DNA from: Brachycybe producta
Taxonomy: Eukaryota; Arthropoda; Diplopoda; Playtdesmida; Andrognathidae
Length of the DNA stretch: 64,000 bases
Reading direction: 5' to 3'
Assembly (NCBI GenBank): GCA_036925085.1
Contig: JAUPFP010000020.1
Location: 4,049,495-4,113,494, forward strand
Numbering within the stretch: position 1 is the stretch's first letter; every line of letters begins with the position of its first letter. Shown one piece after another: positions 1-64,000 of this stretch. The notes beneath the pieces were generated by a model. It was given only the letters and a program-made list of their open reading frames with translations, was not told where the DNA came from and searched no databases. Position numbers and translations under genes: made by a program.

Positions 1-1025
1 ACTATTACACTCGTGTATCATTTGCGAAGTACCCTATATAAAATGATTGACTAAATGATAAAAAATTTTTCATCATAATCATAATGGTGTCTATTATCAT
101 CATACACCCCCCCCCCTCCTACCTAGGAAAAAAAATTACTTAATAACACAGTGAATCTGCCAAAAAATATTTTATTTGTGGCAATCATTTATTGTTAGGA
201 AATACATGAGACATTTGACGAGAAAAACAGGAAACAATTGTATATATTGTAACAAAATTTGAAAGTGGTAATTAAGGCTGGGTAATACCTCCCTTGTGTG
301 TTGTAACATGAAATATTATTGAACTGATTCGATGCCAATAAGATTCCAAGGCTACAAACATTATCATACGATTGACTTACTGAAAGGAAAAAGTAATAAT
401 AAAAAAAACATTGCAAAATCTGTCTGAAATACCAAGAACAAAAGTTTTTTTTAAAAAAATAGATACTCATAATAAATTCTTTGAAAAGCAATTAATTGAT
501 GGCACGATTTAGGCTCAAATTCAATAATTATTAGCAATTGAACCTTTTAACTTTTGAAACCTCTTAACACAAGGTTTCAAAACATAAACTTTTTGTTTTC
601 TTGAGTTTTTTTTTTAATGGAGGGTAAAACTATGTTATGGAACCCTGCTCAGAGGGTTCAAGTTAAAATTGCAGTTGCCTAGTTTTCTTCTTGAATCTGA
701 GTCTTTATTTTCTTAAGAAGTGTGATGAATTGTTTAAAGATAACGTCCTAGAAAGAAATGTTTAAAAAAAAACTTTTATTTATACATTAAATACTAGAAA
801 CATGAATAGTAAAAAAAAAATTTCAAAAGGTATTTTTCGTATAATATGGAGAATAAAATTAACACAAACAAAAGAGTTCAATTATTTCAACACCCCCCTT
901 CTACTTTAAACTTTGACTTGTCCTACCTAAATTAGACCTTGATATTATTCCTACATGTAGGGATTTTCCTATGCTAGGTTTGATTTTTAGGCGCCATCTG
1001 ATGGGTTTTTTTTTTCACAATTTTG
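1..1025. other. AT-rich intergenic DNA, no gene seen
   Basis: No coding frame here looks like a protein; the frames are short and low in complexity. A run of C lies near 107-116 and there are several A/T homopolymers. I see no inverted-repeat element boundaries before 1026. Confidence 0.6.
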
Positions 1026-1231
1026 ACACGCATTTAGAAATCGGGACGAACACAAGTTGGCTCCGCCCTTTTTATGACGACCGGCAACTTCTAATTGGTT
1101 GGTTATGTAATCTGACGTCACATGCTCCGCTTTTTTCAACGTCGAACCACACTACAAACCAATTAGAAGTTGTCGGTCGTCATAAAAAGGGCGGTGCCAA
1201 CTTGTGTTCGTCTTGATTTCTAAATGCCTGT
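1026..1231. mobile_element. Palindromic MITE, family D, copy 1
   Basis: About 205 bp, folding back on itself. The left arm reads ACACGCATTTAG then AAGTTGGCTCCGCCC; the right arm carries the reverse complement and ends TAAATGCCTGT. The inner arms repeat CAACTTCTAATTGG. Eight other copies lie in the window. Copies 2, 4 and 8 have exact 9-bp target duplications, so the family is a non-autonomous DNA transposon. No ORF inside is credible. Confidence 0.85.
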
Positions 1232-1296
1232 CAACTTTGTCAAGTACGCCAGTGCCCCAACCTCTTAATTTTGCTTGTGAAAGAAGCAATAATCAG

Positions 1297-1586
1297 CAGG
1301 GTTGAGATTTTTATGCAAATATTAAGCAAATGTTTCTTAATCTGTGGCCCATGAGCCTATTGTGAAGTAACAATCCCGGTTAAACCAACCAGCAATTATG
1401 TTTTTTTTTTCAGTTTAAAACATTTAGAGGCTAGAACTCCAGTTGACAACTTATAGTAACCAGACATCTAGCCTCTTACCAGTCTTTTTTATTAGAAAAA
1501 AAACCATAATTGGAGTCGCTCTAATTGGCACTTGGGCCACAAATTGAGAAACATTTGCTTGATATTGCATAAAAATCCGAGCCCTA
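1297..1586. mobile_element. hAT-like MITE, family F, copy 1
   Basis: Inverted repeats of over 50 bp: the left arm (CAGGGTTGAGATTTTTATGC) is matched by the reverse complement of the right arm, which ends CCGAGCCCTA. The flanks are ATAATCAG and ATAATTAG, an 8-bp target duplication with one mismatch, as expected for hAT elements. A second copy lies at 53452-53766. Confidence 0.75.
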
Positions 1587-1654
1587 ATAATTAGAATTCG
1601 ACATTTTCTAAGATATTTAATTCTAAATAATAGACTGTGCCACCCCATTATGGT

Positions 1655-1745
1655 GGCACTGAATAAGCGCCAAACTGAATAATAGCCAACAAAATTAGCT
1701 ATTTTTCAGGTAGGCGTTTGTTCAGTTTTGGCGCTTTTTTCAGTT
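1655..1745. repeat. Short inverted repeat with GCGCCAA motif
   Basis: AAGCGCCAAACTGAA near 1666 is matched by TTCAGTTTTGGCGCTT near 1721, giving a hairpin of about 75 bp. The GCGCCAA/CTGAA words recur in the minisatellite at 2536-3150, so the two may share an origin. Confidence 0.5.
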
Positions 1746-2535
1746 TCCTCATATTGTATGGGAATAATTTGATCTTTTACTTTGAAGGTGAAATATTTTA
1801 AATAGTTTTCTCTTTGTTACAAATGATGTCATTTGCAGCTTTGTAGAATGTCGTTGACGTCATCGAATTTTTATTAAAAAAATGTGATTTTGAATAATTT
1901 CTTTTACGGCAGAGGTTTTTTTTAATTGTTACTAATTAATTTATTATTGATTTTATTTTAGGAACATTGAGAGTAAAACTATCTCATTGCTAGCTGGGAA
2001 AAAAAAACTCAAGATATGACCAAGTAAGTAATTCAAACAAATTTTCTCTTTTATCTTTTGTATACACCCTGTATTTATTGTATATATAAAAATATAATTA
2101 TAACAATAATAATGAGGTGGGCTAGTTAGTGATTAGTGAAAATTAGCTGCAGCAGTATGAAGGTTGTTGGGTTTTTTAAAAAAAATTGTTTTAATTGTTC
2201 TTTGTACAATGAAGATATTTAAAATTATTATAAAAGTGTATTTTGGATGGCTCAAGATCCTCATTAATTTTTCTATTTCTTTTGGTGAGAATTTTCGTGC
2301 GGTTTTTGAGCTTTTTTTTAACCTACGAATTATATGTTTTGTGTGGCTAACAAGTTTTCGGACGTGTGGTTTCATGGTTAAATATATTAATCATAAAGAC
2401 TAGGAAACACACACAGTTGGGTTTTTGTTAAAATTTTATTTCCTGATATAAATTCTAACTGTAAAAACAAGAAAAAAACTGATCATTGTGTTTGAGACTC
2501 ATGCTGAGAACCGCATTGATTCAGTATGCGAAAAA

Positions 2536-3150
2536 GCTATTCAGTTGATGGCGCTGAACAGCGCGTGATTAAACAGCGCCCCATTGAACAGCGCCCCATT
2601 GAACAGCGCCCCATTGAACAGGGCCCAACTGAACAGGGCCCAACTGAACAGCGCCCGACTGAACAGGACCCGATTGAACAGGGCCAGACTGAACAGCGCC
2701 CGACTGAACGCCAGATTGAACAACGCCAGATTAAACAGGACCCGATTGAACAGGGCCGGACTGAACAACGCCAGACTGAACAAAGCCAGACTGAACAGGG
2801 CCAGATTGAACCACGTTTGACTGAACAGTGCCAGATTAAACAGGGCCCGACTGAACAGCGCCAGCATCAACTGTGCCAACGTCAACTGCGCCAACTTAAA
2901 CTGCGCCAAATTAAACATGAACTGCGCCAACGTGAACTGATTCAACAGTTCCAACAGTTCCAACTTCAGCTCATCCAAATTGAACAGTTCCAGATTGATG
3001 GGCGCCAAATTGAGCAGAACCAAAAGGGATGAGCGCCAAATGGAGCAAGTGCCAAATTCTAAATAAGCGCCAAATTATGAACAAGCGCCAAAATGCAACA
3101 AGTGAAAATTTAATAACAAACCGCCAAACTAAATAAATGCCAAACCTCGT
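2536..3150. repeat. 15-bp minisatellite (TTGAACAGCGCCCCA-like unit)
   Basis: Imperfect tandem copies of a 15-bp unit (consensus near ATTGAACAGCGCCCC). After about 2860 the array decays into GCGCCAA-spaced units. Because the period is a multiple of three, long frames stay open on both strands, giving a Q/E/R-rich 5-residue repeat on plus and an L/F-rich one on minus. I regard these frames as by-products of the repeat. There is no sign of a start context or splice structure. Confidence 0.85.
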
Positions 3151-4293
3151 TATTTAACGTTCATTAAAACCACACGAAAGTTATGTAGATGAGGCGCACG
3201 GGCGCCACTGCAACAAAGACACGCGATAAGGCGAAAGACCTTTTTAAATCTCTTTTTAAGACCTCTTTAAAGAGATCTTGATTATAAAATTAATGTAAAC
3301 CTAATCGTATTTTTCAATGTTTTCAACTCTTTTGTATATTGTATTTATGCGAGTTTTTTTTTTGCTTGTGGGCAGTGCCAACTTAACGGGAGGGCTTGTA
3401 TGGCCGGGGCCCAATTAAGACCTCCATTTGAACTGGGGGGCCTCTTTGACAGTTTTATGAAAATAATGAAATTGCATCAATAAATTGAAAACTTATATGA
3501 GATTTATTTAGAAATGTATTGTGAAAGCTCAGTAAAATATGTTGTGGATATTTTATATGTAAGTTGGGGTTGGGGCCCCAATTTGAACATGTGCTAGGGG
3601 CCACAGGTCTTAAAGATGGCCCTGTGTATGTGTGTGATGGTTTCAGTGGCTAGTCGGCCCATCTTGAAAGTGCTTTATATTTATAGCCTTTAATGAAGTT
3701 TAATTTTTGGTCATTTTTGTTGCAAATTTTCATCAAGTTTATGGTTTGTAAGGGAGTTTCTGGGAACATTTGAGCCCCTTTTCCGGATGCCTTTTCAGTG
3801 CGTTTCAGAAATATTTTAATTATTCTTGTATTTTTTGTGTGGGGAGGGGGTTCTAACGCTAGTTGAGCCCCACTTTCCTAAGATCTGTCTGTCCGGGCTT
3901 TGGAAGTGCTTTTCAGGACAATTTGAGTGTTAGCCATTTTTTAATGGCTTTTAATGGTCAAAACATACAAAACATAAAAATTTAAATTCAAAATGTGTAC
4001 TAAAGACTAAAGTCAAAGAGGTCTACTCCACAGTAGGGGGTAATAACGCAGTCATAACGTCTATTAATAAAAGCGCTGTTAGTTTGAGTGTAATTTAAAT
4101 GTGCAAATGGAACAGGAAAGGCAAAATTAAGTTTGTTAGAAACCACATTAAGTAGATAAATTACGTAAAATATTAATAATTTTATGAAGGCATTATTTTA
4201 TTATGATATATTAATAAGTTAATTCAGTTTAAGAAGGATCAACATTAATAGAAACTCGAAAGTGTTTTAGAAACTAGAAGGGTAACTCAATAA
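3151..4293. other. Intergenic, no gene seen
   Basis: Only short broken frames. A segment near 3400-3440 (GGCCGGGGCCC, then GACCTCCATTTGAACTGG) has the look of an old repeat, but I could not define its boundaries. Confidence 0.4.
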
Positions 4294-4827
4294 CTTAAGA
4301 GCCTAGATATAGTGTTTAGTTCAAAATTTCTCTGAATGTAGGCGCTGCGATCGTTTTTTTTTATTGAAAACGGTTTTTTTAACGTTTTTTCTCCAGGTTT
4401 TGAAGTCACATAATAATTAATAGAAAAATAATTTCACGTGCTAAGCTTATTAAAAGGAAACGTCGTGAAGCCAATAGATTAATGCACGTGCTAATTATTT
4501 TGTTATTGTTCTAAGTCGTTTTTAACGAGAGTTTTTTCGAATGTTTGTGGGATGGTTTTTGGTCCAATAGGATTTAACATGGAGTTAAAAAAATGAACGA
4601 TTTTGAACCTTATTTAAAAATAGAAGGACCTTTTCAAAATTTCTATAAAGCGAGCACTTAAAAGAACAATACTTTTTATTGCATTTTAGCGCTTTACTGT
4701 ATTTTAATTGAGCGATTGTGAGACTATTTCTTGCAATTTTAGTGACATCCATATAGTAACACTCATTTGTTTAGGTTGTCGTCTGCTCAAAACAACAAGA
4801 TGGAGGACGTGTATTTAGGCTCTTAAG
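4294..4827. mobile_element. Inverted-repeat element, family E, copy 1
   Basis: Terminal inverted repeats CTTAAGAGCCTAGAT and TTTAGGCTCTTAAG bound 534 bp. The ends and internal blocks (TGTAGGCGCTGCGATCG, GTCGTCTGCTCAAAACAACA) recur in the copy at 31469-32378, and more weakly in the one at 38505-39340. No ORF. Probably a non-autonomous DNA transposon; superfamily not determined. Confidence 0.7.
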
Positions 4828-5741
4828 GTGGCTTTATAAATATTTATTTTGTTTTTGTCCCACTCCACAAAGATGGTGGCGCTTGCAGTGGCTATTATGT
4901 TTTATATGAGGTCTCTTCCCCCACCCGCAGTTTGAGAAAAATTTCTGTTTTCCAAGTAAACGTTTTTCAGCAGAAACATGACGAAAACAGTCTAAAGTGT
5001 TTTAGAAACTAGAATACTTGATGATGGCGCTCAAAGTTTTTTCAACGTTGATATCTTTAAAAATAAACTTTTTACGACAGTTTGAAAAAAAGGTGAAAAT
5101 AGTTTCAAATTACTTTAAAATGTTTATTTTTCAGGAGCAAAAAAAAAAATTTAAAATTAATTAGTTTGTCTAATTTTTTATTGTTTTATGTTATGATTTT
5201 GTTATCTATTGTACTTATTAGAAAAAATATGGTGGCCGTGTATATTTGTTTTGGTTGTTGGTGTTGCTGTTGCCATCCTGTGGCACAGATAGAAACTACA
5301 AAGTTTAAGACACCTTCGTGGCTGCCAATAGATGGCGCTGTTGACATCGATTTTTCAAACAACAAACCACATTTGATTTTATTTATGGATTATTTAATTC
5401 CAGCGCCGTTTTTAGACATTGTGGCACCCAGTGTTAAACGTTTGGTGGCGCCCCTTCCCCTGATTTAGAAAATTAAAAGTACAAAACTGATTTTACAAAT
5501 GAAGTCAGGTAGATTTTTAATTTTCTAATTCACCTAATTTGTGAAATTTAAATTTTCTGTTTTATTTTATAAACCATAAGTGTATTTTGTTTTTAAAAAA
5601 AAATTTAAAAAAAAAAGAAGAGCTAAACAAGTAGTAAAATGTGTAGACCCTTTTTGGCGCCTCTCGAAGTTCGGCGGCCCGTGCAGTTGCACGTCTCGCA
5701 CGCTCTTAAAACGCGGCTCTGTTTAATTAATTCCTTACACT
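4828..5741. other. Intergenic, no gene seen
   Basis: One 100-codon frame at 5166-5468 begins with a hydrophobic, Cys-rich stretch but then loses any recognisable character. I do not call it a gene. The sequence GTGTTTTAGAAACTAGAA near 4998 recurs near 4260 and 52943. Confidence 0.4.
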
Positions 5742-6050
5742 TTATACCTTGTACACACATAAGTTAAATGAATACAAATTAAATGTGTTTAGGTGAATTA
5801 TACGGAATCCAGTTAAGGACATGAACACCAAATAAAAATTGACTTTTAATTATTAATATTTTCAATTTGAAATACTAAATCAATATTTTTGTCAATAGTT
5901 TATAATATTATATTTAAGTATTAACTCAATATTTTCAGATTATTAACTGAATAAATTGAGTTCGACATTATTGTTTGCCCTTTACAGGGCTCCGTAGAGC
6001 ACGTTTATTATTTAAATGCATTTAAATTATCAGGTATGTACCAGGTATTA
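5742..6050. mobile_element. MITE, family C, copy 1
   Basis: About 309 bp with ends of the form TAATACCTAGTACACACCTG and its inverse, an internal palindrome ATTTAAATGCATTTAAAT and a conserved CAGGGCTCCGTAGA core. Six copies lie in the window, in both orientations. Element A begins four bases beyond this copy's right end. Confidence 0.8.
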
Positions 6051-6054
6051 GTGC
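6051..6054. repeat. Target-site duplication GTGC (left) of element A
   Basis: GTGC directly precedes the LTR that starts TGTAAC. The same four bases follow the other LTR at 15538-15541. A 4-bp duplication is usual for many Ty3/gypsy integrases. Confidence 0.85.
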
Positions 6055-6614
6055 TGTAACAATGTCGAGCTTTTGTTACGGGGCTCAGTTGTAGAATCTC
6101 TTAACTCGAGCGGGTACCGCTTGTTGTTAAGAGATCGTTTGTGTTATACAACCTGAGTCCTACTGGTGCTGGGGTCGTTCTCGTAGATATTTCTTGATTT
6201 CGTCACTGTAGCTGAAAAGAATCATTAGACAGGCGAGACGGATGATAGGTTCGTCGATACTTATTTATTCATGACCAACCATTAACACATGAACAACAGA
6301 GAAAGAGTTACTGTGGCGTGCTTTCGCCACTGGACCATTGATGAATTATTTCATGTTTCGATATCAAAGAATGGACCAAGAAACTATCGAAACACGGTCT
6401 TTTATACCCAGGGCCTGTGTACACCTTTTCAGGGGTACACATGCCCCGGGGACCGTGCATCGACGGGTATCCATCCGCCGATACCGGAACCTGAATGAGT
6501 CTTGGAGCTTTGGGGTCTCCAAGAGGAGAAGGAAGGGGCGGAAATCCGTCCCCTACGTCCCCAGAGACCCCCAGGCTAGGGGAGGGACAAAACGGCGAAA
6601 TACAGGGTGTCACA
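6055..6614 (-). repeat. 3' LTR of element A
   Basis: On the minus strand it starts TGTGACACCCTGTA and ends TTACA. A TATAAAAG box lies at 6399-6406 and an AATAAA signal at 6264-6269, about 130 nt downstream. This gives a U3-R-U5 order consistent with minus-strand transcription. The first 14 bases match the start of the element B LTR. Confidence 0.9.
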
Positions 6615-6626
6615 TACCCCCCAACT
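6615..6626 (-). promoter_or_regulatory. Polypurine-tract-like G run of element A
   Basis: On the minus strand GTTGGGGGGTA abuts the 3' LTR start. Element B has GAAGGGGGGTG at the same place, so GGGGGGT(A/G)-TGTGACACC is conserved between the two. The run is short for a polypurine tract and includes a T. Confidence 0.65.
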
Positions 6627-6814
6627 TGGCGTGAAGCACGTCCTCGTGCTTCAGAGTCGGGAGGCATGCCACAGACTGTAGTTCTAGGGGGAGTGGCCCA
6701 GTGGTTCGGCATGCCACGGTATGAAAATACAACCTGCTGGAAGAGGGGTTGACACGATTTGTGTCAACCTCTCCCCAACAAGTCACAACAAAAACAAAGT
6801 AAACAAACACGAAA

Positions 6815-7200
6815 ATCCAACTGGATAATAAAAACACAAAAACCATCCCCAGAACGACGGGGATCTAAAAACGACAAACAAAACCCAATGAGTCCAAAAT
6901 TATAAAACCCATAGCTGCAAAAAAAAAGGAAAAACCCAACGGGGTAACAATGAACAAAACAACAAAGTAAACAGATTAGGACACATTAACAAAAAAAAAG
7001 AACAAAACCCAACAGGGTAAGAACAAACTAATAAATTGTGAATACACCCACCAAATTATCTCCCGGAACAATGGTAAATAATGATAAAAACCCAAGCCCA
7101 ACGGGGCAGAAAGCAAACAAAACCCAACGGGTAACAGAACATGTACCCAACTGGGTAAAAGAACGATATTAAAAAAAAAGGAATATAAACCCAACGGGGT
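6815..7200 (-). repeat. Array of CCC-loop-GGG mini-hairpins in the 3' region of element A
   Basis: At least eight short inverted repeats sit between the ORF stop and the 3' LTR: 6815-6826 (ATCCAACTGGAT), 6846-6863 (ATCCCC/GGGGAT), 6934-6945, 7007-7018, 7096-7107, 7122-7132, 7144-7157 and 7189-7200. The usual form is ACCCAACGGGGT. Arms change together (ACCC/GGGT, GCCC/GGGC, ATCC/GGAT) while the AAC loop stays, which points to selection on structure. In the sense RNA the loop would be mostly NGUU. Confidence 0.7.
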
Positions 7201-7358
7201 AGGAGACATAAAAGAAAATACAAATGATAATACTAAAGGAGTGATTATTACAGGCAAAAGATGACTTCACGAACAGTTTCTCGCGAAAACACAAACACTT
7301 CCCGAGTAGTTCCTCGCGAAAAACAACACACAAACAGGGGCGTCGGGTCGAGCGAATC

Positions 7359-10300
7359 CTAGAGGTGGAGTCCCTCCCAGCAGGCAGTAATCCAACAATC
7401 CACGTGGCCCTGGAGGTCCGAGAAGAAGGCCTGGTAGATCTCTCTGTCGGGTCTGGTGGCACGGGATGGTGGTCGATCGAACAGTGTTGAGATCACGGCA
7501 TCATATAGGATGGCAGCCTGATGGTCGGAGGTAGTGCCTCGTAGGTAGCTTCGGGAGATCCGGAGGGCCCCTTCCGTAGGAGTCCCGAAAATTGTAATGA
7601 AAAACGACTTCATTACGGCTTGGAGGGCGGTGGTCATGATGTCTCCGGCGAACTGGAACACCTCGATGTGCTGGCGTCGTGGCATCACTATAGCGGAAAA
7701 AACGGCAGTGTCCCGGGTCATGCCGACGACGTACCGTTCCTTCCCCGGGAGTTCCAGATGGGGGAAACCTTCCTCCAAGTCGTAATGGCCGATATAAAGC
7801 GTCTGGGTTGGTTTAGTCTGCTGCTGCCACAGTGCCCATCGATTATTCAGGAGCCTCTCTCGTAGAGACTCCGGGCGGAGTGGACGGCAGATCGGTTTTT
7901 TTCTCCTGGCGGTCACCGCGGGAGGAGCGAGTGCAGTCGTGGTCGGGGCGGCAAGTGGATCATCAGAAGAGGTTGTAGGTGCGGTCCCCGTGTCTGCAAC
8001 GGGAAGGTCTTCATTGGGGGATGGAGGCGCGGTCCCCGCACTTCTGAAAGCTTCAGCGTGGCGGGCCCGGAAGAGTGTTGCCCGGGCCATGTCTCGTGCG
8101 CGCTGACGAGGCTTCTTCTTCTGGTTCTTTTCTGAAAGGGGAGGTCTGTCCTCGAGGCGAGGAATCCCCAGCGTCTCACGAGGATCCCACCCTCGCCTAA
8201 CGAAGTCTAGAACAAGGTCTGTCATTTTCTTCTGCTGAGAGAGAAAATACTCTCTCTCAGCGGTAGCAGGTGATGGCAATGGTGTTGCGACGGTGACAGG
8301 AGAAGTCTTCGTAGGTGGAGATGGTGGTGCTGGTTTGGAAATTGGTACCTCCATCAGAGGTCGGATGGTCGAATGATTTCCTCGAGACCCAGCCTTGAAA
8401 TGTTGGCGGAGGTCTTGGGGATGGCGGCGAAATTCCCGGTGGCTCTGGTGGGGGTGGTCTGAGTGTCGTTGGGAAGAGCGGCGTCGCCTCGGAGGTTGGT
8501 CCCTTGCTGACTGAAGGTAGTCCCTAGGGGGTCGTCTTGTAGGAGGCGGCTCGCTTCTCGATGAAGTTGGATCGGTGGTTGGTGGTGAGGTCGACGGAGG
8601 CGGTGTAGGTGGGAGAGGACGGTCAGATGCGGCTACCGCAGCTGGCTGCTCTTCCGAAGCAAGGAGAGCTTCGATCTTTGTGATCTCCTCCTGGGGGAGT
8701 GGGGCCGTGTAGGGCAGCCCCAACTCCGCCAGTCGGAGACACGCCAGCTGCAAGTAACGGAGATCCTTCCTGCCTTGGTCGTGGTCCTTCTCTTGTAAGC
8801 GGTGAATGCGCTCCTCCTCCAGTCGTTGTCGTTCTTTGTCGGCGGCTGTAGGTGGCGCAGTCCCGGAAGATTTCTTCCCCCAGGGCTCAGCTCCTCCTGG
8901 AATCATCTGGCCAGGGGCCAGACTCTTCCAGAAGTCCTTGGGGGGTCCCAGGGGCATCGTGGCAATGTCTATTCGGTCCTCGCGATCTTCGGCCCAATGC
9001 CTCGAGGTGGCGGCAGTGAGAGGAACCAGAAGCGTGGGGACTTCGGGTTTCCCCTCGCGGCCCACATTGGCCGGACGTCGTAGTGATGATTTCAAACGCT
9101 TTTCTCCACGTCGGTGAAAGTTCTCCGGCATAGAGTGGCGTCGACGCTTGTTGGGATCAGTTCCTGTTGATGGTGGTCTACTGGCAGGCTCGCTAGCGGT
9201 CCCCGCCTGAGTCTGCACAGTCGTAAGAGCGGTCTTAGTGGTCTTTGTGGGTGGTGGGGCGGTCCCCGCCTGTCCACCACCCACTTCCATAGGTATGTCG
9301 TTACTAGGAGGCGAGATGGTGGTATTTGATTCACCCCCTTCTTCATCGCTGGAGGGGCCATGATGATGGCGTCCCCTCCACGTGCCTTTAGTATTTTTCG
9401 GCATCTCTATTGTTGGGATTAAAAAAGTTTCATTAGAGGGGGGATAACCACCACCTCTTTCGGAACTTACGGTTTCTGGTGTTTTCGTCGGTGTTAATTT
9501 ATTCTCTCCTTCTGGAGTCCTTTGATGGTGGTCTTCCAATTCTTTGCAACACGTAGACTTTTTGTGTTTTGTGAAGACTTTTAGCGTTGGAATTTTCCCA
9601 TCAAATGAAGAATCGGTCACCGATTCAACTTGACCAAAAATGGAGTTTATGCAAAGTATTCCAAGAGATAAGGGTTGGGTCAGCCCCTTTGGTGGGGTCA
9701 TTGTGAAATTAGATTGATGATTGGGCCCCTCGATGATATAAGGGGTGTCTTGATTGGCCCAATTAATTTTTTTGATTTGATTGACAGGGGGCTTTGTTTT
9801 GATGTCTTTTATGGCCCCGATTTTGTGGTTTAATTCCCATCGGTGATGACGTAGTTTCATTTCTTGCATTAGGGTGTGAAGAGTTAGATGTTTGACTTTC
9901 CCACCAAAGATCTGAACTTGAAACTTTAAGTGGGTCAGTGAGTTCACTTTTTCTTCTTGTTGTGACGTCATGAGAGGGGGATTACGATGTTTTAGATAGT
10001 TTTCTTTTGTGGCCACGTGATTTTTATGTTTGAAAGCGTGGGTAGCGGTTACCGCTACTATTTTGTTGATGTTTATGATTGAGGACGTTGATCTTGATGA
10101 TTCCATGTGCTGGACACGTGGTTTTTCGTCTTCAATCACGTGGATGGTCTTGAGAGTGAGTATTTTTGGTGGAATTCCATCGTTGATTTCACTTTTTATT
10201 TCCGCTTTGTTTTTAGCGGCAGATTCCAACGATGAATTTGTTGTTTTTATTTTGAGTCTTTTCTTTTTGTGGTGGAGTTTTGCATTTTTAGATGGAATGG

Positions 10301-13300
10301 AAGTTTTGGTGGGTGGTTCTTTTGCAAATGGAGTTCCAGAGGATTCGTTTCCAAAAAAATTTTGAGGTATGGTAGGTTGTAGGGGTTTGTTGGGTGGTCT
10401 GGGTCCTGTTGGTTGTAGGGGTGGGCTGGTGTCCACCTCTGTTTCTCCCCCCTCCTTCCCTAAGAAACTCGTCCTCGAGTTTTTGAGTTTTTCCGTTTTC
10501 TGCGTTTCTGAACCACCTTTTCGGAGCGGTTCCCGCACCGGAACATGGTCTTCCAATTTTTCAGGATCGGTCACCGACACTGATTGCTCTGGGATGGTAG
10601 CGGTGTCCGCTACAACCTCCCAGTCATAGTCATACTGTATGTGAGCCAATACTTCGCCTTTTTGGAGGGTGCCTGGCGTCCTGTTGGTGTTGAAGACCTT
10701 GATTCTGAAGGTGGCTTCGTTCTGGCCTTGCATAAGACCAGGGGCCACGAAAATTCCTCGGTCGGCCTTGAGTTTTTCATCCGGTACGATGACGAAGAAG
10801 TCACTTTCTTTCAAAATCTTTGAGGCTTCAACCTCCACTAGGGCGATTCCTCCTCCATTAAGTCGGGTGTGGCTCAACACTACTAGGTGTTGCTCGATCC
10901 GCTGTGTACACTTAAGTTCCAATAGATTGCTGTCGTTGTCAGACGGTGGTTGTTCCTGAAGGGCACTTCCCACATAGGCTTCCACACATTGGCGACGGAG
11001 AACGGAGTTGAAGAGGTCATCCTCACAATAGACCTTGTCTGTGGTCATGGAGACACTGAGGTGAAGGGCTTTTCCTAGGTCACGACCTAAGATGGCTTCT
11101 CGGTGTCCTTTGATGACATACAGCGGTCCTTGGGCACGTATTGCACCCACTTCCACTGTAGCATTGACTTGGCCCACTATGTTGATGGTGGCACCTCCTA
11201 CTCCTTCAATCATTGGAGCTCTTGGCATGGGTTCGATTCTGAGGTCATGTTCGTTCGCGATGCATTCGGAGAGGACACTGCTATGGGCTCCTGTATCTAC
11301 CAGCATCCGGATTTCTCGGCCATTGATGGAGACCAATATCCGGGGGCTGTTGAGACTAGCGTCGTGGGCCCCAAGTTCTTTCACATCACAGCTGGCTGCT
11401 AGTTTCTGATACAGATCCTGCATCATGGTTCGGCAACAGGCTCGCCCCTTTTTGGGAGCTTTGCCTCCAGGTGTGATGATCATAACTGTCCTGTCTTCTC
11501 GGCAACCGAAATTGGAATTGGCGGAGTCGAAAGCTTCCATTATCTCATTCCAGAGGCCCAGGTCTATGGTAGTCCAGGGTTCCAGCTTGGGATGAGCGGA
11601 TGGGCTGATGACTGCGATGGGTAAGTAGTCTTCGGAATCGTCGATGATGTCTTCTACAACAGGAGTTGGTGGCGGAGCTTCGAGGGCGATTTTACGAAGT
11701 TGTCCTCCCAAACTGATGAGGGCATATTCGATACCATCCTCGCTGATAATATCAGTCTCAGCCAGGTCCTCCCCTGGGTGTTCAACGATTCCTCCATACT
11801 GTTTCACTTCCAAATTCCTTTTTGGTTGCTTGCATTCGCGGGAGAAGTGTCCTAGTTGTCCACATTGATAACAGGTGGCCTTGCTCTTGTCGATGGTCGT
11901 TACCGGCGCATCGCGGCGAGGGCCAGGGGCCGAGCTTATTGGAGCTTGTGGACCCCCTGATTTAGGTTGTGGGGCAGTGTAGGATCTTCTCGCATTCGGT
12001 TGTCTAGGTCGGTTGTCTCGAGGAGCTGGTGCGGTCACCGCACGTTGCTCCCCATCGGGTTTAGTTGACTTACTCTCTGGAAGGCCATCTACTGCTTCCG
12101 GAGCTAGGGGCCACTTATCCTTGGAGTAGAGGATCGCTTCCATTCTTAGTACAGCTTCTTTGAAGGAGCTGAATGAATGTGTTGGGGCGGAGTCCACTGC
12201 GTCTTGGATCGTCGGATGGAGCGAGCGTCGGAGCTGGTTGATTCGGAGTTCGTCGGACAGTTCAGGGTAAATTTTGTCCCCTAATTCGGCGAATTTCCAA
12301 ATGAAGGCCTGAGTGCTCTCTCCTTCCTTTTGGCGTAGTTCCCAGTAGCGTTTTTCCAGTAGAGTTCGTTCGTTTGGTTTGCCGAAAGCGGAGGTCATCC
12401 TCTTCCTGAGTTCAGACCAGGTCAAGTCAGGGTGGCGATAGCGAAGCTTGCTGAGCCACGAGCGAGCTGATCCGGTGAAGCAGGTAGTTACGAAGTCCTC
12501 CTTGTGGTGGTCATCCCATCGATGCAGATTGGCAACTTCTTCGAACTCTTCCAAGAAGGCACGGAAGGAGCCTAACCCATCGAACTTTTTAACGGAGTCG
12601 GCAGGGTGGCGGCTTCCATACTTTTTATTGAGCTCCTCCACAGTAAGTACTCTGGGTGGTGCCCTATAGACACCATCCAGGACCTGGCCTCGCCCTATGG
12701 CATTGGGGTTTGGCCCTTGGTCCCTGTGGCGGCGCTCTCGAGGAGGAAATTGCAGAGCATAAATGGAGTTTCGGTCATAGTCGTCGAGAGGCGGACTCGG
12801 GCGGTCACCGCCGTTGTCCGACCCGCTTGAGGTGTAGTCATAATATCTAGGCTCGATTGGTCGGGGACGCGGTCGATCCGCTTCCCGGTGTCGAGCCTCA
12901 GGGTAGGGTTGGTGAGCTGTCGATGTCCTCGGAGGTCCCGGAGTCATTGGATAGGTCCTCCTTGCAGGCAGTGGTTCGTAGGAACTTGTGCTTGGTCGGT
13001 GGTGGTCTATTTGTGGCTCTGGGTTCGAGTATCGTTGAGGTTCGGTCTCTCGAGGTGTAGATGGGTGTCTACTCCGTGATGATCCTGGCTTAGAGCGACT
13101 GGTAGACAGCTGAGTGGTCAGCTGGGTTCCCAGGGCGGACAAAAGCCTGATGATTTCAGAGAGATCCATGTTTTCTGGCTGCGAGAGGTTTGGTTGGGGT
13201 GACTTTGGTGTTTTGGTCTTCTTCCGCTTTGGGCGATGATCACCCTGGCTGCCGTTGGACACGTCCGATGTATCACTTCCTGAGAGGATGCGATGGCCTT

Positions 13301-13448
13301 GTCTAGGTAGCAGCGTCTGCGTCGAAGTTTGCGAAGAACGAGAAGTTTGAGAAGGTTGCGAGGGTTGAGTAGGATCTGGGTTGAGAGGAGGGTTGTTAGA
13401 ACCCTCTCCACCGTTGAGTGTTAGCTGTGGGTTGGATGCTTGGGCCAT
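7359..13448 (-). CDS. Gag-protease polyprotein with unknown C-terminal domain (element A)
   Basis: 2029 residues in one frame, starting ATG-GCC-CAA at 13448. Order: a Pro/Ser/Arg-rich N terminus; a Ty3/gypsy capsid-type domain at about 275-440 (KKFDG, TWSELRK, AFGKPNE); a CCHC zinc knuckle CYQCGQLGHFSREC near 525; an aspartic protease with LVDTGAHSS near 712 and a flap-like AILGRDLG about 70 residues later; then a linker at about 855-945 ending VFNTNRTPGTLQKGEVLAHI, typical of the stretch between protease and RT in gypsy elements. RT should follow but does not. Instead come a Lys-rich section, a long Pro/Arg/Gln-rich disordered section with recurring GTAPP words, and a folded-looking C-terminal domain at about 1866-1995 (LLNN at 1866, LYDAV at 1981) shared with element B. 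The long intact frame implies recent coding function. The role of the last domain is unknown. Confidence 0.85.
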   Translation of the reverse strand: MAQASNPQLTLNGGEGSNNPPLNPDPTQPSQPSQTSRSSQTSTQTLLPRQGHRILSGSDTSDVSNGSQGDHRPKRKKTKTPKSPQPNLSQPENMDLSEIIRLLSALGTQLTTQLSTSRSKPGSSRSRHPSTPRETEPQRYSNPEPQIDHHRPSTSSYEPLPARRTYPMTPGPPRTSTAHQPYPEARHREADRPRPRPIEPRYYDYTSSGSDNGGDRPSPPLDDYDRNSIYALQFPPRERRHRDQGPNPNAIGRGQVLDGVYRAPPRVLTVEELNKKYGSRHPADSVKKFDGLGSFRAFLEEFEEVANLHRWDDHHKEDFVTTCFTGSARSWLSKLRYRHPDLTWSELRKRMTSAFGKPNERTLLEKRYWELRQKEGESTQAFIWKFAELGDKIYPELSDELRINQLRRSLHPTIQDAVDSAPTHSFSSFKEAVLRMEAILYSKDKWPLAPEAVDGLPESKSTKPDGEQRAVTAPAPRDNRPRQPNARRSYTAPQPKSGGPQAPISSAPGPRRDAPVTTIDKSKATCYQCGQLGHFSRECKQPKRNLEVKQYGGIVEHPGEDLAETDIISEDGIEYALISLGGQLRKIALEAPPPTPVVEDIIDDSEDYLPIAVISPSAHPKLEPWTTIDLGLWNEIMEAFDSANSNFGCREDRTVMIITPGGKAPKKGRACCRTMMQDLYQKLAASCDVKELGAHDASLNSPRILVSINGREIRMLVDTGAHSSVLSECIANEHDLRIEPMPRAPMIEGVGGATINIVGQVNATVEVGAIRAQGPLYVIKGHREAILGRDLGKALHLSVSMTTDKVYCEDDLFNSVLRRQCVEAYVGSALQEQPPSDNDSNLLELKCTQRIEQHLVVLSHTRLNGGGIALVEVEASKILKESDFFVIVPDEKLKADRGIFVAPGLMQGQNEATFRIKVFNTNRTPGTLQKGEVLAHIQYDYDWEVVADTATIPEQSVSVTDPEKLEDHVPVREPLRKGGSETQKTEKLKNSRTSFLGKEGGETEVDTSPPLQPTGPRPPNKPLQPTIPQNFFGNESSGTPFAKEPPTKTSIPSKNAKLHHKKKRLKIKTTNSSLESAAKNKAEIKSEINDGIPPKILTLKTIHVIEDEKPRVQHMESSRSTSSIININKIVAVTATHAFKHKNHVATKENYLKHRNPPLMTSQQEEKVNSLTHLKFQVQIFGGKVKHLTLHTLMQEMKLRHHRWELNHKIGAIKDIKTKPPVNQIKKINWANQDTPYIIEGPNHQSNFTMTPPKGLTQPLSLGILCINSIFGQVESVTDSSFDGKIPTLKVFTKHKKSTCCKELEDHHQRTPEGENKLTPTKTPETVSSERGGGYPPSNETFLIPTIEMPKNTKGTWRGRHHHGPSSDEEGGESNTTISPPSNDIPMEVGGGQAGTAPPPTKTTKTALTTVQTQAGTASEPASRPPSTGTDPNKRRRHSMPENFHRRGEKRLKSSLRRPANVGREGKPEVPTLLVPLTAATSRHWAEDREDRIDIATMPLGPPKDFWKSLAPGQMIPGGAEPWGKKSSGTAPPTAADKERQRLEEERIHRLQEKDHDQGRKDLRYLQLACLRLAELGLPYTAPLPQEEITKIEALLASEEQPAAVAASDRPLPPTPPPSTSPPTTDPTSSRSEPPPTRRPPRDYLQSARDQPPRRRRSSQRHSDHPHQSHREFRRHPQDLRQHFKAGSRGNHSTIRPLMEVPISKPAPPSPPTKTSPVTVATPLPSPATAEREYFLSQQKKMTDLVLDFVRRGWDPRETLGIPRLEDRPPLSEKNQKKKPRQRARDMARATLFRARHAEAFRSAGTAPPSPNEDLPVADTGTAPTTSSDDPLAAPTTTALAPPAVTARRKKPICRPLRPESLRERLLNNRWALWQQQTKPTQTLYIGHYDLEEGFPHLELPGKERYVVGMTRDTAVFSAIVMPRRQHIEVFQFAGDIMTTALQAVMKSFFITIFGTPTEGALRISRSYLRGTTSDHQAAILYDAVISTLFDRPPSRATRPDREIYQAFFSDLQGHVDCWITACWEGLHL

Positions 13449-13601
13449 TGTTGTCGATGGTCCAGGTAGTGGGTGTGTTTTTCGTAGTCCTAAACGATGG
13501 AGAACAGATCTGGGATGATATCGTACTGATTGTGCGATAGAGTTCGTGTCCAGATCTGATTCCAGTGTAGGATTGCAGAAACAGTCTTTATTTATGTTGT
13601 T

Positions 13602-14895
13602 GATCGGCTACCGATCTAGTCTCTAGGGTTAATAACCTCTTGAAACACCACGTGGGATGATGGAAAAGAAGACCACGTGGGTAGAAGAGGCTTGTAGGAT
13701 GAATAAAAGTAGTAACCGGTTATTTTTCTCTTTTCGGAGCACACGGAGTGATCGGAGTGAAGAGAAAATTGGTTGGAGACCGACTTTAAATAAATGAAGC
13801 CCAGAAAAAGGAGGTGAATAACCTCTAAAACCACGTGGTAAATGGTATTTGACCACGTGGATGAGAAGTTTTTCGAAGAAAGAACGAAAGATGTACAAAA
13901 AAAATAAAGTTTTTACCGGCTGTCCTCTTTGCTCGGAGCAATCGGGGCTGTTGGAGTGATGAATTAAATACACTCCACGTGACTAATAGCACAATGGAGA
14001 GAGATTCAGTCTTCAGCAGTATAGATTGATGAGAAGAACACAGGAGGTCGGTCACCGACTTTATTTTTGTAGCACAAGAAGAAGCACAATTGAGAAGAAC
14101 ACAAGAAAACGAAAATGTACCGGAAATAAAGTTACAAATCGATGTTTCCTCTTCTTTCAGAGTAATCGGAGCTACCGGAGCAGTGAATTAGATACACTCC
14201 ACGTGACTAATAGCACAATGAAGAGAGATTCACTTTCCAGCAGTGTAGATTTCGAGAAAGGAGAACAGATTGTCGGCTACCGACTTTATTTGGGCACAAA
14301 AAGGATGATGAAGTGACGAAATCGAAATAAAGTCTTGTAAGTCCACTCCCTCTTTTCTTGGAGCAGTCGGAGCTACCGGAGTGATGTATTTGTATACACC
14401 CCACGTGGCTAATAGTACGTAAAGAGGAACAAAGACTCCTCTTTAGTAGCTGAGATGGCAGAAGAAGAAAGGAATGGGTCGGTTACCGACTTTATTTTGA
14501 TGAACAGTGCACAAAGAAATGATGATGACGGCTCTAAAGTTCTTGGTTGTCTCCCTTCCGTTGATGGTGGTGTCTCAATGAGGTGGGCCACGTGGTAACG
14601 AAAGGAAAAGATCCAGGAGGTGGTGGAATACACAAAAAGGTACGAAAAAAACACAGAAGACGGAGATTCGTAGTTCACAGGCTGCAGTCCCGGAGTTTTC
14701 CCTCTGCCAAAGGAGGCTGACGAACAGTCTGATAATTACGAGTCTCTTGAACGAAGACAAAGAAGCACGTGGACGGAATTGTTGTTCCCTTGTGAGCCCT
14801 AGGTTAGTAGGATGGCCCCAACAATTCGTACACGTGGTTCCCACAAGTAACGAAAAACAAAAAGGACGGACGAAGAAAACACGTGGCAATTGGCG
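13602..14895 (-). repeat. Leader repeats of element A with E-boxes and hairpins
   Basis: The untranslated region between the 5' LTR and the ORF holds four or five diverged direct repeats about 190-225 bp apart. Each has a CACGTG near CACTCCACGTGACTAATAG, a CGGAGCTACCGGAG box and a GTCGG-NNN-CCGAC palindrome (14047, 14272, 14478). In all, 11 CACGTG sites lie at 13649, 13674, 13832, 13854, 13976, 14200, 14402, 14589, 14766, 14831 and 14880. CACGTG is the class B E-box bound by bHLH factors such as Myc/Max or USF. Confidence 0.75.
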
Positions 14896-14957
14896 TGTTT
14901 ACTTTTGGACGGACGGACGTTTCTCTTCTTCACAGCAGCGAAGAAATATCTTTGAGG

Positions 14958-14975
14958 TACCCCGCACCTCCACCA
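14958..14975 (-). promoter_or_regulatory. Primer-binding site of element A, tRNA-Ala-like
   Basis: On the minus strand, two bases after the 5' LTR, the sequence is TGGTGGAGGTGCGGGGTA. It is complementary to a tRNA ending CACCTCCA-CCA, the acceptor end known for several metazoan tRNA-Ala genes. Element B has TGGTGGAGGCGCCGGGTA in the same place. Confidence 0.8.
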
Positions 14976-14977
14976 AA

Positions 14978-15537
14978 TGTAACAATGTCGAGCTTTTGTT
15001 ACGGGGCTCAGTTGTAGAATCTCTTAACTCGAGCGGGTACCGCTTGTTGTTAAGAGATCGTTTGTGTTATACAACCTGAGTCCTACTGGTGCTGGGGTCG
15101 TTCTCGTAGATATTTCTTGATTTCGTCACTGTAGCTGAAAAGAATCATTAGACAGGCGAGACGGATGATAGGTTCGTCGATACTTATTTATTCATGACCA
15201 ACCATTAACACATGAACAACAGAGAAAGAGTTACTGTGGCGTGCTTTCGCCACTGGACCATTGATGAATTATTTCATGTTTCGATATCAAAGAATGGACC
15301 AAGAAACTATCGAAACACGGTCTTTTATACCCAGGGCCTGTGTACACCTTTTCAGGGGTACACATGCCCCGGGGACCGTGCATCGACGGGTATCCATCCG
15401 CCGATACCGGAACCTGAATGAGTCTTGGAGCTTTGGGGTCTCCAAGAGGAGAAGGAAGGGGCGGAAATCCGTCCCCTACGTCCCCAGAGACCCCCAGGCT
15501 AGGGGAGGGACAAAACGGCGAAATACAGGGTGTCACA
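14978..15537 (-). repeat. 5' LTR of element A
   Basis: 560 bp, with no difference that I could see from the copy at 6055-6614. Predicted signals sit at the same offsets (TATAAAAG at 15322-15329, AATAAA at 15187-15192). The GTGC target duplication follows at 15538. Confidence 0.9.
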
Positions 15538-16564
15538 GTGCTGAATCTTTTTTATTTATTAATATTGAATGCAGTTATGTAATAATTTTTTTTACTATAG
15601 TTTAATGAAAATTATAAATTTTTATTAATAATTTTGAATAGTAAAACTGCGGAAATTTATCCTCAGTCATTAATTGTGCATATTTATAAACAATCCCTTT
15701 ACCCACTTTAATAACAATATAGTTAAGAATTTATGCATAATGTTAATTCCAATATCCAGCAATGTACAAAACAGACAGAAAATAGAGACTAGAAATAATT
15801 AAAAAAAATCAGAATGAAAATTCAGTTATATTTCTGCATTCCTTTGCATTCAAAGGTTTTCACAGACGACTCACACAAAAACGACATAAATGGCGCTTCT
15901 GATAAATGCTTTCCTATTAGCTAATAAAAAAAAATGTAATTTGAACTAATTTCCCTGTTGTAGAATAGAAGAAAAACAGTTGAAATAATTTCAGTTTATT
16001 TTTCTGTCAAATATATTTGACAGAAATTATTAAAAATTAAATAAATTCTATTTTCAGTCAGATTTTTCTTTTCTTCCTCTGAATTTTTTGAGACCCCTTG
16101 GTCTATGCTCTCGCTTGCAGAAAAGGGCCAACTAAAAATTGCGACAGAAAACTGAATTAGTCATGTTTAAATAATTATGTTCTATTTATTTGTCAGAAAG
16201 TAAACAGAAAAAAAGCCTGAAATATTTTCAGTATTTTCTGTTTTTTTTTTTTTCAGGGCGGGATGCCCCATTCAAAATGAGAAAATGAAAATATTTGCAT
16301 CATTATTACTATAAAAAACACATCGATTATGTTCATAGAGAAAACTATATTATTTTTAGATTTAAAAAAAAATGACAAACTAGTGCAAAGATAACAAAGA
16401 AAATTTTAAACTAAGTTTAATTAATATATGAAGATTTAAAGTTGGCCGTTCTGGGCCCTTTTATTGGCGAAATCTTTAATTGCCTATGATAGTGAATGGG
16501 CGGGGGAGCCACGTGCATTCTATTTTTTACCAGTTGTGATTTTCACCCCAATGGAAACAAGGCC
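15538..16564. other. AT-rich intergenic DNA
   Basis: No gene. Blocks rich in CAGAAA and TTTTCTGT, and the phrase AAAAAAAATCAGAAT, recur near 30545-30785, 42590-42790 and 63840-63900. This suggests an old AT-rich repeat family whose ends I could not fix. Confidence 0.4.
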
Positions 16565-16875
16565 TAATGCCTTGTACACACATGAGTTAAATGAATTCAA
16601 ATCAAGTGTGTTTAGGTGAATTATACGGAATTCAGTTCAGGACATGAACCCAAATAAAAATTGACTTTATTATTAATATTTTAAATTGACATACTAAATC
16701 AATATTTTGTCAAATAGTTGATCTGATTATATTTAAGTATTAACTCAATATTTTCAGATTATTAACTGAATTAAATTGAATTCGACATATTGTTTGTTTG
16801 CTCTTCACAGAGGGCTCTGTAGAACACATTTATTATTTAAATGCATTTAAATTATCAGGTGTGTATTAGGTATTA
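16565..16875. mobile_element. MITE, family C, copy 2
   Basis: Starts TAATGCCTTGTACACAC and ends GTGTGTATTAGGTATTA, with the conserved core of the family. Same orientation as the copy at 5742-6050. Confidence 0.85.
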
Positions 16876-16929
16876 GACTCACAAATGAAGTTTCAAAATG
16901 GCCATTTCATGCACAGCCTGATGGGAATG

Positions 16930-17135
16930 ACAGGCAGTTAGAAATAAGAGAGAACTTCAGTTGGCTCCGCCCTTGTTATGACGACCAGCAACTTCTAATT
17001 GGTTTGTTGTGTGGTTCGACGTTGAAAAGGGTGGAGCATGTGACGTCAGACTACATAACCAACCAATTAGACGTTGCCGGTCGTCATAACAAGGGCGGAG
17101 CCAACTGAAGTTCTCTCTGATTTCTATCTGCCTGT
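16930..17135. mobile_element. Palindromic MITE, family D, copy 2
   Basis: 206 bp with mirrored ends ACAGGCAG and CTGCCTGT. It is flanked by an exact 9-bp target duplication, ATGGGAATG, at 16921-16929 and 17136-17144. This copy helps fix the family ends and duplication length. Confidence 0.92.
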
Positions 17136-17574
17136 ATGGGAATGTTGCAATACCTCCTTATAAATATCTTCATTTATAAATATAAATTGTTTTTTTTTTT
17201 TGCTAAAATGAATGACGTCATTTTAAAGTTTTTCACTCTCTAAGCTGTCAAGTGTTGTGTCAATTTCAATTTAGGTAATTTTTTGTTCTTATGGTTGTTG
17301 CATTTTTAGCAATTATTTTGAGGTCTTTTGAAACTAATCCATTAAATCACTTGTCATTCTCTTGGTTGCAATTTGCAAAAAGACATGCATGGAATCTTCC
17401 ATTGTTCAGCACTTGTGTTTCATCCTTGTTTATGCTTTTCATTTAAAATTGAAACCTGTAACAAAAAAAAATTAAACAAAAAATTCTCAATTATAAATAT
17501 CCTGCAATTATACAAAAAATAATTATTTATTGATTCTAATAGAACATTTTAATTGCTAATTATCTTATATGATG

Positions 17575-17877
17575 TAATACCTAGTACACACCTGATAATT
17601 TAAGTCCATTTAAATAATAAACGTGTTCTACAGAGCCCTGTGAAGGACAATACAAACAGTATGTCGAATTCAATTTATTCAGTTAATAATCTCAAAATAT
17701 TAAGTTAATACTTAAATATATAAACTATTGACAAAAAATAATGAATTAGTATTTCAATTTAAAATATTAATAATAAAGTCAATTTTTATTTGGTTCATGT
17801 CCTTAACTGGATTCCGTATAATTCACCTAAACACACTTGATTTGAATTCATTTAACTCATGTGTGTACAAGGCATTA
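17575..17877. mobile_element. MITE, family C, copy 3 (inverted)
   Basis: Starts TAATACCTAGTACACACCTG and ends GTGTGTACAAGGCATTA, so it lies opposite to copies 1 and 2. Same internal core (CAGAGCCCTGTGAAGG). Confidence 0.85.
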
Positions 17878-17989
17878 GGCAGCCTCTTTGTATGGAGCCA
17901 TATTTGCTTTTCCGTTTACTTTTTTTTTGGGGGGGGATTTTTTAGACAGTTAATTTTTTAAGGTTAGTTTTAAATGTTATTTCATTTAG

Positions 17990-18806
17990 CTTTTATCGAT
18001 TTCAGTTTGTATTCAGTTTAGCTTTTATTTAGTTTGGCGTTATTTATTTCAGCTTCAGTTTAATTTAGCTTTTATTGAGTTTAGCTTTCATTCAGGTTAG
18101 CTTTTACTTAGTTTAGTAAAACTTTTAATTCAGTTTAACTTTCGTTTTTGTGTTTATGAAATTTTAATTCTTGAATGAGTTGTAATTTATTGTGAAGTTC
18201 AGTTTTTTATTCAGTTCTATTTTAACTTTTATTCAGTTCTATTTTAGCTCTAAATCAGTTCTATTTTAGCTCTAAATCTGTTGTATTTTAGCTCTAATTC
18301 AGTTCTATTTTAGCTCTTATTCAGCTTTATTTTACTGTAGCTCTTATTTGGTTCTATTTTAGCTCTAATTTAGTTGTATTTTAGCTCTAATTTAGTTCTA
18401 TTTTAGCTCTAATTTAGTTCTATTTTAGCTCTAATTCAGTTCTATTTTAGCTCTAATTCAGTTCTATTTTAGCTCTAATTCACTTCTATTTTAGCTCAAA
18501 TTCACTTCTATTTTAGCTCAAATTCACTTCTATTTTAGCTCAAATTCACTTCTATTTTAGCTCAAATTCACTTCTATTTTAGCTCAAATTCACTTCTATT
18601 TTAGCTCAAATTCACTTCTATTTTAGCTCAAATTCACTTCTATTTTAGCTCAAATTCACTTCTATTTTAGCTCAAATTCACTTCTATTTTAGCTCAAATT
18701 CACTTCTATTTGAGCTCTAATTTTAGTTCTATTTGAGCTCTAATTTTAGTTCTATTTGAGCTCTAATTCAGTTCTATTTTAGGTCTTAATCAGTTCTGTT
18801 TTAGCT
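17990..18806. repeat. 22-bp minisatellite (TTCTATTTTAGCTCTAATTCA-like unit)
   Basis: Tandem array whose left part is degenerate (TTTAGCTTTTATTCAG) and whose right part is regular. One run of about ten units reads CTATTTTAGCTCAAATTCACT almost without change, so that part amplified recently. The solo LTR at 18807 interrupts it at an AGCT. Confidence 0.85.
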
Positions 18807-19719
18807 TGTGACGTGGCTGGCCCACCTCTTGTACCTTTGGCTCCATTACCGACGATGCGTGAGGAACTTCGTCCTCATTGGTGACGTTGTTCCCTCTGCT
18901 GAATCGATGGTGCCGGGGTCGACTCTGTTGTCGACTGCTGCGGACCAGCCTCTACTGTTATTGAACCTCCGGGGGTTGGGTTCACCGGGCGCGACATTTA
19001 CTTGCCTCGCCTGGCACGGCCCACAAAAAGACCGTCTTTCCTAGGGATCTTTGGATATAGGGCGTGACGATGCCGAAGTAACTCTAATCTTTTTCGTCGA
19101 GTTGCTGGAGGCTCCAGGCAGAGGGACTCAGGCTGTGTCTGAGTACCTTCTGCTGGATACTCCTCTATTTTAGGAGTACAGAAACCCAATATAGTCTGAA
19201 CTACACATACACTGACACTGGTTTGTGTATTTTCAATATAACTCTTTACTTGCTCTTGATTACATAATTATTATCACTTTTACATAATATATTGTTCTCT
19301 AAGTCAGATTTTTACTCTCTGAACCCTAGACTCTGGTTCAGGGGTACTTCTTGAAATTCTCAAGACCAACTCTCTAGTTTGAACTCTCTACTCTGCCTTA
19401 CTCAGTGTCTAAACTCTGACTGTCCTCACACTCAAGTCTCAGGCTCACTTGTCCGGTCTCCTGGGAGTGGCAACTGTCACCTCGGGGCGTAATGATTGAC
19501 CAACTGGGCCAATCATTGCCCTGGGCCGGGGGTTATTAAATCATAATCAGAAATATTCTTGGAACTTATTTCCAATTTTCTCACGGTCGGACTTGGTTCC
19601 ACGAATTCTCTAGAATTCGGGCCACCCATGTCCGAACATCTGTGCACCAAGGGGTGCCTTACTGTCAAAACTGAATTTTGACTTAAGTGTTTCACCTTCT
19701 GTTTCTACAGGGTGTCACA
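18807..19719 (-). mobile_element. Solo LTR of family B
   Basis: About 913 bp, similar to the LTR of element B over its full length but diverged. It is bounded by AGCT at 18803-18806 and 19720-19723, a 4-bp target duplication, which shows a complete insertion followed by LTR-LTR recombination. The in-LTR Gag start (ATG at 18997, minus) is kept, with about 40 codons in frame until a CGA codon has become TGA. Confidence 0.9.
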
Positions 19720-19723
19720 AGCT

Positions 19724-20399
19724 CATATTCCGTTTAGTTTTTTTTAATCAATATAAACATTTTTCAAGATGCACAAATAAACATTTTATTTTTAACAAAT
19801 AAGAAAAATACTTTTCAAAATAATTTCAATTAAAAATTTAAGTTGAAGATTAGCTGTAATTCGCAATATATAAACTTAAATGTGAGCCTCAGTAAATCTT
19901 CGACTTAAAAGTTGATGGAATTTTGTATGAAATTGAACTTGAAAATGAAACAAAAAAAAAACACTAGCTGAAATTTGCATTCGATTTAGGTCGACAGACA
20001 GGTGTGAAAATTAGTATTTGAAAATTCAGGAAAAATAAACTAGGCCTAACAAAAACCTTTTCTGAATTTTTTTTTTGTCAATTTACGCCTCAACTTTTTA
20101 AATATATGTTATATGTGGGCGCGTTAATTCACACATTGAATGATTTTAGGTAGGTTTCGCCTACTTTTATTTGTACCAAAAAAATGTTATGGTTTTTGGT
20201 TAAGTTTCAACAAAAATATTTTTATAAAAAATTGTTTAAAAAAATGACATGTATGATGTAAATTTAACATGTTAGAAAGATGAGTGTTTTTATTTGTGCA
20301 TTTGAGAATAACAAAAAAGTATAGGATGTTTGATAACAATTTGTTAGAAAGCGTTTCAGAATGACTAGCTGTGTATAAACAACAATAACTAAAATGATG
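19724..20399. other. Intergenic, no gene seen
   Basis: AT-rich and without a supportable frame. The minus-strand frames that enter it are extensions of the 21-bp minisatellite to its right. Confidence 0.5.
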
Positions 20400-21150
20400 T
20401 GTAGGAGTAGTAGCCGATTTGCAGGAGCAGCAGCCGATTTGCAGGAGCAGCAGCCGATTTGCAGGAGCAGCAAACGATTTGTAGGAACAGCAAAAGATTT
20501 GTAGGGACAGCAGACGATTTGCAGGAACAGCTGATGGTTTGCGAGAGCAGCTGACGATTTGCAGGAGCAGCTGACGAGTTGCAGGAGCAGCTGATGAGTT
20601 GCAGGAGCAGCTGATGAGTTGCAGGAGCAGCTGATGAGTTGCAGGAGCAGCTGATGAGTTGCAGGAGCAGCAGCCAATTTGCAGGAGCAGCAGACGAATT
20701 GCAGGAGCAGCAGCCAATTTGCAGGAGCAGCAGACGATTTACAGGAGCAGCAGCCGATTTGCAGGAGCAGCAGACGATTTAGAGGAGCAGCAAACGATTT
20801 GTAGGGACAGCAGACGATTTGCAGGAACAGCTGGTGGTTTGCGAGAGCAGCTGACGATTTGCAGGAGCAGCTGACGATTTGCAGGAGCAGCTGACGATTT
20901 GCAGGAGCAGCTGACGATTTGCAGGAGCAGCTGACGATTTGCAGGAGCAGCTGACGATTTGCAGGAGCAGCAGACAATTTGCAGGAGCAGCAGACAATTT
21001 GCAGGAGCAGCAAACGATTTGCGGGAGCAGCTGACGATTTGTGGGAGCAGCTGACGATTTGCGGCAGCCGCAAATGATTTGCAAGAGCAGCAAACGATTT
21101 GTAGGAGCAGCAGACGATTGCCAGAAGCAGCACCAGACGATTTTTGATTC
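20400..21150. repeat. 21-bp minisatellite (GATTTGCAGGAGCAGCTGAC-like unit)
   Basis: About 35 tandem copies of a 21-bp unit with GCAGGAGCAGC as the most constant part, and higher-order blocks: a group with CAGCTGACGATTTG and a group with CAGCTGATGAGTTG. A block with TTTAGAGGAGCAGCAAACG or a close variant appears twice, so several units were copied together. Frames are open on both strands because 21 is a multiple of three. They encode only a 7-residue repeat, so I do not call a gene. Confidence 0.9.
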
Positions 21151-21194
21151 ATCTTAGGGCAATTGTTCATATATGGCAGTTGTCTTTTGAGCAT

Positions 21195-21437
21195 ACAGAT
21201 TTAGGACATATTTCTTTGTAGTGCAATTTTTTTCTGGGCTTTTAGTGTAAATGTCTTTTTAGGGCTAGTGTCCCTTTAGTAGTTCTAGGGCAAATGTCTC
21301 TATGCAAATTGTTTTTGGGCGAATGTCTCTTTAGGGCAAGTGTCTTTTTAGGGCAAACAAATATTAGGGCAAATGAATTTAGGGAAATTGGCAATAGAGC
21401 AAATGGATTTAGAGTAAGTGTTGTTAAAGCAAGTGAC
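21195..21437. repeat. Degenerate GGGCAAATGTCTTTTTA-type repeats
   Basis: About 10-12 loose copies of an 18-21-bp unit with GGGCAA(A/G)TG words, heavily mutated, running into the family C copy on the right. Confidence 0.6.
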
Positions 21438-21745
21438 TTATACCTAGTACACACCTGAGAATTTAAATGCATTTAAATAATAAACGTGTTCTACAGAGCC
21501 CTGTGAAGGGCAAACAAACAATATGTCGAATTCAATTTATTCAGTTAATAATCTGAAAATATTGAGTTAATACTTAAATATAATCAGATAAACTATTGAC
21601 AAAATATTGATTTAGTATTTCGATTTAAAATATTAATAATTAAAAATCAATTTTTATTTGGTTCATGTCCTTAACTGGATTCCGTATAATTCACCTAAAC
21701 ACATTTAATTTGAATTCATTTAACTCATGTGTGCACAAGGTATTA
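21438..21745. mobile_element. MITE, family C, copy 4 (inverted)
   Basis: Ends TTATACCTAGTACACACCTG and GTGTGCACAAGGTATTA, close to copy 3 throughout. Confidence 0.85.
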
Positions 21746-22440
21746 GTGGAAATGTCCATGTCCTGATGGACAGTAGTAAAGCATATTTGAGTGCTTATTG
21801 CACTTTAAATTACATTTCAAAAATAATAATTCAATTCAACTGAGTACGCTTGCAATTAGCTCGAATGCCATGTGGCAGAAAGGAGGGGGGGGGGGGGGTG
21901 TTGCTCCTCATCATAATGATTGTGAATTTGTCATTTTGACAAAATAAGACATAAGTGTTAAATTGAAATCGTCCTAACAAAAGACGTCATCCTTAAAAAG
22001 GCCAAAAATTATGCATGAGTTCTAAGCCAATAATTTTTTGAGGAATATGCACGCAACAGAAGACTGTAAGGGAAAACCGAACACACAACCATGTTATGGA
22101 CTATACCTCGTATTACATCATACTGATTTCGTTTTAAATTTATATAGAAATTAAATGGAAGATGTTGCGGGGGGCCTCTTAAAAGGTTATAAACTGAACT
22201 AAAAAGTAACAGTGTATAACAAAATTTGAATTTTTTCCTTTAAAAGAAGTTTGTGAACTTTTAAAGAGAGACAAATACCACACACGGAAATAATGGAAAT
22301 TTTAAACTCTCATTTAAAAATTCGAAAACAAAAAAAAAAACTTTTGAAAAAACCTCTTGTCTACATTTTTAACCTTATTAACAAAATGTCTTAAGATATC
22401 TCTTCTTTTTTTTCTGTTATAATCTAATACTTTTGTATAT

Positions 22441-22636
22441 GTTACTGTCAATCTGCGAAACCAGTCAATCTGCAGATCGCCTAGGCAATCTGCAAAACAA
22501 CCACCCTGCTAGTGAATCTGCAAAAATTCAACATCTAAAATGTAATGAATTTTTAGCAGATTCACTAGCAGGTTGGTTGTTTTGCAGTTTGCCTAGGCAA
22601 TCTGCAGATTGACTGATTCCGCAGATTGACAGTAAC
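22441..22636. mobile_element. Palindromic element with CAATCTGCA motifs
   Basis: Ends GTTACTGTCAATCTGC and GCAGATTGACAGTAAC are perfect inverse copies. The arms run over 80 bp around a short centre near 22535, and CAATCTGCA recurs inside. A foldback MITE seen once here. Confidence 0.75.
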
Positions 22637-23020
22637 ATATGTATATAAGCACAAAAAAAATTGTGGTGCTTTCAAGGAAACACGTTTCAATAAGCAAAGA
22701 ACTAACTACATTTGGCTGATGACAAGAAGAACAAAAAAATGCAACAAGGAATAACAGTTATTATATATTCAACGTGGGTCACTTGTTTAAATGTAATCTA
22801 TGTAGAATAGAGAAAGACAATTTGTCATTGTTTTACTTTTACAGTACACCTTCATTTACAACCCCCCCCCCCCCCCAAAAAAAACCCCTCACCATCCATT
22901 TATCTCCTCAAAACCCTTTTTTTAGTTTTAGGTCATGATTTATTTTTTTCTTTCTTTCTTCAAATTTGGTTGTTTTCTGTGGAAGAGTGTTGTTAATGTT
23001 TTTGTTACAGAAGTGTTTAA

Positions 23021-23810
23021 TAGGAATGTCAATAACCGGTCAGTTAAACCGGTTACTCGTTTTTTGGTGCTTCGGTTAACCGGTTATTTTCGGTTTTTAT
23101 TTTCCGTCAGTTTTAACCGTTATTTTCTTTTTAAAAAATTAATAACCGGGTTGAAAAATTTGAATTTTTTTTAAATATCGTTTTATATCAAAAAAAGTAT
23201 CGACACACAATATATTGTATCGAAGATATTGTTTTAGTAATTCGATAATAATATATCATTAAGAAATACCGATATTTCGATATATTGGTTCTGGATATTT
23301 TTGGTATTTTTAAGTTCTCTTTTTTGTTTCAAGTTTCAACTTATTTGTATTAAACATTATTTCTAATAATAATAATGACTAACTCTTTATTCATTTATTT
23401 CTTTACAGAATTTTTAATGTGTCTGAAATACAATAAATACAAATATAGAACCCTGTTTTTTCAAGCACTTTAACGTCCCAAAAAAACCGGTCCAGTTAAC
23501 CGAATAACCGGTTATTTAGTTCCAGTTAAAACACAGGCAATTAGAAATCGCGACGAACGGAAGTTGGCTCCGCCGTTTTTATGACGACCGGCAAATTCTA
23601 ATTGGTTTGTTGTGGTTCGAAGTTGAAAAGGGCGGAGCATTTGACGTCAGACTACATAACCAACCAATTAGAAGTTGCGTTCGGGATAAAAAGGGCGGAG
23701 CCAACTTCTGCTCCTCCCGATTTGTAATTGCCTGTCAGTTAAACTGACCAGGTTAATAACCGGTTAACCAAAAACCGGTTTTCTTCTTAAAAAAATTTGA
23801 CATCCCTATA
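23021..23810. mobile_element. hAT-like MITE rich in AACCGGTTA, with nested insertion
   Basis: Ends TAGGAATGTCAA and TTTGACATCCCTATA are inverse copies. The 8-bp GTGTTTAA flanks both sides (23013-23020 and 23811-23818), the hAT signature. The arms hold many AACCGGTTA words. A family D MITE sits inside at 23533-23735. Confidence 0.85.
23533..23735. mobile_element. Palindromic MITE, family D, copy 3 (nested)
   Basis: 203 bp, ends ACAGGCAATTAG and CTAATTGCCTGT-like. Flanks CAGTTAAAAC and CAGTTAAAC fit a 9-bp duplication with one extra A on the left. It is inserted into the hAT-like MITE, so it is the younger of the two. Confidence 0.85.
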
Positions 23811-24391
23811 GTGTTTAAAGCTCAATGGTTTTCTTATCTTAAGTAGGCCTATATATTAACCACCACACAAATAGGCCTTATTAGACGTTGCCATTTTAAA
23901 ACACTAAATTGCAATGAACTTATTTTGTAAATGTCTTTTTATACGTGGCCTACTTTCACTTTTTTAATGTTTCATTTATGACACTCAAGTTCTTGTTTTC
24001 TTTCTTCTTTCTAATGGCTGGTGGTAACTAATAATTTAAAAAGTTTTTTAAAAAAAGATTTTATGCAAAATTATATTATACAGGGTGGTTAAGGTTTTTT
24101 TTTTTTACATTCTAGCTGTGAGCTTCAAGCTGTATGTGAAAAATATAGCTGGAAGTAGGTTTTGCCTTAGGTGGTTAGCTCAGAAGAACTTTTTTGCATT
24201 AGCTGTTTTAAGCTGGAAGAAATTGAAGATTTTTCATGTTAATATTATTAAAAATAAACTGTTTTCTTTATGAAGTTTTGAAAATTAAAAAAAAATGCTT
24301 TTCTCATCTAATTAGAAGAAAAGTCAAATATTTGATGATTTTCAAAAATTCATGAAGTGTTTGTTTCTAAATATATCAAATATGAAAATCC

Positions 24392-24790
24392 CTTATACCT
24401 AGTATACACACCTGATAATTTAAATGCATTTAAATAATGTGTTCTACAGAGCCCTGTGAAGGAAAAACAAACAATATGTCGAATTTAATTTATTCAGTTA
24501 ATAATCTGGAAATATTGAGTTAATACTTAAATATAATCAGATAAACTATTGACATTAAAATACTGATTTAGTATTTCAATTTAAAATATTAATAATAAAG
24601 TCAATTTTTATTTGGTTCATGTCCTTAACTGGATTCCGTATAAATTCACCTAAACATATTTAACACCTACATGTAAATAAGATAAATGCATTTAAACATT
24701 CAACATGGTCTACAAACAATATGTCGAATTCAATTTATTAATTTAATATCTCTATAAACTGAGTTAATATTTAAATACTGTAAATGAAAT
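24392..24790. mobile_element. MITE, family C, copy 5, truncated and followed by a diverged fragment
   Basis: Left end TTATACCTAGTATACACACC and the core are present, but the right end is lost near 24660. A second, more diverged family C fragment (ATGCATTTAAACATT, ATGTCGAATTCAATTTATT) follows and carries a 60-bp hairpin insertion at 24835. Confidence 0.7.
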
Positions 24791-24834
24791 TTGCATTCAA
24801 CATAATAGATTAATGTAAAAAAAATATTGATTTA

Positions 24835-24894
24835 AGCTGGGTTTACATGAGTCAAGTGAGTTCATCAATTCACTTGACTCGTGTAAACCCAGCT
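24835..24894. mobile_element. 60-bp PIF/Harbinger-like hairpin MITE
   Basis: Almost perfect palindrome: AGCTGGGTTTACATGAGTC at the left end is mirrored at the right end, with 25-bp arms and a loop of about 10 bp. It is flanked by TTA at 24832-24834 and 24895-24897. Removing it restores the family C phrase GATTTAGTATTTCA, which confirms the insertion. The end sequence resembles the 335-bp element at 45465-45799. Confidence 0.8.
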
Positions 24895-25336
24895 TTAGTA
24901 TTTCAGTTTGTTCAGATATTGAGTAATTATGCCAGTTTTATGTTGTTAGTGTCCTTAAGGATACAACAAAAGTCTTGTACTTTCTATTCTTGTGCACTTA
25001 AGTTGATTATGTTTTTGCCAAATTTAACTGTCATTAATTTAATCACGTTTGCACTGTAAAAAGTTGCTGCTAGATGGCTCTTCTGTTAAAGAGACCACTA
25101 CCCTCTAGCAATTTCTACTTAAAATTATGAAGATACTTACCTTTTGATTGTAAAAATGATGTTTATTTTTTTAAAAGTACCTTCTTAATTTACAAAAAAA
25201 CTTCAAAATGAATCGGTATTTGGTAGAAACTTGCAATTTCAGATAGATGCGCCACCGAACGACATTAATCGGAACTAAAGCAATAAAAAGTATACTCCTC
25301 TACTCGAAAAATATCGATATTTAAGCCTTTTGCCTG

Positions 25337-25527
25337 TGTTGTCACCAGCTCACATTACTTTTAATTCACTATTCAAATACATGTATTTCCTATTCATTTA
25401 AAAATACTCTGGATTTAATATTGGAATTATCTCTCCCACCTGCCCACGTGGCTCTCGGCTCTCGTTGAATATGAATAGGGAATACATGTATTTAATTAAG
25501 GAATTATGGAAATGTGAGGTGACAACA
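25337..25527. mobile_element. Inverted-repeat MITE (TGTTGTCACC ends)
   Basis: TGTTGTCACCAGCTCACAT on the left and ATGTGAGGTGACAACA on the right. ATACATGTATTTCCTATTCAT is mirrored internally. TTTGCC occurs on both sides, so a target duplication is possible but not exact. Confidence 0.6.
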
Positions 25528-26518
25528 TTTGCCACTAAATTGAGGGGAAGACTTTTTTTTAGAAATTTAAAATGGCGTTGTTTGGTGATTTAATAAAAGT
25601 CACTTCATTTTTTTTTAGTTTTTTATAATTTTAATGTCGTATTTTTAATTTTAAAAATTATTTTAGCAATCGTATTGGTCTATTTAAAAATCTTTTTATT
25701 CATTTTCGTTTTGTGCAGGATGCACGACGGATGTACACAAATTGAATTATTTGAAGCGACATGATGATGCTGAACATACGGAAAATTTTTAATATTTTTA
25801 AAATTTTAAAAATTAAAAATATCTGACAAATAATATCGTGGTGAAAGTAGATTTATTTTATTTTAAGTTTCAAGCAAACTTTGAAATTTCTCACCATCGC
25901 GGCGGCATTTGAAAACGTTTCCACCCACTTCAAACAGAAACCAAGATAAAAATCCCTTATTATCCACTCGAAAAAAAAAAAGTTGTCTAAATTATGCATT
26001 ATATCAAAAAATGCTTGTTTGTTTTTTGTTCAGTTTTGCATAGTCACGATATTAATTTTTTTTTCTATAAAAATTCACGTTTTAATTATGAGACGACGCC
26101 TGACTGGCCAACAAAGAGTTGCTTTTTATGTTTCTTTTTGAAGCAGAACCATTTTATATTATTCTCTTTTTTTTGTACAAAAAATTTCGTGTTGTGTTAA
26201 ATTTATCAGAAAATTGTCAGTTTCTCATCTTTTTTTATTTATATATATAAAAAAAAATTTGGTGTTTATAACAAAAAAAGTGTTTGAGAATAAAAATTAC
26301 AAAGTCGATTTATGGAACACATTTTTCATGGTTTTTTGAACAAATTTGTTCAGATTTTTTTTTTCTGTTCATATATATTTTATTTGAATTTTTAAATTTA
26401 AAATTTAAATTACAGGATGTTCATAAAGTATCATTAATACTTTAAAATTTAAAAATATACAAAAAATATACACAAACTCTAGTTATAACATTATATTATA
26501 TATATAATATCCCATGTC
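25528..26518. other. AT-rich intergenic DNA, no gene seen
   Basis: Homopolymer-rich sequence with no coding frame I can support and no clear element ends. Confidence 0.5.
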
Positions 26519-26750
26519 TGTGTGTGTGTGTGTGTGTGTGGAGTAACAAAAACCATTGAAGCACATCGGAATTTATATAAATTTGAATAAATGAACTGTT
26601 TTTTTTTCTCAAGGTCAACTATATGTTGAACTCTTCCTTTGGAAAGTGTAGAAGGGGGGAGAGAGAGAGAAAAGTAGGAGGGGGTGAGGGGAAAAGTTTG
26701 GAAAGTGTAGAAGGGGGGGAGAGAGAGAGAAAAGTGGGAGGGGGTGACTG
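26519..26750. repeat. (TG)n microsatellite and duplicated GA-rich unit
   Basis: A TG run at 26519-26540. Then two copies, about 58 bp apart, of a block starting GGAAAGTGTAGAAGGGGG and containing GAGAGAGAGAGAAAAGTGGG, at about 26641-26750. Confidence 0.8.
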
Positions 26751-27101
26751 AAATTGAAATGAAAGGAGTAAAAAAAGGAAAAAACGACGCGCATGCGCAC
26801 AATTGCCTGTGAATTTTGCTCCCGTCATTTATGACAGGTTACCCCACTAGTATGTATATACTAATTGTAATAACAATTGTTTTCGGGGGGGGGGGGGAAT
26901 GCCCCCCTTGCACCCCCCAAATGACGTCCCTGCCTTTTCTGTGCATCAGCACCATCTACTGATTGCAAATGGAAACAAACGTCCTTCTATCGTATTTATC
27001 ATGTCGTTATTTTGGCTCCAAGGATGGAGTGTGGATGTGGCGTGTTTTGATCAGAGCTTGTTCATTCTGGCGAGTAAAGGGTTCTTGCTAGGGCTGTGGA
27101 G

Positions 27102-27305
27102 ACAGGCAATTAGAAATCGGGACAAACAGAAGTTGGCTCCGCCCTTTTTATGATGACTGGCAACTTCTGATTGGTTTTTGTGTGGTTCGACGTTGCAAAG
27201 GGCGGAGCATGTGACGTTAGACTACATAACCAGCCAATTAGAAGTTGTGTTCGTCATAAAAAGGGCGGAGCCAACTTCTGTTCGTCTCGATTTCTAATTG
27301 CCTGT
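27102..27305. mobile_element. Palindromic MITE, family D, copy 4 (nested)
   Basis: 204 bp, flanked by an exact 9-bp duplication GCTGTGGAG at 27093-27101 and 27306-27314. That 9-mer is itself part of the hAT terminal repeat, so removing the insertion restores the hAT end. Confidence 0.93.
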
Positions 27306-27487
27306 GCTGTGGAGTCGGAGTCGGTGCAGTTGTTCATTTTTGGTAAGCGTCAGAGTTGGAGTCGGTATAAAGTAAACGACTCCGACACCAAAAGAAAAAT
27401 GATTGACTGAACATCAAAATTGAGTCTTAAAGATGCAGCAATATTGACGTATACCCTGAAATGACGTAAAATGCCGCTCTGACCGCT

Positions 27488-27868
27488 AAGGATTGGTTTA
27501 TACTCCCTTGCTAAGCAGCAAAGAAGTCTGCAAAGCTTCAAAAATGACGTCAGAGCTTCAGGTTTTTGCCTTCGCCAGAGCATGAAGCTAGCTTTGAAAT
27601 TGTTCAACTTTTCAAAGCTTAGCAACTCAAAGCACCAATCATGAAACGGATACACAAATAGGGGGAACAAGCCACACCTTTTTGCTTCCAGAAGGGGAAG
27701 GGTCCCATTATTTTGTATATCTGTTTTATAGGGTATAAAGGTTAGAACTTAGAAAATATCGTGAAGTTTGCAAGACCACATGTTTGTATGAACAAGCTAA
27801 GCTTTGGGGAGCTAATTTCTTTTTAGCTTCAAAGCTTGCATATTTTAGCAAAGTTTGGAGTATAAGGC
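27488..27868. mobile_element. MITE, family H, copy 1 (nested)
   Basis: Ends GGATTGGTTTATACTCC and GGAGTATAAGGC, with TAA/TTA beside them. Internal words GCTTAGCAAC, ATGATTGGTG and CTTCCAGAAGG-like are shared with the copy at 33176-33560 in inverse orientation. Confidence 0.7.
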
Positions 27869-28629
27869 TTACCACCGACTCGTTTATCTGTGGAAAGATT
27901 ATTTTTTTGCTCTCCGAATTTTAAAATCTGATTTGAGAACATCGTTGAAAACGGACATAATTGAAGCCAAGCTATTTTTAAGAACCAATTCAATTTAAAT
28001 TAAATTCGATTTCAACGTACACATTATTTTTGAATAAATACATATGTTGATTTAGTTTTTCGGACTCAGTCGTCAATTATGAAATGACTCCACAGCCCTA
28101 GTTCTTGTCCATACAGTTTCTACATTTTTTTCCCCTGTTTTTATTGTTGGAGACTTTTATTTAGGTTCATGTGCCACAGGCGTGCAAAAAACGCCAAATT
28201 AATTTTATTTTATAAATCTTTATTTTATTTTAATTTAAATATTTTAAATTATTTTAAATATTTAATTTTTGGCGACTTCCTATGGCCTCTATAGTGAACG
28301 TCTCATTGGCAGTTTCCATTCGCCATCAATAGATGGCGCTGATGCACATGGAGGCCGGGGGGTGGGGGTAAACAACGGGTGTTGTGCTGAGCACAAACGC
28401 CTGTGTTCACAAACAAGCTACTTATAATGGCCGAGATGGGCTGCAAAAAGTTGTCGGAGACTGCCAACAGTTAAGAACTGGTTCTAATGCAGTCGACTGC
28501 ACAGCAAAAAGTGGTTGGTTTTGGCCACACTTCTTGGCAGTCCACCTCAACCATTAATAGTTGCTCGTCTGTGACCACCCTAAATTTTGCACCCCCACAT
28601 GTTGTGTGCGGCATTGTACAATATTTACT

Positions 28630-28797
28630 ACGGGCAATTAGAAAACGGTATGAACAGAAGTTGGCTCCGCCCTTTTTATAAGAAACGCAACTTCTAATTG
28701 GTTGGTTATGTAGTCTGACGTCACATTCCCAGGCCTTTTCCGCTGTTCGTCATAAAAAGGAGCCAACTTCTGTTCATCCCGTTTTCTAATTGCCTGT
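28630..28797. mobile_element. Palindromic MITE, family D, copy 5 (internally deleted)
   Basis: 168 bp with both ends (ACGGGCAATTAG, CTAATTGCCTGT) but a shortened centre. Flanks ATATTTACT and CATTTACT are similar, fitting a decayed duplication. Confidence 0.8.
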
Positions 28798-29326
28798 CAT
28801 TTACTGGAATAATGTGAATCCAATTTAAAGCTAGGGCCACACTACTCAACAAATTGTTGGACAGTATAGTACAACCTTACACAACATGACCCCGGATTTA
28901 GATTTTAAATTTGTATCATATGTGTCACTACACTTTTTATTATTTATACTTTTGTGTCACACCTTTTTTTTTAATAAAGTGGGGTTGGTAAGGAGATTTG
29001 AGAGGAGGGAAGTTTGTTCAATCGTCCGCTAAACAGTTGACCAACAACAACATTGTTTCTTCTTATTCTTTTTTTTTTACATACATAATCGGTCAGACTT
29101 ATAACAATAATTAATATACATATACTTGTATGACAGTCACATTGAATTGTTATGTTCACAAAACAATGAACTTCCTTTTTCTTGTTTTGTGTGACGTTTA
29201 TTTCTTTTTTTCCATGAGGTCAATCACTCTTGAAATTAAAATTTATGCATTTGTTGTTATTAAAAACAAAGATATCAGGGTGCAATATGACAAAATAATT
29301 GTGATAATGACACCTTTTGTCAATAT

Positions 29327-29840
29327 TAGGGTTTCCATTACCGGTTTTATCGTTACCGGTTAATCGGTATTACCTGTGTATTTTGTTACATCGGTATTAC
29401 CGGTAAATTGACCTTTCAGTGCCGGTTTTTCGGATAATTTGGATAAAAGAATTGACCAATATTTAAGAACCACTGAGTTTGAAATTAAAGTTTCACATAA
29501 TTATGCGCAGAAACCAAGAATTTTCTCAAATACTGATGTAGTAGGGGTTCCATTACCAATCACCTTACAGCATTACCGGTTTATCGGTAATGCAGCATTT
29601 CCGAAACCGGTAATACCGGTAAATTTCGGTAATAAAAATTTAATTAGCGCTGTAAAAAAAAAACTCAAAAATTGAATTTTTTTATTTTTGAATTTATGTT
29701 TAATTTAATTTAACATTTTTTTTTTTCAATTTTTAAAGGGTTTTTACAGCGCGCTTAATACAGTTTTTGCTTTATTACCGAAATTTACCGGTATTACCGG
29801 TTTCAGTAATGCTATAAAGTGACCGGTAATGAAAACCCTA
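29327..29840. mobile_element. hAT-like MITE rich in TTACCGG
   Basis: Ends TAGGGTTTCCATTACCGG and CCGGTAATGAAAACCCTA, with an exact 8-bp duplication GTCAATAT at 29319-29326 and 29841-29848. The arms contain many TTACCGGT words. It is the same style as 23021-23810 but a different family. Confidence 0.9.
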
Positions 29841-30148
29841 GTCAATATATTATTAATTTATTATACACTAGTTGAGTTTTTTTTAATTACGTTTACCATT
29901 ATGAGTTTTTCTAAATAATTTTAAAAGAAATTTAAACTTTATTAGAGACTAGAATAAAGTTTGTTAAAAGTAAAAAAGTTTTTTGAAAATAATTTTTTTT
30001 TATACAATTGAAAAATGATCCAAATTTTGCAGTTGTTTTATTTTGCAGCGACTTTTAGTTTAAAATTATGGTAAAAAATATTAAAATTTTCAATTTTATA
30101 TTATGGAAATTGCCCAAGTAACAAGCAAAACAAAAAAACTATAGGGAT

Positions 30149-30545
30149 GGGCCATTCGAATCCTCGAATCCGTCGAATCTTGAAAATTATTCGAGATTCG
30201 AAAATTCGAATCTTTGCACTTTTTTTCGTCTTTCGAATGTTTCAAATCCTAACCTTAAAAAACTGTTAAAAACTTTGGTAAAATTAGTTTTTAACTCCAT
30301 TGACGTCCAATAGAAGCGTTCACTAACAAAAACCGGCGATGGTTGCAATTTCGGTGGTTGGACCCGGATTACCATTATTTCACCTTGTGGCGACTCTTGA
30401 GTGTCCACACTTGTTTTTTTATTATTAATAATTTAATATTTAATATAATTTCATTTATTTGTATTTTCTTAATGAATAATATATAGGATTCTTATATGAA
30501 GGATTCGAGGGATTCGAGAACCTTTTAGGATTCGGTTTCGGATTT
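30149..30545. repeat. GATTCGA-rich repeat fragment
   Basis: Begins TAGGGATGGGCCATTCG and holds many GATTCGAG/CGAATC words in inverse orientation on the two sides. The left end resembles a hAT-type terminus, but I could not find the matching right end, so it may be truncated. Confidence 0.45.
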
Positions 30546-30785
30546 TCGTAAATAATTCTATTCTATTCTATTTATTTGGCAGACATCTGAAAAGAATGAA
30601 CAGAAAATGACTGAAAAGAAAGCAAAATGAAAGAATAGTATTACTTAAATCACAGATAAAATTATATTTTCAGTTTCATTTTCTGTCAGTATTTTCTGCA
30701 CTGTTGGTACTTGAGCCCAAAGGAAGAATCGCACATACTGAAAAACCAGCCGAAACTAGAAACAGAAATAAAAAAAATCAGAATA

Positions 30786-30991
30786 CAGTAGAATGTCGAT
30801 TATCGGAACTAATGTCGGACATGCATAGTTCCGATAATCGAAAGTTCATATAATCGAACTCCCATTAAAAAAAAATTGGAGAAAAGTAAAGAAAAAACCA
30901 AGTGCAAAATTTTTTTTTTATTTCCATTAAATAGTATTTCCATAAGAATAAGTAAAAAAAAATTGGTTCCGATAATCGACGCTCTACTTCT
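30786..30991. mobile_element. Tigger/pogo-like MITE
   Basis: TACAGTAGAATGTCGATTAT on the left and ATAATCGACGCTCTACTTCTA on the right are imperfect inverse copies. CAGTAGAATNTCGATTATC-type ends are known from pogo/Tigger MITEs, which duplicate TA. Confidence 0.65.
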
Positions 30992-31085
30992 ATAGTCATT
31001 TGCACTGAAAGATTTAAAACGCTTCTGTTAAATTCCTTCCAAAGTGAAATTCTGTGAGATTTAATTATGGATGTGTGTGATTCTT

Positions 31086-31452
31086 CCCTAAAGCCTGGAA
31101 CACACGCGCGGAATTCAAGCCAAGGAAAAAGAAAAGAAAAGGAAAAAAAAGTCATTTTTTCCTTTCCTGTATCTATCTCTGTTGTTCACACATAAAAACA
31201 GAAAAGTAATGAGGAAAATGTTGTGCGCACCCTCTATTGAGCAAGAAAAGAAACATATTTATTGCCAAAATTGATTCCAATTTGTTTTTTTTCCTGATTG
31301 GTGGGAATTTGAACGGGGGAATATTTTGAGAACGGAAAACTTCAACTCATTTTTAATGAATATTCCATTCACTTTTTATGGAAAATTTTCTCATTTAAGT
31401 ATTCTGTTGTAATTTTCTGAGCAGAATTCCGCGTGTGTGTTCAGACTTTAGA
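31086..31452. mobile_element. Inverted-repeat MITE (GGAACACACGCG ends)
   Basis: TAAAGCCTGGAACACACGCG on the left, with an internal GGAATTC, is mirrored by GAATTCCGCGTGTGTGTTC and then AGACTTTA on the right. No ORF inside. Confidence 0.7.
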
Positions 31453-31468
31453 GTAGAACACATTTATC

Positions 31469-32378
31469 CTTAAGAGCCTAGATCCACGTCCATCTTGTTG
31501 TTTTAAGCAGACGACAACGAGGCAATTGAGTGTTCTTATGTGGTGTTACTAAAACTGAAAGAAATCGCCTCACAATCGCTCAATTCAAATACAGTAAAGC
31601 GCAAAATGCAATAAAAAGTATTGTTCTTGACATGCTTGATTTATATAATTTTTGAAAAGGTCCTTCTATTTTTAAACAAGGTTCAAAGTCGTTCGTTTTT
31701 TCAACCCCATGTTAAATCCCATTGGCCCCAAAACCGTCCCACAAACATTTGAAAAACTTTCGTTAAAACTGATTTAGAACAATAACAAAATAATTAGCAA
31801 ATACATTCATGTATTGGCTTCACGATGTTTCCTTTTTATAAATTTTGAAAAGGTCCTTCTATTTTTTAATTACGTTTAAAATTGTACGTTTTTAAACTCC
31901 ATGTTAAGTCCCATAGGACTTAAACACCGTCCAACAAAAGTTAAGAGAACTCTCATTAAAAATGATTTAGAGCAATCAGAAAAATTAGCACGTACTTACA
32001 TGTGTTTATTGCCTTCAGGATTATTCCTTTTTCTAAATTTTAAAAGGGCTTTCTATTTTTAAATAACATTTAAAATCTTACGTTTTTTTAATTCCATGTT
32101 AAGTCCCATAGGAGCAAAAAACCGTCACCCAAACATTTGAAGAACTCTCGTTAAAAACGACTTAGAACAATAACAAAATAATTATTACGTGCATTAATCT
32201 ACTGGCTTCACAGTGTTTTCCTTGTATAAGGTTAGCACGCGAAATTATTTTTCAATTAATTATGATGTGACTTCGAACCGGGAGAAAAAACGTTAAAAAA
32301 CCATTTTTCAATCAACAACGATCGCAGCGCCTACATTCGGAGAAATTTTGAACTAAACGATGTATCTAGCCTCTTAAG
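31469..32378. mobile_element. Inverted-repeat element, family E, copy 2 (expanded)
   Basis: Ends CTTAAGAGCCTAGATCC and ATCTAGCCTCTTAAG, opposite in orientation to copy 1. The internal block with CTCCATGTTAAGTCCCATAGG, ACCGTCC and TTTAGAACAATAACAAAATAATT-type words occurs three times in tandem (near 31650-31790, 31850-31990, 32040-32180). That explains the greater length. Confidence 0.75.
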
Positions 32379-33175
32379 CTTTTTTATTTGACTCATTTTA
32401 CTTGAAGGTTCTATAGATTATTTTTATTATAATAATGTAGATTTTAAGTACATTTTTTTGTTAATTATTTGCTCTGATTAACAGATAAAATAATTGTTTT
32501 CTGTCTACTGTTTGTCTATTTAAGCGTCTTAATTGAAATTAGATTTCATGATTCTTTTCTGAACTTCAAAGTTAGTAGTTTCATGGGCATTTTATTTTTT
32601 GAAGTAAAAAGAACTGAATATTTTTTTTTTCATTTTGACAATAGTAGTGTCAAGTTTGTAACAAAAAAAATTATTTAATTGTCACCATTTTTTTTTGTAA
32701 AACATGTAATTTTTTTTTTTTGCTTGCTAAATTTTCATTGTTAAAACCGTTTGGTGTCAGTGGTAAATCCAGAAACTGGAAAGACATATAACATTGCTTT
32801 ATAGGCGTAAATCCTTTAGATATTCAAGGACCATGACGAGTTGCAAAAAAAAAACCCTACTATTTCATCTGACCATGCAGAAAATTGGCAGCAATTTTGT
32901 ATAAAACATAGCTTGATTAACAGTGTTTAAAAAAACATCTATTCTCTATATTGTCATTTGTGTGTATGTGTTTGAAAACTGTGTTGTTTTTGTGTGTTTG
33001 TACAAGGTAGAAAGCAACATTTTTCAAAGTTTTAAATAAAGCCCAACCCAAACCCGGTCTATAAAACTTTATATTCAGCCTAGCCCATCAGGCATATAAA
33101 ACTAACAAAGCCACCAACAGCACAAAATCTGAAGTCCTACTGTGCTTGTGAAGCAAAGCACAAACCACTCCATTA

Positions 33176-33560
33176 GGCTTGGTTTATACTCCAAACTTTG
33201 CTAAGATTCGCTAGCTTTGATGCTTATAAATATTAGCTGACCAAAGCTTAGCTTGTTCATAACGAACATGTGGGTCTTGCAAGCTTCATAATATTTTCTA
33301 ACCCTTTATGCCCTTATAGAACAGATATACAAAACAATAGAACCCTTCCCCTTCTGGAAATAAAGGTTTGCCTTGTTCATCCCATTTGTGTATCCATTTC
33401 ATGATTGGTGCTTTGAGTTGCTCAGCTTTGAATTGTGGAACAATTTCAAAGCTAGCTTCATGCTCTGGCAAAGGCAAAAATCTGAATCTCTGACGTTTTT
33501 TTTTTTTTTGAAGTTTCGCAGGCTGCTTTGTCCACTTAGCTGCGGAGTACAAACCAAGCC
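33176..33560. mobile_element. MITE, family H, copy 2
   Basis: Ends GGCTTGGTTTATACTCC and GGAGTACAAACCAAGCC, flanked by TTA at 33173-33175 and 33561-33563. The 3-bp TTA duplication suggests PIF/Harbinger. Confidence 0.75.
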
Positions 33561-33590
33561 TTATGCCTACGAAACCTACATGTACACAGT

Positions 33591-33912
33591 TGTAACAATC
33601 TAGAGCCCTTGTTATGGGGCTCAGGTCTAGATTCTTTTAGTTTTGAGAGTTACAAACTGTGGCGTTGCTTAGCTACCAGACCATTGAATGAGTTATTTCA
33701 CAGTTTCAATATCAAGGAATGGACCCAGAATCTATCGAAACACGGACATTTATACCATTTATACCACACAGGTGCATCCATGCCCAAGGGACCGTGCCTT
33801 GACGGGTATCCATTCGCCGATACTTGATACTTTGGGGTTTTAGTAGGTAATGAAAGAGGCAGAAATGCGGCACTTGGGGTATGAAGGACCCCAAGGCTAT
33901 ACTAACAAAGGG
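33591..33912 (-). mobile_element. Decayed LTR of family A
   Basis: TGTAACAATCTAGAGCCC, TTATGGGGCTCAG, CTATCGAAACACGG and GACCGTGCCTTGACGGGTAT follow the element A LTR in order, with many changes and deletions. The right edge is uncertain. No partner LTR or internal region is nearby, so it is a solo or truncated relic. It shows family A has been in this genome longer than the intact copy. Confidence 0.75.
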
Positions 33913-33935
33913 AAGTTAAATTAAGGGGGGGAACA

Positions 33936-35860
33936 CAGTCCATCAGGCTCATAAAATTTGCAAAACCCATCGTGGGGCATCTCTGCGCACACATTCAATC
34001 GTTGGAAAACTCTTAGTAAGGAAAGTGAGGGTTGTCAACAAGAATAGCAACACAGCATAGCACAATGGCTTTATATAGGTCTGGAGTACCAGCTAAATGA
34101 AACAATAGCTTTTGAAGCTTTTTTTTATTATTTAATAATTGTATTTGGGTTTTTGGCCAGGAAAAACTTCAACTGATTTGTTTTTCTAATTTTTAAAACA
34201 CTTTTAATTTAGAAGCAATGTTGTGGATCTCCCATGTGTCCATTTTAATTATGTGTGTTTTATCTGAATCACTTTGTTTATGTGTTGCTTAACATTTTTA
34301 AGTAAAACGTCACCAATTTTACACCAACAGTTTATCCAGTTTTGTTTCTGGCTTAATATCTTTCAGAAAATTTGCCAACTTTTCTGTCAATTATTTATGT
34401 CTAGCCTTCTGCAGTTTAGTACAGCTACAAACATGTATATTACATTATTTCTATTATAATCTCAAAATGAGGTTTGTCATTAAACTAGCTTTTATTTTTT
34501 GTCTGTCATTTGCCCTTGCAGTATCATATGTTAAAGCTGTTCCATTTGCCTGTTTTGGTTCTGCTTTAGCTCTGCTCTGCTTTGTGTTGTGATATCAAAG
34601 AGCTGAGAGTTGCAAACAATATTTAAAGCCCAAATGAACATGAACTGGTATTGGTAAAATTGATATAAAGCTGCTACTACTTGGGTTTGCTTTACAATGC
34701 GTGACACCAAAATGCTTTCCGAGCTTGGTTGAGACAGTTTACTTGCAATGAGGACAGATTTTAGTCTAAACATTTCTAAAATGGATGATAGAAGGCTCTT
34801 GTTCTTAACCAACTTCAAGTAAACTTTGCAGGGTATTATAGTTGGGTTGGGGTGACCACCAGGACCAGCATTAGGGCAAGGTGAGCGAGGCAACCGCCTT
34901 GGGCCCCGCACTTTCAGGAGCCCCACACTGCTGACTAAACAGGGCCAGCTGCATAGATCGATTCATGTTACTCGTCATTTGTTCCTAGGGTGGTAAGACA
35001 ATGGAACTTTCTTGCAGCGGATTTTTATGCATGAAAATCAACTTGTATTATGGGGGCTCTTAATTTTCTATTGTTATTTAGTTTATATTTTTGAATTTTG
35101 AAAATTCATTTCGTCTACTGCAGTTGAACTTAAGTCCCTCTGACACAGGCCTTCTTGTATACTTAGAGTAATTTTTCAAATTCAAACAAACTCAATAATG
35201 CATATTTTGCGTCAAAATTTAACTTCTAAATTACTTAAAAAGTGATATGTAGCTGCTACAGTATAACCACATGACCAACCTTTTTTTCACTTTTCTTGGA
35301 ATCTGATTGGTTAATATCTTTATTAGTGCTATGATCTGGTTCAAATATCACACCACAACGGTAGTTAAATAAAGCATTCAGCAGTAGTTTGCTTTTTAAA
35401 GATAGATCTACAAATACAAATGTGAAGCGCATTGTGAAGCTACAAAATGCAATGCAAATCTTAACTTTAAAGCCACATAAAGCGAATATGCTGTTTAACC
35501 TTTACATATAACAAAGCATCTATGAGTGCTTGGGCAGGACTGGGTGTATTTGAGGCTATGTTTTTTTTTATATAGAAACAATCATTGTCAAAATTTGTCA
35601 TTAGTTGTGATTGCACAAGTATGTAAAGTTGAAAATAAATAAATCAACCCTGGTAAGATAAGATGTGGTGAAAATATTGCAAAAAGTCATCTTACCTGCT
35701 TCACCCCTTGCCCCCCCCCCAACTCCCCTAAAGAATAAATTCATATCATTACTTTCATTATAATTACATTTTGCTTCTTGTCATTGCATTTTGGGTCTCC
35801 ATTATAATTTATTTGAATGGAACTCATTATTTAATATGAAATGTTTGGCACTTGCATTTT
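33936..35860. other. Intergenic, no gene seen
   Basis: No supportable ORF. The stretch near 34855-34930 (GGACCAGCATTAGGGC, GCCTTGGGCCCCGCACTTTC) looks like an old repeat end. The minus frame across it (34531-34926) has no recognisable domain. Confidence 0.4.
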
Positions 35861-35864
35861 TGAG

Positions 35865-36910
35865 AACAAGTTCAACAATCTCTTTTTACTTTTGCTTTTG
35901 AAAAGATCAAGAAGAGCTGCTCCAAAATGTATCAAAACAATTGCTCTGTGCAGAAAAGACACAAGGCAAGAGGTGCTCTCGTCCAGAAAAAAAAATCCTT
36001 AGAGTACGCCAAGCAGACAATAATGTAAAATTTACTACACAGCCACAGGGCCGGATTAAGACAAAATTGGGCCTGATGCTGCAGTGCAAAAAAGACCTAT
36101 TTATTTTCGGCATTGGTGCATGTGCATTCTACATTCACAGTACATGCGCACTCAGACTGACTTACTCGCGATTTTCTTTAAAAATAATGCCACCAGCCAC
36201 CTATGTAAACTGTTTAAAGTCGTCGTCTTGTTTTCATCTGGGCCTATTTCAGGAATCGGCCTAATGCTGCAGCATCAATAGCACCCACCTTAATCCAGCA
36301 CTGCACAGCCACATTTGAGAGCAGGTTCAGTAAGCTTTGCTTTTGCTTTTTAAAAGATCAAGGAAAGTGGCTTCACCCCAAGCGGACAATAATGTAAAAT
36401 TCAAAGCACTGCCATGTTTGAGAGCAAGTTCAGCATGCTTGCTCTTGCTGTTGAAAAAAATCAAAAAGAGTTGCCCCAAATTATCTTCAAGCAATTGCTC
36501 TGTGAAAAAAGACACCAGAGCAAGAGCTGCTCTCATCCAAAAAATCTTCTTAGAGCACCCCAAACAGACAATAATGTAAAATTCGGATCACTGCCATTGT
36601 TTGTGAGCAGTTACAGAAAGCTTTGCTCTTGCTTTGAATAATATCAAAGAGAGCTGCTTCAAAATGTATCAAAGCGATTGCAGCTGGGCCAAATAGACAC
36701 GAAGCAAGAGCTACTCTCGTTCAAACATTTTGAAACAACTATTGGAACTCACGATTTAATGTGAAATGTTCCAGACTGTCATGTTTAAGAGCAGGTCCAG
36801 CATGTTTTGCACTTGCTGTTGAAAAGATCAAAGAGAGTTGCTCCAAAGTATCTTAATGCAATTGATCAGTGTGAAGTTCGCCCAGAACAAGAGCTGTGTT
36901 CGTTCAAATG
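35865..36910. repeat. Degenerate tandem repeat, period about 180 bp
   Basis: Four or five diverged copies of a block containing GAGAGCAGGTTCAG(C/T)A, CTTGCTGTTGAAAAGATCAA, GAGTTGCTCCAAA-ATC, CAAGAGCTGCTCTCGT and CAGACAATAATGTAAAATTC. A different segment (GGGCCGGATTAAGAC to CAGCACTGCAC, about 36045-36305) interrupts the array. It holds its own short repeats (CTGATGCTGCAG, CTAATGCTGCAG) and may be an insertion. Confidence 0.65.
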
Positions 36911-38233
36911 GACTTTTTTCCTGCTTTTATTAACAAACACATCAGACTAATTGAACACCATTAATTGTTGCTAGTTGTAAATTTGCTTCAAATTTTGAAG
37001 CATTTTAAAAAAAAAACTAATTTGAGTTCATATCATTGCTTAGAACTGGGGGGAGCGGATGGGGAAGAAAGTCACTGACCAATACATATGTGTGACATCA
37101 TCAAAATAATTGCAAATTTTTGCTGTCATTTTAGTTCAGTTTTCAAGAACAATGGAAATTTTTTGTATGTTCTTCAAATTGACTTTTTTTTTCTTCTTCT
37201 TTTCAATAAAACGAAATAACCTGTAATATGGCAAGACTAGACTAGTTTCTAGTTAAAACAACCCAGCGACCTGCCTTATACCAAGAATTAGGTTACAAAA
37301 CCTAACAACTACAACTATTGTTCTTGAAGAAAAATAGTTTACAGGCAAAAAAAAAAATTGAAAGACCTTTTTTTTGACAAAAACCAAGTCAAAAAAAAAC
37401 AAAAAAAAAAAACAAAGAGATTAAATTTCAAAGACAATTGTTATTTTTTAAATGTAATCTTTCTGTCTTTGCTATCAACATGATGAAAACACCCTTTTTA
37501 TAAAGTTATTTAATTCAAATTTATTTATTTAGCTTTTCAAGATGGCAGAATTGTATGACATTTCAGTACTAATTGACACTGTATGTCAATTTACTAATTG
37601 AGTTATCTTTATTAATGAAAGAAAATCTAAACAGTACTCTTATACCGCATTTCCACTATAAAATGTTAAAATGCATTTAAAAAGTGAACCACAGTTAATT
37701 TTCTAGTGGAAACAACTGTGGTTACATTAACCATGATTAAATTTCTGAATAATGAAGTTAACCACATTATTGGATGGTTAAATACGTCACTTCCTGTGTT
37801 CAAACAAATTTGACCTACAAACAATATGGTGGATTGTGGGAGTGAAAACATGAAGTGACAAAAAGGAATTTAACCACAGTTAACATAATCTTTTTATTAA
37901 TTGTTAAATAAATGCTCCATGTATTTTCAATGCAAATTAAAACGACTGATAAAAAGTTTATTTATAAATGAAAATTTTTCAATCAAAATAGTTTCAAATT
38001 GATTTCTTATCATTGATTATCATCGATCAGGAGGAGCAGGGTACGTCCTAGACGAAACAACCAATCGGCGCGTTTTGATTTTTCTATGATGAAAAGCGCG
38101 GCAATGCGTGCGCTCCTCCCTTTTTTTGAAAAAGAACGTGCGCACTCCTCCTGTTTGGAAATAGAACAACCCAAACTCAACGGTCTCTATGACAAATCTT
38201 TTTTCTTTGTTAACTGCTGAGCCTCATCTACAC
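36911..38233. other. Intergenic, no gene seen
   Basis: AT-rich. A segment near 37640-37880 (ACCGCATTTCCACTATAAAA, AACCACAGTTAA repeated in both directions) looks like part of a MITE, but the ends do not pair. Confidence 0.4.
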
Positions 38234-38439
38234 ACAGGCATTTAGAAAGCGGGACGAACACAGGTGGGCTCCGCCCTTTTTATGACGACCGGCAACTTGT
38301 AATTGGTTGGTTATGTAGTCTGACGTCACATGCTCCACCCTTTTCAACATCGAACCACACAACAAACCAATTAGAAGTTAATGGTAGTCATAAAAAGAGC
38401 GGAGCCAACTTGTGTTCCTCCCGATTTCTAAATACCTGT
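38234..38439. mobile_element. Palindromic MITE, family D, copy 6
   Basis: 206 bp, ends ACAGGCATTTAGAAA and TTTCTAAATACCTGT. Closest to copy 1, which shares the CATTTAG variant. Target duplication decayed. Confidence 0.85.
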
Positions 38440-38504
38440 CACCACACTTTTAAGTCAACGCAGTCCACAAAAATATGCATGTCTTGTTTTTTACCAAATA
38501 CCCT

Positions 38505-39340
38505 CTTAAGAGCCTATATGTGTGACGCCATTTTGAATATTAGCAGATGACAATTATAGTTCCACTTTTCGCCGTTTAGTGGCGCCCCACAGCTAAGCCA
38601 TTGAAACCAATGAGAAAGAGAAATTCCTATTTTAAAAATACATGGTTCAGGCAAATGTTTTGTTTTCTGCAACGAAAATTGTTATGTTCAAAATTCAAAT
38701 TGCAATATGTACATAACAATATTGCTCATCTAGTGATACTTTGGTACAAATTTATAATTAGTTTTTCTATTTTTAATTTCGCTAAAAATCTCGTATTTTT
38801 AGCCCATGTTAAATTCCTATTTAAAAATACATGGTTCACACAAATGTTTTGTTTTCTGCAACAAAAATTGTGATTTTCAAAATTCAAATTGCAATATGTA
38901 CATAACAATATTGCTCATCTAGTGATACATTGGTACAAATTTATAATTAGTTTTTCTATTTTTAATTTCATTTTAAAATCTCGTATTTTTTTAGCTCATG
39001 TTAAATCCCATAGGCGACAAACGCTCCTCCGTTTATACATTTTATAGGATCAAACTTCCCACTAATAAGTTTCATAATAACCCTAAAATTTCACCACTAA
39101 TTGTATACGACTCAAATTACTCACCATTGTAGATCGAAAGTTGCTCTTCCTTTTTTCAGTAGTGCATATTTACCCAAAAAAGAGTCGTTATTAAAATATA
39201 CCCACTTTTATCCATCGATAAGAGAGAAAATGGCGGACCATGTATCAAAATTGATTTTTTTGCCACATGTTGACGTCACAGCTACAGAAGCGCCTACATG
39301 CGAAGATTTTTGTAAGTTTTTTTTCACTGTAGGCTCTTAA
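38505..39340. mobile_element. Inverted-repeat element, family E, copy 3 (expanded)
   Basis: Ends CTTAAGAGCCTATATG and TGTAGGCTCTTAA. A block of about 190 bp with AAAATACATGGTTCA and CAATATGTACATAACAATATT occurs twice in tandem (near 38625-38800 and 38815-38990). GAAGCGCCTACATGCGAAG matches the family core. As in copy 2, growth is by tandem duplication inside the element. Confidence 0.7.
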
Positions 39341-39360
39341 ACTCATTTTCCCCCAAAAAG

Positions 39361-39564
39361 ACAGGCAATTAGAAAAAGGGATAAACAGACTGGCTCCACC
39401 CTTTTTATGACGAACGCAACTTCTAATTGGTTGGTTATGTAGTCTGACGTTACATGCTCCGCCCCTTTTCAACTTCAGACTACATAAACAACCAATTAGA
39501 AGTTGCCGTTCGTCATAAAAAGGGCGGAACAATTGTCTGTTTATCACGTTTTCTAATTGTCTAT
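39361..39564. mobile_element. Palindromic MITE, family D, copy 7
   Basis: Starts ACAGGCAATTAGAAA and ends TTTCTAATTGTCTAT, with the usual CCTTTTTATGACG arms. The flanks are A-rich, so the duplication cannot be defined. Confidence 0.85.
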
Positions 39565-39680
39565 AAAAAAGTGTTTTTTTTAGTTGTGCCACTCTTAAAA
39601 CCAAGGTGCTATAATTATATTCAAAAGGACCACATTTAAGGTTGCAAACAAAGTTGTATCACCTGGTACCCGATGTAAGT

Positions 39681-39889
39681 ACAGGCAATTAGAAAATGGG
39701 ATAAACAGAAGTTGGCTCCGCCCTTTTTTAAAAATGACGAACGCAACGTTTAATTGTTTTGTTGTGTGGTTCGACGTTAAAAAAGGCGGAGCATGTGACG
39801 TCAGACTACATAACCAACCAAGTAGAAGTTGCGTTCGTCATAAAAAGGGTGAAGCCAACGTCTGTTCATCCCGTTTTCTAATTGCAAGT
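39681..39889. mobile_element. Palindromic MITE, family D, copy 8
   Basis: 209 bp flanked by an exact 9-bp duplication GATGTAAGT at 39672-39680 and 39890-39898. Only about 115 bp separates it from copy 7. Confidence 0.92.
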
Positions 39890-40665
39890 GATGTAAGTTT
39901 GTAACAAATAAGAAATAATTAAATTGCAGTAATTATTTCCATAGTGTGCTTATTTTGATTCACTTGATTCATAGAATATTAAGCTGAATAACATGTGAAA
40001 GTACTTTTTTTGTTGTTCATACAAATATAACAGTGGTGTGAATGAGGTTAAAATAATATATAATATGTGGATGTGTGTGTGTATGCTTTTAGAGTTATTT
40101 TATGAGAAACTCTCCTTAGGTGTAGAGAGGTACAACACAAACACATGGCACTGTTAGAATTGAAACAAAAAAAAAATACTCGAGAAAGTACAAAGTACAC
40201 AATTTTTTTTGTGACAGACATTAAAAACACACACATACCTTTAGACAAAAGGAACAAAACTTAATAGAAATTAACCTACAGATTTAACCAAACACGAAGA
40301 ATTGTTTGAAGAAATTTTTAAATTCAAATTTGGAATTTGAAAAATTACTCTGCAAGCAGTCAAAAGAAGGCTTGTGACAGAGGGACAAAAGCCCAATTGT
40401 AGCACGTGAAATGCATTGTCCAAAACCAAAGATATAAACCCAATGTTTCTATGATATAAAAAGTTGCTGCTTGATTTTCCTTTACAATTTTTCAAGCAAC
40501 GAAGTCATTAATGCCATTTTGCATCAAAATCTAACCTCAAACCTGTGCTCAGGATTTGTGCAATGACTTCATTGTGTCCCATGCAAGACTTAACAAAAAT
40601 GTGTGCTCCATTCTGTGCCATCCATCTAGTCATCACCCTGGTCAGCTAGTGTTATCATTGATAAA

Positions 40666-41088
40666 GGTGCAGTCACACTAGGCTGGTTTACAAGCTGCTG
40701 GTTGCTGCTGGCTATTAGCAGCAACAGCAGCTGCTTTGGGTTCACACTTGTCCAGTCACTGCTGGTATCAGCAGTGCAAGTCATCTAATCACCGTCTTGC
40801 AAAAACACAAACTCTAATAACAACCAACCCAAGCAGTGGAGTTTCACCTACCACTAGTGCCACTACTAGCAACAAAAAGTTCACACTAGATGGCAGCAGC
40901 AGGAAGGGAGTCACATGACCAGCTGGTAGCTGCTAAAGTTGGACATGTCCAACTTCACCAGCCACTGTTAAAATCACTAGCCCGCTGGCAAAGCAGCTGC
41001 TAGTAGCAGTTCAGACTATGCTGCTAGAGCACTACAACCAGCCAGCAGCAACCAGCGGCTGGGAAACCAGCCTAGTGTGACTGTGGCA
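40666..41088. mobile_element. Inverted-repeat MITE (CAGTCACACTAGGCTGG ends)
   Basis: TGCAGTCACACTAGGCTGG on the left and CCAGCCTAGTGTGACTGTGG on the right. The inside is full of GCTGCTG/CAGCAGC words that pair across the centre. Non-coding. Confidence 0.75.
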
Positions 41089-41972
41089 TAACAGTAGCTG
41101 ACCAGCTGTACATGAGCTGAACTTCATTTTAAGCTCAATTTGCTGCTTCAGCTGAAATCTTTCATATTCATATTAAAATAAATTTGTAGAAACATGATTT
41201 TTAAAATTGGATTAAAAGTTTAGTTTTCATTCTATGAGAAAGTGACATGAGAGTTTTGTTAAATTTTGAAAGAAAAAATAGACTTTTCAATTATGTCCAA
41301 ACATTGATTAGCCTAATCTGAATGAAGCTAACAAAAATATTCCCACAAATATCTTGAAACAATTGTTAAGATATAATAAATTAATAAACGACTGGATAAA
41401 AGTTTGAAAAAAAAAAATTAAGAAGAAACCTAACAATTGAAATTATAAACTTTTAAATAAGATAAATATGAACTTTTGTGTGAATATTTTGTCAAGTAAT
41501 TGTGATTGGTTTCAAACAAACCCCCATTGTTTTCAAAGATTGGTTTTTATTAAAGACTAGAAAAAGTAAAAAAAAAATGGAAGGAAAAATCGTTAGGAGA
41601 CAAAAAAAGCCCAAAATATCAAATTAGTTACATAGTGAGAGGGTGAACGGTATTTTTTTTCAAAGCTGTATACTTTTTTTTTTTGGGGGGGGGGGGGGGG
41701 GGAAGGGTATACAGTATATATTTTTTTTACAGTCTCACGTTTGAAAAATGCTATGAGAATAAATAATTTGATGTGAAATTTCCACGTAAGAACTTTCCAA
41801 AAATTCACAGCTAAACTGACTCTTCGAGAAAATTATACTAATATTTTTCGTTTCTAATTGAGTGGCTCAGACAAGTAAAAAAAATTACAGCTATTGAGCC
41901 TAAAAGCTCCTCTTAAGCCTGGATCCCACATGCGTGAAAAACAGAAAATATAAATAAAAAAAAAATCTGCTC

Positions 41973-42454
41973 TAAAGCTCATTATACACCATCTTGTTAA
42001 GTCTTAAATATTTTTGTGAATTAAATTTAAATTTTCTTGAATGATTTGGTAAATAAAATGTATAAAAATTAATTTAAAAGTATCAATGGGTGGTTATACA
42101 CATGTAAAAGTATTTGAACATTTTTACTTAGATAATGTGCGCAGAATAGTGTGCAGTGTGACAGTTTATCGTATATATATATAACCTTGTAACCTTGAAA
42201 ATAAAGAGAGTTGCAGAGCATATAACTCTTTTAAAAAGTAAATAGCTTTGCAAATTACATGAAAAATGATGCTGAACCTGAGAAAGCGCTCTAGTAGATG
42301 CACAGAAGGTTAATGTGCAGAAAATGTATCAAATCACATGTTCTAAATTAATGCAACTTTGAAGAAATAATTTAACATTCACGTCGTTATACACATGCTA
42401 TCTACATTTATAAATTAATTTAAGAAATAATTGATGGTGTATAACGGGCTTTTA
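41973..42454. mobile_element. Inverted-repeat MITE (ATTATACACCATC ends)
   Basis: TAAAGCTCATTATACACCATC on the left; GATGGTGTATAACGGGCTTTTA on the right. TA lies at both outer edges, as expected for a TA-duplicating superfamily. Confidence 0.65.
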
Positions 42455-43382
42455 TGCTTTTATTTGCGGGTTTGCACACATTACAATAGAAAAGACTGCA
42501 ATGCATATTTTAGTTTGTAGAAGAAGGTGGGAGAACAATAAGAGTATGAGCCATAAAAGAATGATGTGTTTCAAGGACGCCTCCCTATTGGCTTATAAAG
42601 AAAACAATTTCAGCTTGTTTTTTGTTTTTTTCTATCTGCTTTCTGCCAAATAAATGGAATGGAATTATTGAAATTTGACTTAAAAAGAATTATCGAATTT
42701 GAGTCATTCTATTCTATTTATTCAGCAGGAAGTGGGCAGAAAAAAACTTCTGTTTTAATGTTTTCTATTTTCCATGCAGAAACCAATGGGGAGACATTCT
42801 TTGTACATGTACCATCATTTGATTACGGCTACTTCTCCTGCTTTTTCTATCATCTTTTTTTTAAATTTCATTGATTTTACTTTAGTCACATTTTCAGTTG
42901 GGTTTTTTTTCTGCATGTGGAACCTTGGCCTTATTCAGAAAAGAATCAGAGAAAAAAAATATATATATATTTCTACAATGTACAACATAATTCTTTGGTG
43001 AAAAAATAAATTTCGTGCTTGAAAAGGTTTCGTGTTGTTTAGATAATTGGGCAGAAGATTTACTCCCAAGTAGCTGTGGCAATAGCAGTAGCTACAAAGG
43101 AGAAAACTGGAACAATTGCTGCTGCTGCTGCAAAAAAAAAATAATGGTTAACAATTCTTATTGTATGTAATATGTGACTTGCGTTATTTTTTGCCTTGCA
43201 AAACAGCAACATTAGGTATAATGGCTGCCAAGCTTGTTGACAATTGTACACTGCATAAACTTCATGACAAACTGCAGCATTCAATTCTTGCAAGTTGCAA
43301 CACTTGATAATTGCTTTTATAAGACTGTTATGGAAATATTTTAGATAAATCCCTCTGCGAGCACAGCCATGAAGGCATGTGG

Positions 43383-43540
43383 CAGCAATTGTTGGCCCCG
43401 CTCTTTTATGAGCGTCAGAACAAATATCAACCAATTAGAAATTGAAAAAAGGCCGGGCATGTGACATCAGACCAAATAACAAACCAATTAGAAATTGATG
43501 ACGCTCATAAAAGGGCGGGGCCAACAAAATTCTACTGCTG
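43383..43540. mobile_element. Diverged relative of family D
   Basis: CAGCAATTGTTGGCCCCGC and TTTTATGAGCGTCA on the left, mirrored by TGACGCTCATAAAAGGGCGG and CCAACAAAATTCTACTGCTG on the right. Inner CCAATTAGAAATTG and a CATGTGACATCAGAC core match family D, but the ends differ, so this is a separate subfamily. Confidence 0.7.
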
Positions 43541-45148
43541 GGCACACTTGCATATAGAGAAGAATAGTAGAGGATAGTTATAATTATAAACAAGTATAAA
43601 TGTGCACAACAAAGAAGTGTTGCACAAAGCCACACAACACAACTTGCAACATAATTTGTGTACATTGTCAAAATTGGAAACAGTATGCTATGTTTTTTGT
43701 CCATAGTTGTTACCAATATGGTTGTCAGAATGTTTCTATTAGAGTTGTGCCTGTAGAATGTCATTGATCAAGGTGATTAGTATACTAATTATAGATCAAT
43801 TTTATCAGTTGAATGAATGACAAATCAAATTGTTGTGCATTGTTGCACTGCAAAAATAGCTATGTCCACACTCGTGCATTTTCGCTTGCGTTTACCAAAC
43901 TGGTATGATGCATTCGTTTGACGAAAGTGACGCATGCTATAGGACATACCTGAAGTATGTTGAACGGTGTCAAAAACAGTAACACATACAGTGGCGCTCG
44001 TGATTCCGAAGTAAGTAGATTTTAGTTCAACACTGCATTCAACTTTAAATGTTGAACGACTACTGGCGCACAAGTGGGGGCAGGTTGAGGCATGCGTTCA
44101 TGACATGTCCCAAAAGGCATGCCCTTGATGAACACAGTGTGGAAAATGGAAAATAACGGGGAAGAGCAAAAGGAAGATGAAAGCGCCCACGAGTAGCTAG
44201 AATCACAAACCTTGTGCCACGAGATATGAAAAATACAAGAACTTGTTGGGTGATTATGTAGAAAAATAGCTGCACTATAAAATTTCTTGTACTTTTTGAG
44301 TTGTTGAGTGAGTGCAACCGACTTTCTGACTGCCCCTCGTACATTTTCAGGTTACATACTCCATGCTTCTAAGTAGGCATTGTAACTACAGTTATTATTG
44401 AACAGTGTGATCCTAGCTTCATGTTAATGATAAGCCAGTATCTAAATGAAGCATCGCAAAAAACATTGAAAACATGCATGATAAAACACGATACAAATCG
44501 CAACCAAAATGACTTGTTAAAAACAACAAAAAAGAGTTAACAGAAATTTTAATTTTCGACATTCACAATCTTTTTTTTTTAAATATTATATGTAAAAAAA
44601 AAAGTAGGTTACATAATTAAAGGTTTCTAAAGGGGGGTCTTCCTCTTTAATTTAAAAATCGTGGTTGTATTTTGTTTGTTGAAAAAATATAAAAATGGCA
44701 TCATAAAAATAGTTAAGTGGTGCTAGCAACATGATTACATGGTTACATCAGAGTTATTCTTTAAAAAGAAAACAAAAAGAAGAAAAATAACAAATGATTA
44801 ATTTTTGTGTCACGTAATGACCATGGTCCAGTCCAGTATAGAAACACTTATTAGAAAGTTTTAACCATTCAAGTCTTTGTTTTGACCTTTCTCGTGATAA
44901 TATGAAAGAGAGAGAAAATGTTTTATTATAAATTTCACTTTGCCTTGAACATTTTCTTCTCAAAAAGGTTACACATTATTTTTAAAATTTAAAATAATAA
45001 CATCACTCATGTTTGCAATTTTACTTGATAAATATAAAGCATTTTATATATTACGAAATTTATTTCGTAATTTTTGGTGCCATTTTTCTTGGTTTAGTCT
45101 AGACTCCACAGTGGTTCTCAAACATTTCTTTTTGACTCAAGGCTGTTT
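43541..45148. other. Intergenic, no gene seen
   Basis: No supportable ORF. The longest minus frames (near 43550-44344) show no domain, no codon pattern and no link to one another. Confidence 0.45.
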
Positions 45149-45398
45149 AAGGCCAGGCGCAAATTAGGCAACAGTGCAAGCTTGGAAACCATCATCTGTT
45201 GCTGGTGACACTAGACTAGCGCCACTCCTGAAATTTGCAAGCACCAAAATTTGGTAGGTGGCAAAAGTAGTAAGTGGATGTTGCCTCTGTTCAGTATGAT
45301 GTATCAGAGGAAACAAGCAACCACTTTGTTGTCACGTGATCATGATACGGTTGCCAGTTGCTCGCTCATTTGGTGCCCTAATTTGCACCCGGTCTGCC
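45149..45398. mobile_element. Inverted-repeat MITE (GCGCAAATTAGG ends)
   Basis: GGCCAGGCGCAAATTAGG near 45151 and CCTAATTTGCACCCGGTCT near 45379 are imperfect inverse copies bounding about 250 bp without an ORF. Confidence 0.6.
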
Positions 45399-45464
45399 AG
45401 CATCCTAAACTTAAGTAATGCAAAGTTCAGACAATATTAATTAATTAATGCAACAGCAATGTTA

Positions 45465-45799
45465 AGGTGGGTTTACATTAGGAAACAAAGTGTTGTAACA
45501 TTCTGTAAATTGTGGTATATACCACATCACACTACAGAATACCACATTTCATTACAGTAATGTAGAAAAAAATACAACTATGTTCTACTTTTTGTTGTAC
45601 AGAAAATGTAGCCAACGAGAAGCTACAATACATTAATTATTGTACTTCAAAGTTACAAAAGGGGTGCATATGTTACTGACCAATGGCCAGAATAAATTGT
45701 GCTCCAACTTGCTGTAACAGTGTATCACAGTGTAAACACCATACAACAAATGTTGTACAATGCATTACGACATTTAAGTTGTCTAATGTAAACCCGCCT
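45465..45799. mobile_element. PIF/Harbinger-like MITE
   Basis: AGGTGGGTTTACATTAG on the left and CTAATGTAAACCCGCCT on the right, flanked by TTA at 45462-45464 and 45800-45802. The ends resemble those of the 60-bp hairpin at 24835-24894. Confidence 0.8.
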
Positions 45800-45825
45800 T
45801 TAGATTGCTCAAGTGCAGTATTCAG

Positions 45826-46610
45826 CAGTGTTGGGACATAATTTGCCAAAAGTAATGAATTACTGTAATTAAATTAACTTTTCCAGTAATTATTAATTCA
45901 TATATAATTCATTATTTTTTTATTAAAAATTAATTACTTTTCACAGTTACTTTTTTTTTTGTAAAATGCCTGATTGGTCAATGATTATTTGATCACACAA
46001 GAGATACAATTCGCACTCTGAAGTTAAGGAACTTTCCCTGCCCATTACCAATGTTTAAAAACTCTCCTGATTCAGGATAGTTACAATGCAAATATGAGTG
46101 CAACATATTCACAGTAAAATTTGCAAGACAATAATGTCTTCATTGCTTGTGTGCAATACACGATTCAAAAGTTAGGCCAATTCACAATAGGCGTGTTTGA
46201 GGTGATTCTATAGATGCTCATGAGTCATGACAATGCAACTTCGAAAATTCATAACATGTCAACCGGTAGAGTGACAATTTTAATGTTGCATGCAACACAT
46301 TCCCAGTGAAGTCTGCAAGACAAATATGTCTTCCTTTCTAGTGTGCAATGCAAGGGAGACCATTGCAACTTCAAAGATTCATTACATGTGAAATTATAAA
46401 GATCTAATTTGAAATGTAATTAATATAAATGACTGAGAAAAAATGAGTAATGGTAATTCTATTTGTAATTAAGTTTTTTTACTGATATAAGTAGTAATTC
46501 TAATTCATTACTTTTGCTGATGTAATTAGTAATTTTAATTAATTATTTTTACTGATGTAATTAGAAATTGTAATTCATTACTTTTTTTAAAGTAATTTGT
46601 TCCAACACTG
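45826..46610. mobile_element. hAT-like MITE (CAGTGTTGGGACA ends)
   Basis: CAGTGTTGGGACATAATTTG on the left; AAATTACTTT-pairing AGTAATTTGTTCCAACACTG on the right. Flanks GTATTCAG (45818-45825) and GTATTCGG (46611-46618) form an 8-bp duplication with one mismatch. The arms are full of TAATTCATTA words. Confidence 0.85.
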
Positions 46611-46937
46611 GTATTCGGTCACCAAAGTAAAATTACTTTGGCAACCGTTTGTTGCACAATGAATGATTGAATGTGTGCCCCTAGGTTAAATGTAATCATG
46701 TTATCACCATATGAAGCTTGTATTTCCAAAACGTTGTAGATGCCAAAATTAAAATTTTTCGGGAGATAAAAAAATCAAAATTTTCTACTAAACGAATTAC
46801 ATTAAAGGCATAAAATATAGTAATACAATTTACAGGAAGCTAACAAATGAAGAGAATTAATTAAAAAATATTAATGAAGTATTAGAATATTTTTTTAAAA
46901 AAATTTAAACATCACTTTTGTTCCAAAAATGTTGTAA

Positions 46938-47040
46938 ATGGCAACTTGCAACATATGCTGACAACTTGCAACATATCCTGACAACTTGTCACATATCCTG
47001 ACAACTTGTCACATATCCTGACAACTTGTCACTATAGTGA
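46938..47040. repeat. 20-bp minisatellite (ATCCTGACAACTTGTCACAT)
   Basis: Five near-identical tandem units; the first read GCAACATAT and the later ones GTCACATAT. Confidence 0.85.
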
Positions 47041-47634
47041 CATTGTTGGCATTTGTTCAATGACTGGCCAGACTGCCACTCGAATCGCTGTTGGCTGTTA
47101 CAACGTTATGACTTGCACAACAATTCTACTTCAGTTTTTTTTACCGTTAGGAACAGCACTTTCGTGACAAGCAAATTCCCTTCCAAAAAGCATGGCATTT
47201 ACCAACCTGTTTTCGATTAAAAACGTATTTCACCCTTATGTGGCATTTACAACGTTTTGGAAATGCACGCTTCATTTTGAAATTATTTTATAATAAACAA
47301 CTTGAAGGTCTCTAAAGAATGAATTACATTAGTAAAAAAAAATCTCCAAAGTTACTATTAATTTTTACATATAATCTCATTAATTAATGTGAGATCCTTG
47401 TAGTAATTGGAAAAAGCTTGGCAGTATTTTTATCCTCCAAAATGGGCCAAACAAAAGTGGTACCAAACACTTCATAAATTATTAGAAGTATATTTCCCAC
47501 CTATCTTTTACTACATTGGCAGTACCATGTTAAACAGATTCAAACATGTAAATAAAAGACAATCGTTTGCAATTTCAGCAAAGACAAACCAATTCCTCAA
47601 TGTCTTTAGACAATTTGCCTAATAATTGGCAATT

Positions 47635-50100
47635 TTAAAAGCGATATCCATTTCCTTGTTGCATACGGTGTCCCGGTCGAATCAAATCCGCATCCGAGGA
47701 ACTATAGCGATAAAATCGTTTTTCGTCATCGTTTGTGCAATAGGGTTGTCTTTGAGGTTGACCTTGAGTTTCATTTCTTGGTACGAGGCGATTGGAAACT
47801 CTGTTTGTTGTAGTTGGGCAGTGAGGAGCGACCAAATCACCAGTGACATTGTCGCTACGACGATGGCCGTGATTACCGTTGTAAACGGGTGGTGGTGGTG
47901 GTGGTGACGGCGACAGATTGTATCGCTCTCTGTGGTCTGCATGCTGAGAAGCTTTTCTGGACTCGGTTGGTTCATTCCTTCGTCCAGATTTTTTAGATTC
48001 CATTTGATGTGGTGTCGTGGACACTGTTGGAAGGTAGTGATGTTGAATCCTGGCAGTGTCACGATCAAGACCCGGATAACGTTTCTCGTCTGGAAGTTCT
48101 TGATAATTTGGTCCTTTGTTGATAGAAGACTGAGGTTTACGATGTGGCGAATGGTAACGAGTACCACTGGAACCGACCCCGTTGTTATTGTTGTTGTTGG
48201 ACATTGATGAAGAGTGACCAGAATCTAGACGCCGTACTCTTGGAAGTGGAGCATGGTAGCCATCATGATATGGCACATCTCCTCCATATTCTGCTACTGG
48301 AAGTTTGGATGTGGCAGAATATGGAGTTGACGAAGAGGATGCCAAATGACGTTCACGGTTTGGTACTGCCGAATGGACATCATGGTATCGACTAACACCA
48401 CGTTGTTCATCTGCATTGAGACCTAATCGATCGTAACTATGTCTGTGGTTTGCATTTTTCGGTGGTTGTTGTTGTTGGTTATACGGCAAAGGTTTACTTC
48501 GCTCAGCATGTAACATTTGTTCGTTACGTCTATCCGTTGAGCGAGATATCGGAATATGGTCCTCTCGACTTCGAGATCTTTGTAACAATGGCTTATCGTG
48601 GATTCGATTGTCGTAATCGGAATCATCGTTGCGATTGTTAATATCATATTCTTCCAAATGCCTTGGAGAAATCCTTCTGTCGTTGTCACTGTACTTGCGT
48701 TGTTTGTCAATAAAAGCATTGCCACTTTTCGTGACATATCCATGATGTGGTACTGCATTGTGTCGCACTGCACTCCCACCACTCTCGGTATAATGCGGCA
48801 CTCGATGATCGATGTCTTCCATGCGGTCATGGTGACGTTCTCGTGACAACGGAGGTATCGATGGTGGTGGCAGCGGCATAGACGGATTCGACGGTGACAA
48901 AGAACGGATTGGATGTTCTCGAATCTTTGCTTTCGCACCACCTACAAGTGCCGTGGCACGACGGAACCGTTGAGGAGACTGCACTAGTATCATGTCTCTT
49001 TCTTCGATTGCCTGTGGATCATTGTTAGCTCTCCACTCTTCGTCTGAGCTTGATTCTTCTTCTTCGGCATTTTTCTTAGACCTTGGAGAATTATTCATCG
49101 GATTCGAATATCTGTGTTCTATGTTTGGCTCTCCTCTGTCTTTACCAACTCCTCGTTCATGCGTTGGAGAACTGGGAGCTTCGTCAGAACCGATACCACT
49201 CGATTTTCCACTAGAATCTGGACTTTTGGCTGTAGTGACTGCCTCTTTAGACTTCAGACGTCCTTTGACATTTGTACCAACAATGCCTTTTTGAAGGCAA
49301 CGTCTATCGTCAATGCCGTCCAGTTTCCCCTTCATGCGATGCACGGTATCGTAATCTCGAGGTGGTAACAATATAGGCCCATGGTTCTTATTGTTGTTGA
49401 GTTTTTCTCGCAGTTCTGCTGCAAGTGAATCGTAAAGATTATTCATTTTTTCATCAAGTACGTAGATCTCTTTGTCGGATGTTGAACCACCACCACTAGA
49501 ATCGGATTCGGTCCTTACGCTTCGGCCGTCCGAAGTGGCAATAACTTTTTTAGGAGGAAGTAATCCTTTGGCTTGCAACCGAACTTCAAGTTCCGAAAAT
49601 TTGCGTTGATTTTCAGGATGTTCTACCAGAGCCTGTAACTGTTGACGAAGAACGGTAGCCGTTTCTACCGAATCACAACGATACGCATGCACGTGAACGG
49701 GACATTTGGATACTGGATTATAAATCAACAAAATGCATGCAACAATGTCATCGTTTGGTTCTGGTTCTTGCGTGACGCAAGTAATGGAATGGTCTGGAAT
49801 GAAATGCTTCACCATGTCTGCCTTATTCTTGCTGCTGCTGCTGCTGCTACCACCGCTACCTCCGCTACCATTACCACTTCCGCAGCCATTTATATTTTGA
49901 ATTATCTTTAGTCCTTTACTGCTGACTTGTAGCGTTACTTTAAGCGGTTCTACTTCACACTCTCGATCGACTAGATTCTGAACAGCCGGCCGAATGTATT
50001 CATCGCCGCGAAGTCCGCGACTTTCCTTTGCACCGAGGAACCACACATAATACGAAGACTTTTTGATGATGTCTTTGGATTTTAATCCTCGAAGCGCCAT
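47635..50100 (-). CDS. PTB/PID-like domain protein with long disordered tail
   Basis: Uninterrupted 821-codon frame, the only convincing host gene here. The first 170 or so residues look like a phosphotyrosine-binding/PID fold: SSYYVWFLGAKESRGLRG near 16 as first strand and helix, then EVEPLKVTLQVSSKGLKIIQ, HFIPDHSITCVTQ, DDIVACILLIYNP and PVHVHAYRCDS leading into a helix TATVLRQQLQALVE. A Gly/Ser run at about 71-91 sits in a loop of the domain. The remaining 600 or so residues are polar and disordered (His, Arg, Ser, Pro; acidic EEEESSSDEEW, poly-Pro stretches) and hold many Tyr and Ser that could bind partners. PTB proteins are cytoplasmic adaptors, so that is the likely role. I do not recognise the exact orthologue. 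The ATG at 50100 directly precedes the domain. Extra upstream or downstream exons cannot be ruled out. Confidence 0.85.
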   Translation of the reverse strand: MALRGLKSKDIIKKSSYYVWFLGAKESRGLRGDEYIRPAVQNLVDRECEVEPLKVTLQVSSKGLKIIQNINGCGSGNGSGGSGGSSSSSSKNKADMVKHFIPDHSITCVTQEPEPNDDIVACILLIYNPVSKCPVHVHAYRCDSVETATVLRQQLQALVEHPENQRKFSELEVRLQAKGLLPPKKVIATSDGRSVRTESDSSGGGSTSDKEIYVLDEKMNNLYDSLAAELREKLNNNKNHGPILLPPRDYDTVHRMKGKLDGIDDRRCLQKGIVGTNVKGRLKSKEAVTTAKSPDSSGKSSGIGSDEAPSSPTHERGVGKDRGEPNIEHRYSNPMNNSPRSKKNAEEEESSSDEEWRANNDPQAIEERDMILVQSPQRFRRATALVGGAKAKIREHPIRSLSPSNPSMPLPPPSIPPLSRERHHDRMEDIDHRVPHYTESGGSAVRHNAVPHHGYVTKSGNAFIDKQRKYSDNDRRISPRHLEEYDINNRNDDSDYDNRIHDKPLLQRSRSREDHIPISRSTDRRNEQMLHAERSKPLPYNQQQQPPKNANHRHSYDRLGLNADEQRGVSRYHDVHSAVPNRERHLASSSSTPYSATSKLPVAEYGGDVPYHDGYHAPLPRVRRLDSGHSSSMSNNNNNNGVGSSGTRYHSPHRKPQSSINKGPNYQELPDEKRYPGLDRDTARIQHHYLPTVSTTPHQMESKKSGRRNEPTESRKASQHADHRERYNLSPSPPPPPPVYNGNHGHRRSDNVTGDLVAPHCPTTTNRVSNRLVPRNETQGQPQRQPYCTNDDEKRFYRYSSSDADLIRPGHRMQQGNGYRF

Positions 50101-50184
50101 TATTCACTTATTTTTTGAAAGAATTTTTAGTTAAAATGATAATCCGTTACGAAACTTTGGTGATTTAGTCACTGGATGAATTAT

Positions 50185-50375
50185 TTTTCCGCCATTTTGA
50201 AAACTGAAACCGCCATTTTGTATTTTTGAATTTTCAATTAATTACAAACTAGTTAAAATAATAAGTAACCAAAAAAAATAATAATGTTATTTAACTTTGG
50301 TAATGTTGATAACTGTGGTAAACAATTGTCCTATTTGAAACCGCCATTTTGAAAATGGAAGCCGCCATTTTGAAT
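50185..50375. promoter_or_regulatory. Cluster of four YY1-type CCGCCATTTT motifs upstream of the PTB gene
   Basis: CCGCCATTTT occurs at 50189-50198, 50210-50219, 50341-50350 and 50362-50371, about 90-270 bp before the ATG of the minus-strand gene. All lie in one orientation, reading AAAATGGCGG on the gene strand, the consensus of YY1. The pairs belong to a direct repeat of about 150-180 bp (each followed by ACTAGTTAA and TTATTTAACTTT). Another AAAATGGCGGCC is near 51040. Confidence 0.6.
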
Positions 50376-51447
50376 GTTTTATTTTTTAATTTAATTTTAC
50401 AAAACTAGTTAAGAGAAGAAAAACTTAAAACCAAATTAATATTGGTTATTTAACTTTTAGAAACGTTGTTGACGATCCAAAAATGGTAAGCAAATTGTCC
50501 TATGATTCGATGCGGCGATTGTTTCATTTGTCCTAAAATCGAAAGAATCGATTGAAAACATTCGTTTTTTTTTTCTTCTTCGAAAGAAGAAAAGAAAAAT
50601 ATGCTCGTGGGCAATAAATATATGCACGTCACGACAATAAGAATTGTTTCTTGAGTGATCTTTTGTTCAAGTCAAGACTATATAATAAGAAAGAAAAAAA
50701 CTGGTTTCATAGTATGGAAGACGAACAACAACAAAAAAGCACTTGTTGTTTCTGCATCAACACTTTTAATCATCCAAAAAAAAAAAAAAAAAAAAAAAAC
50801 GATGCGTGTTTATTTGACCGCGTTCACTGATGTCATCAACCGCAAAAACATTTTTTTTCTTCGAACAAGAAGACTATGATTATTATTACTTTTGTCACTC
50901 ACTCACGCAATAACATGCACAAAATTATTATTATTTATTAATATTAGGCTTATTCCTTCCTTTACTGTATGAACTTTTTTTTTTATCTAATCAGATATAT
51001 TTTTTTAAAAAAAAACTTGTTATTCATGCAATATGCCAAAATGGCGGCCATTTTGTATTCTTTATTTTTTTAAAAAAATTCTTTTGAAATTTTTTTCTCT
51101 TCTTTTCCTTTTTGTTTATTTAAGTAGCTTGTTGTAGTTTTTTTTTTGTTTGTTTGTTTGTTTGTAGGTAGACAGGAAGTGAAATTTTGCGTCCTACACA
51201 CGTATAAGCAATAATCGTTTGTCCAAGTCCAGAAGAAAGAGAAGAAAAAAAAATGTGTATGTAAAAAAGAAAAGACCGGTTGTGGTCAGGAAACTCCTTT
51301 GTGGTGGCACTTTCGCTTTTTTTCTTCCTGAAAATGCAAAAATAAAGAGAAAAAAAAATATATATTAATGAGGATTACAACATAAGATAATAATAATAAT
51401 AATGATAAAAAAATAACTTCTAAATGTCAGTTTCAAATCAGGAAATG
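50376..51447. other. 5' flank of the PTB gene, no second gene seen
   Basis: Homopolymer-rich. Includes a run of about 22 A at 50777-50798 and TTTGTTTGTTTGTTTG near 51150. Short frames only. Confidence 0.5.
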
Positions 51448-51834
51448 ACGGAGTTCTGTAAAGGACATGCAAAAATTTTTTTAAAAAAATCTCGACATGT
51501 TGACTTTATTCTCGACATGTCGACTTTTAATCTCTTTTTATTCGGCCATGTTAATTATGCCATTGGTGTGCGCACCATACTCTAATAATTAAATTATTGC
51601 TGCTACAAAAGGGCGCTTGCAATAATTTCATTATTAGAGTAGGGTGCGCGCAACAGGGCGTAATTAACATGGCCGAATAAAAGAGATTAAAAGTCGACAT
51701 GTCGAGAACAAAGTCGACTTCGTCGAGAATAAAGTCGACATGTCGAGATTTTGTAAAAAGTCGAAATGTTGAGATTAAAGTCAACATGTCGAGATTTTAA
51801 AAAAGAATCTCGCGTGTCCTTTGCAGGGCTCCGT
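51448..51834. mobile_element. Foldback element with GTCGACATGTCGA motifs
   Basis: Ends ACGGAG-TT-CTGTAAAGGACATGC and GCGTGTCCTTTGCAG-GG-CTCCGT mirror each other. Inside, AAAGTCGACATGTCGAGA recurs, and TTCGGCCATGTTAATTA is mirrored at TAATTAACATGGCCGAA. The whole 387 bp can fold back. Confidence 0.8.
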
Positions 51835-51849
51835 AGGAAATTACTTTTT

Positions 51850-52830
51850 TTTTCCCTCTCTGCATGTTTATAGCTTTTTTAAATCGCTCTGTCAAAGTTA
51901 GTGCAATGACATAAAAATGGCGGACAAGGACAGTTAAATGATTAGATTGATGTATTTGTATAACATAGAAAAAAATAGCAGAAAAAAACACATAAAAGTT
52001 GCAATTTTTTATGAACACCATTAATTACAAAACAAAATTGTTCTAAGGTTTTAAAATAAATAAAGAAGAAATTTACATAATGACGTTTTTATTAGAAGCC
52101 ATCTTATTAGATACCATCTTCTCAACATGGCTACCATTTTTGTTGTTGCTAAATCGCAATTCTGTTAGTTAAGCTTATGTTTTAAGTTTATTTTTAATGC
52201 TGTTTTATTATAATAAAAAAAGTGTAAACCATTGAACATAAAAATGAATAACAAGAAAAATCGGATAATACGAAATATAAAATAGCATACACATTTTTAA
52301 CACGAAAAAAATATTCTGGTTCCTTCTATTTCATGTTAATATTTCATTTTTATATCTTTTTAAATCGTTTTTTTTTTCAAAGTCAGTGCAATGACATAAA
52401 AATGGCAGACAAGGACAGTTAAATGATTAGATTGATGTGTTTGTAAAACATAGAAAAAAATAGCAGAAAAAACAGAAAACTTGCAATTTTTACAAACACA
52501 ATTAATTAAAAAGAAAATTGTTCTACGGTTTTAAAACAAAGAAAGAAGAAATTCACATGATGGCGTTTTTATTAGATGCCATCTTTACAAGATGGCTGGC
52601 ATTTTTTGTTGCTATTATCTACAAATAGCATTTCTTTTAGTTAAGCTTTAGGTTTTTAGTTTATCTTTTAATGCTGTTTCACAGATACAGAGGTAACTAT
52701 TGAACAGAAGAAGAAAAAATGGATGACACGAAAAATCGGAGAACACGAATTACAAAATAGCATAGGCCTATACACATTTTTAACACGAAATTTAACATGA
52801 ATAAATATATTCTATCCTCTTCCATTTTGT
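51850..52830. repeat. Tandem duplication, unit about 480 bp
   Basis: Two copies start near 51890 and 52375 with CAGTGCAATGACATAAAAATGG and share GATTAGATTGATGT, AAAATTGTTCTA-GGTTTTAAAA, GATGCCATCTT, ATCGGA-AA-ACGAA and CACATTTTTAACACGAAA in order. The second copy is more diverged and ends near TTAAACAGTTTTTCACTG. Confidence 0.75.
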
Positions 52831-53451
52831 GTTAAACAGTTTTTCACTGTGTTCAAATAAATGTGTACAATTGATTAGAAGATTTAGAACTCTAGTTAAT
52901 CTTGCCTTTTAGAATCAACATTTAAGAAGAAATTGAAAGTGTTTTAGAAACTAGAATGGTAACTGAATCATCAATTGAGATGGTTTTTGTATTTTAAATC
53001 TTTAGAAATAAATGTATTGCAGTTTTAGTGTTTCACTTTTAAGTTACAATAAGATCTTAAAAAATGGTTTAATAAACTTCAATAAATAGTTTATTTTAAA
53101 AGATAACAATATTGCAGTATTGTGATTCAGTTACTCTTATTACAAGTTTTTAAACCACTTTCAACGTTTTGTTTTGGCTTTGTCTTTCAATTCAAAACAA
53201 AATCTCAGTTAGAATGAAACTTTAGTTTTTAGTAGAAGAGTTAAGTAAATGAATCATAAGACTATCGTAAGACTATTTTCATATTCATATCTTTTAAAAT
53301 AAAAAATGTTTATAAACGAAAACTTGAAAATATTATCTGTTAATAATTAATATCCTATTAAACCTAAAATTTTGTCAATTTAAAGGCTGCCATAACATTT
53401 TATTTCTAAATAAATGTATATCAACACGAAACATTGCCTTAATGTGTTTAG

Positions 53452-53766
53452 TAGGGCTCGGATTTTTATGCAACTGTCAAGCAAAGGTTTCTCAGTCTGT
53501 GGCCCAAGTGCCAATTGTGAAGCATTCATCATTATCATCATTAAAGCAACTTCAATAATAATTTTTATAATAAAAAATCTGGTTACAGGCTATATGTCTG
53601 GTTACTATCAGTTGTCAACTAGAGTTCCAGCCTCTAACCAGTGTTTTTTATTGCTAAAACCATTAATTGCAGGTTGATCTAAACGAAATTGTAACTTCAC
53701 AATTGGGTGCGTTGGCAACATATTTGAGAAACACTTGATTAATATTGCATAAAAATCCGAGCCTTA
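53452..53766. mobile_element. hAT-like MITE, family F, copy 2
   Basis: Starts TAGGGCTCGGATTTTTATGC and ends GCATAAAAATCCGAGCCTTA. Same arms as 1297-1586. Clear target duplication not seen. Confidence 0.75.
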
Positions 53767-54236
53767 ATATTCATTTACTCTTCTAGTTTCAAGCAAACTC
53801 ATTTTTTTTTCTTCTTAAAAATTATTTTCAAGATTCACAGCAATGAGATTTCCTTTGACCGGGTTTTTTTTTTCCTTCTATTTATTTTCAATTCTAGCTT
53901 TTATTCAGTTTAGCTCTTTTGAGATTCATAGCTTTAGTTCAACTTAGCTGTACTAAAAATGCTAAAAAAAACCACCATGTACATGTTTTATATTGCAAGT
54001 GTCCTATTTTGAATCCCTCCATTAAATTTAAACAGGGACACACCACCATCACCACCACCAAAGGAGATTAAATATTATCTTTCCATTTTGTCAAAGTTTA
54101 TGAGATGGAAATATTTTACAGAGAGAAATGGGGTCGACTTTTGTATTTAAATTCTCACAGTAATTTTATTATATATTATAATATGAACTGGAATGTGTTA
54201 AAGATGTCTGAAACACAACCACCATTTCGGTGTTCT

Positions 54237-54239
<3 letters not shown>

Positions 54240-54290
<51 letters not shown>
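54240..54290. repeat. (CT)n microsatellite
   Basis: About 24 uninterrupted CT units. Confidence 0.95.
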
Positions 54291-54291
<1 letters not shown>

Positions 54292-54520
54292 GAACAATCA
54301 CAATTCACCATACACTAATAAAATTTAATGATCTGCATTTCGTTGAATTAAAAATTCATATATATTATGAGGTCAAAACAGCTCAAAAGAATAGTTAATG
54401 TCCATTATCATTAAAACGAAAACTTTTATGTAAATGAACAAATATGCAATTTTTTAAAAAAAAAAATTGTTGATTTTATACAACTAGTAGAATAAATAAT
54501 AAAATTAAAAATGCAAAATA

Positions 54521-54684
54521 TACAGTGGGGAAACCGTTTAGCACGAAAACAGATGGAATGAAAAATTGTATGACAAGAAATATATGTTTAGTTCACTGCC
54601 TTTGGAATTACATAATAATTCTTTCTTTTAACACTAAAACATATTCCGATTTCTTCCATTTCGTGTTAAACGGTTTCAACTGTA
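54521..54684. mobile_element. Tc1/mariner-like MITE
   Basis: TACAGTGGGGAAACCGTTTA on the left and TAAACGGTTTCAACTGTA on the right, ending in TA on both sides. A TA target and CAGT start are typical of Tc1/mariner. Confidence 0.75.
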
Positions 54685-54797
54685 GTTAAAAGTTGGTGGT
54701 TGGTGCAAATAAAACTGTTTAATTAAATTATTAGCTGAAACTATTTGTAATCTTAGCAGAACTTATTTTGACAAGTGATTTTTTTTAAATAAGTGAA

Positions 54798-55512
54798 ATT
54801 ATGCAAATTTCAAAAAACATGTATGCAACATTATGCAAATTTCTAAAACGAATCATGAAACTTTATGCAAATTTACAAACGCAATTATGCAACTTTATGC
54901 AAATTTTCAAATGCAATTATGCAACTTTAGGCAAATTTTCAAATGCAATTATGCAAACTTATGCAAATTTCCAGAAATAATTATGCAACTTTATATAAAT
55001 TTCCAAAAGCAATTATGCAACTTTAGGCAAATTTCCAAAAGCAATTATGCAACTTTAGGCAAACTTATGCAACTTTATGTAAATTTCCAAAAGCAATTAT
55101 GCCACTTTATACAAATTCCCAAAAGCAATTATGCAACTTTAAACAAATTTCCAAAAACAATTATGCAACTTTAGGCAAATTTCCAAATGCAATTATGCAA
55201 ACTTATGCAAATTTCCAAATGCAATTATGCAAACTTATGCAAATTTCCAGAAATAATTATGCAACTTTATGTAAATTTCCAAAAGCAATTATGCAACTTT
55301 AGGCAAATTTTCAAATGCAATTATGCAAACTTATGCAAATTTCCAAAAGCAATTTAGCAACATTAAGTAAATCTCAAAAACAATTATGCAACTTTATGCA
55401 AATTTCCAAAAACAATTATGCAACTTTATGCAAATTTCCAAAAACAATTATGTAAACTTATGCAAATTTCCAAAAAAACTATGCAACTTTAGACAAATTT
55501 CCAAAAAAAAAA
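54798..55512. repeat. 30-bp minisatellite (CAATTATGCAACTTTATGCA-type unit)
   Basis: About 24 tandem units of roughly 30 bp: AATTATGCAACTTTATGCAA followed by ATTTCCAAAAGC. TTTAGGC and TTATGC variants alternate. Frames stay open because 30 is a multiple of three; they encode a repeat of YATL.KF..-type residues and are not called as genes. Confidence 0.88.
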
Positions 55513-56754
55513 AATATATTACATTAATTTTTTTTTTAAATCGATCATTATTGCATCTTATTATGGTACCATAAGACGATGGTACTCAAAAAATGGATGA
55601 AACTGTCATTATGTATGTGTTTTGTGTATTTTAAGCAAACTTTTGACCTTAATCATTCATCATTTAACATACGAAGTGCGTGCACATAATTATAATTCTC
55701 TTGAATTTGCAGTTAGTTTTCAGTTTCATTTTGAAAATTACTTCTATAGGCCTCTCTAATCCTATAATTGCTTTCTAATAATATTTTGGATAATAAATTT
55801 AATGACTCTTGGATAAAAAAATACTGTATGGATGATAAATTTGGTAACTCTTGGATGATAAATATTTAGGATTATAAATTTAATAAATCTTAAGCTAGAT
55901 TAAAGAATTATTACAGTAAAATTACTGTGGTGAAATTCGGATGGCTCATTTGAACAATACACATGCGCAGTGGTGTTTCTACCTTAACTTACATTATTAT
56001 TTTTAAATGTTTAATTTCTGTTCACTTTAAGAATAAATTCCATAAAATATAACGGATAAATCAGCCTTATATATTATGAAATTCAAGGTAGCCACAATTA
56101 CTCAATTGTGTCCACATAAAAAAGCATTTAAAATGAAAGCTTTTGTTTTTTTAAAAAAATATTCTTCTTCTTATGTATTTTAACAATGGAAATTAAATAT
56201 TTCATCAACATTCTTATTGTTATTTCTTTTATATATAAATGATCTAATTCATTGCGTCGATTTTTCACGATTCCTCCTCCTCCTCCTCCCCATTGATATC
56301 AATTATTATTATGATCATATACTAACTTTAATTATTTTTATTATTATTAAGAATATTATTGTTATCCTATTGGAAATCTAGGTTACAATATAACGCCTTC
56401 TCTATATGGAAAGATAACCTTCGTTTAAAATTATTCTGCTTCAAAAAATGTTATATAGTTTCAGGGTAAACTTCAAATTTGTGATTTTTTTGTTGTTGTG
56501 TTTATGCATATTGTTGTTATTTACTGTGGGCGTTTGATTAATTTCGAACTAACTAGTCTGCAAACAAATTTACATAAATATGTCTACGGGTGATTTTTGT
56601 TTGTAAAATTTATCGATTTTAAAAATCACATGAAATTCAGCAAGAAATTCAACTAAAATGCTCAGGTGTAAATAAATTAAGTGCCCTGGTGTGATAATTT
56701 TCTAAATATTTTTAAATACATAAAGTTAAAAGAAAGAAATGTGAAGTTTCTCTT
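55513..56754. other. AT-rich intergenic DNA, no gene seen
   Basis: No frame of note; CTCCTCCTCCTCC near 56274-56287 and several ATT runs. Confidence 0.5.
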
Positions 56755-57041
56755 ATTTCTTGTACACACATAAGTTAAATGAATTCAAATTAAATGTGTT
56801 TAGGTGAATTTATACGGAATCCAGTTAAGGACATGAACCAAATAACAATTGACTTTAATTATTAATATTTTAAATTGAAATACTAAATCAATATTTTAAT
56901 GTCAATAGTTTCTATATTTTATATTTAAGTATTAACTGAATAAATTGAATTCCACATGTTGTTTGTTTGCCCTTCACAGGGCTCTGTAGAACACATTCAT
57001 TATTTAAATGCATTTAAATTATCAGGTGTGTACTGGGTATT
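56755..57041. mobile_element. MITE, family C, copy 6
   Basis: CTTGTACACACATAAGTTAAA start and GTGTGTACTGGGTATT end, with the family core in the plus orientation of copies 1 and 2. Confidence 0.8.
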
Positions 57042-57189
57042 GGAAACTAGAATGATTCAAGTATGTCCTGAAATTGTACTCAAATTAAGCATTTTTATGT
57101 AACATATTCATCATTCAAAGAAGCCAATTGATAATGTGACTGAAAACAGAAATAGTGTCTAATTCAATTAATTTGATTCAGAACGTAAA

Positions 57190-58073
57190 TGTGACACCCT
57201 GTAGAAACAGAAGGTGAAACACTTAAGTCAAAATTTCAGTTTTGACAGTAAGGCACCCCTTGGTGCACAGATGTTCAGACATGGGTGGCCCGAATTCCAG
57301 AGAATTCGCGGAACCAAGTCCGACCGTGAGAAAATTGGAAATAAGTTCCAAGAATATTTCTGATTATGATTTAATATCCCCGGCCCAGGGCAATGATTGG
57401 CCCAGTTGGTCAATCATTACGCCCTGAGGTGACAGTTGCCCCTCCCAGGAGACCGGACAAGTGAGCCTGAGACTTGTGTGTGAAGACAGTCAGAGTTTAG
57501 ACATCAAACTAGAGAGTTGGTCTTGAGAATTCAAGAAGTACCCTGAACCAGAGTCTAGAGTTCAGAGAGTAAAGATCTGACTTAGAGAATATTGTTATGT
57601 AAAAGCAATAATAATTATGTAATCAAGAGCAAGTAAAGAGTTCTATTCAAAATACCTAAACCAGTGTGATATTGTGTATTTTGGATTGTATTGAGTTCCT
57701 GTACTCCTAAAATAGAGGAGTATCCAGCAGAAGGTACTCAGACACAGCCTGAGTCCCTCTGCCTGGAGCCTCCAGCAACTCAACCAAAAAGGACTAGAGT
57801 TTCTTCGGCATCGTCACGCCTATACCAAAGATCCCTAGGAAAGACGGTCTTTTTGTGGGCCGTGCCAGGCAAGGCATAGTAAATGTCGCGCCCGGTGAAC
57901 CCAACCCCCAGAGGTTCAACAGCAATAGAGGCTGGTCCGCAGCAGTCGACAACAGAGTCGACCCCGGCACCACCGACTCAGCAGAGGGAACAACGTCGTC
58001 AACGAGGACGAAGTTCCTCCCGCATCGTCGGCACTGGAGCCAAAGGTACGAGAGGTGGGCCAGTCGTGTCACA
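57190..58073 (+). repeat. 5' LTR of element B
   Basis: TGTGACACCCTGTAG to CGTGTCACA. It contains the Gag start codon at 57883, so its last 191 bp are coding. I did not find a clear TATA box or AATAAA. Confidence 0.92.
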
Positions 58074-59466
58074 AAATGGTGGAGGCGCCGGGTATAGTGC
58101 CAATAACGACACCGAAGACGAAGATGAAGCTACTGGAGGAGCTTCAGCCACACCGAGATCTGCGAAGAGGACGCCGAGAGTAACGTCCGAAGAGGTCCTG
58201 AAGTTAACTGCCCAGATGAAGAAGCAAGTCGCCACAGAGTACCTGGCCAGTCTACGGACCAAGAAGCAGAAGGAATCCATGCTCAACGTGTTTGGATTCA
58301 CCAGTAAAGCGGACACAACCCAAATGAGTGAGTTTGCATCCGTTTATGATATTCAAAGCGAATTTCAAGAGGCGCGCCCAAGAGCAAGGGACACGCCAAA
58401 CCCAGAGTCAAGCATGAACATTCAAGCCATCACGTTAGATGACAACGCTGACGCGCCATCATGCCAAGAGTTAGTGAAAAGATACCATGGTCGCCATCCG
58501 CTCGAAACGCTCCAACGTTTCGATGGCATCATGTCAGTGCACGAGTTTCTGCAACGTTTCGAGGACATTGCAGATATACAAGAGTGGAACGACGTACATA
58601 GACTGTACTTCGCCAAGACCGCGTTCATAGGCTATGCCCAGGAGTGGTTAGCTGGTTTCTCAAGAGAGCACAAGAAACCAACGTGGACAGAGCTGCGCCG
58701 AGCGTTAGTAGACGCGTTCGGAAAAGCAGATGACGCAGTTCGAATTCAAGGAGAATTCGAAAGGATGAGACAACGAAAGGGTGAGAATTCAGCAGTTTAT
58801 ATGCGAAATTACTTGCGCATGTCATACCTGTTATGCCCTAACATCCCAGAGCCAGTTAGAGTGTCGAATTTGCGCAAAACATTGCACCCAATTATTCGAC
58901 AGCACACCAAGACGTGTCCAATCGCGGACACAAAAGAGTTCGTCCAATTTATAAATCGAGTCGAATCAATTTTAATTATGGATGAAGAGTGGGAGATCGT
59001 GGAGCAAAGCGCGCTTCAACCCTTCCAACCCCAAAAGCAGTCTGGTCAGCAGAACCAGAGTAACAAGAGTAGAAAGAACCAAGCGAAAGGAGCTTACGAC
59101 GACAGAGTATACGCCGTCGTTGCGCAGAGCAATGCTCCGAATTCTGGCCAACAGCAGTTGCAATCTCAGCAGAAGAAGCAACAGGGCCAGAGATCTCAGA
59201 GAAATAGACAGAGATCACCGAGAAATAGAGGGCAGAAGCCTAAAGTGCCTCTAGAGGAGGTAATTTGCTACAACTGCAGCCAAAAAGGTCATTTTGGTAG
59301 AAATTGCCCACAGCCCGATAGACGACAGGCATCTACAGTCGGCAATATAACGAGTCAAGAGTCAGCTGTTTCCACAGGGTCTGATGGTAAACAGTACATA
59401 GCCGTTTTAGTCAACGGACAGACGACCTATTTCCCCGTCGAAGCCCAACAGCAACATTTAAACTAA
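57883..59466 (+). CDS. Gag-like protein of element B
   Basis: 527 residues. The first 64 codons lie in the 5' LTR and the next few cross the primer-binding site, an unusual arrangement. A Gln/Ser/Arg-rich N terminus leads to a capsid-type domain at about 190-360 that aligns with element A: RHP-x(6)-FDG, FL-x-RFE, PTWTELR, AFGKADD, LRKTLHP. A basic Gln-rich stretch precedes one CCHC knuckle, CYNCSQKGHFGRNC, near 463. The tail ends HLN-stop. The last codons TTA-AAC form a TTTAAAC slippery heptamer just before TAA. No protease follows in this frame. Internal methionines (for example near residue 111) could also be starts, but the frame is open and free of indels in the solo LTR too, which favours the LTR start. 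Confidence 0.85.
   Translation: MSRPVNPTPRGSTAIEAGPQQSTTESTPAPPTQQREQRRQRGRSSSRIVGTGAKGTRGGPVVSQNGGGAGYSANNDTEDEDEATGGASATPRSAKRTPRVTSEEVLKLTAQMKKQVATEYLASLRTKKQKESMLNVFGFTSKADTTQMSEFASVYDIQSEFQEARPRARDTPNPESSMNIQAITLDDNADAPSCQELVKRYHGRHPLETLQRFDGIMSVHEFLQRFEDIADIQEWNDVHRLYFAKTAFIGYAQEWLAGFSREHKKPTWTELRRALVDAFGKADDAVRIQGEFERMRQRKGENSAVYMRNYLRMSYLLCPNIPEPVRVSNLRKTLHPIIRQHTKTCPIADTKEFVQFINRVESILIMDEEWEIVEQSALQPFQPQKQSGQQNQSNKSRKNQAKGAYDDRVYAVVAQSNAPNSGQQQLQSQQKKQQGQRSQRNRQRSPRNRGQKPKVPLEEVICYNCSQKGHFGRNCPQPDRRQASTVGNITSQESAVSTGSDGKQYIAVLVNGQTTYFPVEAQQQHLN
58077..58094 (+). promoter_or_regulatory. Primer-binding site of element B, tRNA-Ala-like
   Basis: TGGTGGAGGCGCCGGGTA begins three bases after the LTR. 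It matches the complement of a tRNA-Ala 3' end (CACCTCCA-CCA) except for C at position 10. The same bases are translated as part of Gag. Confidence 0.8.
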
Positions 59467-59497
59467 TGAGGGCGGCGGTGAAAAGGGGCCCACCGCC
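59457..59497 (+). promoter_or_regulatory. Candidate -1 ribosomal frameshift site (TTTAAAC plus hairpin)
   Basis: TTTAAAC at 59457-59463 is in the X-XXY-YYZ phase (0-frame codons TTA AAC) with the stop TAA next. ORF2 lies in the -1 frame. A GC-rich stem pairs GGCGGTG (59474-59480) with CACCGCC (59491-59497) around a 10-nt loop. With a bulged C it extends to start six nt after the heptamer. TAATG at 59464-59468 also offers termination-reinitiation. Confidence 0.75.
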
Positions 59498-61814
59498 CTT
59501 CACGAAGAAAATACCTTCGAAGAAGAGTAAGGTCGATTCCCCGGTCGAAAAAGATGCTCAGAAGACAGCATCTAAGAGTAACGAAAAAGATGTTCAGAAG
59601 ACAGCATCTAAGAGCAGCAAGAACGATGTTCAGAAGTCAGCATCGAAGAGCTACAGCGGAGATGTCCAGAAAGAGACATCCACCCAAATCAAGCGAGATG
59701 TTCAGCAAGCAGCATCCATGAGTAACAAGAGAGATGTCCATCACGAAGTATCCACAAGCGTGAAGAAGAGACCGAAGACATCAAAGAGGGTTAGCGAGTA
59801 TCACAAATACTTACCTGAACTTTCAACAGTAGAGAACGACGACTCGTCATTCAATAGAGGTGTTGAAGACGATGATGACATCATAGGCTACATAAGTGAA
59901 CGAGAGATAGATGAAGTTTTAGAGGGTGTAGACGACGCCATAGAGAAACCTATCAAACCAACTTATGAGCAAAATTCTAACATGAGTCATCGAGGTATCA
60001 ATTCGCAAAGAAAACACAAACACGGAATTGAAACAAGAGAAATGTTTTTATTAAACAAGAGTTTTACAAAGCCCACCCACAAGGCAATAAAAACAACAAT
60101 GTATACAGAAGTTATACACGATGAGGCCAGAGGTCAAGCCGACTCTGATTCCCGAGAAAGAGTAGCCGTCACCACTGGTAGCAAAGGCAGACGAAAGCCC
60201 CAAGAAGAGACGGGCAGAAGAATCAGACGTCAATTGACACCTTCTGACAATCAGAACCAAGATTTAGGACGAAGTTCCATTAGACAGGTCGGAGTTCAGA
60301 TGACTGCCACCTTAGTAAAGATGGAGGAGAAACGATCCTTCGTCTCTGTGAAAGTAAATAAACAGAAAAATGGAAACAGGACCCCCGAAAATGGTCATCT
60401 GACCACAACAGGGAGAGAGACACATTTTCCCAATGAGAGGAGAAATTCAATAAATATCGTCACCTTGGTTCTCATTCTTTTAATCGTACTCACCATTATC
60501 GGAGTGAAAGTCTTGAAAGAATTAGGTCGAATTGTCAGGATCGGTTTAAGCAGCCTCCCGAAGAACATAACCGAGAAGAGTGGTAGTCTATCAGTCCATA
60601 GGCTACCACCAGAAGGGCAAGCGATGGAACGAAAGGCCGTTCCATCCCAGAAAGAGCCTTCTTGTCCACCAGGAACTAGAGAAAGGGGACAAGAAGAGGA
60701 GGAGGAGGAAGGAGGACAAAGAACGATGTTGGTGTCCTCGGCCAAGGAGCAGCAACCACAAGAGGGGGGTAGACACCATCCAAGTGACCCCGAATCCTGG
60801 CCACTACCTCCTCAGTCTCGAACGAGCCGCCCCGAACGACTGCCAGTCCCGGCCGACCGGAGCAGGACATCGGAGAGGGCTACCATCATCGTCCCCAACA
60901 TACGAAGGGACGACAGAGGGCAAAGAGAGCCGGGAGCCCCCCGAGACCAAGAGAGAGACATCGAGGCATCCAGCCAGCGGCGGGTGAGATTCAACCCAGC
61001 CGTGCAAATCCGCAAGATCGGACTGCCACTCCCGCTACCGGAGAGTCTCCGGGCGGAAGTTGGGGCTCGTCCGAGAACGAGAAGTGGTGAGCGGCTGGAA
61101 AGCGCAACCTATGCCATGCAGCGGAGAGCGGAGGAACCAGTGGTTGCAAGTAGCGGCCACCAAGAGAGAGCGAGAGAGATTCGTCCGCCAGTTCCTCCGA
61201 GGCCGGCAGAAGTCCCGGACTACCGATTTAGTCCCGCTGGAAGAGACGCAGAGGAGAGTAGACAGAGGAGCGTGAGAGAAGACCCAGGAGTTGAGATGGG
61301 TCCGGTCCTCCTGAATAACCTTATCGTGCGCTGGTACCGACACCAGGCACCCAGGTCAGTCCAGTACCTGGGGTGCTTCACGCCACGTCATGGGATGCCG
61401 CATGTCGCCCTATCGACTACATGCCGCCATTACCTCCTCACAGCGAAGACAAGAGGGGACGTCGCCCTCGTCATAATTAAGAGGACGACGCTAGAATGCC
61501 GAATCTACTACTATAGGGGAGGGTGGAATGTGCCAAGAGAAGGAAGGAACGTAAGATGCTTCCTGCATCAACTACTCCAACCTGGACCGACCCACGAGAT
61601 AGACATTAGCTACGGCGAGTTTCGGTTCACAGGTGGGCGCACCGAAAGAGTGGTGCTACTGTATGATGCAGTGGTCCATGCGATCATGGGCGACCTGCCC
61701 CAGTTAGAGGTCCTCGGAAGGGAATGTCTGATTGAGACGACACTCCGAATGATCATGAGGGCAGCAGAGGCGCCCCACCGTGGATGGGCTGATGTGCGCG
61801 ATCCCTACCCATAG
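59466..61814 (+). CDS. ORF2 of element B: repeat region, membrane segment and shared C-terminal domain
   Basis: 782 residues, not recognised as any pol product. Its ATG overlaps the Gag stop (TAATG), and it is reachable by -1 frameshift as well. In order: six 12-residue repeats of the form DVQKTASKSSKN at about 29-100; an acidic patch; a basic region; one strong hydrophobic segment, INIVTLVLILLIVLTIIGV, at about 330-349 that looks like a transmembrane helix; a Glu/Arg/Pro-rich disordered section; and a C-terminal domain at about 615-745 with LLNN, YLG, G-x-PH and LLYDAV that aligns almost without gaps to the end of the element A protein. No DTG, YxDD, HHCC or DDE motif. The membrane segment is absent from element A. 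Function unknown; packaging, membrane targeting or partner recognition are guesses. Confidence 0.8.
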   Translation: MRAAVKRGPPPFTKKIPSKKSKVDSPVEKDAQKTASKSNEKDVQKTASKSSKNDVQKSASKSYSGDVQKETSTQIKRDVQQAASMSNKRDVHHEVSTSVKKRPKTSKRVSEYHKYLPELSTVENDDSSFNRGVEDDDDIIGYISEREIDEVLEGVDDAIEKPIKPTYEQNSNMSHRGINSQRKHKHGIETREMFLLNKSFTKPTHKAIKTTMYTEVIHDEARGQADSDSRERVAVTTGSKGRRKPQEETGRRIRRQLTPSDNQNQDLGRSSIRQVGVQMTATLVKMEEKRSFVSVKVNKQKNGNRTPENGHLTTTGRETHFPNERRNSINIVTLVLILLIVLTIIGVKVLKELGRIVRIGLSSLPKNITEKSGSLSVHRLPPEGQAMERKAVPSQKEPSCPPGTRERGQEEEEEEGGQRTMLVSSAKEQQPQEGGRHHPSDPESWPLPPQSRTSRPERLPVPADRSRTSERATIIVPNIRRDDRGQREPGAPRDQERDIEASSQRRVRFNPAVQIRKIGLPLPLPESLRAEVGARPRTRSGERLESATYAMQRRAEEPVVASSGHQERAREIRPPVPPRPAEVPDYRFSPAGRDAEESRQRSVREDPGVEMGPVLLNNLIVRWYRHQAPRSVQYLGCFTPRHGMPHVALSTTCRHYLLTAKTRGDVALVIIKRTTLECRIYYYRGGWNVPREGRNVRCFLHQLLQPGPTHEIDISYGEFRFTGGRTERVVLLYDAVVHAIMGDLPQLEVLGRECLIETTLRMIMRAAEAPHRGWADVRDPYP

Positions 61815-62890
61815 TCAATAATGTGCTTCGCATTCAAGAGTTTTAACGGGTTTACATCGTGTTTACTCGTAATAGTCGACGAATAAGAGAAAAGAGGAAA
61901 AAGAGCGAAGGGCACTAGACCAGCCAACTTGGCACGTCTAGTCCCGAAGTGCCAGAGTGTGTGAAGTGTTTTTCGCGTTCAGAAGCCCCTTCGGAACGAC
62001 TTTGCGTTTTTCCGAAGGTGAGACTCTTCTTTAATGGATTGTGGGATACACCGATCACCAGCGAGCACCAGTGAGTTAAAAGAGAACATTCTCATCGAGA
62101 GAACATTTTTAATTTTAAGTTCTTCTTAATTTTAAGTTCCTTTTAGAGCATGCGTAATAAAAGAGAATCCTTTCGTGGATCCGCATGAGAAGAGGTAGAG
62201 TTCGTTACCTCTTAAGAGATCTTAAAGAAATTAAAAATTTAGTATTTTTATCGAGTGCCAAAAATTTTATGTAGAATCGAAATTTTTGTTGAAAGTGTTT
62301 TAATATTTTAGTAATATTTTTAATATTTTTCAGAGTCAAAGAGTTCTTCGTTCGAGAAGTTTAGTTTTGTATTTTTATACGTGTAATAATATTTTTGTAA
62401 TATTTTTATAAGTTGATATTTTAATAATACTCATAAAGAGTTTCGTATTATTTTTATATTTTAATTTACAGCTTAAGCCAAAGAGGTGGCATAGTTCAAG
62501 CTTGGCATAGCTTTCGCCACATAGTAGGGACCAGTAGAGTCCATAGAAGCATGCAAAATTGAGTATTTTTTTTTTTTTTTTTTTATTTCTTTTATATAAA
62601 GATTTCGTTTAAGGCTTAACCCAAAGAAGCGGTGTTCAGTGAGCTCTGCGTAGCTCCGCCGCATAGTCAGAATCAGTCGTATTCTAGTTAACGATCAAAA
62701 TTAAGTATTTTGTTTTAATTTCGTTTTAAGAGTTTTGTTTCTATCATTTGTTGTAATGATTGGAAACACACACAAGTCTCACGTGTACGTTCCGAGGTCC
62801 TGTAGGCAGAGGAAGGCTAAGGAAAAGGGGGTTTTAAAAGAGTCAAAATTTAGAGGCCCAGGGACGTGCCTCCTTCAAAGAAGGGGGGTG
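61815..62890 (+). other. 3' untranslated region of element B
   Basis: About 1.1 kb without an ORF, AU-rich, with homopurine/pyrimidine runs and a run of about 21 T near 62564-62584. It holds the duplicated hairpin unit described separately. GAAGGGGGGTG at 62880-62890 is the polypurine-tract-like run directly before the 3' LTR. Confidence 0.75.
62471..62711 (+). ncRNA. Duplicated structured RNA element in the 3' region of B
   Basis: Two units of about 100 nt (62471-62569 and 62614-62711) start GCTTAA-CCAAAGA and end CAAAATT-AGTATTTT. Each can form one long hairpin and one short one. Stems: GTGGC/GCCAC in unit 1 versus GCGGT/GCCGC in unit 2; AAGC/GCTT versus GAGC/GCTC; GGAC/GTCC versus AGAAT/ATTCT, the last around a conserved CAGT loop. 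The arms changed together, which supports real RNA structure. Packaging or nuclear-export roles are possible. Confidence 0.6.
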
Positions 62891-63774
62891 TGTGACACCC
62901 TGTAGAAACAGAAGGTGAAACACTTAAGTCAAAATTTCAGTTTTGACAGTAAGGCACCCCTTGGTGCACAGATGTTCGGACATGGGTGGCCCGAATTCCA
63001 GAGAATTCGCGGAACCAAGTCCGACCGTGAGAAAATTGGAAATAAGTTCCAAGAATATTTCTGATTATGATTTAATATCCCCGGCCCAGGGCAATGATTG
63101 GCCCAGTTGGTCAATCATTACGCCCTGAGGTGACAGTTGCCCCTCCCAGGAGACCGGACAAGTGAGCCTGAGACTTGTGTGTGAAGACAGTCAGAGTTTA
63201 GACATCAAACTAGAGAGTTGGTCTTGAGAATTCAAGAAGTACCCTGAACCAGAGTCTAGAGTTCAGAGAGTAAAGATCTGACTTAGAGAATATTGTTATG
63301 TAAAAGCAATAATAATTATGTAATCAAGAGCAAGTAAAGAGTTCTATTCAAAATACCTAAACCAGTGTGATATTGTGTATTTTGGATTGTATTGAGTTCC
63401 TGTACTCCTAAAATAGAGGAGTATCCAGCAGAAGGTACTCAGACACAGCCTGAGTCCCTCTGCCTGGAGCCTCCAGCAACTCAACCAAAAAGGACTAGAG
63501 TTTCTTCGGCATCGTCACGCCTATACCAAAGATCCCTAGGAAAGACGGTCTTCTTGTGGGCCGTGCCAGGCAAGGCATAGTAAATGTCGCGCCCGGTGAA
63601 CCCAACCCCCAGAGGTTCAACAGCAATAGAGGCTGGTCCGCAGCAGTCGACAACAGAGTCGACCCCGGCACCACCGACTCAGCAGAGGGAACAACGTCGT
63701 CAACGAGGACGAAGTTCCTCCCGCATCGTCGGCACTGGAGCCAAAGGTACGAGAGGTGGGCCAGTCGTGTCACA
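62891..63774 (+). repeat. 3' LTR of element B
   Basis: 884 bp, differing from the 5' LTR at two positions that I noticed. It also carries the Gag start at 63584, which here runs out of the LTR into flanking DNA and stops at 63835 (83 codons). Confidence 0.92.
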
Positions 63775-63778
63775 TAAA

Positions 63779-64000
63779 TCTATAGAAATTGCTGAAATGT
63801 TTTCTATTCTGCCACAAAGAATTAGGAAAGAATGACAAACATTCTGAAAAAACCACCAGAAAACCGAAATAGTTAATAAAAATCAGAATATTTTATGGTT
63901 CTTCTTTACACTGACAGATAATATATGATGCTTCTGCTAAATTCTTTAAAAAGTAAAATTCATTTGCATCATTTTTATGGATTCTCTCAATATCCCCCCA
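63779..64000. other. Flanking DNA right of element B
   Basis: AT-rich, similar in words to 30545-30785 and 15770-16260 (CAGAATATTTTATGG, ACTGACAGATAA). No gene. Confidence 0.5.

What the first reader, a model, noticed from the sequence alone, without database searches (positions are those of the whole stretch)
7359..61814. Two sister LTR elements lack RT/IN but share an unknown C-terminal domain
Seen: the last 130 residues or so of the element A protein (1866-1995) and of element B ORF2 (615-745) align from LLNN to LYDAV, about 118 residues, with roughly one or two gaps. Shared positions include LLNN, a W five residues on, Y-x-G, G-x-PH, an R eight residues later and an (I/L)LYDAV block. Their Gag domains are homologous too. 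Known: Ty3/gypsy elements normally follow protease with RT, RNase H and integrase. Inference: this is a non-autonomous lineage, mobilised in trans, that kept Gag and an extra domain under selection across the A/B split. That would be a new element class or at least an undescribed accessory domain.
Basis: partly seen in the sequence, partly recalled or inferred. Interest (0 to 1): 0.88.

Follow-up and report, generated by a model that had tools for sequence, protein, structure and literature searches.

The report
Pol-less retrotransposons sharing a pseudo-protease domain
Two jumping elements that lack their own copying and pasting enzymes have, elsewhere in the same genome, partner elements that carry such enzymes; both keep a domain predicted to fold like a SUMO or ubiquitin protease but without a conserved active site, so the genes of one mobile element seem to be shared out between separate copies.

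The parts
6055..6614 (-). element A 3' LTR (560 bp)
   Evidence: identical to 14978-15537; TGTGACACCC..TTACA ends
14978..15537 (-). element A 5' LTR
   Evidence: 4-bp duplication GTGC at 6051-6054 and 15538-15541
14958..14977 (-). A primer binding site TTTGGTGGAGGTGCGGGGTA (looks like a tRNA-Ala complement; tRNA recalled)
   Evidence: 20 of 20 bases also in L070 at 602-621
7359..13448 (-). A single ORF, 2029 aa: Gag-PR-tail-CTD
12219..12494 (-). A Gag capsid-like domain (PF03732)
   Evidence: residues 319-410
11826..11876 (-). A zinc knuckle
   Evidence: residues 525-541
11079..11333 (-). A aspartic protease (LVDTGAHS)
   Evidence: residues 706-790
10490..10507 (-). scar where RT-RNaseH-IN is missing (residues 981-987): DNA resembles the partner's RT start up to here and its post-integrase tail from here
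   Evidence: L094 to A_orf 2942; L096 from A_orf 2959
7383..7868 (-). A CTD, predicted CE-clan-like fold (residues 1861-2022)
6615..6625 (-). A polypurine tract (GTTGGGGGGTA)
57190..58073 (+). element B 5' LTR (884 bp); its last part encodes the first residues of Gag
62891..63774 (+). element B 3' LTR, two mismatches to the 5' LTR
   Evidence: 4-bp duplication TAAA at 57186-57189 and 63775-63778
58077..58094 (+). B primer binding site TGGTGGAGGCGCCGGGTA, inside the gag reading frame
57883..59466 (+). B ORF1: Gag with zinc knuckle, 527 aa
59464..59468 (+). TAATG stop/start overlap of ORF1 and ORF2
59466..61814 (+). B ORF2, 782 aa: compositionally biased tail and CTD, no PR/RT/IN
61299..61793 (+). 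B CTD
62880..62890 (+). B polypurine tract (GAAGGGGGGTG)
18806..19719 (-). solo LTR of the B family (91%)

Best explanation
A and B are Pol-deleted partner elements of two Ty3/gypsy families. They are copied in trans by sister elements that share their Gag and, for A, their LTR. They are not empty passengers: they encode Gag (A also protease) and the CTD, a pseudo-protease of CE-clan (Ulp1/SENP/deubiquitinase) fold that sits after integrase in complete elements. Shown by sequence: the anatomy, the partners, the reciprocal loss in A's family (A lost RT-RH-IN; the partner copy read lost the CTD), the absence of conserved Cys/His in the CTD, the cassette-like difference of tail+CTD between otherwise near-identical copies, and low dN/dS of the CTD. 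Shown by prediction: the fold. Inferred: trans-mobilisation; that pol-less copies provide extra Gag and CTD that co-assemble with Pol from the partner, which would raise the Gag:Pol ratio in a family whose partner has Gag and Pol in one uninterrupted frame; that the CTD binds ubiquitin or a ubiquitin-like protein (or a host factor of that pathway) to protect, route or target the particle; and that it is swapped between lineages because the host side changes.
Against: Purifying selection on the CTD may have acted in pol-bearing donors before the cassettes were captured, so function of the pol-less copies themselves is not proven. dS above 1.5 is saturated, so the ratios are rough. Outside the CTD constraint is weak: A's middle part has dN/dS about 0.3, the block 1201-1341 0.58-0.81, and in B's ORF2 upstream of the cassette dN equals or exceeds dS in two of four blocks, on few changes. 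RT was read in 1 of 10 A partners and 1 of 3 B partners; the rest rests on frame length or spacing. The integrase core of A's partner was not read. A's partner lacks the CTD in the copy read and yet is present in ten near-identical copies, so the CTD is either supplied in trans or dispensable. No expression, particle or mobility data exist; ubiquitin or SUMO binding is a guess from the fold.
Confidence: 0.7

Rival explanations
1. A and B are ordinary deletion-derivative parasites (as TR-GAG or LARD elements). Their ORFs are open only because the insertions are young and the master copies are recent; the proteins do nothing for them.
For: LTRs of A are identical, those of B differ at two sites; A's Gag is 100% identical to that of partner copies over 332 aa, so pol loss may be recent; constraint outside Gag, PR and CTD is weak; the Athila study raises the same caveat about past selection.
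Against: Retention of Gag plus CTD without pol occurs in A's and B's families separately; at least three A-type CTD lineages sit in pol-less ORFs of 2029-2044 aa without a stop; RT-less Gag copies of the L070-LTR family keep a frame of 837-846 aa in 97 of 104 listed rows, though these rows were ranked by similarity, which favours intact copies.
Confidence: 0.35
2. The CTD is an active SUMO or ubiquitin protease that cleaves conjugates or the polyprotein.
For: Predicted fold; Ulp1-type domains occur in Ginger1 transposases and in some non-LTR retrotransposons.
Against: No conserved Cys or His column over 35 members, and none at the start of the helix after the last strand, where the nucleophile lies in this clan (position recalled; no residue-level superposition was made).
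Confidence: 0.05
3. The CTD region is a degenerate envelope protein, since it stands where env stands.
For: Separate ORF after pol in L070; hydrophobic segments precede it in L069 and B ORF2 (read by eye).
Against: The domain is predicted as a compact alpha/beta fold with CE-clan matches; I saw no hydrophobic segment of its own, but ran no predictor for one.
Confidence: 0.05
4. Two or more complementary element types with the same LTR are the obligate parts of one split retrotransposon (strongest form of the best explanation).
For: L070-LTR family: 0 of 107 RT rows has a tested Gag row within 9 kb upstream; 0 of 104 and 0 of 41 Gag rows has a listed RT within 9 kb downstream; of 19 LTR-bounded elements 6 hold RT and CTD without Gag, 12 Gag without RT, 1 none of the listed features, 0 both.
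Against: All lists are capped, and only listed rows were compared; a rare complete master, or a more diverged Gag or RT, is not excluded; A's family does have copies with Gag and RT.
Confidence: 0.35

Closest known systems
Athila elements of Arabidopsis (PMC2410132; abstract and passages read)
   Same: Many lack pol yet keep intact ORFs for Gag and Env under purifying selection; recombination among distant families builds new lineages; pol-less ones are held to be mobilised by other families.
   Different: Plant; third ORF is env-like. Here the third module has a predicted CE-clan protease fold, and in A's family partner and pol-less copy share LTR and Gag with reciprocal losses.
BARE1/BARE2 of barley (PMC3735527; passages read)
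   Same: BARE2 cannot make Gag and is packaged into BARE1 particles; L070-type copies have no Gag either.
   Different: Ty1/copia (recalled); BARE2 has an 8-bp deletion of the gag start codon, L070 lacks capsid and zinc-knuckle coding; BARE1 makes Gag and Pol, whereas no such copy was found with the L070 LTR in the capped lists.
TR-GAG elements of plants (search listing only; otherwise recalled)
   Same: LTR elements with Gag and no pol.
   Different: No extra conserved domain is recalled; A and B carry the CTD and A a protease.
Ginger1 transposases (PMC2836005; passages read)
   Same: A Gypsy-like integrase followed by a C-terminal Ulp1 (or OTU) domain: the same order of parts as here.
   Different: DNA transposons; their domain matches pfam02902, ours has no Pfam family and no conserved Cys/His.
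CE-clan proteases (OtDUB 6upu, SENP5 9gnx, NEDP1 2bkq, Ulp1 2hl9)
   Different: Sequence identity 5-13%; no conserved Cys/His; part of a retrotransposon protein.
HeT-A/TART of Drosophila (recalled; my search for it, listed no paper)
   Same: A Gag-only element using RT of a partner, with mutual benefit proposed.
   Different: Non-LTR telomeric elements.

Membership tests
Ty3/gypsy (Metaviridae) LTR elements | PR-RT-RNaseH-IN in this order | tested here: not met
   A and B have no RT/RH/IN. Met in relatives with the same domain: L069, L070.
Ty3/gypsy (Metaviridae) LTR elements | LTRs with TG..CA ends, short target duplication, PBS and PPT | tested here: met
   4-bp duplications in both
Ty3/gypsy (Metaviridae) LTR elements | Gag of Ty3/gypsy type with CCHC | tested here: met
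   PF03732 and PF00098 in both; PF19259 in B, below its curated cut-off
Ty3/gypsy (Metaviridae) LTR elements | PBS complementary to a host tRNA | tested here: inconclusive
   No tRNA gene in the window; the tRNA-Ala match is from memory
CE-clan (C48-like) proteases | fold | tested here: met
CE-clan (C48-like) proteases | His-Asp-Cys catalytic residues | tested here: not met
   No conserved Cys or His column over 35 members; no residue-level superposition was available
CE-clan (C48-like) proteases | match to a Pfam family such as Peptidase_C48 | tested here: not met
   35 members scanned: no family matched more than one member at E 1, best E 0.013 (4HBT_3); one member had a C39-like peptidase model at E 0.14
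CE-clan (C48-like) proteases | protease activity | not testable with these tools
   needs a bench assay
Pol-less Gag-coding partners (Athila/TR-GAG kind) | intact Gag, no pol, complete LTRs | tested here: met
Pol-less Gag-coding partners (Athila/TR-GAG kind) | pol-bearing relatives in the same genome | tested here: met
   RT/RNase H in L094 and L100
Pol-less Gag-coding partners (Athila/TR-GAG kind) | retained ORFs under purifying selection | tested here: inconclusive
   dN/dS 0.06-0.12 in A-type CTDs, but weak constraint elsewhere and selection before pol loss not excluded
LARD (large retrotransposon derivatives) | no coding capacity | tested here: not met
   ORFs of 2029, 527 and 782 aa

The most novel reading that the evidence does not exclude
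A multipartite retrotransposon: in the family with the L070 LTR no single copy may be complete. One kind carries PR-RT-RNaseH-IN plus the CTD and no Gag, another Gag-PR, another Gag plus CTD. The LTR-bounded copies tested have identical LTRs, and each kind has from tens to over a hundred listed copies, so that mobility would need at least two kinds together, as in a segmented or multipartite virus. The CTD, a dead CE-clan protease swapped as a cassette, would be the part that meets the host.
Probability: 0.35. Interest if true: 0.88.

Novelty: new variant of a known kind. Interest (0 to 1): 0.72.

Why it matters
It shows a genome (an animal's, by my reading of its gypsy elements and host-like gene; the record is unnamed) in which gag, pol and a third module of Ty3/gypsy elements have been redistributed among co-spreading copies and recombined, as described for plant Athila. 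That makes the question whether non-autonomous retrotransposons are parasites or partners testable with natural pairs of known sequence. It also adds an undescribed retroelement domain with the predicted fold of SUMO/ubiquitin proteases but no conserved active site, constrained and exchanged like a cassette, which points to the ubiquitin or SUMO system as a possible meeting point of these elements and their host.

Tried and rejected
Homologues outside the genome: three protein-database searches gave none, nor did viral contigs or phage records; these collections seem to hold few animal sequences, so this is not evidence that the domain is restricted. The first structure job with two sequences failed (pLDDT 33.5). 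PDB by sequence: nothing for the domain. HTH_psq, Pox_I6_C and other weak Pfam rows are taken as noise. I first thought that the third size class of L070-LTR elements might be the complete master; a piece of one copy showed Gag, another piece no ORF where RT would be expected, and the Gag rows have frames of 846 aa at most, so it is read as RT-less too. An RNase H/integrase-like reading of the CTD, considered by eye, was dropped; the VIA list is a second look at Foldseek's matches, so absence of other folds there proves nothing. Foldseek itself could not be run. Rfam and tRNA scans of the window were empty. Papers: searches listed none; others listed the papers cited or others that I did not open. 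Seen: PMC12440569 and PMC5408684 (abstract and section list only), PMC2410132 (abstract and passages), PMC3735527, PMC2836005, PMC4640811 (passages). Two of these searches asked for Ulp1 with LTR elements; none of the titles and abstracts listed describes a Ulp1-fold domain in an LTR element. That search was small.

Full report
What is in the window. Element A lies on the minus strand between two identical 560-bp LTRs (6055-6614, 14978-15537), with a 4-bp target duplication, a primer site and a polypurine tract. It has one ORF of 2029 aa: Gag, zinc knuckle, aspartic protease, about 900 residues largely of biased composition, and the C-terminal domain. Element B lies on the plus strand between 884-bp LTRs with two differences. 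Its Gag start codon lies in the 5' LTR and its primer site inside the gag frame. ORF2 starts at a TAATG overlap, has no protease, RT or integrase and ends with the same domain. The similarity of the two domains is real: score 80 against at most 55 in 5000 shuffles; the rest of the two proteins also scores 86, but that is what biased composition gives (whole-protein shuffles reach 84, same call). The Gags are homologous at E 1e-45.

The host genome holds the answer. The window is part of G000 (295 Mb, 442 contigs). With A's domain as query 151 matches are listed and more exist, with B's domain likewise. Two loci read over 9.9 kb show where the domain belongs. L069 has a Gag ORF (479 aa) and a 2566-aa ORF with PR, RT, RNase H, integrase, a long tail and the domain at its end. 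L070 has a 1573-aa PR-RT-RNaseH-IN ORF and, after it, a 412-aa ORF that ends with the domain. So the domain is a post-integrase module, in the place of env, of elements with pol. Two degraded relics also show integrase pieces followed by an A-type domain (L033, L036).

A and its partner. A's Gag finds 23 rows at 99-100% identity (of 121 listed). Ten have a 2287-aa frame. I read two pieces of one of them: L094 continues from A's post-protease stretch (A 903-987) into RT and RNase H, and L096 continues from the last residues of integrase into A's tail and then jumps from A residue 1810 to 2007, so the domain is missing (the domain profile's best match in its frames has E 0.42). Its protease and integrase core were not read. 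The 13 others have the domain 3.77-3.82 kb after Gag as in A; none of the ten has one among the 25 domain rows compared (the first 24 of 151 rows and one further), nor did I see one by eye in the whole list. Of the 13, A, L091 and L092 were read and have no RT. A's LTR, 97-100% identical, flanks both sorts (40 rows listed of 821 candidates). In A a scar at window 10490-10507 joins the start of RT to the post-integrase tail. The two kinds have thus lost reciprocal parts.

B and its partner. Of 30 Gag rows at 95% identity or more (of 150 listed), 22 have a domain 2.2-2.4 kb downstream as in B, 11 of the B type (95-100%) and 11 of another type (66-69%). Three have a 28-29% domain about 7.5 kb downstream, one at 4.7 kb, four none listed. 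A 0.7-kb piece of one 7.5-kb copy, whose Gag is 100% identical to B's over 186 aa, encodes the end of RT and RNase H (L100, 68% to L069). LTRs of B's partner were not compared.

The cassette. A, L091 and L092, all pol-less, are almost identical up to about residue 1200 (dS 0.00-0.04 per 150-codon block) and then differ with dS 0.3 to above 1.5; the domain has dN 0.15-0.18 and dN/dS 0.06-0.12, the tail before it 0.22-0.31 and the block 1201-1341 0.58-0.81. B and L058 show the same independently: four blocks of about 100 codons at dS 0.015-0.075, then 0.7-2.7 in tail and domain. In two of those four upstream blocks dN equals or exceeds dS, on few changes, so that stretch of ORF2 shows no constraint. 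The simplest cause of the pattern is recombination that exchanges tail plus domain between lineages that diverged long ago while selection kept the domain. dS above 1.5 is saturated, so ratios are rough, and part of that selection may have acted in pol-bearing donors.

A family without a complete copy so far. L070 and A share 20 of 20 bases of primer site and 82% of 40 bases before the 3' LTR, but L070 has no Gag: no Pfam hit, and A's and B's Gags find nothing in it. A 601-base part of its LTR (40 rows listed, all 100%; 2077 candidates) forms 19 pairs (2 rows unpaired): 6 enclose RT and domain, 10 a Gag with an 839-type frame, 2 a Gag with a 629-aa frame, 1 none of the listed features, 0 both Gag and RT. 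Genome-wide, 0 of 107 RT rows has a tested Gag row within 9 kb upstream; 0 of 104 Gag rows and 0 of 41 Gag rows taken has RT within 9 kb downstream. The 41 are the 54-56% rows with frames of 609-674 aa; the rows with longer frames and the A-like rows were left out, and all these lists are capped. 100 of 107 RT rows are followed by the domain within 6 kb. Pieces read: where RT would be expected in one 839-type copy there is no ORF (L098), one 839-type copy ends its ORF after protease (L095), and one 629-type copy has a domain near its end (L099). 97 of 104 Gag rows keep a frame of 837-846 aa and 71 of 107 RT rows one of 1570-1597 (one RT row has a frame of 5498 aa, not examined). In a second L070-type copy (L093) the upstream part is withheld.

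How it may work. Trans-mobilisation is implied by intact LTRs, near-identical copies and no RT. [quoted passage not shown] Copies that make Gag(-PR)-CTD alone could supply this. The CTD's ligand is unknown; ubiquitin or a ubiquitin-like protein is the natural guess from the fold. Marco and Marin discussed such cooperation in Athila from pol-less copies with selected Gag and Env and from recombination (abstract and passages). The present case has the same logic with a different third module.

Verdict. Observation confirmed; interpretation partly supported. New variant of a known kind, with an undescribed domain; the obligate-split reading is the bold one and can be decided by full annotation of the assembly.

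Noticed in passing
18209-19719: A 22-bp tandem array (18209-18806) abuts the solo LTR of the B family (18806-19719).
   Followed up: no
5742-6051, 16562-16876, 17575-17880, 21436-21746, 24392-24663, 56753-57041: An interspersed repeat of about 300 bp, six copies at about 85-93%; one copy ends next to A's 3' LTR and one lies about 150 bp before B's 5' LTR, so both elements may have landed in or near this repeat.
   Followed up: no
1026-1233, 16928-17138, 23533-23737, 27101-27305, 38234-38441, 39360-39567, 39681-39885: Seven related, roughly palindromic (MITE-like) elements of about 205 bp; long inverted arms were seen directly in two of them.
   Followed up: no
47635-50100 (-): Intact 821-aa ORF, probably a host gene (it reminds me of FAM43, recalled only); Pfam finds no domain.
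   Followed up: partly
20403-21132: 20-bp minisatellite with open frames running through it (a 289-aa ORF at 20264-21133).
   Followed up: no
57883-58094: B's Gag start codon lies in the LTR and the primer binding site is read as Gag codons, so 5' LTR, primer site and coding sequence overlap.
   Followed up: partly
G000:C11:3206450-3207607 (+): One L070-type RT copy sits in an open frame of 5498 aa, against 1570-1597 in most others.
   Followed up: no
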